Part shown: positions 1-64,000 of the stretch, piece after piece
How positions within the stretch are numbered: position 1 is the first letter of the stretch
How the letters are laid out: the number at the start of each line of letters is the position of its first letter
Source of the DNA: Corynebacterium ciconiae DSM 44920
GTDB taxonomy: Bacteria; Actinomycetota; Actinomycetes; Mycobacteriales; Mycobacteriaceae
NCBI RefSeq assembly: GCF_030440575.1
Contig: NZ_CP047189.1
Coordinates: forward strand, 496,001 to 560,000
Reading direction: 5' to 3'
DNA length: 64,000 nt
The notes under the pieces: model-generated
Told to the model about the DNA's origin: nothing
Database searches by the model: none
The model's input: only the letters and a program-made list of their open reading frames with translations
Translations under genes and position numbers: made by a program

Positions 1-648
1 CCGCTGGTGATCTGCGATCAGCCCGATAAATACGAAGGGCTGCCCTATGTGGGCATTAATGATTATGATGCCATCGCCCCCGCTGCACAGGCGCTTATCG
101 ACGCCGGGCACCGCAACATCGGCATCCTCTGCATCCGTCTGGCCAATGTGCGTCACGATGGCTTCGTCGATGATAAGCGCCTTCATACGGCCACCATGAA
201 TGTGCAGCAGGATCGAGTACGTGGCGCGCTCGATGTGCTCGCTACCGCCGGTATCGACCCAGCCACGGTGCCGATTGTGGAACGCCACATCAATGATCGA
301 GAAAATAACGTCGATGCTGCCCGCGAGCTACTTACCTCGCACCCAGAGCTCACCGCGGTGTTGTGCACCACAGACTCCATGGCCATCGGGGTGTTAGAGT
401 ACGCCCGCTCCTGCGGGCTGCGAGTGCCCGAGGACTTGTCGGTCACCGGCTTCGACGGCACCACCGTTGCGCTGCTGCGCAATCTCACCACCGTGATCCA
501 GCCCAATAAGCGCAAGGGCACACTCACCGGAGAGCTGCTGAGCGCCGTGATCGACGCAGCTGAGGGAGGTCCAGAGCCAGAATCCACCTATGTACAGCTC
601 GAGACCACCTTTAATGAAGGCTCCACCGTGGCACGGCCGCGGATATAG
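1..648 (+). CDS. ipsA: LacI-family regulator, C-terminal part (IpsA-like)
   Basis: The reading frame is open from the first base, so the N-terminal helix-turn-helix and the start lie outside the window. About 215 residues of the periplasmic-binding-protein-like effector and dimerisation domain are visible, including GFDGTTVALL and a hinge-distal segment typical of LacI/GalR repressors. In C. glutamicum the LacI-type gene beside otsB is ipsA, a myo-inositol-responsive activator of inositol-phosphate synthase; the assignment to ipsA here rests on that neighbourhood and on family type, not on a diagnostic residue. It runs convergently to otsB with only 29 bases between the stops. One copy of the dispersed 12-mer GCTTATCGACGC falls inside this gene (93-104). 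Confidence 0.7.
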   Translation, partial: PLVICDQPDKYEGLPYVGINDYDAIAPAAQALIDAGHRNIGILCIRLANVRHDGFVDDKRLHTATMNVQQDRVRGALDVLATAGIDPATVPIVERHINDRENNVDAARELLTSHPELTAVLCTTDSMAIGVLEYARSCGLRVPEDLSVTGFDGTTVALLRNLTTVIQPNKRKGTLTGELLSAVIDAAEGGPEPESTYVQLETTFNEGSTVARPRI

Positions 649-656
649 ACAGCGAA

Positions 657-668
657 GCGTCGATAAGC
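657..668 (+). repeat. Dispersed motif GCGTCGATAAGC, copy 1
   Basis: Exact 12-base copy in the short gap between the convergent ends of ipsA and otsB. See the finding on the dispersed motif. Confidence 0.75.
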
Positions 669-677
669 TGCTGGGCC

Positions 678-1439
678 TTATTTATAGTCGCGGCGAGCCT
701 CGTAGAGGGCAGTAAACATCTCCGCCACGGCTTCGAGGTCATCGTCAATGCTTAGGTGCGCCGCCGTCTGCCCAGGGCCCACCTTCACGCCCAAGTCGTA
801 ATCGCCGAGCGCGCGGAATCCATCCTCGTCGGTCACGTCATCGCCGGCAAAAACCACGCAGTCGCAATTGAGTTGCTCACGCACCGCGTCGATCCACGTC
901 CCCTTGGTGATGTCCAGCATCGCCAACTCCAGGATGTTCTTACCGACCTTGACTATCACGTCCTCGCCCGCCAGCGCTTCGCGGGCGCGGGCCAGTGCAA
1001 CGTTGCGCTGATCGGGGTTGTTCATGCGGCGCACGTGAAACACCCGGTGGAAGGGCTTGTGCTCCACATAGGAGCCGGGAAAGTCTTCGGCCACAGCCTC
1101 GAGGGCGGCGGTGCACCGCTGCAGCACGGCCACCTGCTCATCGCTCAGCGTTACTGGGGAAGAAGAGGATTCCGCCCCGTGCGATCCCACCAGCATGATG
1201 GGGGCGTTAAGCTCCACAAGCGAGGTGAGATTCTCAAGGTCACGGCCGGACAAAATAGCCACGAAAGTATTGGGCAGCAAGGCGAGCTCTTCGAGAGCGT
1301 GCATGGTGCGCTCATTGATGGGCACCTGGGTGGGATCGTCGGCGAACCCGGCGATGGTGCCGTCGAAGTCAGAAACCACCAACAGCTTGATGCTCTTGGC
1401 GGCGTCGATAATGCGGTCGGTCATGCTGCTCATAGCCAT
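678..1439 (-). CDS. otsB: Trehalose-6-phosphate phosphatase
   Basis: HAD-superfamily phosphatase that removes the phosphate from trehalose-6-phosphate in the OtsAB pathway; trehalose is both an osmolyte and the precursor of corynomycolate carriers in this group. The nucleophile motif DFDGT lies near residues 24-28 and the acidic motif FAGDDVTDEDGF near residue 200, both intact. Length (253 residues) is normal. The start is uncertain: a GTG at 1445 and ATGs at 1439, 1433 and 1424 are all in frame and none has a good ribosome site; the 1439 ATG is used here. Followed upstream on the same strand by a lipoprotein gene and otsA, so probably one trehalose operon. Confidence 0.93.
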   Translation of the reverse strand: MAMSSMTDRIIDAAKSIKLLVVSDFDGTIAGFADDPTQVPINERTMHALEELALLPNTFVAILSGRDLENLTSLVELNAPIMLVGSHGAESSSSPVTLSDEQVAVLQRCTAALEAVAEDFPGSYVEHKPFHRVFHVRRMNNPDQRNVALARAREALAGEDVIVKVGKNILELAMLDITKGTWIDAVREQLNCDCVVFAGDDVTDEDGFRALGDYDLGVKVGPGQTAAHLSIDDDLEAVAEMFTALYEARRDYK

Positions 1440-1492
1440 AGCCACCCAGTGTATCCGCTCACGGCGGGCAGCACACCCCAGCCGAGGTGCGG

Positions 1493-1966
1493 CTAGAGGG
1501 CGGAAACGAGGCGCAGCGCGGGGGCGTCGATGTCCTCCTCCGCTGAACGCAGCACTAGGCTATTCTCCTTCAGATCTACATCCAGCTCGCTGTTAAGCAA
1601 AGAGACGATGTGCTCATGAAAATACTGTGCAGCGCCCTCGCAGTGGGGCTCGTCGATGCGCAGATGCTCGAAGCGAAGCTGGGTGGCGTCGGCGGAGGTC
1701 GAGCCCTCGCCGTCGCGGGTGTAGTGCACCTCGGCTTGGAAAGGAGCACAGCCAGTATCGCCTGCCATGGTGTGCTCGCCGAGAGCCAGCACCGCCTTGC
1801 CGGCGATGGAATCCGGCAATTGGGAAGGCGAATCCGGCTGGGTGTAGACATCAGTGATGTACCAGGCGGGGCCAGTGAGTGGGTTGGGTTCGGGCTGCTG
1901 AGAACCGCAGGCGGTCAGCAGCGCGAGTGTAGACGTCACGGCTAGGGCCGCACGCAGGCGCATCAC
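1493..1966 (-). CDS. Small secreted lipoprotein between otsA and otsB
   Basis: 157 residues with a lipoprotein signal: a short basic start, a hydrophobic core and the lipobox LLTAC (Cys20). The mature part has four visible segments alternating hydrophobic and polar residues and resembles META/HslJ-type lipoprotein domains only loosely, so no function is given. The gene starts with GTG inside the otsA stop codon (GTGA, 4-base overlap; an ATG follows immediately), so it is translationally coupled to otsA. A small gene of unknown function is also found between otsA and otsB in C. glutamicum. Confidence 0.75.
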   Translation of the reverse strand: MMRLRAALAVTSTLALLTACGSQQPEPNPLTGPAWYITDVYTQPDSPSQLPDSIAGKAVLALGEHTMAGDTGCAPFQAEVHYTRDGEGSTSADATQLRFEHLRIDEPHCEGAAQYFHEHIVSLLNSELDVDLKENSLVLRSAEEDIDAPALRLVSAL

Positions 1967-3477
1967 TGCTCACCCCCAGCCTGGGTGTCGAGGGCGGAGA
2001 GGAAGGACTCGGCCCAATAGTGCACGTCATGGTCCATCACGGTGCGGTTCATCGCCTGCATCCGGTCGCGAGTATCGGCGGGGTCGTCCTTAAGATCCCG
2101 CACTGCAGACAACAGCGCTCGCTTAATGGACTCCACATCGTGGGGATTGCACAGATAGGCCTCCTGCAGCTCAGCGGCAGCACCGGCGAACTCGGAGAGC
2201 ACCAGCGCGCCGTGTCCTTCGGGATGGGCGCACACATACTCCTTGGCCACGAGGTTCATGCCGTCTTTCAGCGGGGTCACCAGCATAATGTCCGCTGCCG
2301 CATAGAGGTTTACCAGCTCGTCTTTATCCACGGTGTGGTGTAAATAGTGCACCACGGGACGGCCGATCTCACCGAAGCGGCCATTGATGCGGCCCACGGT
2401 GTGCTCCACTCGGGCGCGGGTTCGTCGGTAGTGCTCGATGCGTTCGCGGCTGGGGGTGGCCACCTGCACGATGACGGTGGTGGCGGGATCGAGTGCCCCC
2501 GTTTCGAAGAGCTCCTCGCAGGCATCAAGCCTGGCCTCGATGCCTTTGGTGTAGTCCAGCCGGTCCACGCCCACGATCATCACCTCGGGTTCGCCGAGCG
2601 TGGCCCGCAGCGCGGGAACATCAGCTGTAGACAGTGCCGCGGTGATCTCGGAGGTGTCGAGAGAGATCGGAAAGGCCCCGATGTGCACGGTGCGCCCCGT
2701 CGCGGTGGTAACGGTTGCCCGGTAGCAGTGATGCTCGGTGTCCTGCTCGGACGATGAATCCGGGCAGTCATCCTCGGGGAATTCGCTCACATCCAGCTCA
2801 TCGGGCTGGCCGGTGTGGGAGCCGGCGAGTCCGCCGACGCTCTTGGCCAGGTGCACGAAGTTGGCGGCGTCGCGATCGAGATGGAAGCCAATCACATCGG
2901 AGCCCAGCATGCCGCGCACGATCTCTTCTCGCCACGGCAGCTGGCGGAATAGATCAGGGGAGGGGAAGGGGATGTGCACGAACAAGCCGATGGTCAGATC
3001 CGGGCGCAGGTGACGCAGGATGCCGGGCACGAGCTGCAGCTGATAATCCTGCACCCACACGGTTGCGCCTTCGGCGGCGAGTGCGGCGGTGGCCTCGGCG
3101 AAGCGCAGATTCACCTCGCGGTAGGTTTCCCACCAGTGCCGGTGATACTCGGGAGTGACGATGAGATCGTGATACAGCGGCCACAGGGTGGCATTGGAAA
3201 AGCCCTCGTAGAACTCCTCAAAATCGCGCTGGCTGAGGGCAACGGGGTGCAGGTCGAAGCCCTTATCGGAGCGCAAGGGCTCGGGTTCGGCATCGGCAAC
3301 CCCAGGCCAGCCCACCCATGCGCCCTCGTGGGCGGAGAGCACCGGCGTCAGCGCGGATACGAGTCCGCCGGGGCTGGGCACCCAGCGCTGCTTCCCCGTC
3401 GAGTCACGCTCGAGATCAACGGGGAGCCGGTTGGCAACGACAATAAAGGAATAGCGTTCACTGCTAGCGCTGGACAC
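1963..3477 (-). CDS. otsA: Trehalose-6-phosphate synthase
   Basis: Glycosyltransferase family 20 enzyme that joins UDP- or ADP-glucose to glucose-6-phosphate. Family landmarks are VVANRLPVD at the N-terminus, WVQDYQLQLVP, HIPFPSPDLFR, VDRLDYTKGI and the C-terminal DGMNLVAKEYV. About 504 residues, the usual bacterial length. Starts with GTG at 3477. There is a small acidic insertion around residues 230-245 (Ser/Asp/Glu-rich). Coupled to the downstream lipoprotein and probably to otsB. Confidence 0.95.
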   Translation of the reverse strand: MSSASSERYSFIVVANRLPVDLERDSTGKQRWVPSPGGLVSALTPVLSAHEGAWVGWPGVADAEPEPLRSDKGFDLHPVALSQRDFEEFYEGFSNATLWPLYHDLIVTPEYHRHWWETYREVNLRFAEATAALAAEGATVWVQDYQLQLVPGILRHLRPDLTIGLFVHIPFPSPDLFRQLPWREEIVRGMLGSDVIGFHLDRDAANFVHLAKSVGGLAGSHTGQPDELDVSEFPEDDCPDSSSEQDTEHHCYRATVTTATGRTVHIGAFPISLDTSEITAALSTADVPALRATLGEPEVMIVGVDRLDYTKGIEARLDACEELFETGALDPATTVIVQVATPSRERIEHYRRTRARVEHTVGRINGRFGEIGRPVVHYLHHTVDKDELVNLYAAADIMLVTPLKDGMNLVAKEYVCAHPEGHGALVLSEFAGAAAELQEAYLCNPHDVESIKRALLSAVRDLKDDPADTRDRMQAMNRTVMDHDVHYWAESFLSALDTQAGGEQ

Positions 3478-3558
3478 GGGCGGGCCTAACTTCTCAAGCG
3501 ATGGATGATCGTGGCGCCGCCTATGTCTGTGCGCTCAGTGACGACGCCGCGCTGCGGT

Positions 3559-3942
3559 CTACGTAGCCTTCTTAGTGGCCTTAGAGCTGGCCTTCTTCGT
3601 AGCCTTCTTGCGCGTGGTCTTCTTCGAAGACTTCTTAGTGGCCTTCTTCGACGCTTTCTTGGAGGCCTTCTTGCGCGTGGTCTTCTTCGAGGACTTCTTG
3701 GTGGCCTTCTTCGACGCTTTCTTAGTGGTCTTCTTCTCTTCCGGCTCCTCGAACTCGGCGGCCACCTTGGAGTAGATCAACCCCTCCGGCTCGATACCGA
3801 GCATGCAGGATAGGGTGACAGCGTCGAGGAAATCCTCGGAATAGCTGGACACGATCTTTCGTGCAGCCTCGGCCGTCTCCTTTTCAACTGCGTGCAGCGA
3901 CTCGGCGGCAGTGGAACGGGTGTCAGTCACCTTGGGTGGCAA
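3559..3942 (-). CDS. Small protein with histone-H1-like lysine-rich repeat tail
   Basis: The open frame extends further upstream but into thrE; a TTG at 3942 is preceded by AGGAGG four bases earlier and gives a 127-residue protein, the best start. Residues 1-69 form an amphipathic, acidic, mostly helical-looking segment. Residues 70-127 are almost only Lys, Ala, Ser, Thr and Arg, built from KKATKK/KKASKK units and a 17-residue block repeated twice (about 74-90 and 95-111). Such tails occur on mycobacterial HU and histone-H1-like proteins and bind DNA or RNA non-specifically; here that is an inference. A small gene sits at the same place between thrE and otsA in C. glutamicum. Confidence 0.7.
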   Translation of the reverse strand: MPPKVTDTRSTAAESLHAVEKETAEAARKIVSSYSEDFLDAVTLSCMLGIEPEGLIYSKVAAEFEEPEEKKTTKKASKKATKKSSKKTTRKKASKKASKKATKKSSKKTTRKKATKKASSKATKKAT

Positions 3943-4028
3943 GGATCCTCCTGTGAGAGTGAAAAGAAAGCGGAAACAGACGTCAAGGAAGCAATTATAC
4001 GCCATGGGTGGCGCCGAGGGTGGGGCGC

Positions 4029-5516
4029 CTAGACGTGGTCGATGCCGGAGCGGGCCTCGTTGGCTGCTTGGGTGCCGTAGCGGCGGGGGCGTCGAATAGC
4101 GCGATAGGCGCGCATGATTGGCGGACGGCGCAGTTTGCGGGCGATCCACTCACCAAAAACCACGCCCGCGGCTAGCCCACCGGCGGTGGCAATGGCCAAG
4201 GCGATGTAGGTAAAGCCGTTGATGAGCTGCTCGTTCAGCATGGAATACATGCCGCGATACACCGCCAGGCCCGGCAGGAAGGGGGTGACTCCGGAGATAG
4301 CGATGATCAGCGGCGGGATCAGGAATCGGCGGGCCAGCAGGCCGCCGGCGAGGCCGATCATGGTGGCAGACATGGCGGTGGAGGTCAGCGCGCCCACTCC
4401 CAGCGGCTGCAGTACCAACAGGTGAAGGGAGAAGCCGGCTGCGCCGGTCAGCCATGCCACTGCCACGGTGGACCACTCCGCATAGGAGGCCACCGCGAAG
4501 GCTGCCGCTGCCAAAGAGCCTGCGGCCACCTTCACCACCGAGGAGGAAAACTGCAGCGGGGGAGAGGTTTGGATGGGCGGCAGTTCCACGCCGATCGCCG
4601 CGGCCACCTCAATGCCTAAGGCCACACCGCCGATGATGCCGCCGGTGATCAGCATCGTTTCAAAGAAGCGGGCGGAGGCGGTCACCGGTGCGCCGGTGAT
4701 GCCGTCCTGCAAGGCCTGCACCAGGGTGAGGCCGGCGAGCAGCACGATGATGCCGGTAGCGATCACTTGGCTGGGGTTGAAGGACCAGCCCAGTTCGGTG
4801 GCGAGGCGATAGCCAAAGGCGGCGGGCAGGGTGGCGACGAAACCGCCAAAGACGTTCTGGAAAAAGGAGGGCATGCCCTGCCGGTCGAGCAAAATATTGA
4901 CCACCATGATGGCCAGGGTGGTGGCAAAAGACAGCGAGGCTACCAGTGCGTTACCGCCGAGCAACACTGAGACGGCCGCTGCCATCGTGGCCCAACCGAT
5001 CACCGCGATCTTCGCGCCATAGGGCGGCGGGGCGGCGATGATATCGCTGAGGATCTTATCGGCAACCTCTGGAGGGGTCGCGCCAGCCTGGATGGAGCGG
5101 ATGAGCCGGTCGACGTCGCTGAGCTTGGAGAAGTTCACATCCATGCGCCCAGCGACGCGGAAAGCGCTCACCGGCCGACGGCGCTTGCCGCCCACGTGTG
5201 AGAACACAGTAATGGTGTTCATGGTGATATCCACGTGGCAGTAGTGCAGGCCATAGGAGGAAGCCACCGTGTGGATCTGCGATTTCACGTCGCTGTTGGC
5301 TGTGCCGGAGGAGAGCAAAATATCACCGATGCGGATGGCCACGTCCATCACAAAGGCCACTTGGTCGGCATCGGTGAGATCGATAGGGGCGAGTGGGGAG
5401 GGCGGCGCGGCTGCCTGAGAGGCGTCGATGGTGGCTACGCGGCCGGAGGGGAACACCCACTCTTTAAACTTTTTGGCACGAGAAAAAACGCTAGTCACGG
5501 AGGCGGAACTTCCCAT
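4029..5516 (-). CDS. thrE: Threonine/serine exporter ThrE
   Basis: Inner-membrane exporter of L-threonine and L-serine driven by the proton gradient. The sequence follows C. glutamicum ThrE closely: PPSPLAPIDL near the start, SIQAGATPPEVA before the membrane part, LQDGITGAPVTASARFFET in the middle and FGEWIARKLRRPP near the end. The N-terminal half is the cytoplasmic ThrE domain with a hydrolase-like amphipathic region; about ten membrane segments follow. Start is uncertain: ATG at 5516 is used, with in-frame ATG at 5528 and GTG at 5549; none has a clear ribosome site. Confidence 0.93.
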   Translation of the reverse strand: MGSSASVTSVFSRAKKFKEWVFPSGRVATIDASQAAAPPSPLAPIDLTDADQVAFVMDVAIRIGDILLSSGTANSDVKSQIHTVASSYGLHYCHVDITMNTITVFSHVGGKRRRPVSAFRVAGRMDVNFSKLSDVDRLIRSIQAGATPPEVADKILSDIIAAPPPYGAKIAVIGWATMAAAVSVLLGGNALVASLSFATTLAIMVVNILLDRQGMPSFFQNVFGGFVATLPAAFGYRLATELGWSFNPSQVIATGIIVLLAGLTLVQALQDGITGAPVTASARFFETMLITGGIIGGVALGIEVAAAIGVELPPIQTSPPLQFSSSVVKVAAGSLAAAAFAVASYAEWSTVAVAWLTGAAGFSLHLLVLQPLGVGALTSTAMSATMIGLAGGLLARRFLIPPLIIAISGVTPFLPGLAVYRGMYSMLNEQLINGFTYIALAIATAGGLAAGVVFGEWIARKLRRPPIMRAYRAIRRPRRYGTQAANEARSGIDHV

Positions 5517-5799
5517 TGTTGAGGGCATAGGATGAGGGGATACGCGCACACCCAGCGGTGGCGAGGCCGGGTCCGCAATTTTTGGGGCGTGTACTGCGCA
5601 GATTGGCAGTCTAACGCGCGTGGGCTACTAAGTGCATACTAACTGCGCACGCCCCACTTTTCTCGCCATATTCATGGCCCGATTCATGCAGGTACTGGCG
5701 CTGGGTGGGGGTGATTGTCCGGCGCTTGGAAATACCGGCACGTGGACTGTAATATCGTGGCTCGTACCTTGCCGCCCGAGCGGGTGGGTGAGTGTGCGT

Positions 5800-5872
5800 G
5801 CTGGAGTGGCGCAATCGGTAGCGCAACGGTCTTGTAAACCGTAGGTTGCGAGTTCAAGTCTCGTCTCCAGCT
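5800..5872 (+). tRNA. tRNA-Thr (anticodon TGT)
   Basis: Complete cloverleaf: acceptor GCTGGAG pairs with CTCCAGC, D stem GCGC/GCGC, anticodon stem ACGGT/ACCGT around loop CTTGTAA (anticodon TGT at 5833-5835), T arm GCGAG-TTCAAGT-CTCGT. CCA is not encoded. Confidence 0.95.
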
Positions 5873-5885
5873 CAGCGAAAAGAAC

Positions 5886-5925
5886 ACCAGCTGCGAGCGT
5901 CTGCTGCTCGCGGCTGGTTTTTCTT
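5886..5925 (+). terminator. Rho-independent terminator of tRNA-Thr
   Basis: Near-perfect 13-base inverted repeat (ACCAGCTGCGAGC ... GCTCGCGGCTGGT) followed directly by a T-rich tail, 13 bases after the tRNA. Confidence 0.85.
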
Positions 5926-6087
5926 TACCCCACCGGTATGGGGCTAGTGGAAAGGGGCAGTGGTTTTCCCTCTACGTGGAGGGGGAAAATACAATGGTGA
6001 GGCTGCGAACGTGCCGTGGCTGGCTACGGGAGCGGTCAGTGTTTTCGCCATTGGTTCGTCTCAAGACTGTGAAGGGGTTGTTCCCGC

Positions 6088-6870
6088 ATGTCCTCCGCCG
6101 TTGCACCTGCTCCTACTGCCACGCCCGCAGAGGTGGTGGATGCCACCCTTGCCTCCGGTGAGGCCAAGGCGGCCAAGCCACTGGTCTCGCTGATTGTCCT
6201 TGGCTTCTTTGCCGGCGCAGCCATCAGCCTCGGTGCGGTGGGCAACGTGATTCTCGCCGCCCCGCACTCGGACACAGACAGTGTTGGGCTCCTGCGCTTC
6301 ATGGGCTCGGCAGTGTTTCCGGTGGGCCTGATTGCCATCGTGCTCCTCGGCATGGAGCTCTTTACCTCCAACACGATGATGGCCGCTGGGCCGCTGCGTC
6401 GCCGCTACTCTTGGGCCGCCATGCTGCGCAACTGGGGCGTGGTGTATCTCTGTAACTTCATCGGTGCCTTCGCTATCGCTGCCGCGGCTATCAAGGCTGG
6501 GCTTTTCGACGCCCAGATGACCGACTTTCTGCTCACGCTCACCGAGAAGAAAGCTCACGCCGGTGCCGGCACCATCGTGGTCAAGGCCATCCTCTGCAAC
6601 GTGCTCGTCTGCGCCGCGGTGCTCATGGCCACGGCGGCGCGCCATAGCGTGGGCAAGATCTTCGGAATCTGGTTTCCGATCATGCTCTTCGTGCTCCTAG
6701 GCTTCGAGCACTGCGTGGCCAACATGTTCTACATGCCAGCAGGCCTGCTCGCCGGGGCCGACTACGGCATGGCGGGGATGCTGCACAACATCGTATGGGC
6801 CAGCGTGGGCAATCTCATCGGCGGCGCCGGGCTTTTTATTGGGCTGATGCTGAGCCATACCCGCAGCTAA
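6088..6870 (+). CDS. Formate/nitrite transporter (FNT) family channel
   Basis: 260 residues with about six hydrophobic membrane spans and the FNT pattern: GFFAGAAISLGAVGN in the first span, NWGVVYLCNFIGA, NVLVCAAVLMATAA, FGFEHCVANMFYMPA-like segment (here LGFEHCVANMFYMPAG) and a final NLIGGAGLF loop. FNT proteins form pentameric channels for small monovalent anions such as formate, nitrite or hydrosulfide; which one is carried cannot be told. Start ATG at 6088 has AAGGGG ten bases upstream. No metabolic partner gene is adjacent, and a terminator follows, so it is probably monocistronic. The preceding gap (5926-6087) holds a small imperfect hairpin TTTTCCCTC/GAGGGGGAAAA at 5964-5989. Confidence 0.88.
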   Translation: MSSAVAPAPTATPAEVVDATLASGEAKAAKPLVSLIVLGFFAGAAISLGAVGNVILAAPHSDTDSVGLLRFMGSAVFPVGLIAIVLLGMELFTSNTMMAAGPLRRRYSWAAMLRNWGVVYLCNFIGAFAIAAAAIKAGLFDAQMTDFLLTLTEKKAHAGAGTIVVKAILCNVLVCAAVLMATAARHSVGKIFGIWFPIMLFVLLGFEHCVANMFYMPAGLLAGADYGMAGMLHNIVWASVGNLIGGAGLFIGLMLSHTRS

Positions 6871-6906
6871 AGGTGTCAGTGCCTGCGCGATAACTCTGCC
6901 GCCTTC

Positions 6907-6943
6907 GGCCCCGCTTGTGAGCAAGGGGCTGGGGGCGTTTTTT
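6907..6943 (+). terminator. Terminator after the FNT gene
   Basis: GC-rich imperfect hairpin (GGCCCCGCTT ... AAGGGGCT) ending in a run of six T. Confidence 0.6.
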
Positions 6944-6977
6944 GCGTGCGACGGTCGTCGGTTGGGGCTGCGGGGTG

Positions 6978-6989
6978 GCGTCGAGAAGC
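6978..6989 (+). repeat. Dispersed motif variant GCGTCGAGAAGC
   Basis: One mismatch to the dispersed 12-mer, preceded by GGTG as in the exact copies, in the gap upstream of ddh. Confidence 0.5.
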
Positions 6990-7152
6990 AAAAAAATTGT
7001 GAAATGAGTCACCAACCTAGCCCGCTTTTCTATAGGTGAACAGGGAAATTCCTGCAGCTAGAGGATAGTGGCAACTGCTGAAAGTGGGCAGAACGCGGGA
7101 ATCCATGTAGCGTGTGCTTATCTCACGAAGTCGAACTATTGAAGGAGAGACA

Positions 7153-8097
7153 ATGAGCACTGTACGCGCCGGCATCGTCGGCTACGGCAACCTTGGCAAG
7201 AGCGTGGAAAAGATCATCAACGATCAGCCCGACATGGAGCTGGCCGGAATCTTCTCCCGCCGCGATAGCCTCGACACCGACGCCCCGGTCTTCCCGGTGG
7301 ACAAGGTGGAGGACTACAAGGACCAGGTCGATGTTCTGTTCCTGTGCGTCGGTTCCGCTACCGATATTCCCGAGCAGGCTGTGAACTTCGCAGAGCACTT
7401 CACCACGGTGGACACCTACGACAATCACCACGACATCCCGCGCCACTACCGCGACATGGATGCCGCTGCGAAGAAGGGCGAGAATGTCGCCGTCGTGTCC
7501 ACCGGTTGGGATCCGGGCATGTTCTCCCTCAACCGCGTGATGGCTGGCTCCTTCATCAGCGGCCAGCAGTCCACCTTCTGGGGTCCGGGCCTGTCCCAGG
7601 GTCACTCCGACGCACTGCGCCGTATCGAAGGTGTGAAGAAGGCTGTGCAGTACACCCTGCCGGACACCGAGGTGCTGGAGAAGGCCCGCAACGGCGAGCA
7701 GGTTGAGGCCGTGCACAAGCGCCAGTGCTGGGTTGTGGCAGACGAGTCCGAGCACGCCCGCATTGAAGAAGAGATCCGCACCATGCCGGATTACTTCGTT
7801 GGCTACGAGGTTGAGGTGAACTTCATCGACGAGGCCACCTTCGACGCCGAGCACACCGGCATGCCGCACGGTGGTTATGTGATCAGCCACGGCCACGCTG
7901 GCTTCTCTGATCACCTCGTGGAGTACAAGCTGCAGCTCGAGCGCAACCCCGACTTCACCGGTGGTGTGATGGTGGCCTACGGCCGCGCCGCACACCGCCT
8001 GGCTGAGCAGGGCGAGACCGGTGCCTTCACCGTGCTCGAGGTTGCCCCCTACCTGCTGTCCTCCACCCCGCTGGAGGAGCTCATCACTCAGGTCTAA
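7153..8097 (+). CDS. ddh: meso-Diaminopimelate D-dehydrogenase
   Basis: NADPH-dependent enzyme that makes meso-diaminopimelate from tetrahydrodipicolinate in one step, feeding lysine and peptidoglycan synthesis; its presence beside other corynebacterial markers is typical of Corynebacterium. N-terminal Rossmann motif GIVGYGNLGKSVEK, substrate-domain signatures VSTGWDPGMFS, FWGPGLSQGHSDALRR, TMPDYFVGYEVEVNFIDEA and HTGMPHGG are all present. 314 residues. ATG 7153 is preceded by GAAGGAGA; an in-frame upstream extension to 7114 lacks a ribosome site. Stands alone, between a terminator and a downstream hairpin. Confidence 0.97.
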   Translation: MSTVRAGIVGYGNLGKSVEKIINDQPDMELAGIFSRRDSLDTDAPVFPVDKVEDYKDQVDVLFLCVGSATDIPEQAVNFAEHFTTVDTYDNHHDIPRHYRDMDAAAKKGENVAVVSTGWDPGMFSLNRVMAGSFISGQQSTFWGPGLSQGHSDALRRIEGVKKAVQYTLPDTEVLEKARNGEQVEAVHKRQCWVVADESEHARIEEEIRTMPDYFVGYEVEVNFIDEATFDAEHTGMPHGGYVISHGHAGFSDHLVEYKLQLERNPDFTGGVMVAYGRAAHRLAEQGETGAFTVLEVAPYLLSSTPLEELITQV

Positions 8098-8108
8098 TCC
8101 CGTGAGTG

Positions 8109-8129
8109 GCCCCCACCGCTGGTGGGGGC
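8109..8129 (+). terminator. Hairpin after ddh
   Basis: Perfect 9-base inverted repeat GCCCCCACC/GGTGGGGGC with a three-base loop; no T run, so the termination role is likely but not certain. Confidence 0.6.
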
Positions 8130-8272
8130 GGGCCGACAGCTGAAACGGCCCGCACACATACTTTCACCGGAGCCCGCCGCCTAGAGGTGTCTTAGAACCC
8201 TTGAGGTGGCGTGAGGCTCCGGTGTTTGTTTATGCAGCACAACCCGTGATTCGCCCGTGCAAGTACTGGCTG

Positions 8273-9634
8273 CTAGGCGTTCTCGGAATTGCGAGCCAGC
8301 GCCGGTTGGCGCACCGGCAGCAAGAGCAGCGCGCCGGCGCCGAGGACCACCACAATGCCGAGAATGCCGGCGCGGTCACTGCCGGAGGCAGCAACAAAAA
8401 GCGCAAAGAATGCCGGGGCGAGCCAACTGATCGCCCGCCCGGTAGTGGCGTAGAGGCCATACATCTGACCATCGCGCCCCTCGGGGCTGAGTCGCTGCAA
8501 AAAAGAACGCGAGGCGGTTTGGGCGGGGCCCACAAAGAAGCACAGGATGAGCCCCAAGATCCAGAACGCGCGCGGGCCATCGGCAAAGAAAAGCACGATC
8601 CCATCGAGCACCATCAGTCCGAGTGACGTGAGGATTACCGGCTTGGGGCCGAAGCGATCGTCCAACCAGCCCGAGCCCAAGGCGCCAAGCGCGGAAATCA
8701 CATTGGCGGCGATACCGAAGAGGATCACGCTATCGGCGCCTAGGCCGTAGACGGTGACGGCGAGCACCGCGCCAAAGGAGAACACGGCCGCCAAGCCGTC
8801 GCGGAAGACCGCCGAGGCGATAAGGAAAAACACGGCGCGGCGATCATCGCGCCACAGTTGCGCGATCACCCGCCCTACATCCTTGTAGGAATCCACCACT
8901 CCGCGCGGAGTGTGTGCCTCGGGTTGAGCTTCGATCTCCGGCACCCGCAGCAGGGTGGGTAGGGCGAAGAGTCCAAACCAGGCGGCCGCGAGTAGTGCGA
9001 CCATGCGCACATTAAATCCGCCCTCGGTGGATAGTCCCACAAATCCGCCGTCGCCGGAGATAAACCCAAAGAAGCAGATTAAAAGCAGGACGATGCCACC
9101 GAAGTACCCCATGGACCAGCCGAAGGCGGAGACCCGCCCTACATTCGCCTTGGTCGAGACTTGCCCAAGCTGGGCAAAGTAATTGACCTCCGCGAATTGA
9201 AAGGTGATACTCGCCAATCCCATGATGCTAATGCCCGCCCAAAAATAGGCGGGATGATCATTGCGAATGAGTGACAGGCTGGCCATGAGTACCACCGTCA
9301 CCGCCGACCAGAGCAGCAAGGCGCGGCGACGCGTGCCCCGCACATCATTTCGTCGCCCCACGATCGGGGCCATGAGGGCGATGGCCACACCGGCGATGGC
9401 GATCGCCCAACCCAGGTACGAAGAGGCCGGGGTAGAGCCGCTGAGTGTTTGTCCCACAGAATCGGTGAGATACACCCCGAAGATGAAGGTCACGAGGACG
9501 GCGTTGAAGGCTGCGGATCCCCAGTCCCACAATCCCCAGCAGATAACAGTGGCGGTATCGGTGCGTGATGTGCTGCGGCGAGTGCCCATGGTGTGTCGTA
9601 TGTCCTTAAGCGAAAAGTAGCTGCCCAGTCTCAT
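8273..9634 (-). CDS. MFS transporter, UMF1/Atg22-like family
   Basis: 453 residues with about twelve hydrophobic segments. The start CWGLWDWGSAAFNAV, the loop APIVGRRNDVRGTRRR and the later FFVGPAQTASRSFLQRL match the UMF1 (vacuole-effluxer Atg22-like) branch of the major facilitator superfamily, whose bacterial members have no settled substrate. ATG 9634 follows GAGGG at good distance; a second in-frame ATG at 9589 begins where homologues usually begin. It stands alone, transcribed towards ddh and divergent from pqo. Confidence 0.85.
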   Translation of the reverse strand: MRLGSYFSLKDIRHTMGTRRSTSRTDTATVICWGLWDWGSAAFNAVLVTFIFGVYLTDSVGQTLSGSTPASSYLGWAIAIAGVAIALMAPIVGRRNDVRGTRRRALLLWSAVTVVLMASLSLIRNDHPAYFWAGISIMGLASITFQFAEVNYFAQLGQVSTKANVGRVSAFGWSMGYFGGIVLLLICFFGFISGDGGFVGLSTEGGFNVRMVALLAAAWFGLFALPTLLRVPEIEAQPEAHTPRGVVDSYKDVGRVIAQLWRDDRRAVFFLIASAVFRDGLAAVFSFGAVLAVTVYGLGADSVILFGIAANVISALGALGSGWLDDRFGPKPVILTSLGLMVLDGIVLFFADGPRAFWILGLILCFFVGPAQTASRSFLQRLSPEGRDGQMYGLYATTGRAISWLAPAFFALFVAASGSDRAGILGIVVVLGAGALLLLPVRQPALARNSENA

Positions 9635-9983
9635 GATGGTCCACCCTCAAATAGAAGAGCTTTGTGGGTGCTACATAAGTGACGTCGAGCCCAGAATAAC
9701 AAGGGGGCAGCAGCCCTTTGCCGTGGGCGCGGCTGGGGTGTCTCGAAGGGTGCTGGCGCCGCGGCCGGCAATGGCGTGTGTGATCAGCGGCACGAGCGGG
9801 CATAAAACCGCAGTACACAGCGGATAAGCGTAGGTCCTGGCAGGGCTGCGGCGCGGTGTTGCCCTAGCACGTTGTTGGGGAAAAGGGCACAGTGGAGCGG
9901 GGGTATGGGGCTCACTGTCGCTGCACAGTGTGCTAGCCAACCCCTCACAACTATCCCTCATACAGATATATAAGGAGACCATC
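9635..9983. other. Divergent intergenic region between MFS gene and pqo
   Basis: 349 bases without a convincing gene. It contains a perfect inverted repeat CACTGT-N6-ACAGTG at 9913-9930, about 55 bases before the pqo start, a possible operator, and an A/T-rich stretch just upstream of the pqo ribosome site. No exact copy of the dispersed motif is seen here. Confidence 0.4.
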
Positions 9984-11732
9984 GTGGCTTCATACGCACA
10001 GGTATTGGTGAAATACCTCGAGGATCTCGGCGTTAAGCGAGTATTCGGCATCGTGGGCGACAGCCTCAACCCGATTGTGGACGCTGTGTCCTCGTCCAGC
10101 ATCGAGTGGGTGCATGTGCGCAACGAGGAGGCCGCCGCCTTCGCCGCAGGCGCCGAGTCCCTGGTTACCGGCGAGCTGGCTGTGTGCGCCGCCTCCTGCG
10201 GTCCGGGCAACACCCACTTCATCCAAGGCCTCATGGATGCCAACCGGAACGGGGCGAAGGTCCTAGCACTGGCCTCTCATATTCCCGCAGCCCAGATCGG
10301 CTCCAACTTCTTCCAGGAGACCAAGCCGGCGGAGATCTTCCGTCAGGCCTCCGGTTATTGCGAGACCGTCTTCAGCGGCGACCAGGGTGCCCGCATTACT
10401 CACCACGCTGTGCAGTCCACCTTGGCCGGCAAGGGCGTATCCGTGCTGATTATTCCCGGCGATGTGTCTACCCAGGAGGTGGAGGACACCCGCTGGCAGG
10501 ATTCTGCCGTCGCGTCCTCTCGTCCGGTGGTTTACCCGGATCCCCGAGATGCCGCCCGCCTCGTTGAGGCCATTAACGAGGCCGACACGGTCACCCTGTT
10601 CTGCGGTGCCGGGTGTGCCGATGCTCGCGAGGAGGTCTTCGCCCTTGCGGAGAAGATTAAGTCGCCGATTGGTCACGCCCTCGGCGGCAAAATGTATATC
10701 CAGCACGGCAATAACTATGACGTGGGCATGTCCGGCCTGCTCGGCTATGGCGCCTGCCACGACGCCTGCGATAAGGCCGATCTGCTGATCCTACTGGGCA
10801 CCGACTTTCCCTACGATGACTTCCTGCCGAAGAAGAACGTGGCGCAGGTGGACATCAAGGGCGAAAATATCGGCCGCCGCACCACTGTGCACTACCCCGT
10901 GATTGGCGATGTGAAGGCCACGATCGACAACATCCTGCCGCACGTGGAAGAGAAGAAGGATCGTAGCTTCCTCGACAAGATGCTCAAGGATCACTACACC
11001 AAGCTCAACGACATCGTGGACGCCTACACCAAGGGAGTGGAAGAGCTGAAGCCCATCCACCCCGAGTATGTCGCGGACGTCCTCGACGAGCTGGCCGATG
11101 ACAATGCCGTGTTCACCGTCGATACCGGCATGTGCAACGTCTGGGCCGCCCGCTACATCAACAACCCCACCGGCGAGCGCACCCTGCTCGGCTCCTTCCG
11201 CCACGGCACCATGGCCAATGCCTTGCCCCAGGCCCTCGGCGCCCAGGCGGCCGACCGCAACCGTCAGGTGATCTCCATGTCCGGCGACGGTGGCTTGGGC
11301 ATGCTCATGGGCGAGCTACTGACCGTGAAGCTGCACAACCTGCCGATCAAGACCCTCGTGTTTAATAACTCCTCCCTCGGCATGGTGAAGCTGGAGATGC
11401 TCGTGCAGGGCCTGCCCGAAAGCGGCACCGACCACGAGGGCGTGAACTACGCCGCGATCGCCGAGGCCATCGGCATCAAGCATGTCCGCATCGAAGAGCC
11501 GCAGGATGTTAAGCCCAAGCTGGCCGAGGCTTTGGCCTATGACGGCCCGGTGCTCATCGACGTGGTCACCGACCCGAATGCCCTGTCCATCCCGCCGAAC
11601 ATCACCATGGAGATGCTGCTCGGCTTCTCCAAGGCCGCCACCCGCACCGTCTTCGGCGGCGGCGTGGGCCGCATGGTCAACTTGGCCCGAGCCAACCTGC
11701 GCAACATCGGCCCCAGCGTCAAGCACCTCTAA
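9984..11732 (+). CDS. pqo: Pyruvate:quinone oxidoreductase (pyruvate dehydrogenase, quinone)
   Basis: Thiamine-diphosphate and FAD flavoenzyme at the membrane that decarboxylates pyruvate to acetate and CO2 and passes electrons to the menaquinone pool. Order of domains: pyrimidine-binding (VRNEEAAAFAAGAESL, catalytic-type Glu), FAD-binding middle, and pyrophosphate-binding C-terminal domain with GDGGLGMLMGEL and the NN pair of the ThDP motif, then the C-terminal segment AATRTVFGGGVGRM expected for membrane activation. Very close to C. glutamicum Pqo. GTG 9984 is preceded by AAGGAGA, giving 582 residues; the longer frame from 9930 has no support. Confidence 0.96.
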   Translation: MASYAQVLVKYLEDLGVKRVFGIVGDSLNPIVDAVSSSSIEWVHVRNEEAAAFAAGAESLVTGELAVCAASCGPGNTHFIQGLMDANRNGAKVLALASHIPAAQIGSNFFQETKPAEIFRQASGYCETVFSGDQGARITHHAVQSTLAGKGVSVLIIPGDVSTQEVEDTRWQDSAVASSRPVVYPDPRDAARLVEAINEADTVTLFCGAGCADAREEVFALAEKIKSPIGHALGGKMYIQHGNNYDVGMSGLLGYGACHDACDKADLLILLGTDFPYDDFLPKKNVAQVDIKGENIGRRTTVHYPVIGDVKATIDNILPHVEEKKDRSFLDKMLKDHYTKLNDIVDAYTKGVEELKPIHPEYVADVLDELADDNAVFTVDTGMCNVWAARYINNPTGERTLLGSFRHGTMANALPQALGAQAADRNRQVISMSGDGGLGMLMGELLTVKLHNLPIKTLVFNNSSLGMVKLEMLVQGLPESGTDHEGVNYAAIAEAIGIKHVRIEEPQDVKPKLAEALAYDGPVLIDVVTDPNALSIPPNITMEMLLGFSKAATRTVFGGGVGRMVNLARANLRNIGPSVKHL

Positions 11733-11766
11733 GGCGCAGGCGCATCGGCGCCCCGCAGAACACATA

Positions 11767-11810
11767 CCGGCCCGTAGCTTTCCCCATATCGGCGGGGGAG
11801 CACGGGCCGG
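11767..11810 (+). terminator. Hairpin terminator after pqo
   Basis: Perfect 9-base outer stem CCGGCCCGT/ACGGGCCGG with an inner CCCC/GGGG-rich stem; followed by TTGG rather than a long T run. Confidence 0.7.
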
Positions 11811-11862
11811 TTGGTGTAAGCGAAGAGCGAGCGCAGCCCGCGGCTAGGGCACAATAGAGACC

Positions 11863-12573
11863 ATGAGTGTGACAGTGATGGTTGTAGACGATGAGCCGAA
11901 CATCGTCGAGCTGCTCGATGTATCGCTGAAGTTCCAAGGCTTCACCGTGATCACCGCCTACTCGGGGCCGGCGGCACTCGAGAAGCTCAAAACCGAGCAG
12001 GTGGACGCCTTCATCTTGGATGTGATGATGCCGCACATGGACGGCTTCGAGCTGCTGTCTACAATCCGCGCCCAGGGCAATGAGGCCCCGGTCCTCTTCC
12101 TTACCGCCAAGGATGAGGTGCCCGATAAAATTCGCGGGCTCACCCTGGGCGCCGATGATTATGTGACCAAACCCTTCTCTCTCGAGGAGGTGGTCACTCG
12201 GCTGCGGGTGATCCTGCGCCGTACACAGAGCGGCGATGCGCCCGCGGCCGGCCCACGCGCCGAGCAGCGGCCGGTGCTGCGCTATGCCGACCTAGAGCTG
12301 GACGATAACACCCACGAGGTGCGCAAAGCTGGCGAGGTGGTGGAGCTTTCTCCCACCGAGTACAACGTGTTGCACTATCTCATGGACAATCCCGAGATCG
12401 TGCTGTCAAAGGCCCAAATCTTAGACGCGGTGTGGAACTACGATTTCGGCGGGGACGGCAACGTGGTGGAGTCCTATATCTCTTACTTACGACGCAAGCT
12501 TGATACCGCCGAGCCCCATCTGATTCACACTGTGCGCGGGGTGGGCTACATCTTGCGCGCCCCGAAGGCTTAG
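11863..12573 (+). CDS. phoR: OmpR-family response regulator (PhoR of the PhoRS system)
   Basis: 236 residues: receiver domain with acidic pair VVDDEPN (about residues 7-10), phospho-acceptor Asp in LDVMMPHMDGF, conserved Thr in FLTAKD and Lys in YVTKPF; then a winged-helix DNA-binding domain ending in YISYLRRKLD and VRGVGYILR. In C. glutamicum the system at this place, next to pqo, is PhoRS, which activates genes for phosphate starvation; note that phoR is the regulator and phoS the kinase in that naming. The name is inferred from family and neighbourhood. The kinase gene follows 7 bases later. A CACAAT hexamer at 11850-11855 lies 7 bases before the start. Confidence 0.85.
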   Translation: MSVTVMVVDDEPNIVELLDVSLKFQGFTVITAYSGPAALEKLKTEQVDAFILDVMMPHMDGFELLSTIRAQGNEAPVLFLTAKDEVPDKIRGLTLGADDYVTKPFSLEEVVTRLRVILRRTQSGDAPAAGPRAEQRPVLRYADLELDDNTHEVRKAGEVVELSPTEYNVLHYLMDNPEIVLSKAQILDAVWNYDFGGDGNVVESYISYLRRKLDTAEPHLIHTVRGVGYILRAPKA

Positions 12574-12580
12574 GCGCCTC

Positions 12581-13978
12581 ATGGATTCCTCCCACACAGC
12601 CGAGGAGAAACAGCCCCGTAGGTGGCGTCGTCCCCAGCGCCTGCCCCTGCGGGTGTCCGTGGTGCTCATCGTGGTCGCCATCATGGGGGTGGGCATGGTT
12701 GCCAGCGCTACGGCCGTCAATTCCATCATGCGTAGTTTCGCCTATAACGAGGTGGATGGGCAGCTGGTGGGGGCGGCCAGCGGCTGGGCGCGCAACAGCG
12801 AGCTCTATGCGAAGAAGTCCACTCAGCCCCGCCCGCCGTCGAGCTTCTATGTGGAGCAGATTTTCAGCGATGGCACCTCGGTGCGCTATAACGACTCCAA
12901 TTCCTCGCCCGACCTGTCGATGGTGCGCATCGATGAGGGGCCCTTTACCGTTGGCGCCTCACCCGGTTCGGCGGATCAATCGAAATGGCGAGTGGTGGCG
13001 ATCAGCGATAATCGCAGCGTCACCGTGGTTGCCCGCTCAGTGGCGGATGAGGAACGGCTCTTGCGTAATCTCCGCACCGCCCAGTGGGGTATCGGGCTGA
13101 TGGTGTTGGCGATCGCGGCCGGCATCGCCGCGGTGGTGGTGCATCGATCCTTGCAGCCTTTGCGTAATGTGGCCGACACCGCCGAGGCGATCACCAGTGG
13201 TGATCTCGACAGGCGTGTGCGCTACACCTCGCAGTCCACCGAGGTGGGCAAGGTGGGCGCGGCGATGAACACCATGCTGGAGCAGCTACAATCCTCGCTC
13301 ACCACCGCGAGGGACAAAGAAGAGCAGATGCGCCGTTTTGTTGGCGACGCCTCGCACGAGCTGCGCACTCCGCTGACGAGCGTGCGGGGATATGCAGAGC
13401 TCTATCAATCGGGGGCGATGGACGATCCCGATCGAGTGGTGGCGAAGATTCGCGAAGAGGCCGATCGGATGAGCGAGCTGGTGGAGGGGCTGCTGGCGCT
13501 TGCCCGCGCGGAGGGGATGACACTGAATCTGCGCGAGACTGATCTGACGGAGCTGAGCCAGCGGGTAATCGCCGACTACCGCGAGGCGGACATCACCCTC
13601 CAGAGCGACGGCCCAGCCATGGCCACGGTGGATGCCGATAAAATTCGCCAAGTACTGGTCAATCTGCTCAACAATGCGCTCGCCCACGGCGCCGAACCCA
13701 TCACGGTGCAGGTGCAGGCCACAGCCGAGCACGTGAATCTGAGCGTGGCCGACTGCGGGCCGGGCATGAACGAGCGCGACGCCCAGCACGTATTCGAGCG
13801 CTTCTACCGCGCCGATTCTTCCCGCTCCCGCGCCTCGGGCGGCAGTGGGCTGGGGCTGGCGATCGTCTCATCGCTTGTCGACGCCCACCACGGCCACATC
13901 AGCCTTCACACCGCCGAGGGGCGCGGCGCGGTCTTTACCGTATGCCTGCCGTGCAGCCCAGACGAGCCTGCGGCCTAG
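12581..13978 (+). CDS. phoS: Sensor histidine kinase (PhoS of the PhoRS system)
   Basis: 465 residues. A basic cytoplasmic start, first membrane span around residues 25-48, an extracytoplasmic sensor region to about residue 165, second span, a HAMP domain, the phospho-acceptor box with SHELRTPLTS (His near 261), then N, G1 and G2 boxes (NLLNNALAHG, DCGPGM, SGLGLAIV). Typical EnvZ-type class I kinase partnered with the preceding regulator. Its stop overlaps the stop of the convergent ferredoxin gene (4 bases shared). Confidence 0.88.
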   Translation: MDSSHTAEEKQPRRWRRPQRLPLRVSVVLIVVAIMGVGMVASATAVNSIMRSFAYNEVDGQLVGAASGWARNSELYAKKSTQPRPPSSFYVEQIFSDGTSVRYNDSNSSPDLSMVRIDEGPFTVGASPGSADQSKWRVVAISDNRSVTVVARSVADEERLLRNLRTAQWGIGLMVLAIAAGIAAVVVHRSLQPLRNVADTAEAITSGDLDRRVRYTSQSTEVGKVGAAMNTMLEQLQSSLTTARDKEEQMRRFVGDASHELRTPLTSVRGYAELYQSGAMDDPDRVVAKIREEADRMSELVEGLLALARAEGMTLNLRETDLTELSQRVIADYREADITLQSDGPAMATVDADKIRQVLVNLLNNALAHGAEPITVQVQATAEHVNLSVADCGPGMNERDAQHVFERFYRADSSRSRASGGSGLGLAIVSSLVDAHHGHISLHTAEGRGAVFTVCLPCSPDEPAA

Positions 13979-14253
13979 AACAGGTAGCTGACCTCGTAGG
14001 GCCCCTCGGAATCCCGCATGGTTTGGCAGGCGAGGCGCTGATCGTCCTCCACGTCATAGTCGCTGAGCACGTCGTTGTTTAGCATGTGTGAGTCCCCACC
14101 CTCGAGGGTGCATTGGCAGGCGCCGCATTGACCCATCGTGCACGAGTGGGGCGCCGGGATGCCGGCATCGAGCATGGCTTGAAGCAGGGTAGTCTCGGCG
14201 GGCCACTCACAGCTGTAGTCGGTGCCGTCGAGCTCCACGGAGGTGTGTGCCAT
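13975..14253 (-). CDS. Plant-type [2Fe-2S] ferredoxin
   Basis: 92-residue single-domain electron carrier. Cluster ligands are seen as SCTMGQCGACQC (Cys-X4-Cys-X2-Cys) and a fourth Cys in RLACQT about 36 residues later, the normal spacing. Fold matches the ubiquitin-like ferredoxins also fused to oxygenase reductases. No reductase or oxygenase is adjacent; the HIT gene lies 13 bases upstream on the same strand, so the two may share a transcript. Its redox partner is unknown; the dioxygenase at 31.4-33.5 kb lacks its own ferredoxin, which makes a link possible but unproven. Confidence 0.9.
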   Translation of the reverse strand: MAHTSVELDGTDYSCEWPAETTLLQAMLDAGIPAPHSCTMGQCGACQCTLEGGDSHMLNNDVLSDYDVEDDQRLACQTMRDSEGPYEVSYLF

Positions 14254-14266
14254 TGTGTCCTAGCCC

Positions 14267-14689
14267 TTAGTGGTTGGGGTAGCCGTCGGCGTTCGTGTCG
14301 AGCACCGCGCGGAGGGCGGCTGCGGCCTCGTCCAGCTTGGCCTCCTCCGGCTCGGCGATGGCGTTGGCAAAGTTGAAATCGCTCATCGCATTGGTGGGGA
14401 AGACGTGAATGTGGGTGTGGGGCACATCGAAACCGGCGATCACGGTGCCGGCCCGCTCGCAGCCGAAGGCCTCAATCTGGGCGCGCCCCACCTGCTGGGC
14501 CAGCTCGGTGAGAGAGCGCAGCTCGGGCTGGGGAAGGTCGGTCCACTTATCCACCTCGGTCACCGGAACCACCAGGGTGTGGCCATAGGTGAGAGGGCGG
14601 ATATCAAGAAAAGCCACCACTCGGTCATCGCGGTAGATGAAGCGGGCGGGAAGTTCTCCGGAAATGATTTTCGTAAAAATGCTGCTCAT
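14267..14689 (-). CDS. HIT-family nucleotide hydrolase
   Basis: 140 residues of the histidine-triad superfamily (Hint/Fhit-like nucleoside phosphoramidases or dinucleotide hydrolases). The start SSIFTKIISGELPARFIYRD and the catalytic triad motif HTHIHVFP (His-x-His-x-His) are intact; VPHTH gives an additional upstream His. Cytoplasmic. The substrate cannot be predicted. Divergent from purD and upstream of the ferredoxin gene. Confidence 0.92.
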   Translation of the reverse strand: MSSIFTKIISGELPARFIYRDDRVVAFLDIRPLTYGHTLVVPVTEVDKWTDLPQPELRSLTELAQQVGRAQIEAFGCERAGTVIAGFDVPHTHIHVFPTNAMSDFNFANAIAEPEEAKLDEAAAALRAVLDTNADGYPNH

Positions 14690-14765
14690 GCATTCAAGGC
14701 TAGACGAGTTGGCGATGCGGGTGTGGCGGCGCGCGAAGTAGGGGATGAAGTGTGTCTCGGCTCGC

Positions 14766-14771
14766 TACACT
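14766..14771 (+). promoter_or_regulatory. -10 hexamer of purD, leaderless type
   Basis: TACACT lies 8 bases before the purD ATG, so the transcript probably begins at or next to the start codon. The intervening AGAGGG could alternatively act as a very close ribosome site. Confidence 0.5.
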
Positions 14772-14779
14772 AGAGGGCC

Positions 14780-16069
14780 ATGCGCATCTTGGTTATCGGG
14801 TCGGGCGCCCGCGAACACGCCCTGCTGCTGGCATTGAGCAAGGACGAATCTGTCAACGAGCTGCATGTGGCCCCTGGGGGCGACGGCATGAGCGATCTCG
14901 CGGTGTGTCACCCCGAGTGGCAGGGTGCAGCCATCGATGTGGAAGACGGCGCCCAGATCACCGCTCTCGCTCAGGCACTGGAGGCTGATCTCGTGGTGGT
15001 GGGCCCCGAGATCCCGTTGGTGGCGGGGGTGGGTGATGCCCTGCGCGAGGCCGGCATCGCGGTGTTTGGGCCGAGCAAGGCCGCCGCGATGATCGAGGGC
15101 TCGAAGGCCTTTGCCAAGGACGTGATGCAGGCTGCGGGCGTGGCCACCGCCACCGCCACCCGCATCGAGTCGGCCGATCACATCGAATCTGTGTTGGATA
15201 ACTACGGGCCGCACTACGTGATTAAGGATGACGGCCTGGCCGGCGGCAAGGGCGTGGTAGTAACCACCCACCGCGCCGAGGCTGAGGCCCATGCCCGTTC
15301 GGTGATCGCAGCCGGCAACCCCGTGTTGGTGGAATCCTTCCTCGACGGGCCCGAGGTATCGCTGTTTTGCTTTGTTGACGGTGAGACCGTGGTCCCGCTC
15401 CTGCCGGCGCAGGATCACAAGCGGGCCTTTGACCACGACGAGGGGCCAAACACCGGCGGCATGGGGGCTTATGCCCCGTTGCCATGGCTGCCCGAGGATG
15501 CCACCGAACGCATCGTCCGCGAGGTCTGCGAGCCGGTGGCCCGAGAGATGGTCGCGCGCGATTGCCCCTATTCCGGTCTGCTCTATGCCGGCTTGGCCTG
15601 GGGCGCTGATGGCCCGGCCGTGGTGGAGTTCAATTGCCGTTTCGGCGATCCAGAAACCCAAGCCGTGCTGGCCCTGCTGAAGACCCCGCTGGCCGAGGTG
15701 CTGGCTGCCACAGCGGAGGGGCGACTGGCACAGCTGCCACCGCTGCAGTGGCACGAGGGGGCAGCAGTGACAGTGGTGCTCGCCGCCGAGGGCTATCCAG
15801 CTGTGCCGCGGCGAGGCGATGTGATTCATGGTCTGGGGGCCGTGGACTACAGAGGCGAGTCCTATGTGCTGCACGCGGGCACGAAGCGCAACGACTCTGG
15901 GGAGTTCGAAGCAGCGGGCGGGCGTGTGCTCAACGCGGTGGCCCGTGGCTCGGATATTGAACAGGCTCGGGCCAAGGCCTATGAGCTGATCGAGTCGCTT
16001 GAACTTGCCGGCGGCCACTATCGCAGCGATATCGCTGCGAAGGCGCAGCAAGGGGAGATCAGTATCTAG
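14780..16069 (+). CDS. purD: Phosphoribosylamine-glycine ligase
   Basis: ATP-grasp enzyme that makes glycinamide ribonucleotide from phosphoribosylamine and glycine, step two of purine synthesis. Landmarks: [10 protein letters not shown] at the N-terminus, [19 protein letters not shown] in the ATP-binding region, [19 protein letters not shown], and [12 protein letters not shown] near the active site. 429 residues, complete. purB and purC lie 3-5 kb downstream on the same strand, separated by an acetyltransferase-like gene and the Ktr genes. Confidence 0.97.
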
Positions 16070-16182
16070 CGCCTAGGGCCCTACACTCCGCTGGGGTGGG
16101 TGCCACCCAAACGGGGGACACCCCAGCAATTGTGATCCAGCGGGGCCTTCACCTCGAATGTGTGGTGGTGCACAATAGGCGC

Positions 16183-16836
16183 ATGAGTGAGAACAGCTTT
16201 GATCCTGAGACCTACTCCACGCTCGAGCAGATGCGCAGCGGCCAGTGGTACCTGCCCAAATCCAAGGAGCCAAAGGAGGCCCGACGCACCGCGGCGCGCA
16301 CCCTGCGGGAGTTCAACACCACTACCGATGAGATCAAACAGCAGGACCTGTTGCTTGATCTTCTGGGGCAGTATGACACCGAGGACACCGAGGTGGAATC
16401 GCCGATCTACATCCAATACGGCGTGCACACCTCCATTGGCAAGGGCAGCCGCATTCAGGCGAATGTGACCATCCTCGATTCCGCCGAGGTGCGCATCGGG
16501 GAGCGGGTGAATATCTCCCCAGGCTGCCAGCTCTACACCGCGATGCCGCCGGTGCACGATGCGCAGATGCGCTCCTATGGCTGGAAGAGGGCCCTTCCCA
16601 TCACTATCGAAGATGATGTGTGGATCGGGCCTGGGGTCACTGTGCTGCCCGGGGTGACCATCGGCCGCAAGTCCGTGATCGCCGCCGGCTCGGTGGTGGA
16701 CCGGGACGTGCCGCCGCACTCCATCGCCTCGGGTAACCCGGTGCAGGTGACGAAGGGTATTCACGCCGGCGCCTCGGCTGAGCGCAATGAACTTCCCGCT
16801 GGGGTGCCCTTCGATCTTGGGGAAGCAGAGCGCTAA
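16183..16836 (+). CDS. Maltose/galactoside O-acetyltransferase-like protein, catalytic His replaced
   Basis: 217 residues: an N-terminal Mac domain (SGQWYLPKSKEPKEARRTA) followed by a left-handed beta-helix of hexapeptide repeats (IGKGSRIQANVTIL, DDVWIGPGVTVLPGVTIG, SVVDRDVPPHSIASGNP). Family members acetylate sugars from acetyl-CoA. The Asn of the active site is kept (QANVTIL), but the His of the T-x-H-P motif (His115 of LacA) is Met here: YTAMPPVHD. A His three residues later might take over, or the protein may be inactive or altered in specificity. ATG 16183; a CACAAT hexamer lies 6 bases before it. Preceding in-frame sequence to 16096 is not used. Confidence 0.82.
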   Translation: MSENSFDPETYSTLEQMRSGQWYLPKSKEPKEARRTAARTLREFNTTTDEIKQQDLLLDLLGQYDTEDTEVESPIYIQYGVHTSIGKGSRIQANVTILDSAEVRIGERVNISPGCQLYTAMPPVHDAQMRSYGWKRALPITIEDDVWIGPGVTVLPGVTIGRKSVIAAGSVVDRDVPPHSIASGNPVQVTKGIHAGASAERNELPAGVPFDLGEAER

Positions 16837-17078
16837 GCGCAGGCCGCAGGCTGCAGCGCCATTGGCTACACAGGAAAAATTCAGCAATCTTGGCGCTGTG
16901 GCGTTGTGCCGGCCACTGTGAATCACCCCAAGCGCCGTGGCGCATACCGTGCGGCGGCGCATCCGTGGGAGTATATGGCCAGCTCAGGATATTTGTTCTG
17001 GTGAAAGCGCTGGAGAGGTTCAGGCGCGCTGTAAGAATGAACACGCCTGCTCAACTACCTATGAACCTGAGACAGGCC

Positions 17079-17084
17079 TATACT
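17079..17084 (+). promoter_or_regulatory. -10 hexamer of ktrB, leaderless type
   Basis: TATACT followed by 8 bases and the ATG; there is no ribosome site in the 8-base interval. The 256-base gap before it shows no gene. Confidence 0.55.
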
Positions 17085-17092
17085 AACGCTCC

Positions 17093-18361
17093 ATGAAACG
17101 ACCTGCGTTCCTCGTGGCGGGAGGGTTCCTCATCCTCATCGCCATCGGTACCGCGCTGCTCAGCTTGCCCGTGGCGCATGCGCCGGGGGAGAGCTATAAC
17201 TTCATTACCTCTCTATTTACCGCCACCTCGGCGGTGTGTCTGACCGGTTTGATTGTGGTGGATACCGCCAGCTACTTCTCCCACACCGGCCAGGCCATCA
17301 TTATGGTCCTCATCCAGCTGGGCGGCTTGGGCATTATGACCTTGACCGTGCTGGTGAGCTGGCTGGCCCTAGGCAAAGTGGGCTTAAAGTCCAGTATCAC
17401 CACCACCGCCGAAGGGCGCGTCTCGCACCTAGGTGATGTGAAAAAGGCGGTGCTCACCATCGTCGGCATTTCCTTCACCATGGAGATCATCACCGCGATC
17501 CTGCTGGCCGCACGTTTTGCCAAGGGCTATGATTTCACCCCTGGTCAGGCACTGTGGCAGGGCGGATTCCACGCGGTGTCGGCCTTTAATAATGCGGGCT
17601 TTGCGCTGCACACCGATTCGCTCATGCCCTATGCCACCGACGCGTTAATCCTGCTGCCCGTGGCGGCAGCGATCATCGTCGGCGGTGTGGGCTTTTATAT
17701 TGTGGCTTCGCCAACGCAGGCGATGAAGACGCTATCGGGCTGGTTTACGGTGTGGGGCACGATCATCCTGCTCATCGTGGGCATGCTCGGAGCACGGTTG
17801 TTTGAAGATACCTCGTGGCTGCTGTCCTTCTTCCACTCCGCCACCACCCGTACCGCCGGCTTCAATGCCATCGATATGGAAACCATCCACCCGGGCTACA
17901 TTGTGCTCACCGAGGTGTTAATGGCTATTGGCGGTGGCTCTGGCGGCACCGCCGGAGGCGTGCGCATCACCACGGTGGCCGTGCTCATCGTGGTGGTGTT
18001 GGCCGAGGTGCGCGGCCGCGACGAGGTGGATATTCGCCGTAAGCGCATCCCCAATGCCACCGTGCGCCAGGCACTCGCCGTGATCATGATGTCGCTGACG
18101 CTGCTCGTTGGCGCTACCCTTGGGGTGACCATGCTGGCGCCCGAGCTGGGCATGGAGAAGGTGACATTCGAAGTCATCAGCGCGTTTTCCACGACAGGAC
18201 TGTCGTTGGGTATCACGGATGCGCTGCCGCCGGCAGCCCAGCTGATCCTTATTGTGTTGATGTTCTCCGGCAGGATCGGCCCGATCACCGTGGTTGCGGC
18301 GCTCGCATCCCAGAAACGCAGCCATCTGTCCTATCCCAAAGAAAGGCCCTTCATTGGCTAA
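17093..18361 (+). CDS. ktrB: Potassium uptake membrane subunit, KtrB/TrkH family
   Basis: 422 residues with four repeated membrane-pore-membrane units. The pore-loop signatures are visible in order: ATSAVCLTGL, AVSAFNNAGFALH, ATTRTAGFNAID and SAFSTTGLSLG, each carrying the conserved filter Gly. The gene overlaps the next one, a KtrA-type regulatory subunit, by 8 bases, which supports a Ktr potassium (possibly sodium-coupled) uptake system rather than a large Trk complex. Family assignment is firm; the ion preference is inferred. Confidence 0.92.
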   Translation: MKRPAFLVAGGFLILIAIGTALLSLPVAHAPGESYNFITSLFTATSAVCLTGLIVVDTASYFSHTGQAIIMVLIQLGGLGIMTLTVLVSWLALGKVGLKSSITTTAEGRVSHLGDVKKAVLTIVGISFTMEIITAILLAARFAKGYDFTPGQALWQGGFHAVSAFNNAGFALHTDSLMPYATDALILLPVAAAIIVGGVGFYIVASPTQAMKTLSGWFTVWGTIILLIVGMLGARLFEDTSWLLSFFHSATTRTAGFNAIDMETIHPGYIVLTEVLMAIGGGSGGTAGGVRITTVAVLIVVVLAEVRGRDEVDIRRKRIPNATVRQALAVIMMSLTLLVGATLGVTMLAPELGMEKVTFEVISAFSTTGLSLGITDALPPAAQLILIVLMFSGRIGPITVVAALASQKRSHLSYPKERPFIG

Positions 18362-18989
18362 GCAAAGAGTTGTCATTCTCGGTTTGGGGCGCTTCGGCCT
18401 CGCGCTCGGCGAGGAGCTGGTTGCCTCCGGAGTGGACGTGGTGGGCGTGGACTCCTTGGAGCGGGCGGTCAACGCGGCCGAAAAGCTCACTCACAGCGTG
18501 ATTGCCGATGCCACGGACATCGAGGCCCTCAAGCAATTGGGGGTGTTGGACGCAGAGCATGTAATCGTGGCCATCGGAGAAGACATGTCGGCCTCGCTCT
18601 TGGCCGTCAACAACCTCAAGGAACTCGGCGTCACCGGGGTATGGGCCAAGGCGGATTCCCAGGCCCATGCCAAGATCCTCCGCTCGATGGGCGTGAATAA
18701 CCTCATCCGCCCCGAGTTTTCCACCGGTAAGCGCCTGGCCCATGTGATCTCCGGCCACGCCGAGGACTACATCGAGTTTGATCTGGACTACGCCATGGTC
18801 AAGCTCGCTGCCCCGCGCTGGTTGCACGGGCATAAGGTGGCCGACGCCGATCCAGACATCGTGGCCATCAAGCGCTCGGGTCGCACCTTCCGGCCTGCCG
18901 TGCCGGAGGACATCATCAGCCCCGACGACATTCTCATCGCCGCCGGCCCTGTGAAAACTCTCGAGCGTTTCTGCGAGCGACGCCGCTAG
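18354..18989 (+). CDS. ktrA: Potassium uptake regulatory subunit, KtrA/TrkA family
   Basis: 211 residues. N-terminal RCK domain with nucleotide-binding motif ILGLGRFGLALGEEL and acidic residue of the second strand (VVGVDS), then a C-terminal RCK_C domain of about 80 residues. Such subunits form octameric rings that gate KtrB in response to ATP/ADP. The start is most likely TTG at 18354, with GAAAGG about 7 bases upstream and an 8-base overlap with ktrB; the longer in-frame reading to 18294 lies wholly inside ktrB. Confidence 0.9.
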   Translation: MAKQRVVILGLGRFGLALGEELVASGVDVVGVDSLERAVNAAEKLTHSVIADATDIEALKQLGVLDAEHVIVAIGEDMSASLLAVNNLKELGVTGVWAKADSQAHAKILRSMGVNNLIRPEFSTGKRLAHVISGHAEDYIEFDLDYAMVKLAAPRWLHGHKVADADPDIVAIKRSGRTFRPAVPEDIISPDDILIAAGPVKTLERFCERRR

Positions 18990-19104
18990 TTTCCGGCTTC
19001 TTCACGACCGGGGCTGGGGAGGGTGTGAAGGTGGGCGTCGCTCAGCGAGTGCACATAATAAGAATGCGCTCGCAACAACCGAGCGGCGTGCGATAATAGC
19101 CACT

Positions 19105-20532
19105 ATGTCGACACCACGTATTTCTAATGTCCTCGCCTCCCGTTACGCCTCGCCTGCGCTGACGCAGATCTGGAGCCCCGAATACAAGATCATCACGGAA
19201 CGCCGGCTGTGGATCGCCGTGATGCGTGCCCAAGCCGAGCTGGGGGTGGACATTCCCGCCGAGGCCATCGCCGCCTACGAGGGGGTCGTGGAACAGATCG
19301 ATCTGGAGTCCATCGCCGCTCGCGAGCGCATCACCCGCCACGATGTGAAGGCCCGCATCGAGGAATTCAACGCTCTTGCCGGATACGAGCACATCCACAA
19401 GGGTATGACCAGCCGTGATCTCACCGAGAACGTGGAGCAGCTGCAGCTGCATTCTTCGCTCGAGCTCATCCGCAATAAGGCCGTGGCTGTCTTGAGCCGT
19501 ATCGCCCGCATCGCCGCCGAGAATAAGGCGCTGGTGATGGCAGGACGCTCCCACAATGTTGCCGCCCAGGCCACCACCTTGGGCAAGCGTTTCGCCTCCG
19601 CCGCCGATGAGATGCTGGTGGCGGTGCAGCGCATCGAGCACCAGCTGGAGGATTACCCCCTCCGCGGTATTAAGGGCCCGATGGGCACTGCCCAGGACAT
19701 GCTCGATCTCATGGGCGGGGATCCCATGAAACTCGCAGCCTTGGAGCGCAGCATCGCCGATCACCTTGGCTTTAGTCGCACCTTCGACTCGGTGGGGCAG
19801 GTGTATCCCCGTTCCCTCGACTTTGAGGTGCTCTCCTCGTTGGTGCAGCTGGGCGCCGGCCCCTCCTCGCTGGCCACCACGATCCGCCTCATGGCGGGCA
19901 ACGAGGTAGTCACCGAGGGCTTCAAAGAAGGCCAGGTGGGATCCTCGGCGATGCCGCACAAGATGAATGCCCGTTCCTGCGAGCGTGTCTGTGGCCTCCA
20001 GGTGGTGCTGCGCGGCTACCTCACCATGGTGGCTGATCTCGCCGGCCAGCAGTGGAATGAAGGCGATGTGTTCTGCTCCGTGGTGCGGCGCGTGGCACTG
20101 CCCGATGCTTTCTTCGCCATCGACGGCATGTTTGAAACCTTCCTCACCGTGCTCGACGAGTTCGGGGTGTTCCCCGCCATGATCGAGCGCGAGCTGGACC
20201 GCTACCTGCCCTTCCTGGCCACCACCCGTATACTCATGGCGGCGGTGCGCGCCGGGGTGGGCCGCGAGCAGGCTCACGAGGTGATTAAGGAAAACGCCGT
20301 GGCCGTGGCGTTGAACATGCGTGAAAATGGCGCTGACCAGGACCTCATCGAGCGACTAGCCGCGGATGAGCGGCTGCCGTTGGGCATGGAGGAACTCACT
20401 GCGGCCTTGGCGGATCGGCACGCCTTCATTGGCGAGGCCGAGTCCCAGGTGGAGCGGGTACTCAATCACGTGCAGGAGCTGGCGAACCAATATCCTGAGG
20501 CGGCGAACTACAGCCCAGGCGAAATCGTCTAG
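19105..20532 (+). CDS. purB: Adenylosuccinate lyase
   Basis: Fumarase/aspartase-superfamily enzyme acting twice in purine synthesis (SAICAR to AICAR and adenylosuccinate to AMP). Landmarks: SRYASPALTQIWSPE-like start (RYASPALTQIW), HIHKGMTSRDLTENVEQ and the signature loop GSSAMPHKMNARSCE with the catalytic Ser. 475 residues, the usual actinobacterial length. A GATAAT hexamer at 19092-19097 ends 7 bases before the ATG, suggesting a leaderless start. Followed by purC after about 90 bases, each gene with its own promoter-like hexamer. Confidence 0.97.
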   Translation: MSTPRISNVLASRYASPALTQIWSPEYKIITERRLWIAVMRAQAELGVDIPAEAIAAYEGVVEQIDLESIAARERITRHDVKARIEEFNALAGYEHIHKGMTSRDLTENVEQLQLHSSLELIRNKAVAVLSRIARIAAENKALVMAGRSHNVAAQATTLGKRFASAADEMLVAVQRIEHQLEDYPLRGIKGPMGTAQDMLDLMGGDPMKLAALERSIADHLGFSRTFDSVGQVYPRSLDFEVLSSLVQLGAGPSSLATTIRLMAGNEVVTEGFKEGQVGSSAMPHKMNARSCERVCGLQVVLRGYLTMVADLAGQQWNEGDVFCSVVRRVALPDAFFAIDGMFETFLTVLDEFGVFPAMIERELDRYLPFLATTRILMAAVRAGVGREQAHEVIKENAVAVALNMRENGADQDLIERLAADERLPLGMEELTAALADRHAFIGEAESQVERVLNHVQELANQYPEAANYSPGEIV

Positions 20533-20611
20533 GTGAATGCGGCGGCTCGCCTGTAGCCATCGATGCGGCGAAGAGGCGAGCATACGGTGTGCACCTGTGC
20601 GGTGAGAGGTC

Positions 20612-20617
20612 TACACT
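20612..20617 (+). promoter_or_regulatory. -10 hexamer of purC, leaderless type
   Basis: TACACT, the same hexamer as at purD, with 8 bases before the ATG at 20626. Confidence 0.5.
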
Positions 20618-20625
20618 GCTTAATC

Positions 20626-21519
20626 ATGCGTCCAGAACTTTCATCGTATGACCACGTCTCTGCAGGCAAGGTCCGTGAGATCTACGAGGTCGATGACGAG
20701 ACCTTGCTCATGGTGGTCTCCGACCGAATCTCGGCTTTCGACTACATCTTGGACACCGACATCCCAGACAAGGGGCGCGTGCTCACCGCCATGAGTATGC
20801 ACTTCTTCGACATTCTGGATGTGCCCAATCACCTCGCCGGCCCCATCGATGATGAGCGGATTCCGGAAGAGGTGCTCGGTCGCGCCGTTTTGTGCAAGAA
20901 GCTGAAGATGCTGCCTTTCGAGTGCATCGCCCGTGGCTATCTCACCGGCTCGGGTTTCGCCGAGTATCAGGAGCACGGCACCGTATGTGGCATCGAGCTC
21001 CCCGAGGGGCTGCGCGAGGCCTCCAAGCTGCCGGAGCCGATCTTCACCCCCGCCACCAAGGCGGAGATGGGCGATCACGATGAGAACGTCTCCTTCGAGC
21101 GGGTAGTGGAGAAGCTCGGTCAAAAACGCGCCGATGAGCTTCGCGACGCCACCCTGTCCGTCTATCGCACCGCGGCTGCCCTCGCGGAGGATCGCGGGCT
21201 GATTTTGGCGGACACCAAGCTGGAATTCGGGGTGGACTCCGAGGGCAATCTGGTTCTCGCCGATGAGGTTCTCACCCCTGACTCCTCCCGCTACTGGCCG
21301 CAGGATGGCTATCAAGAGGGCAAGGTGCAGCCCAGCTTCGATAAGCAGTATGTGCGTAACTGGCTCACGGGGCCAAAGTCGGGCTGGAAGAAGTCCGATC
21401 ACACCCCGCCGCCCGCGCTGCCGGGCTCCGTGGTGGAGGCAACGCGGGAGCGTTATATCGACGCCTATGAGCGCGTCTCTGGCAAGAAGTTTTCCGACTG
21501 GATCGGCACCTGCGTCTAA
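20626..21519 (+). CDS. purC: SAICAR synthetase
   Basis: Phosphoribosylaminoimidazole-succinocarboxamide synthase, which joins aspartate to CAIR using ATP. Landmarks: [45 protein letters not shown] and [12 protein letters not shown]. 297 residues, matching the C. glutamicum enzyme. ATG 20626 is chosen because the protein family starts here and the promoter-like TACACT precedes it; the longer frame from 20563 adds a non-homologous stretch. Confidence 0.97.
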
Positions 21520-21632
21520 AAAGCAGCACCGTGTCGAGGCGCGCCCGCAGAGTGGCTGGGTGCTCCCTAGTCCGCGCGGCGTCCATCGCGGGACAGGGGA
21601 GAGAAGCGCAACCTTAGTATAGTGTTCGATAG

Positions 21633-21661
21633 CACCCAGAGTTTCATGCTCTCGGTGTTTT
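21633..21661 (+). terminator. Probable terminator after purC
   Basis: Hairpin CACCCAGAG/CTCTCGGTG with one mismatch and a seven-base loop, followed by TTTT, in the gap between purC and the iron operon. Confidence 0.5.
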
Positions 21662-21716
21662 CGTATGAGAGCAGGTCAGATGCCTATGTGAGGAATCAGT
21701 CACTCGCAGCCCTTGA

Positions 21717-21735
21717 CTAGATTAGCCAATCCTAT
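21717..21735 (+). promoter_or_regulatory. DtxR iron box upstream of the siderophore operon
   Basis: CTAGATTAGCCAATCCTAT matches the DtxR consensus TTAGGTTAGCCTAACCTAA at 14 of 19 positions, with a perfect central TTAGCC. It overlaps a TTGACT -35 at 21713-21718, with a possible TAGCAT -10 at 21738, so binding would repress transcription when iron is plentiful. Confidence 0.7.
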
Positions 21736-21916
21736 GTTAGCATTCACAGGTTCTATTAACCGGAACGTAGTGGTGCGTCACTTTCGCTCTGCTCGGCGTG
21801 GTCATCGTGTGCGGGCCTACCGGGTCGGCGCTTGTGCCTTGAATGCAAGGTGGCAGTCCCTGTGTCGAAAGGGGGAGGCGGCGCTGCGTTCCAAGCAGTA
21901 CCTCTAGGAGGACTTT
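21736..21916 (+). other. Long structured leader of the siderophore operon
   Basis: About 170 bases between the promoter and the first gene. It is GC-rich and contains small hairpins, for example CCTTG-AATG-CAAGG near 21837-21850 (approximate). A 64-codon frame here has no ribosome site and no recognisable content. No match to a known riboswitch class is recognised. Confidence 0.4.
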
Positions 21917-23122
21917 ATGAGACGTATGCGTAGGGTGGCACTGGGTGTCATCGCCACAGCGAGCCTCGCGTTGAGCGCCTGTGCCGGCGGCAACGGCGCT
22001 GATTCGGACGCGGACAAGGATACCGCGGCATCCGGAGATGCGGCGGTCACCGTCACCGATGTCAAGGGCCGGACTGTCACCTTTGACGAGCAGCCTGAGC
22101 GCGTGATCCTGGGCGAGGGGCGTGCCCTCTTCGCTACGTCCATTCTGAATAACGAGGATCCGATCGATCACGTGGTGGCCATCGGTAGCGACCTCACCAA
22201 GGGCGCCCCGTCCTTCAAGAAGCGCCTTGAGGAGGCTGTGCCTGAGGTGGGCGAGCTGCCGGAGATCGGCAATATGGCCAAGGGTGATGTCACCGTGGAA
22301 AACCTGCTCTCCTTCGAGCCGGATGCTGTGGTGATGACCGCCGATCACTATGATGCCGTTTCCACCACCGGCATGCTGGACAAGCTGGATCAGGCTGGCA
22401 TCAAATACATCGTCACCGATTTCCGCCAGCACCCTCTGGAGAACACCACCAAGTCCGTGGCCGCCTTGGGTGAGCTCTTCGACCGAGAAGACGAGGCCGA
22501 GAAGTTCAACAAGGACTGGCAGGAGACCATCGACCGCATCGAAGAGAAGACCAAGGATCTCTCCGAGGATGAGCGCCCCTCCACGCTGCTGTGGCGTGCC
22601 GCTGGTCTGAAGGACTGCTGCGCCACGGTCTCCAAGTCGAACCTGGGTGAGTTCATCACCATCGCCGGCGGAAAGAACCTCGGCGATGAGATCCTGGACA
22701 CCGAGTCCGGCGACATCACCGCTGAAAAGGTCATCGCCGAGGCCCCGGAGGCCATCATCGCCACCGGCGGCTCCTGGGATCCGGAGGTCTCCGGCTCCAA
22801 GGACGATGCCACTAAGCAGGCCATTCCCCACGTGGAGCTCGGCTACTTCGCTACCGAAGATAAGGCCCAGAAGACCTTGGCCGGCTTGCTGCAGACCAAT
22901 GGCTTCGAGCAGCTGGAAGCGCCGAAGGAGGGCCACCTCTACGGGGTGTGGCACCAGTTCTACGATTCTCCGATGAACTTCCTCGCCCTGGAGCAGTTCG
23001 CCCAGTGGCTCCACCCGGAGCTGTTTAAGGATGAGGACGTAGAGGCGCACTGGAAGCAGGCCCACGAGGACTACCTGCCCTTCGAGGCCTCGGGCGTGTT
23101 CTTCGTCCAGCACAACAAGTAG
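21917..23122 (+). CDS. Iron-siderophore ABC transporter, substrate-binding lipoprotein
   Basis: 401 residues. Lipoprotein signal with lipobox LSAC (Cys22), then an acidic Asp-rich linker and a class III periplasmic-binding fold (FecB/FepB type) beginning VTDVKGRTVTFDEQPERVI. ATG 21917 follows a strong CTAGGAGG. The first gene of a DtxR-boxed operon with a FecCD permease and ATPase downstream, so it should deliver ferric siderophore to the membrane. It is of the same general kind as C. diphtheriae Irp6A, but the ligand cannot be read from sequence. A Cys pair (KDCCAT) lies in the middle. Confidence 0.9.
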   Translation: MRRMRRVALGVIATASLALSACAGGNGADSDADKDTAASGDAAVTVTDVKGRTVTFDEQPERVILGEGRALFATSILNNEDPIDHVVAIGSDLTKGAPSFKKRLEEAVPEVGELPEIGNMAKGDVTVENLLSFEPDAVVMTADHYDAVSTTGMLDKLDQAGIKYIVTDFRQHPLENTTKSVAALGELFDREDEAEKFNKDWQETIDRIEEKTKDLSEDERPSTLLWRAAGLKDCCATVSKSNLGEFITIAGGKNLGDEILDTESGDITAEKVIAEAPEAIIATGGSWDPEVSGSKDDATKQAIPHVELGYFATEDKAQKTLAGLLQTNGFEQLEAPKEGHLYGVWHQFYDSPMNFLALEQFAQWLHPELFKDEDVEAHWKQAHEDYLPFEASGVFFVQHNK

Positions 23123-23190
23123 GCATCTACTCACTATCGCGGCGCAGTCGGCTTTCGGCTGCGCCGCCCGCGTACTCAGGAACAGTATCT

Positions 23191-24336
23191 ATGACCTCAC
23201 GCGTGCATTCTCCCAGCACGACTCCCACATCCACTCCTGATCCCCAATCGCCCGCCACGCCTGCGCCCACCGCCAAGACGGCGGGAGGCACGGCCGTGGC
23301 GACCCAGCTGGTGCGACAGCACCGGGCCACGGCCATCAAACGGTGGCTCATCATTGCCCTATTGGTGGCGGTGGCCATCGCTGGATTCATTGCCGCCACC
23401 GTGGTGGGCCCCACCGAACTGGGGCTGCGCGGGGTGGTGCAGGGACTACTTAATCCCGGTTCGCTCAGCACCCAAGACCACACCGTGCTCTACACGCTGC
23501 GCCTACCGATGTCGGTGATGGCCCTGCTGGTGGGCATCGTGCTGTCGGTCGCCGGGGCGCAGATGCAAACCATTCTGGCTAATCCTCTGGCCGAGCCCTT
23601 CACTCTCGGGATCTCCGCTGCGGCGGCCTTCGGTGGTGCGGCCACCATCGTGCTCGGCTGGGTGATTATTGATCAACCCCAGTTCAACCTCGCAATGGTG
23701 GCGTGGGTTTCGGCGATGATCGCCACCGCCGTGATCGTCGGCGCCTCTATCTGGCGCGGGGCCAGCGCCGAGACCATGATCCTGCTCGGCATTGGTTTGG
23801 TGTTCCTCTTCCAAGCACTGCTGGCCTTGATCCAATATCGCGCCTCCACCGAAGCGCTGCAGCAGATTGTGTTCTGGTCCATGGGGTCAATGACCCGCGC
23901 TACCTGGGCCGGCAATCTGGTGCTCGCAATTGTGGTGGCTATCAGCATCCCCATCTTTGCGCTCCTATCGTGGCGACTCACCGCGTTGAAGCTTGGCGAC
24001 GCCCGCGCCCAGGCCATGGGCGTGAACGTCCAACGTTTGCGCGTGGGTGTGCTCCTGCTGTGCTCGATCATGGCCGCCACGGCCGTGGCCTTCTCCGGCA
24101 TTATCGGCTTCGTCGGCCTGGTGGGCCCGCACATCGCCCGCATGCTCGTGGGCGAGGACCAGCGCTACTTCATTCCCGCCTCCGCCGCGGCGGGCGCTGT
24201 GATGCTTTCGGTATCGCACGCGGTGAGCATGCTCATTATTCCGGGGGTGGCGGTGCCCATCGGCATCATTACCGCGCTGGTAGGCGTGCCCTTTTTCATC
24301 ACCCTCATCGTGACCAAGAGGAGGAATTTGTGGTAA
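23191..24336 (+). CDS. Iron-siderophore ABC transporter permease (FecCD family)
   Basis: 381 residues with about ten membrane segments preceded by a 45-residue Ser/Thr/Pro-rich cytoplasmic start. Signatures: LRLPMSVMALLVG, GAQMQTILANPLAEPFTLGIS, and the ATPase-contact region LGDARAQAMGV followed by IIGFVGLVGPHIARMLVG. A single permease gene implies a homodimer. Ends seven bases into the ATPase gene. Confidence 0.93.
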   Translation: MTSRVHSPSTTPTSTPDPQSPATPAPTAKTAGGTAVATQLVRQHRATAIKRWLIIALLVAVAIAGFIAATVVGPTELGLRGVVQGLLNPGSLSTQDHTVLYTLRLPMSVMALLVGIVLSVAGAQMQTILANPLAEPFTLGISAAAAFGGAATIVLGWVIIDQPQFNLAMVAWVSAMIATAVIVGASIWRGASAETMILLGIGLVFLFQALLALIQYRASTEALQQIVFWSMGSMTRATWAGNLVLAIVVAISIPIFALLSWRLTALKLGDARAQAMGVNVQRLRVGVLLLCSIMAATAVAFSGIIGFVGLVGPHIARMLVGEDQRYFIPASAAAGAVMLSVSHAVSMLIIPGVAVPIGIITALVGVPFFITLIVTKRRNLW

Positions 24337-25094
24337 CCACGCTCACTCTCGACTCCGTGGAGGTGCGCTATGGCCGCAGCGTCATCGTGCCCAATTTTGA
24401 CTGCGAACCGCTGCGCGCCGGGGAGTTCACCTCCCTGTTGGGGCCCAATGCGGCAGGCAAGTCCACGCTGCTCAAGGCCATTGCAGGGGTGAATAAGCAC
24501 CGCGGAACCGTGGTGCTTGATACCGGTGATGCCCGCTTCCATGGGGCCAGCCTGCGCCGTCACGTGGGCTATGTGCCCCAGGATTTGCCCAGCTCGGCGG
24601 CTCTGCACGCCTATGAAACCGTGCTTATCGCGGCGCGCCGAGCACAGGCGAGTAGCACCTCACCAGAGATGGCCGCAGCCGCTACCATGGAGCGGCTCGG
24701 TATCGCCGATCTAGCGCACTGCTATCTCGGTGAGCTCTCTGGTGGCCAGCGCCAGCTGGTGGCTGTGGCACAGGCGCTGGTGACCGAGCCGGATGTGCTG
24801 GTGCTGGATGAGCCCACCAGTGCTCTCGACTTGCACCGGCAGCTCTTCCTGCTGGATCTGGTGCAAGAGTGGGTGCGCGAGCACAATGCCATCGGCCTCG
24901 TGGCGATTCACGATATTAATCTCGCCGCCCGCTATTCAGATCGGTTGATCGTGATGAAAAAGGGCGAGCTCCATGCCGATGGGGCGCCCGAGAAGGTGCT
25001 CACCCCTGAGCTCATCGATTCCGTCTACGGGGTACGTGCCGAGGTGTTCGAGCGCGGCGGGATGCGCATGGTGCAGCCCTTGAGCGCAGTCTAA
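24330..25094 (+). CDS. Iron-siderophore ABC transporter ATPase
   Basis: 254 residues. Walker A GPNAAGKST (about residue 33), Q-loop VPQDLP, signature LSGGQRQLVAVAQAL, Walker B VLVLDEPTSALD and switch His in AIHDINLAARYSD. Start is GTG at 24330, overlapping the permease end by 7 bases, with AGGAGG eight bases upstream; the frame is open much further 5' but only as a shadow of the permease. Completes the three-gene iron uptake operon. Confidence 0.93.
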   Translation: MVTTLTLDSVEVRYGRSVIVPNFDCEPLRAGEFTSLLGPNAAGKSTLLKAIAGVNKHRGTVVLDTGDARFHGASLRRHVGYVPQDLPSSAALHAYETVLIAARRAQASSTSPEMAAAATMERLGIADLAHCYLGELSGGQRQLVAVAQALVTEPDVLVLDEPTSALDLHRQLFLLDLVQEWVREHNAIGLVAIHDINLAARYSDRLIVMKKGELHADGAPEKVLTPELIDSVYGVRAEVFERGGMRMVQPLSAV

Positions 25095-25177
25095 AGGGCC
25101 AGTTCGGGCATTATCCTGCGCTACAGTGGGGCGTGGTTGCCGGGCCGTCGCCGGCACGGCCCGGAGGAAGAAAGTAG

Positions 25178-25330
25178 GTGGATGTATCCATGGGTATAAT
25201 CGAGCTCGCCGTTGTTGTTCTCACACTCCTTCCGATCATCGCTGGGGTGGTGTGGCTGGTGCGAAAGATCAACAGGATAGATCGCAGGCTCGATCAGCTT
25301 TCGCTGCGAAACGACAACCTTGAGCGCTGA
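25178..25330 (+). CDS. Small single-span membrane protein
   Basis: 50 residues: a short start, one hydrophobic helix (IELAVVVLTLLPIIAGVVWL) and a charged C-terminal tail RKINRIDRRLDQLSLRND that could form a short coiled coil. GTG 25178 is preceded by GGAGG with ten bases spacing; an ATG at 25190 is the alternative. Function unknown. It sits 83 bases after the iron operon, before ptrB, on the same strand. Confidence 0.6.
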   Translation: MDVSMGIIELAVVVLTLLPIIAGVVWLVRKINRIDRRLDQLSLRNDNLER

Positions 25331-25388
25331 GCGGGTCTTCACCTCGTGTGCGCTATGGACGATCAAGGGGCTGCGGGGCAGCGAGGTG

Positions 25389-25400
25389 GCGTCGATAAGC
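25389..25400 (+). repeat. Dispersed motif GCGTCGATAAGC, copy 2
   Basis: Exact copy in the extended form AGGTGGCGTCGATAAGCAA-like, 56 bases before ptrB. Confidence 0.8.
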
Positions 25401-25441
25401 AACCGCAGTGCAGGGCGGAACCGCCGTTGAGGGTGGCTTTG

Positions 25442-25447
25442 TAGAAT
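25442..25447 (+). promoter_or_regulatory. -10 hexamer of ptrB
   Basis: TAGAAT followed by AAGGCCTT and the ATG. Either a leaderless start or a very short leader with AAGG as ribosome site. Confidence 0.45.
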
Positions 25448-25455
25448 AAGGCCTT

Positions 25456-27561
25456 ATGACACTTGAGCCCCCAGTAGCGGATATCCGACCCATCACCCGC
25501 ACGCACCACGGCCGCAGCTTTGTGGACAACTACGAGTGGATGCGCGCAAAAGACGCCCCCGAGACGATCGAGTATCTCAACGCGGAAAATGCCTACACAG
25601 AGCAGGAAACCGCGCATCTCGCGCCACTCCGCGAGGCTCTATTTTCCGAGCTGTCCTCTCGCATTAAACAAACCGACATGTCCGTGCCCTCGCGCACGGA
25701 ACACTACTGGTATTTTGGCCGCACGGAGGAAGGTAAGTCCTACGGGCGTTCCTGCCGTATTCCTGTGGAAGGCGATTCGTGGACCCCGCCGGAGATCCAT
25801 CCAGAAAACCCGCATCCGCGCGAGGAAGTGGTATTGGACATGGATGCCCTCGCCGAAGGGCACGAGTTTTTCTCCCTCGGCGCTCTCGTCACCACTCGCT
25901 CGGGGCGCTACGTGGCCTATTCCACCGACACCAGCGGTGATGAGCGCTTTGACCTAGTGATTAAAGACCTCCACACGGGCGAGCTGCTGCCGGATCGCAT
26001 TGCCGATACCTTCTATGGGGCGCTGTTTTCCGAAGATGAGCGGTATATCTTCTACACCCGCGTGGACGAGGCGTGGCGCCCAGATTCGGTGTGGCGGCAC
26101 GAGATCGGAACGGATGCGGCAGAGGATGTGCGCATTTTCCACGAGCCGGATGAAAAGTTTTGGGTAAGCATCGGCAAAACCCGGTCGAATTCCTATCTGG
26201 TGATCGATGACTCCTCCAAGCTCACCTCCGAGCAATGGGTGTGCCCGATGTCCGATCCCACCGGCAGCTTCGAGTGCCTTATTCCGCGCACTCCTGGCGT
26301 GGAGTACGGGGTGGATCATGCCGTGGTAGGCGGTGAGGACCGGTGGCTGGTTTTGCACAACGCCACCGGCCCGAATTTCGCCCTCGGTTGGGCCCCGGTG
26401 GGCGAGCTGGAGTCGCTGGCGGATCTCCGCGAGATTGAACCGCACCGCCACGATGTGCGCCTGGAAGGGGTGGACTGCTTCGCGGGCCAGTTGATCCTCA
26501 ACTACCGCAGCGAGGGGCTAGCGCGCGTGGGGATCATGACGCTCGACGGGGCGGAGTTCGGTAGCTTCGAGCCGATCGAGTTCGATGAAGAGCTCTATTC
26601 CGCTGGTTGTGGCTCTAACGCCTTGTGGGATGCTCCGGTGCTGCGCATGGGCTATAGCTCCTACACCACGCCCACCCAGGTGTTGGACTATGTGGTGGCC
26701 ACCGGCGAGCGCATTGTGCGCAAGGAGCAGGAGGTGCTGGGCGGCTATAACCGTGATGAGTACACCGCCACCCGCGAGTGGGCCACAGCCCGCGATGGGG
26801 CTCGGATCCCGATCTCGTTGATCCGTCGCGCCGATGTGGACATGTCGCAGCCGCATCCGACCATGCTGTATGGATATGGCTCCTACGAGATGTCTAATGA
26901 GCCGGGCTTTTCAGTGTCTGCGCTCTCGTTGATGGATCGCGGAATGGTGATCGCTATTGCCCACATTCGCGGCGGCGGCGAGATGGGGCGTGCGTGGTAT
27001 GACGAGGGCAAGATGATGAAGAAGATGAACACCTTCACCGACTTCATCGCCTGCGCCGACTATCTGCTCGACTCTGGCATGACCACCCCGCAGCAGCTAG
27101 TGGCCCAGGGCGGTTCCGCGGGTGGGCTGCTCATGGGCGCGGTGGCGAATCTCGCGCCGGAGAAGTTCGCCGCGATCCAGGCGATCGTGCCCTTCGTGGA
27201 TCCGCTGACCTCCATCCTCATGCCGGAGCTGCCGCTGACGGTGACCGAGTGGGAGGAGTGGGGCGATCCTCTGCACGACGCGAAGGTGTACGACTACATC
27301 GCTGCCTACGCCCCCTACGAGAACATCAGCGCCCAGGATTATCCCAACATCATGGCGATCACCTCGCTTAATGACACCCGCGTGCTCTACGTGGAGCCGG
27401 CCAAGTGGATTGCGAAGCTGCGCGCCACCGCCACCGGCGGGCAATTTTTGCTCAAGACCGAGATGGTAGCTGGCCACGGCGGGGTGTCGGGGCGCTACGA
27501 CAAGTGGAGGCAAACCGCCTTCGAATACGCCTGGGTACTGGATCAGGCGGGGGCCGCTTAG
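25456..27561 (+). CDS. ptrB: Oligopeptidase B (prolyl oligopeptidase family S9A)
   Basis: Cytoplasmic serine peptidase that cuts short peptides after basic residues. 701 residues: N-terminal seven-bladed propeller domain (about 75-410) and C-terminal alpha/beta-hydrolase. Catalytic Ser in QGGSAGGLLMG (near 556), Asp in the TSLNDTRV region and His in AGHGGVSGRY. Signature YGSYEMSNEP and HIRGGGEMGRAWYDEG identify S9A. No signal peptide. The next gene starts one base after its stop. Confidence 0.95.
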   Translation: MTLEPPVADIRPITRTHHGRSFVDNYEWMRAKDAPETIEYLNAENAYTEQETAHLAPLREALFSELSSRIKQTDMSVPSRTEHYWYFGRTEEGKSYGRSCRIPVEGDSWTPPEIHPENPHPREEVVLDMDALAEGHEFFSLGALVTTRSGRYVAYSTDTSGDERFDLVIKDLHTGELLPDRIADTFYGALFSEDERYIFYTRVDEAWRPDSVWRHEIGTDAAEDVRIFHEPDEKFWVSIGKTRSNSYLVIDDSSKLTSEQWVCPMSDPTGSFECLIPRTPGVEYGVDHAVVGGEDRWLVLHNATGPNFALGWAPVGELESLADLREIEPHRHDVRLEGVDCFAGQLILNYRSEGLARVGIMTLDGAEFGSFEPIEFDEELYSAGCGSNALWDAPVLRMGYSSYTTPTQVLDYVVATGERIVRKEQEVLGGYNRDEYTATREWATARDGARIPISLIRRADVDMSQPHPTMLYGYGSYEMSNEPGFSVSALSLMDRGMVIAIAHIRGGGEMGRAWYDEGKMMKKMNTFTDFIACADYLLDSGMTTPQQLVAQGGSAGGLLMGAVANLAPEKFAAIQAIVPFVDPLTSILMPELPLTVTEWEEWGDPLHDAKVYDYIAAYAPYENISAQDYPNIMAITSLNDTRVLYVEPAKWIAKLRATATGGQFLLKTEMVAGHGGVSGRYDKWRQTAFEYAWVLDQAGAA

Positions 27562-27562
27562 C

Positions 27563-28180
27563 ATGGAGCTTTTCGACGCCATCTCGCGCCGCCGCGATGT
27601 GCGGGCCGAATACACCGGCGAGCGTATCGACGCCGCTTCGTTACGGCGCATCCTCGAGGCGGGACATCACGCCCCCTCGGTGGGTAATTCCCAGCCGTGG
27701 GACTTCGTGGTGGTCCAGGACCCGGCGCGCTTGGAGGCATTCGCTGAGCACGTTGCGGGCCGCCGCCGTGCCTTTGCGGAGTCACTGCCTGAGGAGCGCA
27801 AAGAGGTGTTTAATCCCATCAAGATCGAGGGGATTCGAGAATCCGGCACGGGCATTGTGGTGACATACGATCCTGAGCGTGGCGGGCCCAATATTTTGGG
27901 TCGGCACACCATTGATGAGACGGGGCTGATGAGTGTCACCCTCGCCATTGAAAACATGTGGCTTGCCGCCACCGCGCTTGGTGTAGGTATGGGCTGGGTG
28001 AGCTTTTATGAAGAGGACTTTTTGGCCGAGTTTGTGGGCTGTGTGGCCCCGCAGCGGCCCGTGGCGTGGCTGTGCGTGGGGCCGGTGAGTCATCTGGAGC
28101 AGGTGCCGGATCTGGTGCGCTTTGGGTGGAATCGTGGTCGCAGTCTCGACGCAGCGATTCATCAGGAGCGGCTGCGCTAG
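27563..28180 (+). CDS. bluB: 5,6-Dimethylbenzimidazole synthase-like flavoenzyme BluB
   Basis: 205 residues of the nitroreductase fold. Features of the BluB branch: RRRDVRAEYTGERID, HHAPSVGNSQPWDFV, GRHTIDETGLMSVTLAIENM, GMGWVSFYEEDF and WLCVGPV. BluB breaks down reduced FMN to make the lower ligand of vitamin B12. No other cobalamin gene is in the window, and a general nitroreductase role cannot be excluded. Starts one base after ptrB, so it is co-transcribed with it. Confidence 0.78.
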   Translation: MELFDAISRRRDVRAEYTGERIDAASLRRILEAGHHAPSVGNSQPWDFVVVQDPARLEAFAEHVAGRRRAFAESLPEERKEVFNPIKIEGIRESGTGIVVTYDPERGGPNILGRHTIDETGLMSVTLAIENMWLAATALGVGMGWVSFYEEDFLAEFVGCVAPQRPVAWLCVGPVSHLEQVPDLVRFGWNRGRSLDAAIHQERLR

Positions 28181-28227
28181 CATTCCTACGGTGCGGTGTG
28201 TGACTGTGGCCATGTTGCTATCTCGCT

Positions 28228-29405
28228 ATGGCACAGGTTACACACCGTGGGAGTGGCTCATGTGGCGGGTTCGTCCTGCTATGCGGGATGTTTCACGTGG
28301 TGCTGGGGAGCACTCTTCCCAGTGGGCTGTACACCCTCTACGAGCAGCAGTGGGGCCTAAGCCGTGCTCAGACCACGGTGATCTTCTCCATATATGTCGC
28401 AGGGGTTCTATTGAGCCTCGTCGGGCTTGGGGGAGTGGCCGATCGCTATGGCCGCAAGGCTTCCATCCTGATCTCCACCGTGCTCGGGGTGGCATCGAAC
28501 GCGATCTTTCTTTGTGCGTGGACGCCGCCGGCTTTGTATGTGGCGCGGTTTCTCAGCGGTCTATCAGTGGGGTTGTGCACGGGCGCATTTACGGCGGCGC
28601 TCAATGATCGCTTCGGCCGCCGCGCCGGGACCACCTCCAGTGCCGTGGTTACCTCTGCGGCCCTAGCCGCAGGCCCGGTGGCCTCGGCGGTGGTTGCTAG
28701 TGCGCTGCCTCATCCGCTGCGCCTGCCTTCGCCGTGCACGTGGTGGTGCTGCTGATTGTGCTGGTAGCGGTGTGTCTTTTGCCGGAGACTGCTGCCAGTG
28801 CCGGCGCTCAGGAAGCCACGGTGGAGCAGGGGCGGCTGTTTTCACACCCACTGGCCTTCTCCACGTTTATTGGCAGCGCCTCGGTGATCGGGTGGGCCTA
28901 CGGTGTTAACGGTATGTGGCAAAGCGTGGTGCCGCTCTCGGCGCTCGGTTCGGAGCCTTCGCAATTGCTCGTCGCTGGGCTGGCGAGCTGGATGCTCGGA
29001 ATATCTGCCCTCGCTCAGGTGCTGGCCTTTCAACTCGATGTGCGTCGGATCCTCGTCCCTTCGCTGGTGGTGCTGGCTTTCGGGCTCGGCGCTAGTGCGT
29101 GGGCGGTGTCGCGCGAACTCGCCGTCGTGGTATGGGCCGCCACGGCGGTGGTGGGTGTGGGGCAGGGGCTGTCGTTTCGTAGTTCGCTGGCGATCGCCGC
29201 GGAGAGCGCCACGGCGGAGAAACAGGCCACGGCGATTTCGCTGTATTACGTTTTCGGCTATGTCATGACGGCCGCGGCGCCGCTGGTGAGCACGCACGCG
29301 AGCGTGTCAATGGTGTTGGCGGCGATGGCTGCCTGCTGTGTGCTCAGCGCCCTGGCAATAGCCCTGCTCTGGCACCGTGGCCGGGGTGTCCGCGGGAGGC
29401 TATAG
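28228..29405 (+). pseudogene. MFS transporter gene interrupted by a frameshift
   Basis: The first part (28228-28755) encodes the N-terminal half of an MFS permease: an LPSGLYTLYEQQWGLS loop, then LGGVADRYGRKASIL, the usual motif between spans 2 and 3. The reading then leaves frame near 28725 and the rest of the protein continues in another frame from about 28726 to 29405, starting with FAVHVVVLLIVLVAVCLLPE. A single missing base in CTGCCTTCGCC restores one protein of about 390 residues with twelve spans. Either a real inactivation or a sequencing error. Unusual in that both halves otherwise look well preserved, which suggests a recent event. Confidence 0.75.
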
Positions 29406-29463
29406 CCGGCGAGCGGGTATCGCTCGCGCTGCAACTGCGGCGGCTCGGTGCGATAATCGCGCT

Positions 29464-30153
29464 ATGCATCCCACGCTGTTGGTGTCACTGTCCTCAGTAT
29501 GTGCGCGCACTCTCGACGATGCGGCCGGGTTTATCGAGCAGTGCCAGCATCGTGATCTGCCTGTCTCCATCTTGGTAGCGCCGCGGGTTGAGGGCTGGAG
29601 GCTCAAGCGTGATCGCAGCACCCAGCAGTGGCTGCAGCACTGCGTCACACAGGGCCACTGCTTGGTGCTCAACGGTTTCGATGCCTCCGTGCAGGGCCGG
29701 CGCACTGAGTTTGCCACCCTTCCTGCCCACGAAGCTCGGCTGCGGCTGCGCGGGGCCTTGCGGCTTATGGGCGATGCCGGGTTTGAGCTCGATCTTTTCG
29801 CCCCGCCACGGTGGCGCATGTCCGCCGGCACGCTTGCGGTGCTGCCGGAGTTGGGCTTTCGGGGCGGGGCCTCGACCAAGAGGATCTACAACTTTGGCAC
29901 CGGCGGGTTCATCCGCACTCGCAACCTGTCCGTGGGTGAGGGCTATGGCACCGCTTCCTGGTGGCGCAGCAGTATTACGCAGGCTGCCCGTCGCGGTGCT
30001 GCGCGCGGCAACACGATCCGCTTGTCCATCTCTGCGCGCTCGCTGGCCACCACGGGGGCGCAGCGGGATTTCTTTCACGCCATTGATGCCGCCACCGGCT
30101 ATGGCGCTGATCTTCACACCTATCGCAGCATCCTGCACCGTCGGGGTGCGTAG
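29464..30153 (+). CDS. DUF2334 protein (polysaccharide-deacetylase-like fold)
   Basis: 229 residues, matching a family common in corynebacteria: LVSLSSVCARTLDDA at the start, LVLNGFDASVQGRRTEFA, LPAHEARLRLRGALRLM and LDLFAPPRWRMSAGTL. The family is related to NodB-type carbohydrate deacetylases, but no tested function is known to me. ATG 29464 is preceded by a GATAAT hexamer 6 bases earlier, suggesting a leaderless message; the longer frame overlaps the preceding gene. Followed closely by the peroxidase gene. Confidence 0.8.
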   Translation: MHPTLLVSLSSVCARTLDDAAGFIEQCQHRDLPVSILVAPRVEGWRLKRDRSTQQWLQHCVTQGHCLVLNGFDASVQGRRTEFATLPAHEARLRLRGALRLMGDAGFELDLFAPPRWRMSAGTLAVLPELGFRGGASTKRIYNFGTGGFIRTRNLSVGEGYGTASWWRSSITQAARRGAARGNTIRLSISARSLATTGAQRDFFHAIDAATGYGADLHTYRSILHRRGA

Positions 30154-30163
30154 GCTGTGGGGC

Positions 30164-30643
30164 ATGAGCACCTTCTATGACATTCCCGTGACCACAATCG
30201 ACGGCAAAGACACCACCATGGGCACGTGGGCCGGCCACGCCCTACTGATCGTCAACACCGCCTCCGAATGCGGGCTCACCGAGCAGTACGAGCAGCTGCA
30301 GGAACTCTTTGAGGGGTACATGATGCGCGGTTTCTATGTGATTGGCATGCCCTGCAACCAGTTTGGGGAGCAAGAGCCCGGCAGTAACGCCGAGATCGCC
30401 GACTTCGTGCAATCCACCTTCGGGGTGGAGTTTCCGATGCTGGCCAAAGCGGAGGTCAATGGTGAAAACACACATCCGCTCTTTGCCCATCTCAAGGAGG
30501 CAACTGGGGGTGAGGATATTTCCTGGAACTTTGAGAAATTCCTCGTTAATGACAGCGGAGAGGTGACCGCTCGCTTCGCTCCCAAGACCGAACCCGATGA
30601 CGATGAAGTTATTGCCGCTCTCGAGGAGATTCTCCCGATTTAG
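30164..30643 (+). CDS. Thiol peroxidase of the glutathione peroxidase family
   Basis: 159 residues. Peroxidatic Cys in NTASECGLT (about 37), Gln in CNQFGEQEPGSN and Trp in ISWNFEKFLV complete the catalytic triad; a second Cys in GMPCNQFG (about 64) could act as resolving residue. Cys replaces selenocysteine. In bacteria without glutathione these enzymes use thioredoxin or mycothiol-linked partners. ATG 30164 lies 10 bases after the DUF2334 gene, so the two are probably one operon. Confidence 0.93.
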   Translation: MSTFYDIPVTTIDGKDTTMGTWAGHALLIVNTASECGLTEQYEQLQELFEGYMMRGFYVIGMPCNQFGEQEPGSNAEIADFVQSTFGVEFPMLAKAEVNGENTHPLFAHLKEATGGEDISWNFEKFLVNDSGEVTARFAPKTEPDDDEVIAALEEILPI

Positions 30644-30716
30644 CCTCAGCGCACCCTCTCCAGCCTGCACGTTTGCAATAACGGTGCCTTAGTGAAAAAA
30701 TTGCTGGTGAGAGAGT

Positions 30717-30778
30717 TCCCCGCCGGGGAGCGCGTTCCCCACGGGGAGCATCAATGCTCTCGACTGGGGAGGGACCCC
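30717..30778 (+). repeat. Cluster of four small hairpins before the His-rich gene
   Basis: In 62 bases: TCCCC-GCC-GGGGA (30717-30729), TCCCC-AC-GGGGA (30736-30747), GAGCAT-CA-ATGCTC (30746-30759) and GGGG-AGGGA-CCCC (30766-30778). The second and third share two bases and are mutually exclusive at the edge. They end 33 bases before the next gene's ATG and could form a structured leader. Confidence 0.5.
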
Positions 30779-30810
30779 GGAGGATCTGATTGAAGAAAGG
30801 TGTGTTGAGG

Positions 30811-31098
30811 ATGTCTCACGTCCATGAAAACCACGACCACGAGCACGGCGAGGGCTGCGGCCACACCGCCTTTACCCACGGTGACCACACCGATTACGCC
30901 CACGACGGCCACATCCACCGCAAGGTAGAGGGCCAGTGGGTGGAGTGCGAGCAGGATGCTCACACCGTTCACGAGGGCCACGACCACGAGCACGGCGAGG
31001 GCTGCGGCCACGAGGCTGTGCAGCACGGCGATCACGTGGACTACATCCACGATGGCCACCGCCACGCCAAGCATGGCGATCACTGGGACGATCACTAA
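30811..31098 (+). CDS. Histidine-rich metal-binding repeat protein
   Basis: 95 residues, 25 of them His and 3 Cys. Two similar halves (about residues 8-36 and 57-85) each contain HDHEHGEGCGH and HGDH-x-DY-x-HDGH, separated by a linker with W and C. No signal peptide or membrane span. Such proteins bind zinc, nickel or cobalt and may store or chaperone the metal; small proteins of this type are widespread in Corynebacterium. ATG 30811 is used; a TTG at 30790 with GGAGG seven bases upstream would add seven residues and is equally possible. No metal transporter is adjacent. Confidence 0.8.
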   Translation: MSHVHENHDHEHGEGCGHTAFTHGDHTDYAHDGHIHRKVEGQWVECEQDAHTVHEGHDHEHGEGCGHEAVQHGDHVDYIHDGHRHAKHGDHWDDH

Positions 31099-31157
31099 AG
31101 ATCTTTCCCGTGGGGGCTGATAGCCTCCAGGTGATGTTTTTCGTTTACGTGCAGGCA

Positions 31158-31192
31158 ACAACCGGCACCTACCGCGTGTAGGGGCCGGTTGT
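31158..31192 (+). terminator. Hairpin terminator after the His-rich gene
   Basis: Nine-base outer stem ACAACCGGC/GCCGGTTGT plus inner CCTAC/GTAGG stem; no strong T run after it. Confidence 0.65.
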
Positions 31193-31433
31193 CGTCGTAT
31201 GTGCACAGCTCACACCCAGTGTCGTTCCGCCTATCGGAAAAGGGACGTGGTGTGAGGCGTCGCCTCGTTAAGTTGTTAGCTACACAGTGACCTGCGGCAC
31301 ACAATCCATGTGTGTCGGGTTGGGTCTCAGCCCAAGAACAACAGTCGCTCGATTCCATCGCTTCGAAAAAGCAAGGGGAGTAGGCCCCGGCCGGTGGTAG
31401 GAGAGTCGATGAGTAGCGAGGAGGCAGCCAGCA
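31193..31433 (+). other. Region upstream of the dioxygenase operon
   Basis: No gene is seen. Near its end lies GAGGAGG (31419-31425), the ribosome site of the first oxygenase gene. A clear promoter or operator was not identified and there is no adjacent regulator gene. Confidence 0.4.
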
Positions 31434-32852
31434 ATGGTTGATATGACGACATTGATCGATCCCGTCGGAGGATACGTCTCCGGAAAGATCTTCGCCGACG
31501 AGGAAATTTACGCCCAAGAACTGGACCAGGTGTGGAAGCGCACATGGGTGTTTCTCGCCCACGAGACCATGCTGCCTAAGAAGGGCAGCTACATCCAGAC
31601 CTATATCGGGGAGGACCCGGTGGTCGTCGTCAAGCAAAAAGACGGCAGCGTGCGCGCCTTCCTCAACCAGTGTCGACACCGCGGCATGCGCATCTGCCGC
31701 GCTGATCGCGGCCAAGCCAAAAGCTTCATGTGCTCCTTCCATGGCTGGGCCTATGGCCTGGATGGAACTTTGGTCAATATCCCGCACGAGAAAACGGCCT
31801 ATCCCCAAGGCATCGACAAAACCAAGCTCAGTGCCGTTTCGGTGCCGCGCATCGAAAACTATAAAGGCTTCATTTTCGGCTCGTGGGATGAAACTATCCC
31901 GCCCCTCGAGGACTATCTAGGCAACGCCAAGTACTACCTCGACGGCTATATCGACCGCTATGCGGGAGGTATGGAAGCCATCGCGGTGCACAAGTGGGTG
32001 CTGCCCGCCAACTGGAAGTTCAACGTGGAACAACCCACCAGCGACATGCAGCACTCCGAGATCTCGCATGTATCCGCCGTGGAGGCACTGGCCAGCGGCT
32101 CGGACACCTTCGACCGAAAGAAGGGGCGCGAGAAGATCCCCACCGGGCGGCAGTTCTTTAGCCCCTATGGTCACGGCGGCGCCTGGTTTGGTCGCCGCGG
32201 TAAAGAGATCCCGAACACTGCCCCCAGTCTGATCGAGTGGGAAAACAGCGTGCGCTCCTCCATTGAGGACCGGCTCGGCGAGTTCCGCGAGGTGCGCGGG
32301 CACATGAATGTCTTCCCCAACTTCATGCTGTTGGGTAACTACACCTTCCGCGTCACCCATCCGCGCGGCCCGCACGAGATGGAGATCTGGTCCTGGGCCT
32401 TCGTGCCCAAGGATGCGCCCGAGGAGGTAAAAGAAGCGATCCGCATGGACGTGATGCGCACCTTCTCCCCAGGCGGGATGTTCGAGCAGGACGATGCCGA
32501 AAACTGGGAGGAGATGCAGCGCATCCTACGCGGCTCCAAGGCGCGAGAGACCGGCTTCACCTACAACATGCGCGGGGTGGCAGTGAGCGAGGACGAGGAC
32601 GGCTACCCCGGCGGTTCCACCGCCCACGTCTATTCCGATAATGCGGCGCTGAACATGTACGGCTTCTACCGCGACATGATGAACGGCCACAGCTGGGAGG
32701 AACTTGCCACCATGCGCGCCGGCACCCCAGAGATTGTGAACGCGGATTTCAGCGCGGTCATGCCTGACGACGCCGACAGCACCAATATTTCCGCCGAGAT
32801 CGACATCGATGCCGAAAACGCCAAAGCAGCCCACGCCGAGGCCCACAGCTAG
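31434..32852 (+). CDS. Aromatic-ring-hydroxylating dioxygenase, alpha subunit
   Basis: 472 residues. N-terminal Rieske [2Fe-2S] domain with CRHRGM (about residue 81) and CSFHGW (about 101) and C-terminal catalytic domain. The mononuclear-iron motif reads NWKFNVEQPTSDMQHSEISH; it resembles the biphenyl/PAH and phenylpropionate branch (NWKFAAEQF-SDMYHAGTTSH) but with one residue fewer between the two His. ATG 31434 follows GAGGAGG. The enzyme would insert O2 into an aromatic ring, using electrons from a ferredoxin and reductase that are not encoded here. Substrate unknown; the MHS transporter suggests an aromatic acid. Confidence 0.9.
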   Translation: MVDMTTLIDPVGGYVSGKIFADEEIYAQELDQVWKRTWVFLAHETMLPKKGSYIQTYIGEDPVVVVKQKDGSVRAFLNQCRHRGMRICRADRGQAKSFMCSFHGWAYGLDGTLVNIPHEKTAYPQGIDKTKLSAVSVPRIENYKGFIFGSWDETIPPLEDYLGNAKYYLDGYIDRYAGGMEAIAVHKWVLPANWKFNVEQPTSDMQHSEISHVSAVEALASGSDTFDRKKGREKIPTGRQFFSPYGHGGAWFGRRGKEIPNTAPSLIEWENSVRSSIEDRLGEFREVRGHMNVFPNFMLLGNYTFRVTHPRGPHEMEIWSWAFVPKDAPEEVKEAIRMDVMRTFSPGGMFEQDDAENWEEMQRILRGSKARETGFTYNMRGVAVSEDEDGYPGGSTAHVYSDNAALNMYGFYRDMMNGHSWEELATMRAGTPEIVNADFSAVMPDDADSTNISAEIDIDAENAKAAHAEAHS

Positions 32853-32912
32853 AGCGGCCAGTGACCCTGTTGCGCCTCAGCCTGCCGTGCTTAACCCAGT
32901 GAAGGAGCACCC

Positions 32913-33467
32913 ATGACCACCGCTACTCAGTCCGCCGCCAGCCGCCGTCCGCTCGTGGACGCAGACACCGAGCGCCGCCTGCAGCGCTTCCTCTTCGATG
33001 AAGCCGAGCTCATCGACAACATGGAGTGGGACGACTGGCTCACCTGCCTGCACCCCGAGATCTGCTATTGGGCGCCAGTGCGTGAAAACCGCGTCTACCG
33101 CGAACGCAAGCACGAGTTTTATCCCAAGGGCACCTCGGTGTATTTCGAGGAAAGCTGGGAATTTCTGCGCCAACGCGTATTTCGCCTGCAGACCCAAACC
33201 GCGTGGGCGGAGGAGCCCGCTTCGCGCTCACGCCACCTCATCACCAATATTCGCGTCGATGCCCGCGACGACGGTGACTTCGATGTGCGCTCGAATTTCT
33301 TCATCTACCGCAGCCGCGGTGAACGCTCCCAAGACCACATCGCCGGCGAACGCCGCGACATCATCCGCCGTGATGATTCCGCGCCCTTCGACTTCCTCAT
33401 TCTCGAACGCGAGATCCGCTTCGATATGGCCACCATCTTGGTGAAAAACCTCAGCCTGTTCTACTAG
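32913..33467 (+). CDS. Aromatic-ring-hydroxylating dioxygenase, beta subunit
   Basis: 184 residues of the NTF2/SnoaL-like fold that forms the structural beta subunit: start RRLQRFLFDEAELIDN, then EWDDWLTCLHPEICYWAPV and SRHLITNIRV, the segments that contact the alpha subunit in this family. ATG 32913 is preceded by AAGGAG. Sixty bases after the alpha gene, in the same operon. Together the two imply an alpha3beta3 enzyme. Confidence 0.9.
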   Translation: MTTATQSAASRRPLVDADTERRLQRFLFDEAELIDNMEWDDWLTCLHPEICYWAPVRENRVYRERKHEFYPKGTSVYFEESWEFLRQRVFRLQTQTAWAEEPASRSRHLITNIRVDARDDGDFDVRSNFFIYRSRGERSQDHIAGERRDIIRRDDSAPFDFLILEREIRFDMATILVKNLSLFY

Positions 33468-33501
33468 CCCGACCCCGCAAGAAAGGACCCGGTGTACGCC
33501 C

Positions 33502-34524
33502 ATGTCCAGCACCATTCTCAACCGCATCGGCGTTGTTGTCTACGATCTCGACGCTGCAGTGGCTTCCTACGAAAAGATCTATGGCATTAGCACCTGGCAG
33601 CGTGGAACCCACGCCCCTGACGATGGCATCAGCTATGGTCGCCACAACACCGAAACGCCTGGCCGATGGGCCAGTGCGGTGGGCTCGACTGACACGCTCA
33701 CCTTCGAACTCATCCAGCCACTCAGCGGCGAATCGCCCTTCAATGAGCACCTGCGTACCAAGCGCGAGGGCATCTGCTTCATTCAAATCTGCTTGCCCGA
33801 GCTCAACGATGATGCCGCCATCGATCGCCACTTTGCCGACCTCGGTATTGAGGCGGCCTACACCGCCACCGTAGACGGCACCCAGCGGCGCTTCTTTGAC
33901 ACCCGCAGCCAACTCGGCGGTTTCCTCGTGGAGATGGTGGCTGAGAACAATCCCATGGGCGGCGGCACAGTCGACTCCGCCCTGCTTCCCACCGAGGGTA
34001 TCTACCACTTCGGGGTGCTAGTGCACGATGTGATGGCCAGCCTCGAGCACTACCGCGCCATCTTCGGCATCGACCGCTTCGACATGAAAACCTGGGAAAC
34101 AGGCACTGGTCGCCTAGATCGTTCCCAATATCGCGGGGAGCTGGTGGACCACGGCTACTTCACCGCCCAAGGGGCCTGCGCCAACTTTGCTTTCGAGATC
34201 ATCGAATGCAACCACGGACCCAGCCACTACAACCGGGAATTCTTCGACATCCGCGGCCCAGGCATCCACCACGTGTTCACCACGATGACAACCGACTCGG
34301 CCGAATGGGACCGCATCATCACCACCGCCGCCGAGGCCGGTTATGAGCTGTGCATGGGCTCGCCCCTGCGCGGCCACGCCGCCGAGTTCGGATATCTCGA
34401 CACCTTCGCCGATCTTGGCGGCTACCTCATCGAGGTGGTCGTACGGCGTCACACCCCAGATCCCGCCTATGCCTCGCCCGATTGGGTGATCGATTACTCC
34501 ACCCAGCTGCCACAGGAGGGCTGA
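33502..34524 (+). CDS. Two-domain VOC-fold protein (glyoxalase/extradiol dioxygenase superfamily)
   Basis: 340 residues with two vicinal-oxygen-chelate modules. Domain 1 (about 1-150) starts LNRIGVVVYDLDAAV and ends GGFLVEMV; the expected first His is Arg and the second is missing, so it probably does not hold metal. Domain 2 (about 170-330) has GIYHFGVLVHD, GIHHVFTTM and GGYLIEVV, a full His-His-Glu set. Such enzymes include extradiol ring-cleavage dioxygenases, epimerases and glyoxalases. Within an oxygenase operon it may act on a ring-oxidation product, but the length and order do not match classical catechol dioxygenases exactly. Confidence 0.75.
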   Translation: MSSTILNRIGVVVYDLDAAVASYEKIYGISTWQRGTHAPDDGISYGRHNTETPGRWASAVGSTDTLTFELIQPLSGESPFNEHLRTKREGICFIQICLPELNDDAAIDRHFADLGIEAAYTATVDGTQRRFFDTRSQLGGFLVEMVAENNPMGGGTVDSALLPTEGIYHFGVLVHDVMASLEHYRAIFGIDRFDMKTWETGTGRLDRSQYRGELVDHGYFTAQGACANFAFEIIECNHGPSHYNREFFDIRGPGIHHVFTTMTTDSAEWDRIITTAAEAGYELCMGSPLRGHAAEFGYLDTFADLGGYLIEVVVRRHTPDPAYASPDWVIDYSTQLPQEG

Positions 34525-34529
34525 CTCTC

Positions 34530-35252
34530 ATGTTGCGCGTACTTCACGAGATCGCCGATCCCGCCGCCCACGGCATCGATGCGGAAGCACTCCAGGCAGA
34601 GATCACACAACTTCGCCAGCGCGTGGCCGGCGCGGAACTTTATCGCAGTCTCGTGCCCGGCGAGACAGCTTTCGCTGTCAGCATCCTTGCGGTGGACGAG
34701 CACAGCTATAGCGCGGTCGTGCGGGATACTCAGAACTGTCCCACCTATCACCAGCTGCTGCAGGCCGTGGGCGCCGAGATCTATGTGGCAGAGCCATTCG
34801 CTGTAGACAACGGGTGCTGGGTCAGCGAGGAGGCGTCGACACGCGGAGCGGACTCGGTGATCGCCTGGCCCGGAGACGCGCCGGTGCGCATCGCCATCCA
34901 CAACGCCGTGCAGGACAACCCAGAGATGCGCGCCCTTACCGCCGCCGAAATCGCCGACACCCGTCGCGAGCCCGGCTGTGAGACATACTGCTGGTACGAA
35001 AACGCCGAATTGAGCAACCACCTGCTGCTTCTGGAGCTGTGGAGCGATCAGAGAATCTATGATCTCCACTGGTTCGGCCGCATGGTCACCGCGGCCTATC
35101 GCGGCGATTCCGGCCGGCAGCCCGCTGAGATGCAGCGCGGCACGCCCAGCCGTGAGTTCTACCGCTACCACCACTTCGATTATCACTACGGCCGGCTCCT
35201 ACCGCGCCGGGCAGAACACAACTCCCACACCGTGCGCTGGACTGCCCGTTAA
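34530..35252 (+). CDS. Protein with antibiotic-biosynthesis-monooxygenase (ABM)-like domain
   Basis: 240 residues, no recognised full-length family. Residues about 125-190 (IRIAIHNAVQDNPEMRALTAAE, then REPGCETYCWYENAEL and LELWSDQRIYDLHW) look like an ABM ferredoxin-like domain of the kind that oxidises quinols without cofactor. The N-terminal half is unassigned and the C-terminus is rich in His and Tyr (YRYHHFDYHYGR). ATG 34530 lies 5 bases after the VOC gene stop with CAGGAGGG upstream. Functions as part of the aromatic operon by position only. Confidence 0.6.
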   Translation: MLRVLHEIADPAAHGIDAEALQAEITQLRQRVAGAELYRSLVPGETAFAVSILAVDEHSYSAVVRDTQNCPTYHQLLQAVGAEIYVAEPFAVDNGCWVSEEASTRGADSVIAWPGDAPVRIAIHNAVQDNPEMRALTAAEIADTRREPGCETYCWYENAELSNHLLLLELWSDQRIYDLHWFGRMVTAAYRGDSGRQPAEMQRGTPSREFYRYHHFDYHYGRLLPRRAEHNSHTVRWTAR

Positions 35253-35409
35253 GACACACCTAGCGCCACGCCCTGGCGAGAGACATCAATGCTTGGCGTG
35301 GCGGGGTGTCTCCTCGATTCCTGTCATCCCACCGTATTCGCCTGCCACTCGCACAGGGGCCCTTCGCCCGTGCCGCAGTGGTGCGTGAGCCATACCTTGG
35401 AGAACAAAC

Positions 35410-36813
35410 ATGTCTACCCCCGATGCGGCTGTGGTCCGCAGCCCAGCCGATAAGCGCCGCGCGCTCATCTCTTCCTTCCTCGGCAGCACCGTGGAATACT
35501 ACGACTTTCTGCTCTACGCCGCCGCTGCCGGGCTGGTGTTTCCGCAGCTGTTCTTTTCTTCCCTCTCGCCCGCCGTGGGCACCACCTTGTCCTTTGTCAT
35601 TCTGCTCACCGGCTACATTTCTCGGCCCATCGGCTCCATGGCATTTGGGCACTTCGGCGATAAGTATGGCCGCAAGAACGTGCTGGTGATCACCCTGCTC
35701 ACCATGGGTTTGGTGTCGGTGGCCATCGGCTTGATGCCCAGCGCCAACGATGTGGGCATCATCGCGCCGATCCTGCTGGTGGTGCTGCGCATGATCCAAG
35801 GCGTGGCCGTCGGCGGTGAGTGGGCGGGTGCCACCCTCATGGCCATGGAGCACTCGGAGGAAGGCAAACGTGGCTTCGCGGCCTCCATCGCCATTGCCGG
35901 CGGGCCCGCCGGGGCGGTGCTGTCTACCTTCGTGCTGGCGATCTTCTCCTCGGCTTCGGGCGATCACTTCGCCGATCCTTCCCAGTACTTCGTGACCGAC
36001 TGGGGCTGGCGGGTGCCCTTCCTCTTTTCTGCGGCGATCGTGGTGATCGGCCTATATATGCGCGCACAAGTGAAGGAATCTCCCGATTTCGAGGCCGCCC
36101 GCTCTCGCGGCGATGTGCACACCGGCGCTCCGCTGGTGAAGATCCTCACCTCCTCGCACAAAGAGCTGGTCCTAGGCACGTTAGCGGCCGCGGGCGGACT
36201 ATTCATCCAAGGCCTCCAAGCCGCCTACCTAGTGCCATACCTAGTGGCATCCACGGCCGAGAATCCACACCCGATCTCCCGCGAAGACGGGCTGATGATG
36301 GTCACCCTCGGCTCAATGATCGCGATTTTCGCGATGCCCTTCGCAGCCCATCTCAGCGATCTCTTCGGGCGGCGCCGCGTCATGCTCGCCGGCGGTGGGT
36401 TCACCATCGCAGGCGTGTGGATCACACTGATGCTGCTCGATACCGGCAATCCCGTGCTGGTGTGGCCGGCGTTGATTGCGCTCGTCGGTATTGTTCAGCC
36501 TTCCCAGTACGGTGCAATCGGGGCGTTCATCTCGGAAAAGTTCCCTCCCGAGCAACGCTACACCGGCTCCGGCATGGCATTTCAGCTGGGCGCGATTGTG
36601 GGCGCTGGCGTGGCGCCGCTGGTGGCCACCCGTTTGGCCCAGCTGGATCAGGGGCTGGTGCCGGTGGCCATCTATGCCACGGTGATGATGGTGATCTCGA
36701 CAACTGCGATCGCGCTCTCACGCACCCCCTCCCACACCGCGGAGGTTGTGCTCGATGCTCCACCAACGCCCGCTGCAGCCCCAACCCAGGCGGCCTCATG
36801 TAATCGGGACTAG
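35410..36813 (+). CDS. MFS transporter of the metabolite:H+ symporter (MHS) family
   Basis: 467 residues with twelve membrane spans. MHS signatures: GSTVEYYDFLLYA at the start, SRPIGSMAFGHFGDKYGRKNVL after span 2, RMIQGVAVGGEWAGATLMAMEH, and the cytoplasmic loop RAQVKESPDFEA. The family imports organic and aromatic acids (for example shikimate, benzoate, alpha-ketoglutarate) with protons. ATG 35410 follows GGAGAACAAAC. Fifth gene of the putative aromatic operon, after a gap of about 155 bases that may hold a promoter. Confidence 0.9.
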   Translation: MSTPDAAVVRSPADKRRALISSFLGSTVEYYDFLLYAAAAGLVFPQLFFSSLSPAVGTTLSFVILLTGYISRPIGSMAFGHFGDKYGRKNVLVITLLTMGLVSVAIGLMPSANDVGIIAPILLVVLRMIQGVAVGGEWAGATLMAMEHSEEGKRGFAASIAIAGGPAGAVLSTFVLAIFSSASGDHFADPSQYFVTDWGWRVPFLFSAAIVVIGLYMRAQVKESPDFEAARSRGDVHTGAPLVKILTSSHKELVLGTLAAAGGLFIQGLQAAYLVPYLVASTAENPHPISREDGLMMVTLGSMIAIFAMPFAAHLSDLFGRRRVMLAGGGFTIAGVWITLMLLDTGNPVLVWPALIALVGIVQPSQYGAIGAFISEKFPPEQRYTGSGMAFQLGAIVGAGVAPLVATRLAQLDQGLVPVAIYATVMMVISTTAIALSRTPSHTAEVVLDAPPTPAAAPTQAASCNRD

Positions 36814-36815
36814 GC

Positions 36816-36827
36816 GCTTATCGACGC
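36816..36827 (-). repeat. Dispersed motif GCGTCGATAAGC, copy 3
   Basis: Exact copy on the minus strand in the 24-base gap between the convergent MHS and sialidase-like genes, with the extended GGTGGCGTC form. Confidence 0.8.
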
Positions 36828-36837
36828 CACCTTCCCC

Positions 36838-37821
36838 TTATGTCCACTGTGGACACCGAGTACGAAGCTCGGCGAGACACCCTGCGGTTTCGTACACCAC
36901 GAGCAGTTCCTCGCCGAGAACTACCGCATCGCTATAGCCAAAACTATCGGAAGTTAATGGCACGGTGCTGCCGTCGATCATGTGGCTGAGCGCGCCCGAT
37001 CGGCGTTGGCTGCTATGGCTAGGGTGCAGCAACCACGGGCCGATCTGGGTGGCGTTGCAGCCGGGATCACTCATCCGGCGAACTTCGACCGGGCTAAATC
37101 GCAGGCCGTCTTCGCTGCTTGCCCAGCATCGGCGCCCAGCCCCTCGCCCTTCGAAGCCTTGAACGCGGGCGTTGAGCACGATGCGGTTCTGGTAAATCGA
37201 CAGGGTGGTCTCATCCAGATTGAGCTCGGGATGAGCGATGGGCTCTGAACACGCGCGGATCTCCGTGCCCTCAAGGTGCACAATGCGGATATGGGTGCGC
37301 TCGCCTCGGCGCACCACATAGGGCACCAGTACCGCGTTGTTCCACACGATGGTCGAGCCTGAGGTAGCAAACACGGCGTCGGCGTCCCAGCGATCGTAGA
37401 GTTCGTCGAGACGCCTATGGACGAGTTGCTCAGGGGCATCGCCATGAGCCACCCACGGTTCTAGACGGGGTCCCCGGCGGGTAGACGAGATGTAGGTGAC
37501 AGGCGCGCTCACCGAGGCATACGCCAAGGTCAACCGCCCGCGCTCTGAGGCCACACACGCATCGCTGGAGATCGCGGGAGCTTCCCGCAGCGCATGAGGA
37601 GAGGACCAGTGCCCATCAGTGCGGCGGCGTAGATACATCAGCCTATTGGGATTCGGTAGATCGGAGGCCATCACTTCTCCGGTGAAATCCGATCCGGCGC
37701 CGCGTGCGGGGCGAGGACGCAGGTCGAAGAAACAATAAACGGTGTCATTGTGGTGCACTAGGGCGGGAATACGCACCTCGCCTCCATGGCTAGGAGAAAG
37801 AATGCAACGCGTACGTGTCAT
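36838..37821 (-). CDS. Sialidase-like (BNR/Asp-box) protein without signal peptide
   Basis: 327 residues with sialidase-family features: an N-terminal RIP motif (GEVRIPALV, about 15-23), an Asp-box-like SSEDGLRFSPV around residue 230, and alternating beta-strand pattern of a propeller. There is no signal peptide, membrane span or LPxTG anchor, so the protein looks cytoplasmic, unlike the secreted NanH of C. diphtheriae. ATG 37821 has GGAGG four bases upstream and a CATACT hexamer before that. No sialic acid catabolic genes are adjacent; a hydrolase of another glycoside is also possible. Confidence 0.72.
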   Translation of the reverse strand: MTRTRCILSPSHGGEVRIPALVHHNDTVYCFFDLRPRPARGAGSDFTGEVMASDLPNPNRLMYLRRRTDGHWSSPHALREAPAISSDACVASERGRLTLAYASVSAPVTYISSTRRGPRLEPWVAHGDAPEQLVHRRLDELYDRWDADAVFATSGSTIVWNNAVLVPYVVRRGERTHIRIVHLEGTEIRACSEPIAHPELNLDETTLSIYQNRIVLNARVQGFEGRGAGRRCWASSEDGLRFSPVEVRRMSDPGCNATQIGPWLLHPSHSSQRRSGALSHMIDGSTVPLTSDSFGYSDAVVLGEELLVVYETAGCLAELRTRCPQWT

Positions 37822-38270
37822 AGCCTCCAGTATGGCCAGTTGCGCGGGTGGGAGTTGGCACTGGGATTGCGCTCAATATTGTGATATCTCACTCCTTTCT
37901 GTGGTCCAAGAACACTAGGGCCGCTTTATGTACGCAAAAGCGCAGGACAGTGACGTCAGATGGGGGCCTGCGGCAGTGTTGTGGTGGGTAATAGGCCAGT
38001 GTGCGGGAACTATAGCTTTGCCCAAGGAAATAGATAAGTGCTCGGTGAGCTGCGGAAACGAGAAATATAGCGGAGGAGATGTGGGGTTAGAGAAGGGTGG
38101 TCCCCTCGTTAAGGGGCGCGCCTGTTGGTTTATTCATAGCCAATGATAAAAGAGATGTAGACCTCTTTTATGTGCGTTCGTGGATACATCACACGCACTC
38201 ACTCCGCCTGCTCGCGCGTCCCCATTCGTGCGGACCACACTGGGCAGGGCCATAGCTGAAAAGGATTTCT
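37822..38270. other. Divergent intergenic region before gntP
   Basis: 449 bases, more A/T-rich than the surroundings. A 72-codon frame at 37928-38146 shows no homology or ribosome site and is not called. The main feature is the palindrome at 38146-38171. Confidence 0.4.
38146..38171 (+). promoter_or_regulatory. Palindrome upstream of gntP, probable operator
   Basis: Perfect inverted repeat ATAAAAGAG-N8-CTCTTTTAT, 100 bases before the gntP start. The shape suits a dimeric GntR/LacI-type regulator of gluconate use, although it does not match the C. glutamicum GntR1/GntR2 consensus as I remember it. A stem-loop in the leader is the alternative. Confidence 0.55.
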
Positions 38271-39662
38271 ATGGACACGTGGGAACAAACCCTGGGTGCT
38301 GGGCCATTGCTCGGCATTGCCGCGGGTGCCATCGCACTCATTCTCTTTCTCATTATCGGGCTGAAACTGCACGCCTTTTTGGTGCTCATCCTGATCTCCG
38401 CCGTCACCGCCCTGGCTACTGGCATTCCCGTGGCCGAGATTCCCGGGGTGATGGTCTCTGGATTCGGATCCACCCTCGGTAGTGTTGCGCTCCTCGTGGG
38501 CCTTGGAGCCATGTTGGGCCGGTTGGTAGAAACATCCGGTGGGGCACAGTCCCTCGCCGATGTTCTGATCAGACGCTTCGGCGAGGACAAAGCCCCCTTT
38601 GCCCTCGGCGTAGCCTCGCTGCTGATCGGCTTTCCCATCTTCTTCGACGCGGGCCTCATGGTCATGCTGCCGGTCGTCTTCGCCGTCGCTCGTCGACTTG
38701 GCGGCCCGGTCCTGCTGTACGGATTGCCCGCCGTAGGTGCGTTCTCTGTGATGCATGTGTTCATGCCGCCGCACCCAGGCCCCATCGCCGCCGCCGAGTT
38801 CTACAACGCCGATGTGGGAGTCACCCTGCTGGTGGGCCTGATCATCGTCTTCCCCCTGTGGTACATCACCGGTTATATGTTGGCTAAGGTCCTCGGCCCC
38901 AAGTACAACCTGCCCGTGCCGGAGCTACTCACCGGCGGTCCCATCGACAATGACCAGCCAGACACCCCCGCCCGAGCAGGCACCGTGGTGGCCCTGCTGG
39001 CCATCCCGCCGTTGCTGATCTTCCTCAACACCGGAACCTCCATGGCGGCCGCAGCCGGCTGGATCGCCGAGGATTCTCCGCTTATCAGCATTGGTTCCTT
39101 CTTCGGCAACACCGCCATTGCACTCCTCATTGCCACCCTTATCGCCGCCTATGTGCTCGGCTCCCGCCGCGGAGTCAGCCGCACTGCCATGGAGAAGTCC
39201 CTCGACGGCGCCCTTGGCCCGATCTGTTCGGTGGTGTTGATCACCGGCGCTGGTGGCATGTTCGGTGGGGTGCTGCGCACATCCGGTATTGGCGATGCCG
39301 TGGCCGACTCGATGGAAGGCATGGGCATCCCCGTGATCCTTGCCTGCTTCCTCGTGGCCGTGGTTCTGCGTGTGGCCCAAGGCTCGGCCACCGTGGCACT
39401 CACCACCGCCGCAGCCCTCATGGCCCCAGCTGTGGCAGCTGCCGGCTACAACGAATGGCAGCTCGGCACCATCGTGATGGCCACTGCCGCCGGATCCGTG
39501 TTTGCCTCGCATGTGAACGACTCCGGCTTCTGGCTGGTCGGTCGCCTGATGGGCATGGATGTGGCAACCACGCTGAAAACGTGGACCGTCAACCAAACGC
39601 TCATCGGTATCGTGGGCTTCACCTTCTCCTACATCCTGTTCCAGATTGGAGCGCTGCTCTAA
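38271..39662 (+). CDS. gntP: Gluconate permease (GntP family)
   Basis: 463 residues with about twelve to fourteen membrane spans and a GntP pattern: LGAMLGRLVETSGGA, GFPIFFDAGLMVMLPV, HVFMPPHPGPIAAAEFY, RVAQGSATVALTTAAAL and ASHVNDSGFWLV. Imports D-gluconate with protons. ATG 38271 follows GAAAAGGA. The kinase gene starts directly after its stop, so gluconate is taken up and phosphorylated by one operon. Confidence 0.95.
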   Translation: MDTWEQTLGAGPLLGIAAGAIALILFLIIGLKLHAFLVLILISAVTALATGIPVAEIPGVMVSGFGSTLGSVALLVGLGAMLGRLVETSGGAQSLADVLIRRFGEDKAPFALGVASLLIGFPIFFDAGLMVMLPVVFAVARRLGGPVLLYGLPAVGAFSVMHVFMPPHPGPIAAAEFYNADVGVTLLVGLIIVFPLWYITGYMLAKVLGPKYNLPVPELLTGGPIDNDQPDTPARAGTVVALLAIPPLLIFLNTGTSMAAAAGWIAEDSPLISIGSFFGNTAIALLIATLIAAYVLGSRRGVSRTAMEKSLDGALGPICSVVLITGAGGMFGGVLRTSGIGDAVADSMEGMGIPVILACFLVAVVLRVAQGSATVALTTAAALMAPAVAAAGYNEWQLGTIVMATAAGSVFASHVNDSGFWLVGRLMGMDVATTLKTWTVNQTLIGIVGFTFSYILFQIGALL

Positions 39663-40232
39663 ATGACAGCTCACGCTAGCGACACTCCCGAACAGCCCAC
39701 CGTGCGCCACATCGTGTGCATGGGAGTCTCCGGCACCGGCAAGTCCGTGGTGGGGGAGTACCTCGCCGCCGAACGGGGAGCCGTCTTCGTGGACGCCGAC
39801 AGCTTCCATCCCCAAGCCAACAAGGCCAAAATGGCCGCCGGCATACCTCTGAATGATGACGATCGCTGGCCCTGGCTGCACAATCTCCGCCAGTGGATCG
39901 CCGAGCAAGACGAGGATGGAGTGAGCACCGTGGTGGCATGCTCGGCGCTCAAACGCTCCTACCGAGACATCCTCGCAGCCGGCGCCGAGGGCGTCTTCTT
40001 CCTGCACCTCGTGGCCGGTAAGGCGGTCACCGCCGAGCGCATGAACGCCCGCGCCGGGCACTTCATGCCCGCGAGCCTGCTGGACTCTCAATTGGCCACC
40101 CTCGAAAACCTCGGCGAGGATGAGTTTGGCGAGGAAGTATCCAATAACGGCAGCCTCGAGCAAACCCAGGCTTCGGCTCTGCGGGTGATCTCCGAGCACA
40201 CGCACCCGAACTCGGCCGATCGCCCCGAGTAG
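39663..40232 (+). CDS. gntK: Gluconokinase
   Basis: 189 residues. P-loop GVSGTGKSVVGEYLA (about residues 22-36) and the substrate region VDADSFHPQANKAKMAAGIPLNDDDRWPWL are typical of GntK. Phosphorylates gluconate to 6-phosphogluconate for the pentose phosphate pathway. Start codon follows the gntP stop with no gap (TAAATG). An N-terminal extension of about 15 residues and an extended C-terminus rich in Ser/Glu are seen. A strong terminator follows. Confidence 0.95.
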   Translation: MTAHASDTPEQPTVRHIVCMGVSGTGKSVVGEYLAAERGAVFVDADSFHPQANKAKMAAGIPLNDDDRWPWLHNLRQWIAEQDEDGVSTVVACSALKRSYRDILAAGAEGVFFLHLVAGKAVTAERMNARAGHFMPASLLDSQLATLENLGEDEFGEEVSNNGSLEQTQASALRVISEHTHPNSADRPE

Positions 40233-40272
40233 GCGAGGTGCTCTGAGGACTCGCCGGCTTGGATGTCGGTAC

Positions 40273-40312
40273 ACACCCCCGATTCTGCGCTACTGCTGGG
40301 AATCGGGGGTGT
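40273..40312 (+). terminator. Terminator between gntK and ftn
   Basis: Perfect 13-base inverted repeat ACACCCCCGATTC/GAATCGGGGGTGT with a 14-base loop, between two convergent genes and probably serving both. Confidence 0.75.
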
Positions 40313-40327
40313 GGTGTGAGAGAGGTG

Positions 40328-40339
40328 GCGTCGATAAGC
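40328..40339 (+). repeat. Dispersed motif GCGTCGATAAGC, copy 4
   Basis: Exact copy in the extended form AGAGGTGGCGTCGATAAGCA between the convergent gntK and ftn. Confidence 0.8.
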
Positions 40340-40417
40340 AAACGCCATATGCACTCGAGCCGTCGCCTTCCCTAGATGTGATGGGAAAGCGGCGGCTCGG
40401 ATTTAGTTTATGGAGGA

Positions 40418-40912
40418 TTAGTCCTCGGAGTTGAGCTCGGCGTCAATGCGCAGGATGCCTGCGCCGTCCTCACCGGCCACTGCGAGACGATCGATGATCT
40501 CAGCCACGGTGGCCTCCTCTTCGATCTGCTCGTCGAGGAACCAGTTAAGCATCGGGCGAGAATCGAAGTCGGATACCTCGTCGGCGGCGCGGACGAGATC
40601 GCGGATCATCTCCGAGACCTTCTTCTCGTGCTCGAGGGCCAACTTGAAGGCATCGATGGGCTGGACCACCTTCATCTCAGGAACGCTGACGGTGTTGATC
40701 TGCGGAACAACGTCGCGATTGAGCAGGTGGGTAGAGAAACGCTCAGCGTGCTCCATCTCCTCAGTGGAGTGTGCGCGCATCCACGCGGCCATGCCGGTGA
40801 GGCCCTTGTTCTCCAGTTCGTAGGAGAGCTGGAGGTAGATCATGGAGGCTTCAATCTCGGCGGTAACCTGATCGTTGAATTTCTGTGCGAGGTCCTGTGG
40901 CAAAGTAGTCAT
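40418..40912 (-). CDS. ftn: Ferritin
   Basis: 164 residues, H-type iron-storage ferritin forming a 24-subunit shell. Ferroxidase-centre ligands are seen in EIEASMIYLQLSYELEN (Glu about 19), HSTEEMEHAERF (Glu and His about 50-56) and the Glu-rich segment near 97 and 130. Starts at ATG 40912. Preceded by a promoter and a DtxR box placed as in an activator site. In C. glutamicum ftn is activated by iron-loaded DtxR, the opposite of siderophore genes. Confidence 0.95.
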   Translation of the reverse strand: MTTLPQDLAQKFNDQVTAEIEASMIYLQLSYELENKGLTGMAAWMRAHSTEEMEHAERFSTHLLNRDVVPQINTVSVPEMKVVQPIDAFKLALEHEKKVSEMIRDLVRAADEVSDFDSRPMLNWFLDEQIEEEATVAEIIDRLAVAGEDGAGILRIDAELNSED

Positions 40913-40946
40913 GCTTCAAATAGTAGCAGCTTTCAGCTAGTTCGGT

Positions 40947-40975
40947 TTAATTCACCACCCGTTGTGCTGCGTCAA
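40947..40975 (-). promoter_or_regulatory. ftn promoter
   Basis: On the minus strand, TTGACG (40975-40970), 17-base spacer and AATTAA (40952-40947), giving a start of transcription about 30 bases before the ATG. Confidence 0.5.
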
Positions 40976-41004
40976 TAAAGTATGGTTTACCTGCGCTTTC
41001 GGTG

Positions 41005-41023
41005 TTAGTAAAGCCTAATATAA
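41005..41023. promoter_or_regulatory. DtxR box upstream of ftn
   Basis: TTAGTAAAGCCTAATATAA matches the DtxR consensus at 14 of 19 positions with perfect AGCCTAA in the centre. Its centre is about 74 bases upstream of the predicted start of transcription, beyond the -35, consistent with activation. Confidence 0.65.
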
Positions 41024-41256
41024 CCCAGCTAGAACTACTGATGAGTGTAAATATAAAGCATTTATTCCAATGAATTACCCCGCCCTTTGTGGGGAACAAA
41101 TAGCTATTGTTAAGGCCTAGCTGTGAAGCTATTCATAGTTGTCTATATCTTGGGTTTGCGGGAGGAAGGTGAGCCTGCCTGCGCATGCGACGGGGGTAAC
41201 GCGCCGCGGTAGGTGGCGTCTGCGCTGAGGTGTGTGGCGGTGAGTGCATCACGCCG

Positions 41257-41297
41257 GGGCGGCGAAGTGGATGGGGTGAAGTAGGGCGGCGAAGTGG
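41257..41297 (+). repeat. Direct repeat GGGCGGCGAAGTGG
   Basis: Two perfect copies (41257-41270 and 41284-41297), 27 bases apart start to start, about 265 bases before nrdF. Purpose unknown. Confidence 0.65.
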
Positions 41298-41539
41298 TGG
41301 AGATGGGGGAGTGTGCGCCCGGTGCGAACGGGGGAGGGTGTGAGAAAGCTTGCGCCCCGTGCGGTCGGGTGCGGGTGGGGGTTAAGCTAGAGGCTCGATT
41401 GTGGCGCGCGTGAGCGTTGCCGCGACTATCCCACTAAAAATTACGTCCTTGAAACGCGCAACGTCGGTTGCTTGCTCGCCTACCGAGGGCGGCGCGACGG
41501 GTGCGTGAGTGTGTCGTGCGAGTGCGGCATCTGAAATGA

Positions 41540-42568
<1,029 letters not shown>

Positions 42569-42607
42569 CCTTCGAGGGGCGAGCTGGGTGGTGTCGTAGA
42601 GCGGTTC

Positions 42608-42619
42608 GCTTATCGACGC
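42608..42619 (-). repeat. Dispersed motif GCGTCGATAAGC, copy 5
   Basis: Exact minus-strand copy, 40 bases after nrdF, extended form GGTGGGCGTCGATAAGCG. Confidence 0.8.
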
Positions 42620-42671
42620 CCACCTATCGGCCTAGCTAACCCCCCTTTTGGTGTAAGCGCTCGCCAGAAAA

Positions 42672-42687
42672 TGTGATCGATACCACC
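42672..42687. promoter_or_regulatory. GlxR (CRP-type) like site upstream of ctaD
   Basis: TGTGATCGATACCACC resembles the GlxR consensus TGTGA-N6-TCACA (5 + 3 of 10 defined positions). ctaD is a known GlxR target in C. glutamicum. The rest of the 327-base gap (42569-42895) shows copy 5 of the dispersed motif and a small hairpin near 42733, but no gene. Confidence 0.4.
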
Positions 42688-42895
42688 GGGCTTAAGCAAA
42701 TTCTTAGGTAGAAGCGTGCTGGGCACAGCGGAAACCGGATTCTGGTTCCCAAAAGTGGTGGTAGCCGTTAAGGTAGGGACAAGTCCAGATCCTAGGAGGA
42801 CTGGCAGAAAAACTTATACTTCCCTTAAGATATGGGGTGTATGAACGTCGGCGGTGGGGGTCTATCTCTCACCGCCACCTAGTCAGGAGGAAAAT

Positions 42896-44590
42896 ATGAC
42901 CGCTGTAGCGCCACGGGTCGACCAACCGGTCGCACCTGCTCGGCCTGCGCCTACAGGTCACGCTCGCAAGGGCAATCTGGCCTGGCGGATGCTAACCACC
43001 ACCGACCACAAGGTCCTGGGCATCATGTACATCATTGTGTCCTTCACCTACTTCTTTGTCGGTGGCTTGATGGCACTGCTGATCCGCGCAGAGCTCTTTG
43101 AACCCGGCCTCCAGATGCTGTCGAACGAGCAGTACAACCAGCTCTTCACCATGCACGGCACGGTGATGCTGCTGCTGTACGGCACGCCCGTCGTCTGGGG
43201 CTTCGCCAACTATGTCATGCCGCTGCAAATCGGCGCGCCGGACGTTGCCTTCCCGCGCCTCAATGCCTTCGGCTTCTGGATCACCACTGTTGGTGGTCTC
43301 GTTATGCTCGCCGGATTCCTCACCCCTGGTGGTGCCGCGGACTTCGGCTGGACCATGTACTCGCCGCTGAATGACGCCATCCACTCCCCGGGTATCGGCT
43401 CGGACTTCTGGATCGTGGGTGTCGGCGCTACTGGTGTCGGTACCATCGCCTCGGCTATCAACATGCTCACCACCATCCTGTGCCTCCGTGCACCGGGTAT
43501 GACCATGTTCCGTATGCCGATCTTCACCTGGAACATCTTCGTCACCTCCGTGCTGGCGCTGCTGATCTTCCCGCTGCTCACCGCAGCCGCTCTGGGTGTT
43601 CTGTATGACCGCAAGCTTGGCGGCCACATCTACGCTCCCGGTAACGGCGGCGCGCTGCTGTGGCAGCACCTCTTCTGGTTCTTCGGTCACCCTGAGGTTT
43701 ACGTGCTGGCGCTGCCGTTCTTCGGTATCGTCTCCGAGATCGTGCCGGTGTTCTCCCGCAAGCCGATGTTCGGCTACGTTGGCCTGGTCTTCGCTACCTT
43801 GTCCATCGGTGCGCTGTCCATGGCTGTGTGGGCACACCACATGTTCGTCACCGGCGCTATCCTGCTGCCCTTCTTCTCCTTCATGACATTCCTCATCTCG
43901 GTTCCGACCGGCGTGAAGTTCTTCAACTGGGTGGGCACCATGTGGCGCGGCCACATCTCGTGGGAAACCCCGATGATCTGGACCATGGGCTTCCTGGTCA
44001 CCTTCCTCTTCGGTGGTCTGACCGGCATCATGCTGGCCTCCCCGCCGCTGGACTTCCACATCTCTGAGTCCTACTTCCTCATCGCACACTTCCACTACAC
44101 CCTCTTCGGCACCATTGTGTTCGCATCCTGTGCTGGTGTGTACTTCTGGTTCCCGAAGATGACCGGTCGTATGCTGAGCGAGGGCTTGGGCAAGATCCAC
44201 TTCTGGCTCACCTTCATCGGCTTCCACGGCACCTTCATGGTGCAGCACTGGTTGGGCAACATGGGTATGCCCCGCCGCTACGCCGACTACCTCGAGTCCG
44301 ATGGCTGGACCACCCTGAACCAGATCTCCACTGTGTTCTCCTTCATCCTGGGCCTGTCCGTGATTCCGTTCATCTGGAACGTGTTCAAGTCCTGGCGCTA
44401 CGGAGAGGTCGTCACTGTGGACGACCCGTGGGGTTATGGCAACTCCTTGGAGTGGGCAACCTCCTGCCCGCCCCCCGGCCACAACTTCACCTCCTTGCCG
44501 CGCATCCGCTCCGAGCGCCCCGCGTTCGAGCTGCACTACCCGCACATGGTTGAGCGCATGCGCAAGGAAGCACACGTGGGCCGCCACTAA
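42896..44590 (+). CDS. ctaD: Cytochrome aa3 oxidase subunit I
   Basis: 564 residues with twelve membrane helices. Haem and copper ligands: [12 protein letters not shown] (low-spin haem His), [14 protein letters not shown] (His-Glu-Val-Tyr cross-linked pair of CuB), WAHHMF (two CuB His) and [10 protein letters not shown] (haem a3 and a). K- and D-channel residues appear in place. Receives electrons from the bcc complex in the supercomplex of Corynebacterium; no other subunit is adjacent, as in C. glutamicum. ATG 42896 follows CAGGAGG; the longer frame from 42854 is not needed. Confidence 0.97.
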
Positions 44591-44638
44591 GGCTCCACGC
44601 TCGAGGGATTAAACCTCCTAGAAACCTCCTCGACTAAG

Positions 44639-44689
44639 GGCGTTACCGTTCGGATCCACCACCTCGGTGGCCGGGCGGTAACGCCTTTT
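44639..44689 (+). terminator. Terminator after ctaD
   Basis: Perfect 10-base stem GGCGTTACCG/CGGTAACGCC followed by TTTT, with an inner CCACC/GGTGG stem. Confidence 0.85.
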
Positions 44690-44780
44690 GTGCATGCAGG
44701 CAGCGGCGGCTATCGCCCCCGTATGGGCCTAAATGGCCGTCATAGGTGGGTGAACTTCAAGAAAACAACGTTTAAGCGGG

Positions 44781-44801
44781 TAGTCTGTGACATTTGTCAG
44801 A
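44781..44801 (+). promoter_or_regulatory. Promoter and GlxR-like palindrome upstream of serB
   Basis: TAGTCT (44781-44786) is a plausible -10; overlapping it, TGTGACATTTGTCAGA matches TGTGA-N6-TCACA at 9 of 10 defined positions. Placed about 80 bases before the serB start, it would act as a repressor site if used. Confidence 0.4.
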
Positions 44802-44841
44802 GCTATTCGCCTGCTCCCGCCGAGCCCCGAGCGCGGTGGAA

Positions 44842-44853
44842 GCTTATCGACGC
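44842..44853 (-). repeat. Dispersed motif GCGTCGATAAGC, copy 6
   Basis: Exact minus-strand copy in the leader of serB, 18 bases before the chosen GTG start. Confidence 0.75.
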
Positions 44854-44871
44854 ATAAGGACAGCACGCACT

Positions 44872-46161
44872 GTGACCACCTCGCCGAACGCCAGCAACAC
44901 CAGTAGCGATATTTCCACCACCCTTCGCGAGGGTCTCACCCCAGCGGTGATGACAGTTACGGGCCCAGACCGCTCCGGAGTGACCGCCGCATTCTTCCGT
45001 GTCCTTGCAGCCCATCGAGTGCAGCTCCTCGACGTCGAACAGTCTCAATTCCGTGGACGCCTCGCGCTAGCTGCCCTTGTTGGCTTCAACGCGGACAACG
45101 AGGAGATGTTGCGCGTCGGCCTGACGGAAACCATGCGCGCATATGGCATGCAGATCACCGTCGAACTTAGCGAAGAGCTATCGCCCACGCGGCCCATGTC
45201 CACCCATGCCGTGGTGGTGCTCGGCTCTCCTGTGACCGCACAGCACATCTCGGCTATTGGTCAGACACTGGCGGACTATGGGGCCAATATCGACACCATT
45301 CGCGGGATTTCCGATTACCCTGTCACCGGGATTGAACTTTTGGTGACGGTGGCCAATCCGGAACCGGGCGGGGGAGTGAGCCTGCGTAAGGCACTCGCCC
45401 AGCTCACCGCGTCGCTGGGCATCGATATAGCGATCGAGCGTGCCGGATTACAGCGCCGCTCTAAGCGGCTGATCTGCTTCGACTGCGATTCCACACTCAT
45501 CACTGGTGAAGTGATCGAAATGCTGGCCGCCCACGCAGGTAAAGAAGCCGAGGTCAAGGAAGTGACCGATCGTGCGATGCGCGGCGAATTGGACTTTGAA
45601 GAATCCCTGCGCGAGCGCGTCGCCGTACTCGAGGGGCTCGATGCCTCAATTATCGATGACGTCGCCCGAGACATTCAGCTCACGCCTGGGGCACGTACCA
45701 CCATCCGCACGCTTAAGCGCATGGGTTACCGAGCCGCCGTTGTCTCCGGCGGATTCATTCAAGTACTCGAAGGCCTCGCCGCTGATCTAGAGCTGGACTA
45801 TGTCCGAGCGAACACCCTTGAGATCGTTGATGGAAAGCTCACCGGCAAGGTCGTGGGTGAGATTGTGGATCGCGCCGCCAAGGCCCGCTTCCTCACCGAG
45901 TTCGCCGCCGATGCGGGACTCCACATGCACCAAACCGTGGCGGTGGGCGATGGCGCCAATGACATCGACATGCTCTCTGCGGCGGGCTTGGGCATTGCCT
46001 TCAACGCCAAGCCGGCTCTCAAGGAGATCGCTGATACCAGCGTGAACCATCCCTACATGGACGAGATCCTGCACATCCTCGGTATCTCGCGGGAAGAGAT
46101 CGACTCCGAAGACCTCGCGGAGGGCACCTACCGGCGCGTCCCCCTCTCTGCGCAGAGCTAA
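44872..46161 (+). CDS. serB: Phosphoserine phosphatase
   Basis: 429 residues: two N-terminal ACT-type domains (GLTPAVMTVTGPDRSGVTAAF about 25-45; second about 105-185) and a C-terminal HAD phosphatase with nucleophile motif CFDCDSTLITGE, Ser/Thr motif SGGF and AVGDGANDIDML. Last step of serine synthesis. The frame is open to a TTG at 44794, but the GTG at 44872 is preferred: AAGGA lies 11 bases before it and family members begin near here; the added stretch would contain a dispersed-motif copy. Confidence 0.94.
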   Translation: MTTSPNASNTSSDISTTLREGLTPAVMTVTGPDRSGVTAAFFRVLAAHRVQLLDVEQSQFRGRLALAALVGFNADNEEMLRVGLTETMRAYGMQITVELSEELSPTRPMSTHAVVVLGSPVTAQHISAIGQTLADYGANIDTIRGISDYPVTGIELLVTVANPEPGGGVSLRKALAQLTASLGIDIAIERAGLQRRSKRLICFDCDSTLITGEVIEMLAAHAGKEAEVKEVTDRAMRGELDFEESLRERVAVLEGLDASIIDDVARDIQLTPGARTTIRTLKRMGYRAAVVSGGFIQVLEGLAADLELDYVRANTLEIVDGKLTGKVVGEIVDRAAKARFLTEFAADAGLHMHQTVAVGDGANDIDMLSAAGLGIAFNAKPALKEIADTSVNHPYMDEILHILGISREEIDSEDLAEGTYRRVPLSAQS

Positions 46162-46172
46162 ACTGCTCCACC

Positions 46173-46916
46173 ATGGTTGAGATTCCTGAGAGCTTCCGGA
46201 CCGCGCATGCGCGGCTTGCCGCAATCTCTGCACCCCGCCCGTCGGATGTTGAAGACCCAGCCGATCCTTCGAGCATCCAAGCGATGCCAATTGTGCTGCA
46301 TATGCCGAAAAGCGAACCGCCGGACCGGTTGAGTCTGTGCGCTGCATCAGCTCAGGCGGTAGTGGCATGTTGTCTCGATGAGCGGGCTGGCCGCGATAAC
46401 AGCTACGCCGCAGCGCTCGGGCGCTGGTACGGGGCACGGATCCGTAAGGTGTCTCGCCGGGCCCGCAATATCCACTGGCGGCGTGCTCAAGAGGTTCCGG
46501 GAGTCACGTGTTCGGTCAATGGAGCCCAGGCTCGGGCGTGTGTGCCTTCTGCGATAGCAGACACCGATCCGGTACTAGCGAAGCTTCAAATCGGCGGAAC
46601 TGACCTACCGCCGGTAGACATCCAGCCGCCCGTGCGGGATGTACCGATGATCGTGGTGGACCGTGATCTGGGAATGAGTGTGGGTAAACAAACCGCTCAG
46701 GTAGGTCACGCATCTATGCTATTAGCTGCAGCTATGCCGGTAGAAGACGCATGGTCGTGGGCGTGCATGGGCTTCGATCTGCAGGTGCGCGAGCTGCCCC
46801 GCGCGGAGTTCCAGCGGTGGGTGCAGGATCCTCACGTAGTCCACGTAGCGGATGCTGGGTTCACAGAGGTAGCGCCTGGGTCAATCACGGCGGCTGCTCG
46901 ATACTATTTCCCCTAA
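46173..46916 (+). CDS. Peptidyl-tRNA hydrolase II-like protein with N-terminal extension
   Basis: 247 residues. The last ~110 residues (from MIVVDRDLGMSVGKQTAQVG) match the PTH2 fold: Lys and Gln of GKQTAQVGHA and the Asp/Gly pattern near the end. The first ~130 residues have no recognised domain and contain a Cys pair (VVACCLDE). PTH2 in archaea and eukaryotes frees tRNA from peptidyl-tRNA; bacterial members are little studied. Starts 11 bases after serB, so probably same transcript; the same pair is found in C. glutamicum. Confidence 0.7.
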   Translation: MVEIPESFRTAHARLAAISAPRPSDVEDPADPSSIQAMPIVLHMPKSEPPDRLSLCAASAQAVVACCLDERAGRDNSYAAALGRWYGARIRKVSRRARNIHWRRAQEVPGVTCSVNGAQARACVPSAIADTDPVLAKLQIGGTDLPPVDIQPPVRDVPMIVVDRDLGMSVGKQTAQVGHASMLLAAAMPVEDAWSWACMGFDLQVRELPRAEFQRWVQDPHVVHVADAGFTEVAPGSITAAARYYFP

Positions 46917-46952
46917 GACGATATTAAATGCGATATACGCTACCGTTGTGGC

Positions 46953-48029
46953 ATGACATATCCTCAGAATCCTTATAGCGGACAGCCTGATCCGAACTAT
47001 AACGGCTATAACGGCTACGGCCAGCCCGAAGGAAAGCAACCTCTCGGGTCACCGGACCTGGGCAGTGCACTCACTGTTTCGTGGAAGGTGTTCTCCCAGA
47101 ACTGGATTCCTTTGGTGCTGGGCAATCTTATTTTCGCGATCATCAGCATTGTCATTCTTGTTACTCAGTTGGGGACGACGAGCTTCCTCGCCGACCCAGG
47201 AACAAACGAGAGCATGACTGGAGAGGAAGCGGTTTCCTTCTTCCTGTTCTTCCTCGTGGCGGCTGTGGTGTCGATGGTGTCGAGCTTCTTCGTCTACCGC
47301 ACGTCGAGCGACGCTCTGCGGGAAGGCAAGCTCTCCTTTGCGGACTTCTTCCGCATCGACCGCTTCCTCGGCTTTATTGGTGTCAGCCTTCTCGTGGGTG
47401 TGCTGACACTGATCGGTTTCGTATTGTTGATCATCCCAGGCCTCATCGCGGCGGTGCTTCTGTGCTTCGCGGTTCCCGCGTACTTGCGAGAGCCTGAATT
47501 GGGTGTCGTTGGTGCCTTGAAGCGCTCCAAGGATGTAGTGACTAAAAACCTTGGCGTGGTGGTACTGGCGCTGCTCATCATGCTTGTAATCAGCATGGTA
47601 GGGGGCGCGCTTCCTATCATCACTGTGTTCACCACCCCCTTCCTCGCTGTGTTCATGACAGTCCTGTACGAGCAGTCCCGTGGCCCAGCTGGTTTTCTTG
47701 GCGATCCTTCCGCACCTTATGCCGGTGTCGCATCGGCGGCTTCGCAGCAGGGCGGCTACCAGCAGGGTGGTTACCAGCAGGAGGGCGGCTACCAGCAGGG
47801 TGGTTACCCGCAGCAGGAGAATCCCCAAGCCGGTGATGGATCCCAGGGGTCTGAACCGTTTAGCTGGCAGGGCTATCCCCAGAATGAGTCCACCTCCCAG
47901 CCGGGTGCTCACGCCCGCCCCGAGCAACAGCACCCAGAGGGCACGTCTGAGTGGCCGAATCAGCCGCAGAATCGTCCATTCCGCTTCGAAGAGCCGTCCG
48001 AAGACGACGACCCTCGTTCGCAGAACTAG
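46953..48029 (+). CDS. Polytopic membrane protein with Gln/Gly/Tyr-rich tail
   Basis: 358 residues. A short Pro/Asn/Tyr-rich N-terminus is followed by about six hydrophobic segments (47-280) and then a low-complexity tail with repeated GGYQQ units (roughly residues 262-295), ending in an acidic Pro/Glu region. The membrane part resembles the DUF7544/glycerophosphodiester-phosphodiesterase-associated integral domain seen in actinobacteria. No enzyme motif is seen; the disordered tail could bind partners at the cell pole or wall. Function not assigned. Confidence 0.72.
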   Translation: MTYPQNPYSGQPDPNYNGYNGYGQPEGKQPLGSPDLGSALTVSWKVFSQNWIPLVLGNLIFAIISIVILVTQLGTTSFLADPGTNESMTGEEAVSFFLFFLVAAVVSMVSSFFVYRTSSDALREGKLSFADFFRIDRFLGFIGVSLLVGVLTLIGFVLLIIPGLIAAVLLCFAVPAYLREPELGVVGALKRSKDVVTKNLGVVVLALLIMLVISMVGGALPIITVFTTPFLAVFMTVLYEQSRGPAGFLGDPSAPYAGVASAASQQGGYQQGGYQQEGGYQQGGYPQQENPQAGDGSQGSEPFSWQGYPQNESTSQPGAHARPEQQHPEGTSEWPNQPQNRPFRFEEPSEDDDPRSQN

Positions 48030-48070
48030 GGCTGCACAAGATCACAGTGTGGGCTAAGCCTAGCGTGACC

Positions 48071-48076
48071 TACACT
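48071..48076 (+). promoter_or_regulatory. -10 hexamer of the YwiC-like gene, leaderless type
   Basis: TACACT with 7 bases to the GTG start, as at purD and purC. Confidence 0.45.
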
Positions 48077-48083
48077 GATCCTT

Positions 48084-48932
48084 GTGAGTAGAACCCCATC
48101 TCCTTCGCCGTCCCCTGCACAGGCCGCACGCCGGTCGCACGGCACCCGTTCCGCTCGCAACCGGGCATGGGTGCCGGATCAGCACGGAGCGTGGGTGATG
48201 GTTATTCTGCCGCTAGTGATCGGTGTCGTGCGTGCAGGGGGTAGTCCCTTACATATTCCGCTCGCCATTGCATGGCTGAGCGGATATTTTTGTTTCTTCG
48301 CTGCGGGACTTTTTTTGAAAGTTCGTCATGCGACCCGCGGCAATAGGCGGAGACAGTACGCCACGCCGATGTGCGTATATGGAGGAGTCAGCGTGCTGGC
48401 CTCAGGGGTGGTTGTTTTCGCCCAGCCGCAGGTACTCATCTTCTCTCTGCTGTTCGCCCCGCTGATAGCCATCGCTGTGTGGGAAGCGTGGAACAAGCGG
48501 GGCCGATCCTTAGCCTCTGGGCTGTCTACAGTGGTGGCCTCGAGTCTGTTGATCCCCGTGGCCTGCTTCATCACCGGCGCGCTGGATCGCAGCGTGTGGA
48601 TCACGACGCTGCTCATCGCCATGTATTTTGCCGGCACGGTTCCCCTGGTTAAGACACTGATCCGTGATCGTGGCAGTAGCCGGATGCTGGGTATCTCCAT
48701 TGGCATGCATAGCGTGGCTGCCCTGATCGTGCTGGGGCTCTATCTCGCGGGGGAGGCCTCGTGGCTTGCGTTAAGCGTATTCTGTGGCCTCGTTGCGCGA
48801 GCCACCATGATGCCGATGCTGAACAATCGGAGACTGGATGCAGGCCAGCGGCCGATCAGCGCCAAGAAGGTCGGGCTCTGGGAAAGCCTGTGGACGCTCC
48901 TTGTCACAGCGGCGGCGCTTCTACCGCTCTAA
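48084..48932 (+). CDS. YwiC-like membrane protein
   Basis: 282 residues, about eight membrane spans after a Ser/Arg-rich start. WVPDQHGAWVMVILPL at the beginning and the RRRQYATPMCVYG loop are hallmarks of the YwiC-like family; B. subtilis ywiC lies near nitrate-respiration genes, but no function has been shown. Start is GTG 48084. Its stop overlaps the stop of the convergent ligase gene by 4 bases. Confidence 0.85.
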   Translation: MSRTPSPSPSPAQAARRSHGTRSARNRAWVPDQHGAWVMVILPLVIGVVRAGGSPLHIPLAIAWLSGYFCFFAAGLFLKVRHATRGNRRRQYATPMCVYGGVSVLASGVVVFAQPQVLIFSLLFAPLIAIAVWEAWNKRGRSLASGLSTVVASSLLIPVACFITGALDRSVWITTLLIAMYFAGTVPLVKTLIRDRGSSRMLGISIGMHSVAALIVLGLYLAGEASWLALSVFCGLVARATMMPMLNNRRLDAGQRPISAKKVGLWESLWTLLVTAAALLPL

Positions 48933-50329
48933 GCGCGCAGCAAGCGTCGCAGGGTTTTGCCTGCTGCAGAACGCGGGATGGCGTCAACAAAGCGGACCTG
49001 CCGGATCCGTTCAAAGGGTGCGACGCGCTCGGCCACGAAGGCCATGAGCTCCTCCGGATCCACGCTAGATTCATCAGCTACCACACACGCCACCGGCATT
49101 TCTTCGCCGTGCGGCCCTATTCCTGGTACCACAGCGCAATCGGAGACTCCAGAAAAGTGCAGCACAACATCCTCCAGTTTCACTGGCGAGACCTGGAAGC
49201 CGTGGGATTTGATGATGTCTTTTAAACGGTCGACGATGAAGACTTCCTCGCGTTCATTGATATAGGCCATATCCCCAGTGCGTAACCAGCCATCTACGAG
49301 TGCGCCGTAGGAATCTGGGCCGGCACCGGCGTAGCCCTGCATCACCTGCGGCCCATATACCCACAATTCGCCCACCTCGCCGGGCGAGAGATCCTTGAGG
49401 CTTTGTGGGTCTACGATGCGCTGGCGGGTATCGCGCAGTGGAGGACCAATGGATGTCACGGGCGAGTCGGGCATACATAGGTGGGTCACCGGCGATGCCT
49501 CAGTGAGCCCATAGCCCTGACGGATCGGCACCCCCGTGCGCTCCATTGCGGCGGCGGCCACAGCTGCCGGCAGTGACGCCGCGCCGCTGATCATCTGGCT
49601 GCAGTGGGAAAAATCAATCGTGTCAACGAGGGAATGCTGGGCTAATAGCCGTGCAAGGGGAGGGGCGATGAAGGTGGTGGTGACGTGGAAGCGCTGGTGG
49701 TCGCGGAGAAAGTCCTCTGCCGAAAAGGGGGTGGCTATCACCCGTGCGCGGCAATAGAGCGGCACGGTAAGAAGTGCTGTGAGGCCATAGATATGGCTTA
49801 AGGGCAGAACTGATAGACAGGTATCCTCCGCAGCCACGTTGACACGTTCGGCGAACTGCACCACGTTGGCGCACAGGTTGCCGTGGGTGAGCACCACCGC
49901 CTTAGGTGTCCCCGTTGTACCGGAGGAGAAGGGCAGACACGCCCGATCCTGCGGAGACATAGTGGCAAAGCTGGGGGCGGGTGCGTGGGGGCGGGCGAGC
50001 ACGGCGGCGATATCCTCAGGGCTGCGCATCGCCAGCGTCGCTTGAGCATCACGCAGCTGGGCCTGCGCCTCCTCATCGCTGAGGTGCGTGCCCAGCGGGG
50101 TGGCTGTTGCACCGGCGGCAAGAACAGCGAAGAAGCAGCGGGCGAAGTCGATGCCATTAGGCAGCTGAATGCCCACCACGTCTCCAGTGCCCACCCCGCT
50201 GCTGTGGAGCGCGCCGGCGAGGTCCAGAATCTCCTCGCGCAGCTGCGGGTAGGTGATGCTGCGTTCTCTGTCTACCAGGGCGGTGTGGGAGGGCAGGGTG
50301 GCGTCGAAAAGCAATGCTGCGAGGTTCAT
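48929..50329 (-). CDS. AMP-forming acyl-CoA (or aryl-CoA) ligase
   Basis: 466 residues of the ANL superfamily. ATP-binding loop SSGTTGTPKAVVLTHGN, substrate/adenylate motif GYGLTEASPV, hinge WLRTGDMAYI and catalytic Lys in SAAGKTLRR. Joins a carboxylic acid to CoA through an acyl-AMP; fatty or aromatic substrate not decided. Starts at ATG 50329, overlapping the dinG stop by 4 bases (ATGA), so the two are co-translated. The variant repeat copy GCGTCGAAAAGC at 50301-50312 encodes part of its N-terminus. Confidence 0.88.
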   Translation of the reverse strand: MNLAALLFDATLPSHTALVDRERSITYPQLREEILDLAGALHSSGVGTGDVVGIQLPNGIDFARCFFAVLAAGATATPLGTHLSDEEAQAQLRDAQATLAMRSPEDIAAVLARPHAPAPSFATMSPQDRACLPFSSGTTGTPKAVVLTHGNLCANVVQFAERVNVAAEDTCLSVLPLSHIYGLTALLTVPLYCRARVIATPFSAEDFLRDHQRFHVTTTFIAPPLARLLAQHSLVDTIDFSHCSQMISGAASLPAAVAAAAMERTGVPIRQGYGLTEASPVTHLCMPDSPVTSIGPPLRDTRQRIVDPQSLKDLSPGEVGELWVYGPQVMQGYAGAGPDSYGALVDGWLRTGDMAYINEREEVFIVDRLKDIIKSHGFQVSPVKLEDVVLHFSGVSDCAVVPGIGPHGEEMPVACVVADESSVDPEELMAFVAERVAPFERIRQVRFVDAIPRSAAGKTLRRLLRA

Positions 50330-52338
50330 GAGCGCACCAGCCTCTGCAATGCCCCGCGCACCACGGCGGGATCGGCGGTTTCCCACATGGGCGGAATGGA
50401 TCGCCTGAGGAAGGTGCCATAGCGTTTGGTTACGAGCCGCTGATCCAGCACCGCCACCACGCCGCGGTCTGTGACAGAGCGCAGCAACCGGCCCGCACCC
50501 TGGGCGAGCAGCAGCGCGGCGTGCGTGGCCGCGACCTCCATAAAGCCATTGCGCTGCTCAGCATCGGCGGCCTCTTTGCGGGCTTGCAGGAGCGGATCAT
50601 CGGGGCGGGGGAAGGGCAGCCGGTCGATCATCACTAACGAGAGGGAACGGCCAGGCACATCTACGCCTTGCCACAGGGTAAGCGTGCCGAAAAGACAGGT
50701 GTTTTCGTGTCGTGCGAACTCGGAGACGAGCGCGCCGATGGAATCATCACCCTGAAGCAGGATATCGAAGGGAACGAGCGGGCGGAGCTTCTCGGCGGCT
50801 TCGCGGGCAGCGCGGCGGGAGGAGAACAGCCCCAGGGTGCGGCCACCGGCAGCCATGATGAGCTCGCGCATCTCCTCCAGTGCCTCCGGGGAGATGCCGT
50901 CGCGGCCCGGGGCGGGCAGATGGGTGGCGCAGTAGAGGATGCCCGAGGAACGCGTATCGAAGGGGGTGCCGGCATCGAGGCTGTCCCACGTTCCCTGCTT
51001 GAGTCCCCACGAGGCGGCCATCGCGTTGAAATTACCGCCGAGTGCCAGCGTGGCGGAGGTGAGCACCACGGTGGAGGTGGAAAAGAGCTTCTGGGCCAGC
51101 AGGGGAGCCACCGAGAGTGGGGCCACGTTCAGCGAATCGCGCCGAGAACTGCTGTTGAACCCAGCTGTTTCTGGGGAGGCGGTGTAGGGTCGATCGAGCC
51201 ACACCACGTCCTGCTGCTCGGCGGGGTTATCGGTATCGAAGACCGCCATGATTCGGTCGATGGCGGTGACGAGCTCGACGATGTGGTTATTCAGCGAGCG
51301 TCGCTCGGCCGCGGCCTCTTGATCTTCTCCCGGTTCGCCACTGTCGAGGGAAGAGAGCATGCTGGTGCACTGCTTGCGCACGCTCGTGAGCATTCCCGAC
51401 GCGTGCTCGCTGATGGTTAACCAGCGGCCCGGCTCTTCGCTCTCGAGGGTGAGGTCCCATTCTTCAGCCAGCTCGGCGAGCTTTGTTTCCTTGCCGTCCA
51501 CGCCCACCTTGCCGGCCCGGGTGGCGGTGAGCTTTAGGGCCGTAGAAGAGAGCGAGTTGGTGGATACAGCGGTGATGCGCCCGTCGAGCTCGTGGGCCTC
51601 GTCAATAATCACCGCATCGTGTTCGGGGAGAATATCCACATCAGAGAGCGCATCGATGGCCAATAGGGCGTGATTGGTTACCACCACGTCCACATCGTTG
51701 GCGTGCTGGCGGGCATGTTCTGCAAAGCACTCCTCGCCGAAGGGACAGGAGGTGGCCCCCATGCAATCCCTTGAGCTCACGCTCATGAGATTCCACACTC
51801 GGTCGCTGACCCCAGGGTCGAGATCATCGCGGTCGCCCGTGTCGGTCTCCTCGGCCCATTCGGCGATGCGGCGAACCTGTTTTCCTAAATCCGACAGTTC
51901 GGTGGGAGGTTGTTCTGCCTCGTCCATGGGCAGCGAAGGATCCTCGGCGTTGAGCTTGTGCAGGCACAGATAGTTGTTGCGGCCTTTGAGGATGGCGAAG
52001 GTGGGTTCGCGGTCGAGGTGCGGGCGCAGGCCTGCAACCAGTGCTGGGAGATCGCGGCCGACGAGCTGGCGTTGCAGTGCGATCGTGGCTGTGGACACCA
52101 CCACCGTGGTGTCGGTTTCGTGCGCATAGCGAAAAGCCGGCACGAGGTAAGCCAAGGATTTACCGGTACCCGTGCCAGCCTGTACAGCGAGGTGACGCTG
52201 CCGAAAGAGAGCGGAGCTAACGGCGTGCGCCATCTTCTCTTGTCCCTCGCGGCGCGCCCCGCCGAGGTGATCGACGGCCGCATGAAGCAGGCCGAGAACA
52301 TCGTCCGTAGGGGAGGCGGGGCTGTCGGAGGAACTCAT
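50326..52338 (-). CDS. dinG: DinG-type ATP-dependent DNA helicase
   Basis: About 670 residues of the XPD-like superfamily 2 helicases. Walker A GTGTGKSLAY (about 50), DEAH box IIDEAHELDG, and cysteines for a [4Fe-4S] cluster in YLCLHK, DCMGATSCPFGEECFAEHA between them; C-terminal motifs FGTLTLWQGVDVPG and QGAGRLLRS. Unwinds DNA 5'-3' during repair. Start uncertain: ATG 52338 used, ATG 52347 possible; no ribosome site near either. Neighbour pncB upstream as in mycobacteria (Rv1329c-Rv1330c). Confidence 0.92.
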   Translation of the reverse strand: MSSSDSPASPTDDVLGLLHAAVDHLGGARREGQEKMAHAVSSALFRQRHLAVQAGTGTGKSLAYLVPAFRYAHETDTTVVVSTATIALQRQLVGRDLPALVAGLRPHLDREPTFAILKGRNNYLCLHKLNAEDPSLPMDEAEQPPTELSDLGKQVRRIAEWAEETDTGDRDDLDPGVSDRVWNLMSVSSRDCMGATSCPFGEECFAEHARQHANDVDVVVTNHALLAIDALSDVDILPEHDAVIIDEAHELDGRITAVSTNSLSSTALKLTATRAGKVGVDGKETKLAELAEEWDLTLESEEPGRWLTISEHASGMLTSVRKQCTSMLSSLDSGEPGEDQEAAAERRSLNNHIVELVTAIDRIMAVFDTDNPAEQQDVVWLDRPYTASPETAGFNSSSRRDSLNVAPLSVAPLLAQKLFSTSTVVLTSATLALGGNFNAMAASWGLKQGTWDSLDAGTPFDTRSSGILYCATHLPAPGRDGISPEALEEMRELIMAAGGRTLGLFSSRRAAREAAEKLRPLVPFDILLQGDDSIGALVSEFARHENTCLFGTLTLWQGVDVPGRSLSLVMIDRLPFPRPDDPLLQARKEAADAEQRNGFMEVAATHAALLLAQGAGRLLRSVTDRGVVAVLDQRLVTKRYGTFLRRSIPPMWETADPAVVRGALQRLVRS

Positions 52339-52494
52339 AACGCACATACTAATGAGGCGTCGGCCCCGTGGGGCTGTCAGCACCCGTCAGCCCCACCGGG
52401 TCCGTGGGCTTTGGGCTGGCTGCGGCTTGCCAGCTGGTCTGTGAGCCGAGTGTAGATGCCGCCGGCCGGCCCATGGCCGGTCTGTTTCTGGTGG

Positions 52495-53823
52495 CTAGTG
52501 GTCGAAGCCGTAGAAGCGGGTGTTCACTGCGGGCTCGCCGCGGGAAAGCGCCAAGCCTTCCCAGGGGAGGGATTCGATTTCGCGTGCGAGATAGTCGCGG
52601 GACTGCTTCAGAGTGGGTAGGCCATCGACGATTGCGCCGCCGCGCATGAGCGGTTGTGTCAGCTCCACAAAACCCAAGCGCCCGGTCGGTGGGGTGTCGT
52701 GGTCGAAGGGGTAGACGATTTCTTCCACCGCAGTTCCGGTGGGGCGCAGGGTGCGCAGGGCGCGTTTGGTGCCCCCATGAGAGCGCTTATTGGACGAGCG
52801 CTTGGATACCGGGTGGCCGTCGACCTCCACGAGCTTGTACACCAAGCCCGCGGTGGGAGCACCGGATCCGGTGACCACTGAGGTGCCCACACCGAAAACA
52901 TCCACGGGGTCGCCGCGCAAACCTGCGATGGCAAACTCATCCAGATCGGACGAGACCACAATCTTGGTATCGGTGGCTCCTGCGGCATCCAATTGATCCC
53001 GCACCCGCCGAGTGAGCACGCCGAGATCGCCGGAGTCGATGCGCACGCCCCCCAGTTGGTTTCCGGCCACTGCCAGAGCTGTCTCGACACCCTTGGTGAT
53101 GTCGAAGGTATCGACCAGCAGGGTGGTGCCTACTCCTTGGGCGGCGATCTGGGAGCGGAAGGCCCGCTCCTCGTCAGGCTGACCATTGTCGTCCACGTGC
53201 AGCAGCGTCCACGCATGGGCGGCGGTGCCGGAGGCGGGCACGCCATAGCGGTGCGAGGCCTCCAGGTTGGAGGTGGCATAGAACCCAGCGAGATAGGCGG
53301 CGCGGGTGGCGGTAACGGCCGCGTATTCGTGGGTGCGGCGCGAGCCCATTTCCAGAATGGGTCGGCCGTCAGCGGCGGTGACCATACGCGCGGCAGCGGA
53401 GGCCACGGCGGAATCGGCGTTGAGAATAGAGAGGATTACCGTCTCTAGGATCACGCATTCGCCAAAGGTTCCGCGCACCGTAAGTACTGGGGAATAGGGA
53501 AAGTACAGCGAGCCTTCGAGATAGCCGTCAATATCGCCGGAGAAGCGGTAATTCCGCAGATAGTCGAGAGTTTCTTCACTGAGAAAATCGAGGCTGCTGA
53601 GTTGCGCCTCGGAGAACACAAAACTGGTGACGGCGTCGAGCACGCGTGCAGTACCGGCTACCACCCCGTAGCGGCGTTCGCTGGGCAGCCGCCGGGAAAA
53701 AACTTCAAATGTGCACTGCCGATCCACCGAGCCGTCCTTGATGGCGGCTTCCAGCATGGTCAATTCATACATGTCAGTGAGCAGCGCCGAGGACACACTC
53801 TTCAGGTTCTCGTGTTCTACCAT
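52495..53823 (-). CDS. pncB: Nicotinate phosphoribosyltransferase
   Basis: 442 residues. Start SSALLTDMYELTMLEAA, then TFEVFSRRLPSERRYGVVAG, GVRIDSGDLGVLTRRVRDQLD and SSDLDEFAI, all typical of NAPRTase. Turns nicotinate into nicotinate mononucleotide in NAD salvage. ATG 53823 is used since C. glutamicum PncB has a similar short stretch before SALLTD; ATG 53844 would add seven residues, and the open frame continues to 53910 without support. Divergent from clpS. Confidence 0.95.
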   Translation of the reverse strand: MVEHENLKSVSSALLTDMYELTMLEAAIKDGSVDRQCTFEVFSRRLPSERRYGVVAGTARVLDAVTSFVFSEAQLSSLDFLSEETLDYLRNYRFSGDIDGYLEGSLYFPYSPVLTVRGTFGECVILETVILSILNADSAVASAAARMVTAADGRPILEMGSRRTHEYAAVTATRAAYLAGFYATSNLEASHRYGVPASGTAAHAWTLLHVDDNGQPDEERAFRSQIAAQGVGTTLLVDTFDITKGVETALAVAGNQLGGVRIDSGDLGVLTRRVRDQLDAAGATDTKIVVSSDLDEFAIAGLRGDPVDVFGVGTSVVTGSGAPTAGLVYKLVEVDGHPVSKRSSNKRSHGGTKRALRTLRPTGTAVEEIVYPFDHDTPPTGRLGFVELTQPLMRGGAIVDGLPTLKQSRDYLAREIESLPWEGLALSRGEPAVNTRFYGFDH

Positions 53824-53856
53824 GTCTTCACCATACGCGTTCATGCAGCGCTTCTT

Positions 53857-53868
53857 GCTTATCGACGT
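53857..53868 (-). repeat. Dispersed motif variant, minus strand
   Basis: GCTTATCGACGT, one mismatch to the motif, in the pncB-clpS divergent gap. Confidence 0.55.
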
Positions 53869-53939
53869 CGACTTGCCGGCACCCACCGCCGAACTGCCTT
53901 GAGTAATCAACCCCTATCAACCCCCGAGGAACGTTCTTT

Positions 53940-54275
53940 ATGACTAACCTATGGAGTATGAATGCAATGAGTACCCCCTCGGCGCCGATGGCCACGCCCG
54001 AGCTCGACGAAGCACTCGAGGTCGATGTCACCACCAGCGAAAACCTGCCGTGGTTGTGCATTTGCTGGGATGATCCCGTGAACCTGATGAGCTACGTTTC
54101 CTACATCTTTCACACGGTCTTGGGATACGACAAGAAGCGTGCAAACGAGCTCATGATGCAGGTCCACACCGAAGGCAAGGCGGTCGTCTCCTCTGGTGAG
54201 CGCGACAAGGTAGAGGCTGATGTGAAAAAGCTGCACACCGCAGGCCTGTGGGCCACTATGCAGCAAGCCGGCTAA
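53940..54275 (+). CDS. clpS: ATP-dependent Clp protease adaptor ClpS
   Basis: 111 residues. Core ClpS domain starts about residue 32 (LPWLCICWDDPVNLMSYV; the N-degron pocket His/Asp region follows) with the helix HTVLGYDKKRANELMMQVH and GERDKVEADVKKLHTAGLWATM. Brings N-end-rule substrates to ClpAP/ClpCP. ATG 53940 has GAGGA nine bases upstream; ATG 53967 and 53979 are possible later starts. Followed by a DUF2017 gene as in mycobacteria. Confidence 0.95.
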   Translation: MTNLWSMNAMSTPSAPMATPELDEALEVDVTTSENLPWLCICWDDPVNLMSYVSYIFHTVLGYDKKRANELMMQVHTEGKAVVSSGERDKVEADVKKLHTAGLWATMQQAG

Positions 54276-54344
54276 GAGCCACTGACAGTACTGGGCCACA
54301 GAGACATAGTGTGAGCCCTAGTAGTAGAGAAAAAGAAAGCCAGA

Positions 54345-54884
54345 ATGGAAGCCTTCAAGCGCAAGAAGGGGCTGATGCGCAGCCCCAAATACACTGCCGT
54401 GTTTGAGCCACTCGAGCGCGAAGTATTGGGAAATCTCACCGCCACGGTATCGGAGGCGTTGATTCAACGCGCCCAGTCAGCTCCGAAAGATGAGCTCGAA
54501 GAACTTGTGGGAATGTCGAGCGGCCACAAAGAGGCGCCGAAGGATCCTGGTTTGGCCCGTCTCCTGCCCGATTTTGAACGGGAAGGCGATGAAGAATTCG
54601 AGGGGGACAATGCCCTGCTGCGTTCTCTGCACGAAAACGATATTTGCAAGGACAAACTGCGCAACCTGCAGGTCATTAACGGCGCCCTCGGACCCGATGG
54701 TGGCGTACATGTTGTGGTTGATGATGAAGACGTGCATGCGTGGCTGTCGGGGTTGAATGATCTTCGCCTTTACATCGCATCCTCCGAAATGAGTAACCAC
54801 GAAGGCGCGGAAGAAGAGCGCGATCAGCTGGTGGAATGGCTTGGTTACGTGCAGGATTCCCTGTTGCACGCCTATATGAGCTAG
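54345..54884 (+). CDS. DUF2017 family protein
   Basis: 179 residues, largely helical, with a basic N-terminus (MEAFKRKKGLMR) and acidic middle. A family of actinobacteria always found beside clpS; function unknown, but the fixed position suggests a role with ClpS or Clp proteases. Starts at ATG 54345, 69 bases after clpS, on the same strand. Confidence 0.88.
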   Translation: MEAFKRKKGLMRSPKYTAVFEPLEREVLGNLTATVSEALIQRAQSAPKDELEELVGMSSGHKEAPKDPGLARLLPDFEREGDEEFEGDNALLRSLHENDICKDKLRNLQVINGALGPDGGVHVVVDDEDVHAWLSGLNDLRLYIASSEMSNHEGAEEERDQLVEWLGYVQDSLLHAYMS

Positions 54885-54937
54885 CTCCGCCTTTTCCAAA
54901 GACGGCTGTGGGCTCAGCTCAGCGGGGTCTAGAGGTG

Positions 54938-54949
54938 GCGTCGATAAGC
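54938..54949 (+). repeat. Dispersed motif GCGTCGATAAGC, copy 7
   Basis: Exact extended copy (AGAGGTGGCGTCGATAAGCA) in the 134-base gap between the DUF2017 and rhomboid genes, where mycobacteria carry extra genes (mec-cysO-cysM). Confidence 0.8.
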
Positions 54950-55018
54950 ATGTAACGGGTGTAAGCGGCGTGCGTACAATCGGCTACACCACCGAGTCCT
55001 AGAAAGAGTCACCTTCAC

Positions 55019-55729
55019 ATGTCTCATGGCTATTCCCGCTATTCCCATCAGCCTGCCTATGGCGGCAGCGAGCACCCAGGTCCGGCCTATAGCCCTGCAC
55101 CGCGGAAGATGAGCCGAACCCCGCAGCGCCAGTCGCGGGGCGGTTTCGGTACCGGTGTGCGCATCGCTATCGGTTATGTGGTGGTGCTCTGGGTCGTGTT
55201 TTTTGTGCAGCAGACCGGTGCGCTGAATCTCTCGTGGTTCGGTATTCATCCGCGGGATACCTCCACGCTGTGGCATGTGCTGACATGGTCGTTTTTGCAC
55301 GCCAATATGGATCATCTCATCGGCAACACAGTGACAGGCGCACTTTTTGCTTTTCTTGTCGGCGTCACCGGCAAACGCACCTTTTGGGAAGTGACCATCA
55401 TCGCAGCCATCACGGGCGGACTGGCAGCGTGGTTTCTGGGCTATCCCGGCACGAACCACATCGGTGCCTCGGGGGTGATCTACGGCTGGCTGAGTTATCT
55501 CATCGTTCGAGGAGTGTTTAATCGCTCGCTTCGGCAGATCATTCTCGGCGTCGTCCTCGCTTTTACTTACTCGGGCTTTGTCTGGGGTGTGATTCCCACC
55601 GAGGCGGCGGTGTCCTGGCAGGGCCACCTCGGCGGGGCGCTCGGCGGGATCGTCGCCGGCGCCGTGATTACCTCAGATGACCCGGTGAGAAAGATCAGCT
55701 CGCGGCCACAATCTCCTTACGGCTACTAG
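55019..55729 (+). CDS. Rhomboid-family intramembrane serine protease
   Basis: 236 residues: a Pro/Gln-rich cytoplasmic start of about 45 residues, then six membrane helices. Active site intact: HANMDHLIGN (structural His/Asn of helix 2), catalytic Ser in GASGVIYG (about 160) and His in WQGHLGGALGG (about 204). Cuts membrane proteins within the bilayer; substrate unknown. In mycobacteria the homologue (Rv1337) also precedes murI. Confidence 0.92.
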   Translation: MSHGYSRYSHQPAYGGSEHPGPAYSPAPRKMSRTPQRQSRGGFGTGVRIAIGYVVVLWVVFFVQQTGALNLSWFGIHPRDTSTLWHVLTWSFLHANMDHLIGNTVTGALFAFLVGVTGKRTFWEVTIIAAITGGLAAWFLGYPGTNHIGASGVIYGWLSYLIVRGVFNRSLRQIILGVVLAFTYSGFVWGVIPTEAAVSWQGHLGGALGGIVAGAVITSDDPVRKISSRPQSPYGY

Positions 55730-55889
55730 TAGGCGAGACACCGCATAGGGCGCCCACCTGCGCCCCGTGCAGGCTGTACGCAGCTGCGGACTTGGGTGGT
55801 GGCTGCCTGCTGCTAGTGTTCGCGCGCCCGCCCCACTAGGCTTGCGTGCTGTGGATACCAGCGAGGACAAAGACAGCACAGGGCAGCTA

Positions 55890-56762
55890 ATGGTGGATAA
55901 TCCGTGGAATTTCCGCACGGTGGTTGATGAGTTCGGGCACGAGCGCGTACTCGCGGATCAGCCGAGTAATAACGCCCCGATCGGTATCTTCGATTCAGGC
56001 CTCGGCGGGCTCACCGTGGCGCGGTCGATCGTGGACCAGCTGCCTCATGAGTCCATTATCTACATTGGTGATACCGCACACGCCCCCTATGGGCCGCAGC
56101 CTTTGTCCAAGGTGAGAGACCACTCGCAGCGCATCGCCGATGAGCTTGTGCGCCGTGGCTGCAAAATGATCGTCATTGCCTGCAATACAGCGACCTCAGC
56201 CTTCGTGCGGGATGCGCGCGAGCGCTACAACATTCCCGTGGTGGGCGTGATCCTGCCTGCGGTGCGACGTGCTGTATCCACCACGCGCAATAACAAAATC
56301 GGCGTCATCGGCACCCAAGGAACGATCACCTCGGGCGCCTATCAAGAGTTTTTCGCCGCCTCACCACAGGTTGAGGTAACGGCCACTCCCTGCCCCCAGT
56401 TTGTGAACTTTGTGGAACGCGGAATCACCTCAGGGCGCCAGATCCTAGGCGTGGCCGAGGGGTATTTGGCGCCGCTGCAGGCGGCCGGCGTGGACACGCT
56501 CGTTCTCGGCTGCACGCACTATCCTCTGCTCTCTGGTGTGATCCAGCTGGCCATGGGCGATGATGTCACCCTCGTTTCCAGCGCGGAGGAAACCGCGAAG
56601 GATGTGTTGCGGGTGCTCAGCCAGACCGACCAGCTCGCCGATCCGGACCACACGGCGCAGCGCTCCTTCGAATCCACCGGCGATCCCGCTATCTTTGCCA
56701 CGCTGTCACAGCGATTCCTCGGCCCTCATGTGACTGAGGTCCAACACGCGCAGGGCTTGTAA
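55890..56762 (+). CDS. murI: Glutamate racemase
   Basis: 290 residues from ATG 55890. Two catalytic Cys in ACNTATSA and LGCTHYPLL, start motif [13 protein letters not shown] and [10 protein letters not shown]. Makes D-glutamate for peptidoglycan. The open frame is longer (to 55767); a GTG at 55851 is a further possible start. The extra ~25 residues before IGIFDSG ([17 protein letters not shown]) are unusual and partly acidic. Confidence 0.95.
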
Positions 56763-56823
56763 CTTTTCAGACACCGCCGCGGCTTTTTCCACATGACCGC
56801 GGCTTTAGTGGCAGAGTGATGGT

Positions 56824-57591
56824 ATGAAGTTGACCATCATTGGATGCACCGGCAGCATGGGCGGCCCCGAGGGGCCGGCGTCGGGATATCTCCTTCAGGG
56901 CGAACGCGGGCAGTCCATCATCATGGACATCGGCCCCGGGGTGCTGGCACAGCTGATGCAGATGATCAACCCCTCAGAGGCGCATGTGGTGTTTTCTCAC
57001 CTCCACGCGGACCATTGCCTCGATTTCCCCTCTCTGCTGGTGTGGCGCCGTTTCCACCCCGAAATGGCAGCCCAGGGGCGCAACCTGTGCTTCGGGCCGA
57101 GTGATACCGAGCTGCGGCTGGGGCGCATCTCGGCGGATGTCACCGATGGGGTGGATGACATGTCCGATACCTTCGCGTATTCCACTTGGACGCTGGGCCA
57201 GGCGGAGCACCTCGAGGGCATTTCTATCACCCCCTATCGAGCTATCCATCCGATCGAGGCCTATAGCCTGCGTATCGAGGAAGAAGCCACGGGAACAGTG
57301 TTCGCCTACTCCGGCGATACCAGCCCCACTGAATCCACCCGTGAGTGCGCCCGCGGGGCGGACGTGTTTCTGTGCGAGGCCACCTGGGGGTATTCCTCGG
57401 ACGATAAGCCGGAGGGGTTGCATCTGTCTGGCCGTGAGGCTGGGCGTATCGCGCGCGAGGCAGGGGTGGGCACACTGGTGCTCATTCACATTCCGCCGTG
57501 GGGCGATGCGGACGGGGCGGTGCGTGCCGCGGCCGAAGAATTCTCTGGGCCCATCGTGGTGGGTGCCCCTGGGCAGGTGTACACCGGCTAG
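56824..57591 (+). CDS. MBL-fold phosphodiesterase (Rv1339-like)
   Basis: 255 residues of the metallo-beta-lactamase fold: SHLHADHCLDF (His-x-His-x-Asp-His), Asp in SGDTSPTES and terminal His in LVLIHIPPW. The M. tuberculosis homologue, in the same place between murI and rph, has been reported as an atypical class II cyclic-nucleotide phosphodiesterase. Cytoplasmic; ATG 56824 with no clear ribosome site. The gap before it contains a direct repeat CCGCGGCTTT. Confidence 0.87.
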   Translation: MKLTIIGCTGSMGGPEGPASGYLLQGERGQSIIMDIGPGVLAQLMQMINPSEAHVVFSHLHADHCLDFPSLLVWRRFHPEMAAQGRNLCFGPSDTELRLGRISADVTDGVDDMSDTFAYSTWTLGQAEHLEGISITPYRAIHPIEAYSLRIEEEATGTVFAYSGDTSPTESTRECARGADVFLCEATWGYSSDDKPEGLHLSGREAGRIAREAGVGTLVLIHIPPWGDADGAVRAAAEEFSGPIVVGAPGQVYTG

Positions 57592-57628
57592 GCCCCTAGC
57601 ACCTAGGGAGTGAACATGGGCTGCGGTG

Positions 57629-57634
57629 TACCCT
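57629..57634 (+). promoter_or_regulatory. -10 hexamer of rph, leaderless type
   Basis: TACCCT followed by 7 bases and the ATG of rph. Confidence 0.4.
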
Positions 57635-57641
57635 GAAGCCC

Positions 57642-58373
57642 ATGACTACTAGCTTTCAGCGCGCAGATGGGCGCGCTCTCGATGAGATGCGTCCGGTCCG
57701 AATCACCCGTGGTTTCACCACCAACCCCGCTGGCAGTGTGCTGGTGGAGTTTGGCAACACTCGCGTGATGTGCACCGCTTCGATCGAGGAGTCGGTGCCG
57801 CGTTTCAAGCGGGATTCCGGCGAGGGCTGGCTCACCGCGGAGTACTCCATGCTGCCCGCTGCCACACATGAGCGGATGCCGCGTGAATCCATGCGCGGCA
57901 AGGTCAAGGGCCGCACGCACGAGATTTCTCGCCTAGTGGGGCGTTCCTTGCGCGCGGCTGTGGATTTGTCGCAGCTCGGAGAAAACACCATTTCCATTGA
58001 CTGCGATGTCCTCCAAGCCGATGGCGGTACCCGCACCGCTGCGATCACAGGCGCCTATGTGGCGCTTGCCGACGCCATCTCGGTGCTTCGTGAGCGGGGA
58101 GTGCTCAGCGGCGATCCCCTGCTGCCGCCAGTCGCGGCGGTGTCGGTGGGGATCATCGACGGCCACGTCTGCCTCGATCTTCCCTACGAGGAGGACTCCC
58201 GCGCCGATGTGGATATGAACGTGATCATGACCGACTCTGGCGAATTTGTGGAAATCCAAGGAACCGGCGAGCACAACACCTTCAGCCGCGCGGAAGTCAC
58301 CGCTATTTTGGATATGGCAGAAAAGGGCTGCCGCGAGTTGATCGACGCCCAGAAGCAGGCCCTCAAGGCCTAG
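57642..58373 (+). CDS. rph: Ribonuclease PH
   Basis: 243 residues. [43 protein letters not shown] and the [20 protein letters not shown] segment (here [17 protein letters not shown]) identify RNase PH, a phosphate-using 3'-5' exonuclease that trims tRNA ends. Ends 27 bases before rdgB. Confidence 0.97.
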
Positions 58374-58400
58374 CGAAGTTGGATTAAGGGGACTGATGCG

Positions 58401-59087
58401 ATGCTGCTGCATGTAGCTACTCACAACACCAAGAAACTCGCCGAGCTACGCCGCGTGCTCGATGCCGCAGGTATCGATAACTGCGAGCTCGTTACTACGG
58501 AAGATCTCCTCGGCTACGAGGAGCCAGTAGAAGATGGTCGCACCTTCGCCGATAATGCGCTCATCAAGGCCCGCGCCGGGGCGAAAGCCACCGGCGAGGT
58601 GACTCTCGCCGACGACTCCGGCCTGTGTGTGAAGGAAATGAACGGCATGCCGGGCGTGCTCTCTGCCCGGTGGTCCGGCGAGGGAGACGATGACGCCAAC
58701 AATGAGCTGCTATTGAAGCAGATGAAGGATGTGCCCCTGGGCCGGCGCGACGCCAGCTTCGTGTCGGTATGCGCCATCGTTACCCCAGACGGCGAAGAGT
58801 TCATCGAAAAAGGCGAGTGGGTTGGTCGTTTGCTGCGCAATCCCGTGGGCGAGAATGGTTTCGGCTACGATCCGTTGTTCGTTCCGGCCGAGGAGGATGA
58901 GCGGGTGGAGGGTACCGATGAGCGCCCCCGCAGCTCTGCGGAACTCAGCGCCGAGGAAAAGGATGCGCTGTCGCACCGAGGCAAGGCCCTGGAGGCCCTT
59001 GTGCCCGCTATCTCCTCACTGGTGACGCAGTGGGAGGCCCGCACCGCCGAGCAGTCCGAGGAAGACGAAGAGTCCTCGTCGAGCTAG
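58401..59087 (+). CDS. rdgB: XTP/dITP diphosphatase
   Basis: 228 residues of the Ham1/RdgB family that removes ITP and XTP from the nucleotide pool. VATHNTKKLAELRRVL, FADNALIKARAGAKATG, ADDSGLCV and FGYDPLFVP are in place. The C-terminus extends past the usual end with an acidic/Ser tail (EEDEESSSS). In an operon-like order with rph, as in mycobacteria. Confidence 0.96.
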   Translation: MLLHVATHNTKKLAELRRVLDAAGIDNCELVTTEDLLGYEEPVEDGRTFADNALIKARAGAKATGEVTLADDSGLCVKEMNGMPGVLSARWSGEGDDDANNELLLKQMKDVPLGRRDASFVSVCAIVTPDGEEFIEKGEWVGRLLRNPVGENGFGYDPLFVPAEEDERVEGTDERPRSSAELSAEEKDALSHRGKALEALVPAISSLVTQWEARTAEQSEEDEESSSS

Positions 59088-59117
59088 GCGCGTAGCCTTC
59101 GCGAGATCCCAGAGATA

Positions 59118-59164
59118 GCAGCACCGCCGAGTCCGATCGCAGTGATCAGGCTCGGCGGTGCTGC
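59118..59164. terminator. Bidirectional terminator between rdgB and the DUF3817 gene
   Basis: Perfect 14-base inverted repeat GCAGCACCGCCGAG/CTCGGCGGTGCTGC with a 19-base loop, between two convergent genes. Confidence 0.75.
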
Positions 59165-59184
59165 CGTGGTCGGGGGTGGGGTGG

Positions 59185-59196
59185 GCGTCGATAAGC
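59185..59196 (+). repeat. Dispersed motif GCGTCGATAAGC, copy 8
   Basis: Exact copy (GGTGGGCGTCGATAAGCG form) between the terminator and the end of the DUF3817 gene. Confidence 0.8.
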
Positions 59197-59204
59197 GGCC
59201 CGGC

Positions 59205-59564
59205 TTAGAGCTGGAAGGCGGCGGTGACTTCCTTGCGGCGGCGGGCCTCGGCCACGAAGGACAGGAAGGGGATGGTGCCGGCGAGCGCGGTGAGGATCCA
59301 GCGGATGGGCTCCCACCGAGCTTTCACACCGAGGTTCAGGGTCGCGATGAGATAGAGCATGTAGAACAGGCCGTGCAGCTGGCCAATGATGCGGGTCCAC
59401 TCCGGCATGTCGATGCCCACCACATACTCGAGAATCATGCGGGTGGTGAGGATGATTAGCCACACACCGGTGACCCACGCCGCGATGGAGAATAGTTTCA
59501 GCGCGTTACGTACGCGCTCCTGCCGTTGTGGGGTGGGGGTTAGGCGTTGAGAAGAAGACGTCAT
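59205..59564 (-). CDS. DUF3817 integral membrane protein
   Basis: 119 residues, three membrane spans. ALKLFSIAAWVTGVWLIILT and IIGQLHGLFYMLYLIATL are characteristic of this actinobacterial family (Rv1342c-like). Function unknown. The next gene on the strand ends 6 bases away. Confidence 0.88.
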   Translation of the reverse strand: MTSSSQRLTPTPQRQERVRNALKLFSIAAWVTGVWLIILTTRMILEYVVGIDMPEWTRIIGQLHGLFYMLYLIATLNLGVKARWEPIRWILTALAGTIPFLSFVAEARRRKEVTAAFQL

Positions 59565-59570
59565 GTTTAT

Positions 59571-59996
59571 CTAGGAACTTTCGTTGGTTTCGGCGGAGGG
59601 GGAACGAGGGGAGCGACGCTGCTCATTGAGCGAGTTGAAGGTGTCTACATCCACACTGGGGCGGCGGGGCAGAAAATTCTCATCGATCTCAGTCATTTCT
59701 CCGCGCTCAGCAATACGACGATCCACGGGGGAGACATCCTCGCCATCGTCAAGCATCTCATTTTCGTACTTGAGATAACTCCGGTAGGCGTAGACAATAA
59801 AGGCCCCAAAAAACGGCCACTGCAGCGCATAGCCCAAGTTTTGGAAGGTACCCGATCCCGACTGGAATCGCGTCCACTGCCAATAGGCCAAGCCGAGCGT
59901 GGCAGCCACCGCGAGGGCGACAAATACAATCATCCCGACCGACGCGCGCTTGCGAGGACGCGGCGAAGAGGACGGCTCACCCTGATTAGTACTCAC
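59571..59996 (-). CDS. Small membrane protein (Rv1343c/LprD position)
   Basis: 141 residues: a basic Ser/Pro-rich start, two membrane spans (about 22-40 and 60-76) and a charged cytoplasmic tail. No lipobox is seen, although the mycobacterial gene in this place is called lprD. Starts at ATG 59996, forms a pair with the DUF3817 gene. Function unknown. Confidence 0.8.
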   Translation of the reverse strand: MSTNQGEPSSSPRPRKRASVGMIVFVALAVAATLGLAYWQWTRFQSGSGTFQNLGYALQWPFFGAFIVYAYRSYLKYENEMLDDGEDVSPVDRRIAERGEMTEIDENFLPRRPSVDVDTFNSLNEQRRSPRSPSAETNESS

Positions 59997-60018
59997 AACC
60001 GTCTACGATACCCAACAC

Positions 60019-60030
60019 GCTTATCGACGC
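60019..60030 (-). repeat. Dispersed motif GCGTCGATAAGC, copy 9
   Basis: Exact minus-strand copy just upstream of the membrane protein gene, between it and tRNA-Leu. Confidence 0.75.
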
Positions 60031-60150
60031 CGCGCTCCGGGCCACGCCCAGTGGCCGGTAAGCAGAGGAGAAAACCCCGCGTCAACAGTGCTGTTGGCGA
60101 TCGGCATAGCCGCTGGATACAATACCCGCAGCACCTTCAAGACGGTGCGG

Positions 60151-60235
<85 letters not shown>

Positions 60236-60238
60236 CTA

Positions 60239-60268
60239 CCCACCTACCACGGTAGGTGGGTTTCTTCT
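60239..60268 (+). terminator. Terminator of tRNA-Leu
   Basis: Perfect 10-base stem CCCACCTACC/GGTAGGTGGG with two-base loop, followed by TTTCTTCTT. Confidence 0.85.
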
Positions 60269-60468
60269 TGTATCGGCACTGGTAGAGCACCTGAAAGGGG
60301 CGCCTAGTCTGGGCTCGGCCGAGCTTGGCCGCGTTTCGTACATCGGTGGCAACGGGATGTGCGGCCTGGCTGCGTGGAGCCCACCTGGCAAGTCGATCAT
60401 CGAGCAGCAATAGCTGAGACCCGCATCGGCTGCGATAGTAGTGAGCCGTGAATGCCCCAAGTGCGCGG

Positions 60469-60500
60469 ATGCGCCCACCTGCGTCGGCAGGTGGGCGCAT
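60469..60500. terminator. Hairpin downstream of the aldehyde dehydrogenase
   Basis: Perfect 12-base inverted repeat ATGCGCCCACCT/AGGTGGGCGCAT with short loop, 31 bases past the end of the minus-strand gene, on whose strand it would terminate. The preceding gap (60236-60468) shows nothing else. Confidence 0.65.
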
Positions 60501-60530
60501 CTAGGGCTTAGGCGCTTGAGCGTTCAGGTG

Positions 60531-61937
60531 TTACAGAGCGGGGGACAGGCCCGCATCGCTTTGGTCGCTGACGCGGTAGAGGTGCTCGTTCACGAACTCG
60601 CCCACACCCCAGCGGGCCAGCTCGCGGCCGTAGCCAGAGCGATTGATTCCACCGAAGGGCAGATTGGCAGCGGTTACGGAGGCTTCGTTGACGAAGGTCA
60701 TGCCATCCTCGAGTTGCTGGGCCACAGCGTAGGCCTGCTTCAGGTCCGTGCCCCATACCGAGGAGGACAGGCCGTAGTCCGAATTATTTGCCAAAGCAAT
60801 GGCCTCCTCGACATCCTTCACCTTGTACACGATGGCGACAGGGCCGAAGATCTCGTTGCAGCCGACCTCGGCGCAGGGGTCCACATCGGTGAGCAAGGTG
60901 GGCTCCATGTACGCGCCCTCGCGGTCGATGGCGGTGCCGCCGACGCGAATCGTCGCGGTGCCCTCCTTGGCGGCCTGTTCGAGGCGCTCGACAATCTCGT
61001 CGCGGGCCCCAATAGAGGACAGCGGACCGATGTCAGCATTCTCGTCATCGTAGGAGCCCACGGACAGTGCGCTGATCTTCTGCTCCAAGAACTCGACAGT
61101 GCGATCGTAAAAGTCGTCCATCACGATCAGACGCTTCGGTGCGTTGCAGGCCTGGCCGGTGTTATACATACGGATCTTGAGGAACTGCTCCAGCACCCAC
61201 TCCAAGTTCTCATCGTCGAGCACGATGAAGGGGTCGTTGCCGCCCAGCTCAAGCACGGACTTCTTGTAGTGTTTGCCAGCGGTCTGTGCCACTGCAGCGC
61301 CGGCGGCCTCGGAACCTGTGAGGGATACGCCCTTGATGCGCTTGTCTGCCACGAAGGCGTCCATCTGCGATCCGGAAGCATAAATGTTGATGAAGGCATC
61401 CTTCGGCAAGCCTGCCTCTTCCAGCAGATCTTGGCAGGCCTGGGAGGAGAGTGGGCAAATGGATGCGTGCTTCAGCACGATGGTGTTGCCCAGCAGCAGG
61501 TTCGGGGCGGCGAAACGAGCTACCTGGTAATAGGGGAAATTCCACGGCATGACACCCAGCAGTGGGCCGAGTGGCTCCTTCTTCACCACGGTCTGCTGGG
61601 CGCCCGAGGCGGGTAGGTATTCATCGGCAAGCAATTCGTGGGCGTGCTCGGCGTACCAGCGGTAGATATCAGCCACGATCTGAATCTCTGCCTTGGCCCA
61701 GCGGGTCAGCTTGCCCATTTCCCGACCGATATAATCGGCCAGCTCGTCCGCGCGCTCTTCGTAGAGATCAGCGGTAGCGTTCAGTACCGCTACTCGTTCC
61801 TCGATCGAGCTTGTACGCCAGGAGGCGTAGGCGGCAGTGGAGCGATCGAGAATGTCGTCGCGGTCGGAATCGTTGATGCGGTCGAACTCCTTCTCGGAGC
61901 GGCCGGTGTTCGGATTGTCCAATGCAAATGTGCTCAT
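60531..61937 (-). CDS. gabD: NAD(P)-dependent aldehyde dehydrogenase, succinate-semialdehyde type
   Basis: 468 residues from ATG 61937. PWNFPYYQVARFAAPNLLLGN, the Glu motif LELGGNDPF and the nucleophile GQACNAPKR (Cys near 266), then EIFGPVAIVYKV and FGGINRSGYGREL. This arrangement is typical of SSADH-type enzymes (GabD2 in actinobacteria), oxidising succinate semialdehyde to succinate; other aliphatic aldehydes are possible. Monocistronic, with a hairpin after it. Confidence 0.88.
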   Translation of the reverse strand: MSTFALDNPNTGRSEKEFDRINDSDRDDILDRSTAAYASWRTSSIEERVAVLNATADLYEERADELADYIGREMGKLTRWAKAEIQIVADIYRWYAEHAHELLADEYLPASGAQQTVVKKEPLGPLLGVMPWNFPYYQVARFAAPNLLLGNTIVLKHASICPLSSQACQDLLEEAGLPKDAFINIYASGSQMDAFVADKRIKGVSLTGSEAAGAAVAQTAGKHYKKSVLELGGNDPFIVLDDENLEWVLEQFLKIRMYNTGQACNAPKRLIVMDDFYDRTVEFLEQKISALSVGSYDDENADIGPLSSIGARDEIVERLEQAAKEGTATIRVGGTAIDREGAYMEPTLLTDVDPCAEVGCNEIFGPVAIVYKVKDVEEAIALANNSDYGLSSSVWGTDLKQAYAVAQQLEDGMTFVNEASVTAANLPFGGINRSGYGRELARWGVGEFVNEHLYRVSDQSDAGLSPAL

Positions 61938-62085
61938 GTGGCCCTGTATAGTCCCGTCCGCCCACGGGCTGCAAAGGTCTTCGCACACAACCATGGCAGA
62001 AGGCCTATTCCGTGGGATATATCACCAGCCACTGGCCCCGATCAGGGTGGAGGGGGCGTGCACCGTGAGGGGCTCTGAGCGGGGC

Positions 62086-62718
62086 CTAGCCAGTATGGCG
62101 CAGCCACGCCAAGACTGCCTTTACTCGGCGATTATCATCCTCGGGCTGAAACCCTAGTTTCATAAACACATTGGCCACGTGTTTGCTCACCGCCGAAGGG
62201 CTTAAAAATAATGACGCTTCAATGTCTCGATTGCTGAGTCCGCGGGCCATGAGTGCTAGCACATCTTTTTCCCTAGGGGTTAGTGCGGTGATGCCGTCGC
62301 GTTTGGCGCTGAGCAGGGTAGCGACCACTTCTTGGTCCACCACTGTGTTGCCAGCAGCCACGTCCTCGATTGTTTGAACAAATTCTTCGATCTCAGAGAC
62401 CCGTTCTTTAAAGAGGTAGCCGAAGCTCCCAGCGCTCATGAGCTGGTCTAGATAGCTGGCGGCCACATACTGGCTCAGCACGATCACCGGCAGCTCGGGG
62501 CGTGAGTGGCGCAGTTCGGCGGCCGCTTTGAGGCCATCATCGCCCATGGTCGGTGGCATGCGCACATCGGTAATCACTAGGTCATAATCTGCTCCGAGGC
62601 CGTGCTCGCGGAGCGTGTCGGCATCTTCCACCGCGGTGACTTCGTGCCCGAGGGCCTGAAGAATCTGTGTTATCCCCGCGCGCAGCAGCGTGGAGTCCTC
62701 CGCGAGAAGAATGTTCAT
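62086..62718 (-). CDS. NarL-family response regulator
   Basis: 210 residues: receiver domain with AEDSTLLRAG start, phospho-Asp in VITDVRMPP (about 55), Lys in YLFKERV, and a LuxR-type helix-turn-helix LTPREKDVLALMARGLSNRD. Its start overlaps the kinase stop by 4 bases, so it belongs to the same operon. Confidence 0.93.
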   Translation of the reverse strand: MNILLAEDSTLLRAGITQILQALGHEVTAVEDADTLREHGLGADYDLVITDVRMPPTMGDDGLKAAAELRHSRPELPVIVLSQYVAASYLDQLMSAGSFGYLFKERVSEIEEFVQTIEDVAAGNTVVDQEVVATLLSAKRDGITALTPREKDVLALMARGLSNRDIEASLFLSPSAVSKHVANVFMKLGFQPEDDNRRVKAVLAWLRHTG

Positions 62719-63824
62719 GACAGGGGCTTTCTTGCTAAAGGTACGGTCAGTTCAAGTACTGCGCCGGTGGTGGCGCTGCGCAGCGTGAGGGCTCCATCGA
62801 GCACCGCGGCGCGTTCGCGTAGCCCCACAATGCCGGTGCCGGTGCGCTCGCCGTCGGCGGTGGGGAGTGGGGTGTCTACTCCTTGGCCGTTGTCGTGCAC
62901 TCTCACCTGCAGCCTAGAACCGGTGGTGAGGATAGAGATATCGGCGTGGGTGGCGTGGCCATGCCGAGTGGCATTCGTTAGCGCTTCACTAATGCAGTGG
63001 TAGGCCAGTAACGCTGTGGTCTCATCCAGCGGCGGTAGGGGTGCTGTGTCAGTGTGCAGTGTGGTGTCTATTCCCGCGTGGGCGATCAATTCCTCGACTG
63101 CCGCCACGAGACCGTTATCGTAGAGCACTTGAGGGGCAATGCCACGCACCGTGGCCCGCAGGGCAGCCAGCGCTTGGGCGGCGTTTTCCTGGGCTTTGAG
63201 AAGTGCCGGCTCGGGATCCTCGGAGAGGCGGGCGGCCGCGAGGTTGAGCTTGAGAGCAGTGAGATGCTGCTGCGGCCCATCATGAAGTTCCCTTTCGATG
63301 CGGCGTCGCTCGCCCGAAAAAGCGTCGGCAAGCAAAGCACGCGAGGTCTCTACATCTCGGGCGGAAGGGGCGAGAATGAGCTGAGAGATACGCACCGACA
63401 CCCACGTCATCGCCCACGCCAACGCCGCGAGCAGTATCAACGCTAGCGAGGCGACACCGAAGCAGATGGCCACATTCAACGCGCGGTTGGTGCTCTGCCA
63501 TGAATTGATCTCGAGGGTATCCGTAACAAAGGGCGCAACCAGTAAAAATCCTGTGGTCAGACCCAGAATGCTCCAGATGAAAAAACTCAGACACGAGATA
63601 AGCAACTGCAGCAGAAGATGAAGAATCTGCCGAATATCGAACCATCGCGATGCTTCTCGATGGCGGATAGGGCTGGCGAACAGCCTAGCCCCAAGGCGAC
63701 CATAAGCATCCACGGGACGGGCCAGAAGCGGCAGCCACGGTACAAGGACGACGCTGACTATCAGCGCTGGGATACACGCCACGGCAAGGAGGGCATTCCA
63801 CCCAATCGAGCGCAGAACTGACAT
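62715..63824 (-). CDS. Sensor histidine kinase, HisKA_3 (NarX/DesK type)
   Basis: 369 residues. About four membrane spans in the first 160 residues with little between them (intramembrane-sensing type), then the dimerisation box ERRRIERELHDGPQQHLTAL with the phosphorylated His, and an ATPase domain with ALTNATRHGH, DNGQGVD and GTGIVGLRERA. ATG 63824 is chosen (AGG nine bases upstream) over a TTG at 63833. Divergent from an ABC transporter gene, a usual arrangement for cell-envelope or antibiotic response systems (LiaRS/BceRS-like logic); signal unknown. Confidence 0.88.
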   Translation of the reverse strand: MSVLRSIGWNALLAVACIPALIVSVVLVPWLPLLARPVDAYGRLGARLFASPIRHREASRWFDIRQILHLLLQLLISCLSFFIWSILGLTTGFLLVAPFVTDTLEINSWQSTNRALNVAICFGVASLALILLAALAWAMTWVSVRISQLILAPSARDVETSRALLADAFSGERRRIERELHDGPQQHLTALKLNLAAARLSEDPEPALLKAQENAAQALAALRATVRGIAPQVLYDNGLVAAVEELIAHAGIDTTLHTDTAPLPPLDETTALLAYHCISEALTNATRHGHATHADISILTTGSRLQVRVHDNGQGVDTPLPTADGERTGTGIVGLRERAAVLDGALTLRSATTGAVLELTVPLARKPLS

Positions 63825-63934
63825 AACTATCAAGCCTAAACGGGCACGCGGTCGAAGGCAGTGGAGCTAGCTCCACCATGGATTCGGCAGCCAACTCCAG
63901 CGCCGAGCGCGGGTGAGCGTGTTGTGATGACAGC

Positions 63935-64000
63935 ATGTTACAAGCACAGAACCTCACTAAGAAGTACGGTCCTCGTCTGGTGTTCAAGGATCTCAACCTT
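63935..64000 (+). CDS. ABC transporter ATPase, first codons only
   Basis: 22 codons before the window ends: MLQAQNLTKKYGPRLVFKDL, the classic first strand of an ABC ATPase (LTKKYG, F-x-D-L), before Walker A. Divergently placed to the two-component system, probably its target. Partial because the window stops. Confidence 0.75.
   Translation, partial: MLQAQNLTKKYGPRLVFKDLNL

Follow-up and report, generated by a model that had tools for sequence, protein, structure and literature searches.

Copies of a 12-bp word in a 64-kb stretch

The window analysed here, a stretch of 64,000 nucleotides from Corynebacterium ciconiae DSM 44920, contains ten exact copies of the 12-bp word GCGTCGATAAGC, all at the positions given in the original prediction. 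One of them (93..104, minus strand) lies inside a predicted gene on the plus strand (7-648), and the other nine are intergenic. Gaps between convergent genes hold the copies at 657..668 (+), 36816..36827 (-), 40328..40339 (+) and 59185..59196 (+), and gaps between tandem genes hold those at 25389..25400 (+), 42608..42619 (-), 44842..44853 (-), 54938..54949 (+) and 60019..60030 (-).

When one mismatch was allowed, 18 matches were found in the window (10 exact and 8 with one mismatch), against 0.47 expected by chance. The three one-mismatch copies listed earlier were recovered, but the list was incomplete and lacked those at 6501, 13873, 21335, 27568 and 27622. We also searched with a tolerant form of the word, GCRTCGNNAAGC, which gave 19 matches where 0.53 were expected; the reversed tolerant pattern gave 1. 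Besides the exact copies, pattern matching returned GCGTCGAAAAGC at 6501..6512 (-), 27568..27579 (-) and, inside a predicted gene, 50301..50312 (+); GCGTCGAGAAGC at 6978..6989 (+); GCGTCGACAAGC at 13873..13884 (-); and GCGTCGGCAAGC at 58064..58075 (-) and 63322..63333 (+). Two further matches, GCGTCGCGAAGC at 21138..21149 (-) and GCGTCGCCAAGC at 23991..24002 (-), are weak variants that may be chance occurrences. The region from 7 to 25 kb had been described as empty; it holds the one-mismatch copies at 13873, a common genomic variant, and 21335, and the tolerant matches at 21138 and 23991.

Abundance and placement in the C. ciconiae genome

The word is short and non-palindromic, and both chromosome strands carry it in vast excess. 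The 2.58-Mb genome contains 296 exact copies and none of the reversed control, a count above chance as the original prediction had supposed, and in the 49% of the genome that was examined (1.264 Mb) it is the 12-mer with the highest count. The 12-bp core of the genus can be written GC-R-TCG-NN-AAGC; it is preceded on the 5' side by G-rich sequence, and the site is asymmetric. In the sampled genome the core is also strict: position 8 is the one place where single-base variants are frequent, and elsewhere they are nearly absent, the commonest variant being GCGTCGACAAGC with 48 copies. The flank was described from copies not wholly inside genes, and no longer repeat unit common to the copies was found beyond the core and its G-rich side. 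The G-rich flank of coding copies is partly due to codon periodicity.

Of the 145 exact copies in the 1.264 Mb, 71 fall wholly into a gap with a predicted gene on either side, 65 are inside genes, 6 overlap a gene in part and 3 stand at the ends of stretches. No gene is touched by 74 of the 145, as against an intergenic share of 14.8% (~15%) of the sequence, and the proposed intergenic excess was thus borne out. The statement that copies lie nearly always between genes holds in the window but not over this larger sample. Intergenic copies use all gap types and both orientations and do not prefer gene starts, in agreement with the earlier view that neither a promoter nor a terminator explains them; gene orientation ruled out a promoter, a terminator and a regulator site as candidates. 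Among the coding copies, 46 of 65 stand in one antisense phase.

Strand bias relative to the replication axis, a check suggested beforehand, was absent in 63 pieces of 20 kb: exact copies were divided 73 to 71 between the leading and lagging strands, and tolerant copies 145 to 170. Tolerant copies, which occur at a density of ~1 per 4 kb in this genome, were spread evenly over the same pieces (mean 5.0 per 20 kb, variance 3.8), and no regional clustering was seen in the sampled half of the genome. Against this background, the special density reported from 36 to 60 kb seems to be no more than normal variation. The fall of tolerant copies in low-GC stretches (rho 0.28, p 0.001) was not shared by the exact copies (p 0.38), and we therefore do not lean on it.

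Dialects and conservation in the genus

The comparison with related genomes proved worthwhile. Of 151 Corynebacterium genomes, 107 have >130 copies of the tolerant form; most of 36 other genomes of the genus do not rise above the control, and 36 of the 151 lack the word. Outside Corynebacterium, a mild excess was found in only a few genomes. The spelling differs between species. In nine genomes, position 3 is A in 87-99% of 175-742 copies (dialect A), and in the remaining motif-rich genomes it is mostly G (dialect G); further words are present in G110 and G048. Motif-free genomes with intact machinery were screened for new dialects in samples of 60 kb per genome (G120, G132 and G014) or 40 kb (G062), and nothing clear emerged. 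On the tree, the word appears to go back to the ancestor of most Corynebacterium and to have been lost about seven times.

Individual sites are also conserved in place. In a comparison of orthologous sites, 10 of 14 were identical in G124 and 12 of 14 stayed within the tolerant form, with diverged flanks; of the other two, one was altered by four ungapped substitutions and one lay in a gapped stretch.

Absence from prophage loci

We compared foreign DNA with core loci. No copies were found in 13 phage-portal loci of 11 motif-rich genomes, where 10.3 were expected (12 loci without that of G019, which falls short of the family cut-off), and three extended prophage regions likewise held 0 copies against 10.8 expected. 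In the core-locus control, 125 copies were seen against 95.6 expected. A chromosomal binding site, too, would account for the prophage result and for conservation in place.

Competence and Tad-pilus genes

The C. ciconiae genome carries comEA-comEC-holA, a tad locus and a prepilin peptidase. A ComEC gene is present in 151 of 151 Corynebacterium genomes, a T2SSE-family ATPase in 148 of 151, and a prepilin peptidase in 149 of 151, the two genomes without it (G058 and G138) both being motif-rich. Motif-free genomes, too, have ComEC, the peptidase and, in most, a T2SSE-family ATPase. Pilins of the motif-rich type are kept in G014, G132 and G133, and the tad locus in G039, all of which are without the word. 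The machinery is therefore near-universal, whereas the word is missing in 36 of 151 genomes, and machinery type differs mainly in one clade. The main weakness of reading the word as an uptake signal is that competence genes look intact in several lineages without the motif.

By open-frame length, which is a rough measure, ComEC is below 640 aa in 84 of 90 genomes with >20 exact copies and in 14 of 43 with <=3. A Pfam search of 31 ComEC proteins revealed no loss of a nuclease domain: 30 had PF03772 alone, one had PF03772 with a DUF4131 match below the cut-off, and none had Lactamase_B. The idea that ComEC type predicts the motif was dropped, since the length measure is rough, no domain is lost and the signal lies mostly in one clade. 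On the tree, the link of the motif with ComEC or TadA type rests largely on that clade. TadB and TadC are joined in one reading frame in 9 of 9 loci of the same clade. This fusion was rejected as proof of machinery loss, as tad-2 of Micrococcus luteus is described as fused likewise in PMC4322843. Gene presence was not used as proof either, because the machinery is near-universal and the signal is largely that of one clade.

TadE/TadF-like pilins, ComEA and ComEC are candidates, and candidates only, for a receptor. Corynebacterium is not known to be naturally transformable, and none of the literature matches listed reports natural transformation for it. In M. luteus, transformation needs tad genes (PMC4322843).

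Interpretation as a probable DNA uptake sequence

The most probable reading, to which we give a probability of roughly 0.7, is that the word is a Corynebacterium DNA uptake sequence, a self tag like the DUS of Neisseriaceae and the USS of Pasteurellaceae and independently evolved. The sequences themselves show how abundant the word is and how it is distributed, its dialects, its conservation in place, its absence from the tested prophage loci and the presence of machinery genes; DNA uptake by these species, a higher uptake of DNA that carries the word, and the identity of the protein that reads it are inferred from them. No uptake sequence of a Gram-positive organism, and none linked with a Tad pilus, would probably have preceded it; it would be genus-wide with dialects, read by part of the Tad/Flp pilus or by ComEA/ComEC, and inherited in most of the genus with those approximately seven losses. 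During natural transformation, a surface protein belonging either to the pilus or to the ComEA-ComEC importer would bind double-stranded DNA carrying the 12-bp core, and tagged DNA would be imported more often, one strand passing through ComEC and then recombining into the chromosome. Tagged fragments would replace untagged alleles oftener than the reverse, and for this reason the word would accumulate and stay exact. It would persist where it is tolerated, in intergenic gaps and, for copies within genes, chiefly in the frame encoding Leu-Ile-Asp-Ala. If the receptor's preference shifted, the word would be reset throughout the genome, and a dialect would result.

Among the functions suggested earlier, guiding recombination came nearest, and the evidence favours a tag for the uptake of self DNA. 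A chromosome-organising site, at which a nucleoid, condensin or segregation protein would need regularly spaced copies, is unlikely, even though the even spread (variance below the mean), the conservation in place, the non-coding bias and the absence from the tested prophage loci all agree with it. Chi, KOPS, parS and matS are likewise over-represented chromosome signals, and parS and matS sites cluster. The word here differs from them in its longer core, its dialects and its lack of strand bias or clustering. The balance between leading and lagging strands is contrary to a KOPS-like expectation, no parS- or matS-like clustering was seen in the sampled half, and it would be unusual for hundreds of organising sites to switch one base together or to be lost in several lineages. 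This suggestion of the original prediction thus fits less well, given the lack of strand bias, the dialects and the apparent repeated losses.

A Chi-like signal acting in recombination inside the cell, and not at uptake, is quite improbable. A G-rich asymmetric site concentrated in the core genome and poor in prophages might be expected of it, but Chi sequences are 5-8 bp, far shorter than a 12-bp core, and the intergenic excess and dialects that differ at one base over hundreds of sites argue against it; strand balance ruled out both Chi and KOPS as candidates. It is hardly credible that the word is a small mobile or decaying repeat, as had also been proposed, or that it is bound by a global transcription factor. 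Dispersed copies with an intergenic excess speak for these readings. Against them, copies share no unit past the G-rich side, variants occur nearly only at position 8, gene starts and orientation are not preferred, and most copies are orthologous and unchanged (12/12) while their flanks diverge, one having taken four ungapped substitutions. A MITE or REP element was rejected on the lack of a longer unit and on the G124 comparison, with 12 of 14 sites kept in tolerant form, one substituted without gaps and one gapped.

If the word is an uptake sequence, natural transformation would be part of the native biology of Corynebacterium, whose members include commensals of the skin as well as pathogens and industrial strains, and this would be a third independent origin, in Gram-positive actinobacteria. 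Why uptake specificity evolves could then be tested over >100 species with natural dialect switches and losses, tagged DNA would serve as a genetic tool, and matching dialects with proteins may reveal a Tad-type DNA receptor.

Comparison with known uptake systems

Sequence-specific uptake is described for two Gram-negative families in PMC5031613, and PMC3630211 calls the requirement for an uptake sequence unique to Neisseria and Pasteurellaceae. No prior report of the word was found among the literature matches listed, and the 12-mer itself is probably absent from them. The DUS, read by the minor pilin ComP, resembles it in being short and asymmetric, with hundreds of copies, an intergenic excess, a core-genome bias and dialects that follow phylogeny (PMC3630211). 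The DUS word, GCCGTCTGAA, belongs to another phylum and a type IVa pilus and has more copies, whereas in Corynebacterium the pilus is Tad-type and uptake is proposed. The USS flank is one-sided, compositionally biased and AT-rich. The word here also has a core with a biased flank on one side, but in Corynebacterium this flank is G-rich. The USS has dialects, as here, and a preference for self DNA, as proposed here; its word, AAGTGCGGT, belongs to Gram-negative hosts, with ComN as predicted receptor (PMC12616744). Neither GCCGTCTGAA nor AAGTGCGGT proper was matched by GCGTCGATAAGC or its dialects.

M. luteus, of the same phylum, has like machinery (a tad cluster, comEA, comEC and a prepilin peptidase) but needs two tad clusters, by the account in PMC4322843; one tad locus was examined in C. 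ciconiae. The term 'uptake sequence' has 0 occurrences in that transformation paper (PMC4322843). The density in C. ciconiae is below the thousands per genome reported for DUS and USS in PMC3630211, a point against the uptake reading. In a further difference from the DUS, terminator-forming inverted pairs are rare in C. ciconiae, with one close pair among the 71 intergenic copies listed.

Abundance and form of the word

The original prediction placed ten exact copies of a 12-base word, GCGTCGATAAGC, in the window, and all ten positions were confirmed by a motif search, which returned 18 matches with at most one mismatch where 0.47 were expected. The genome, a single contig of 2,584,365 bp of which the window is 496001-560000, contains 296 exact copies with a slight strand imbalance (130 forward, 166 reverse), and the word read backwards, used as a control, was absent from it. 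In a sample of 60 stretches of 20 kb plus the window (1.264 Mb of 2.584 Mb), GCGTCGATAAGC was the top-ranking 12-mer (n = 145).

The core of the word is strict. Single-base changes in this sample were frequent at position 8 only (A in 27, C in 48 and G in 32 copies); changes at position 1 were found in 10, 9 and 10 copies and those at positions 9 and 10 in a few. Positions 2, 4 and 5, where nine changes are possible, yielded one variant copy in all. With single-base variants included, the reversed word gave 11 copies. The site is also asymmetric. For the 80 copies not wholly within a gene, the 26 bases of 5' flank had a G fraction of 0.48 and a C fraction of 0.18, compared to 0.31 each in the genome; G was present at positions -1 and -4 in 80% of the 74 copies touching no gene, and base preference in the 3' flank was seen chiefly at the first two bases.

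Placement along the chromosome

A home-made gene model of the sampled sequence (1075 genes, 85% coding) placed 71 of the 145 exact copies strictly between two genes, 65 within genes, 6 partly within genes and 3 at stretch ends. In all, 74 of 145 touched no gene, compared to 14.8% of the sequence being intergenic, and every type of gap was occupied (divergent 19, convergent 13, tandem 39, the last with 23 copies on the same strand and 16 on the opposite). Among the coding copies, 46 of 65 were antisense in a single phase in which the gene reads Leu-Ile-Asp-Ala, a pattern to be expected if the word is retained at sites that the protein sequence can accommodate.

Copies of a tolerant form, GCRTCGNNAAGC (core GC-R-TCG-NN-AAGC), were evenly spread: the 63 pieces of 20 kb contained 315, an average of 5.0 each with a variance of 3.8. 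With the terminus located by GC skew, no replication-strand bias was detected in these pieces for either the exact (73 leading, 71 lagging) or the tolerant form (145 and 170, p = 0.18). The sole piece without a tolerant copy (L079, 1763001-1783000) had the lowest GC (0.57). One empty piece among 63 is close to chance (0.42 expected). The piece encodes a ring-hydroxylating dioxygenase, an acetaldehyde dehydrogenase, a DUF3427 helicase and an IclR regulator, a gene content suggestive of a catabolic block that was acquired. A 3.1-kb repeat of 99.9% identity in two stretches of the genome (L066:1-3142 and L096:15529-18670) could be an rRNA operon or mobile element.

Conservation, distribution and dialects

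In 56 kb of alignment with loci of a relative (G124), part of a comparison of seven loci, 10 of 14 tolerant-form sites of C. ciconiae were identical and 2 had one tolerated change; of the others, one had four ungapped substitutions and one fell within a gapped stretch. All 12 sites of the relative were paired with a tolerant-form site in C. ciconiae, and identity over 80 bases of flank was 0.53-0.89 (mean ~0.75). Judged from these alignments, the copies are old and maintained, and protein constraint may contribute to the conservation of those within genes.

Exact copies ranged from 0 (18 genomes) to 361 across 151 Corynebacterium genomes. The tolerant form divided these into 107 motif-rich genomes with >130 copies (maximum 932), 36 with 50 or fewer and 8 intermediate, compared to a mean of 28 and a maximum of 61 for the reversed control; genus-wide, 26,897 copies were forward and 26,821 reverse. 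Some of the 36 low genomes fell under their own control (G003, 12 versus 35; G030, 14 versus 44), possibly through avoidance or a composition effect, and a few were somewhat over it (G062, 47 versus 21; G082, 49 versus 18). In a family draw of 201 genomes from 31 genera, 16 of them Corynebacterium, the other 185 were near or under control apart from a few mild excesses, among them G250 (171 versus 46), which could reflect codon usage or a related word, and several of genus g23 (e.g. G245, 156 versus 88). In a non-random set of named genomes, chosen among matches to a longer word, exact copies numbered 326 in C. gottingense, 281 in C. sp. 74A, 225 in C. sp. Marseille-P4321, 212 in C. sp. HMSC074A01, 183 in C. 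riegelii, 144 in C. bouchesdurhonense, 86 in C. haemomassiliense, 78 in C. senegalense, 65 in C. stercoris, 47 in C. yonathiae, 31 in C. sputi and 13 in C. lubricantis, and 1 to 5 in five genomes from other genera.

Related words were found in 60 kb of each of three motif-poor genomes: TCGTCGGCAAGC in G110, GCATCG(A/G)CAAGC in G094 and GCGTCG[GTC]CAAGC in G048. Searching for GCATCGNNAAGC alone, with tolerant-form counts as totals, we found A at position 3 in nearly all copies of nine genomes (G006, 535/569; G053, 551/562; G073, 156/175; G094, 317/323; G105, 513/549; G111, 486/514; G138, 511/526; G143, 646/742; G144, 494/498). Position 3 was mostly G in the remaining motif-rich genomes (A in 21/632 in C. 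ciconiae), and G084, with few copies, was mixed (A in 73/103). On a midpoint-rooted tree built from six neighbour genes in 47 genomes, read without inspection of branch supports, the five A-form genomes present lay in one clade, which includes motif-free G014. Hundreds of scattered sites therefore differ jointly at one base between clades. The tree includes 24 motif-free genomes; 16 of them fall in a single clade, in which ComEC is longer and TadA matches are weaker, and the other eight would represent about six further losses (G039; the group G041-G062-G120; G082; G132; G133; G014).

Absence from the prophage loci tested

A search for phage portals gave matches in 16 of the 151 genomes (13 above the family cut-off), at 19 places. 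Thirteen portal loci of ~4 kb from 11 motif-rich genomes contained no tolerant motif, where 10.3 were expected from each genome's own density; one of these (G019, 1.2 expected) was under the cut-off, and two of the three loci in G112, being identical in score, may be duplicates of a single prophage. Three portal regions extended to 12 kb, unannotated and perhaps partly non-phage, also had none (10.8 expected), and pooled portal DNA with overlaps counted once (~76 kb) had 0 versus ~17.6 expected. Portal loci of motif-free genomes had no motifs in three, with three further such loci uncounted. In 27 control comEC/tad loci of motif-rich genomes, 125 motifs were present (95.6 expected); none of the loci was empty, and 30 of 111 4-kb pieces thereof were. 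Several prophage loci had a GC of 0.63-0.67, equal to motif-bearing DNA, and composition is thus no obvious reason for the absence.

Uptake as the most likely function

From sequence evidence, we judge GCGTCGATAAGC most likely to be a DNA uptake sequence. In this model, word-bearing DNA would be favoured by a surface receptor belonging to the Tad/Flp pilus or to ComEA/ComEC, and would pass in via ComEC and then recombine. Such biased exchange would spread and repair the word in permissive places, DNA arriving by other routes would stay without it, and a shift in the receptor would shift the dialect. A chromosome-organising function would also explain the evenness, the conservation and the prophage result, but fits the dialects and losses less easily. 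Uptake is spoken against by motif-free genomes that retain the machinery genes; these may have lost specificity, or altered it past the patterns searched.

The proposed working is like that of the DUS of Neisseriaceae and the USS of Pasteurellaceae, the families named for sequence-specific uptake in PMC3630211 and PMC5031613. However, the Corynebacterium word differs in sequence, phylum and pilus class, and since uptake is here only deduced, we do not class it with either. Titles and abstracts searched held nothing relevant on uptake sequences in Corynebacterium or Actinobacteria, and the 12-mer apparently does not occur in the literature searched.

Candidate uptake machinery and motif-free lineages

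In C. ciconiae, comEA (SLBB and helix-hairpin-helix), comEC (481 aa) and holA lie together. A prepilin peptidase is present, as is a tad locus, its genes named from sequence and position, encoding a CpaE-like protein, TadA, TadB, TadC, a Flp-type pilin and TadE/TadF-like proteins. Across the 151 genomes, searches found ComEC in 151, a T2SSE-family ATPase in 148 (145 above cut-off) and the peptidase in 149 (141 above cut-off). No Lactamase_B domain was seen at E 0.001 in any of the 31 ComEC proteins scanned (e.g. L053:16091-17536). Transformation of Micrococcus luteus depends on tad genes, and tad together with comEA/comEC is common in actinobacteria, according to PMC4322843. With these genes, Corynebacterium is equipped for such DNA import, of which no report for the genus was found in the titles and abstracts searched.

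TadE/TadF-like pilins are receptor candidates, by analogy with ComP and ComN as presented in PMC6370729 and PMC12616744. A TadE-like protein of G020 had matches over half of its length in all 8 tad loci from motif-rich genomes and in 1 of 13 from motif-free ones, a pattern that largely tracks phylogeny. In the motif-free clade, the ComEC segment ahead of the Competence domain is longer, TadB- and TadC-like sequences share a single frame in all nine tad loci examined (L293-L301), being separate in those of motif-rich genomes, and the pilins of these nine loci differ. Among the further losses, motif-rich-type pilins are found in G014, G132 and G133, and a tad locus persists in G039. In motif-free G062, contig C7 (within L247 or L248) carries GAGAAATGAACCCC and neighbouring words at ~78 copies in 40 kb, a family that looks like a CRISPR array.
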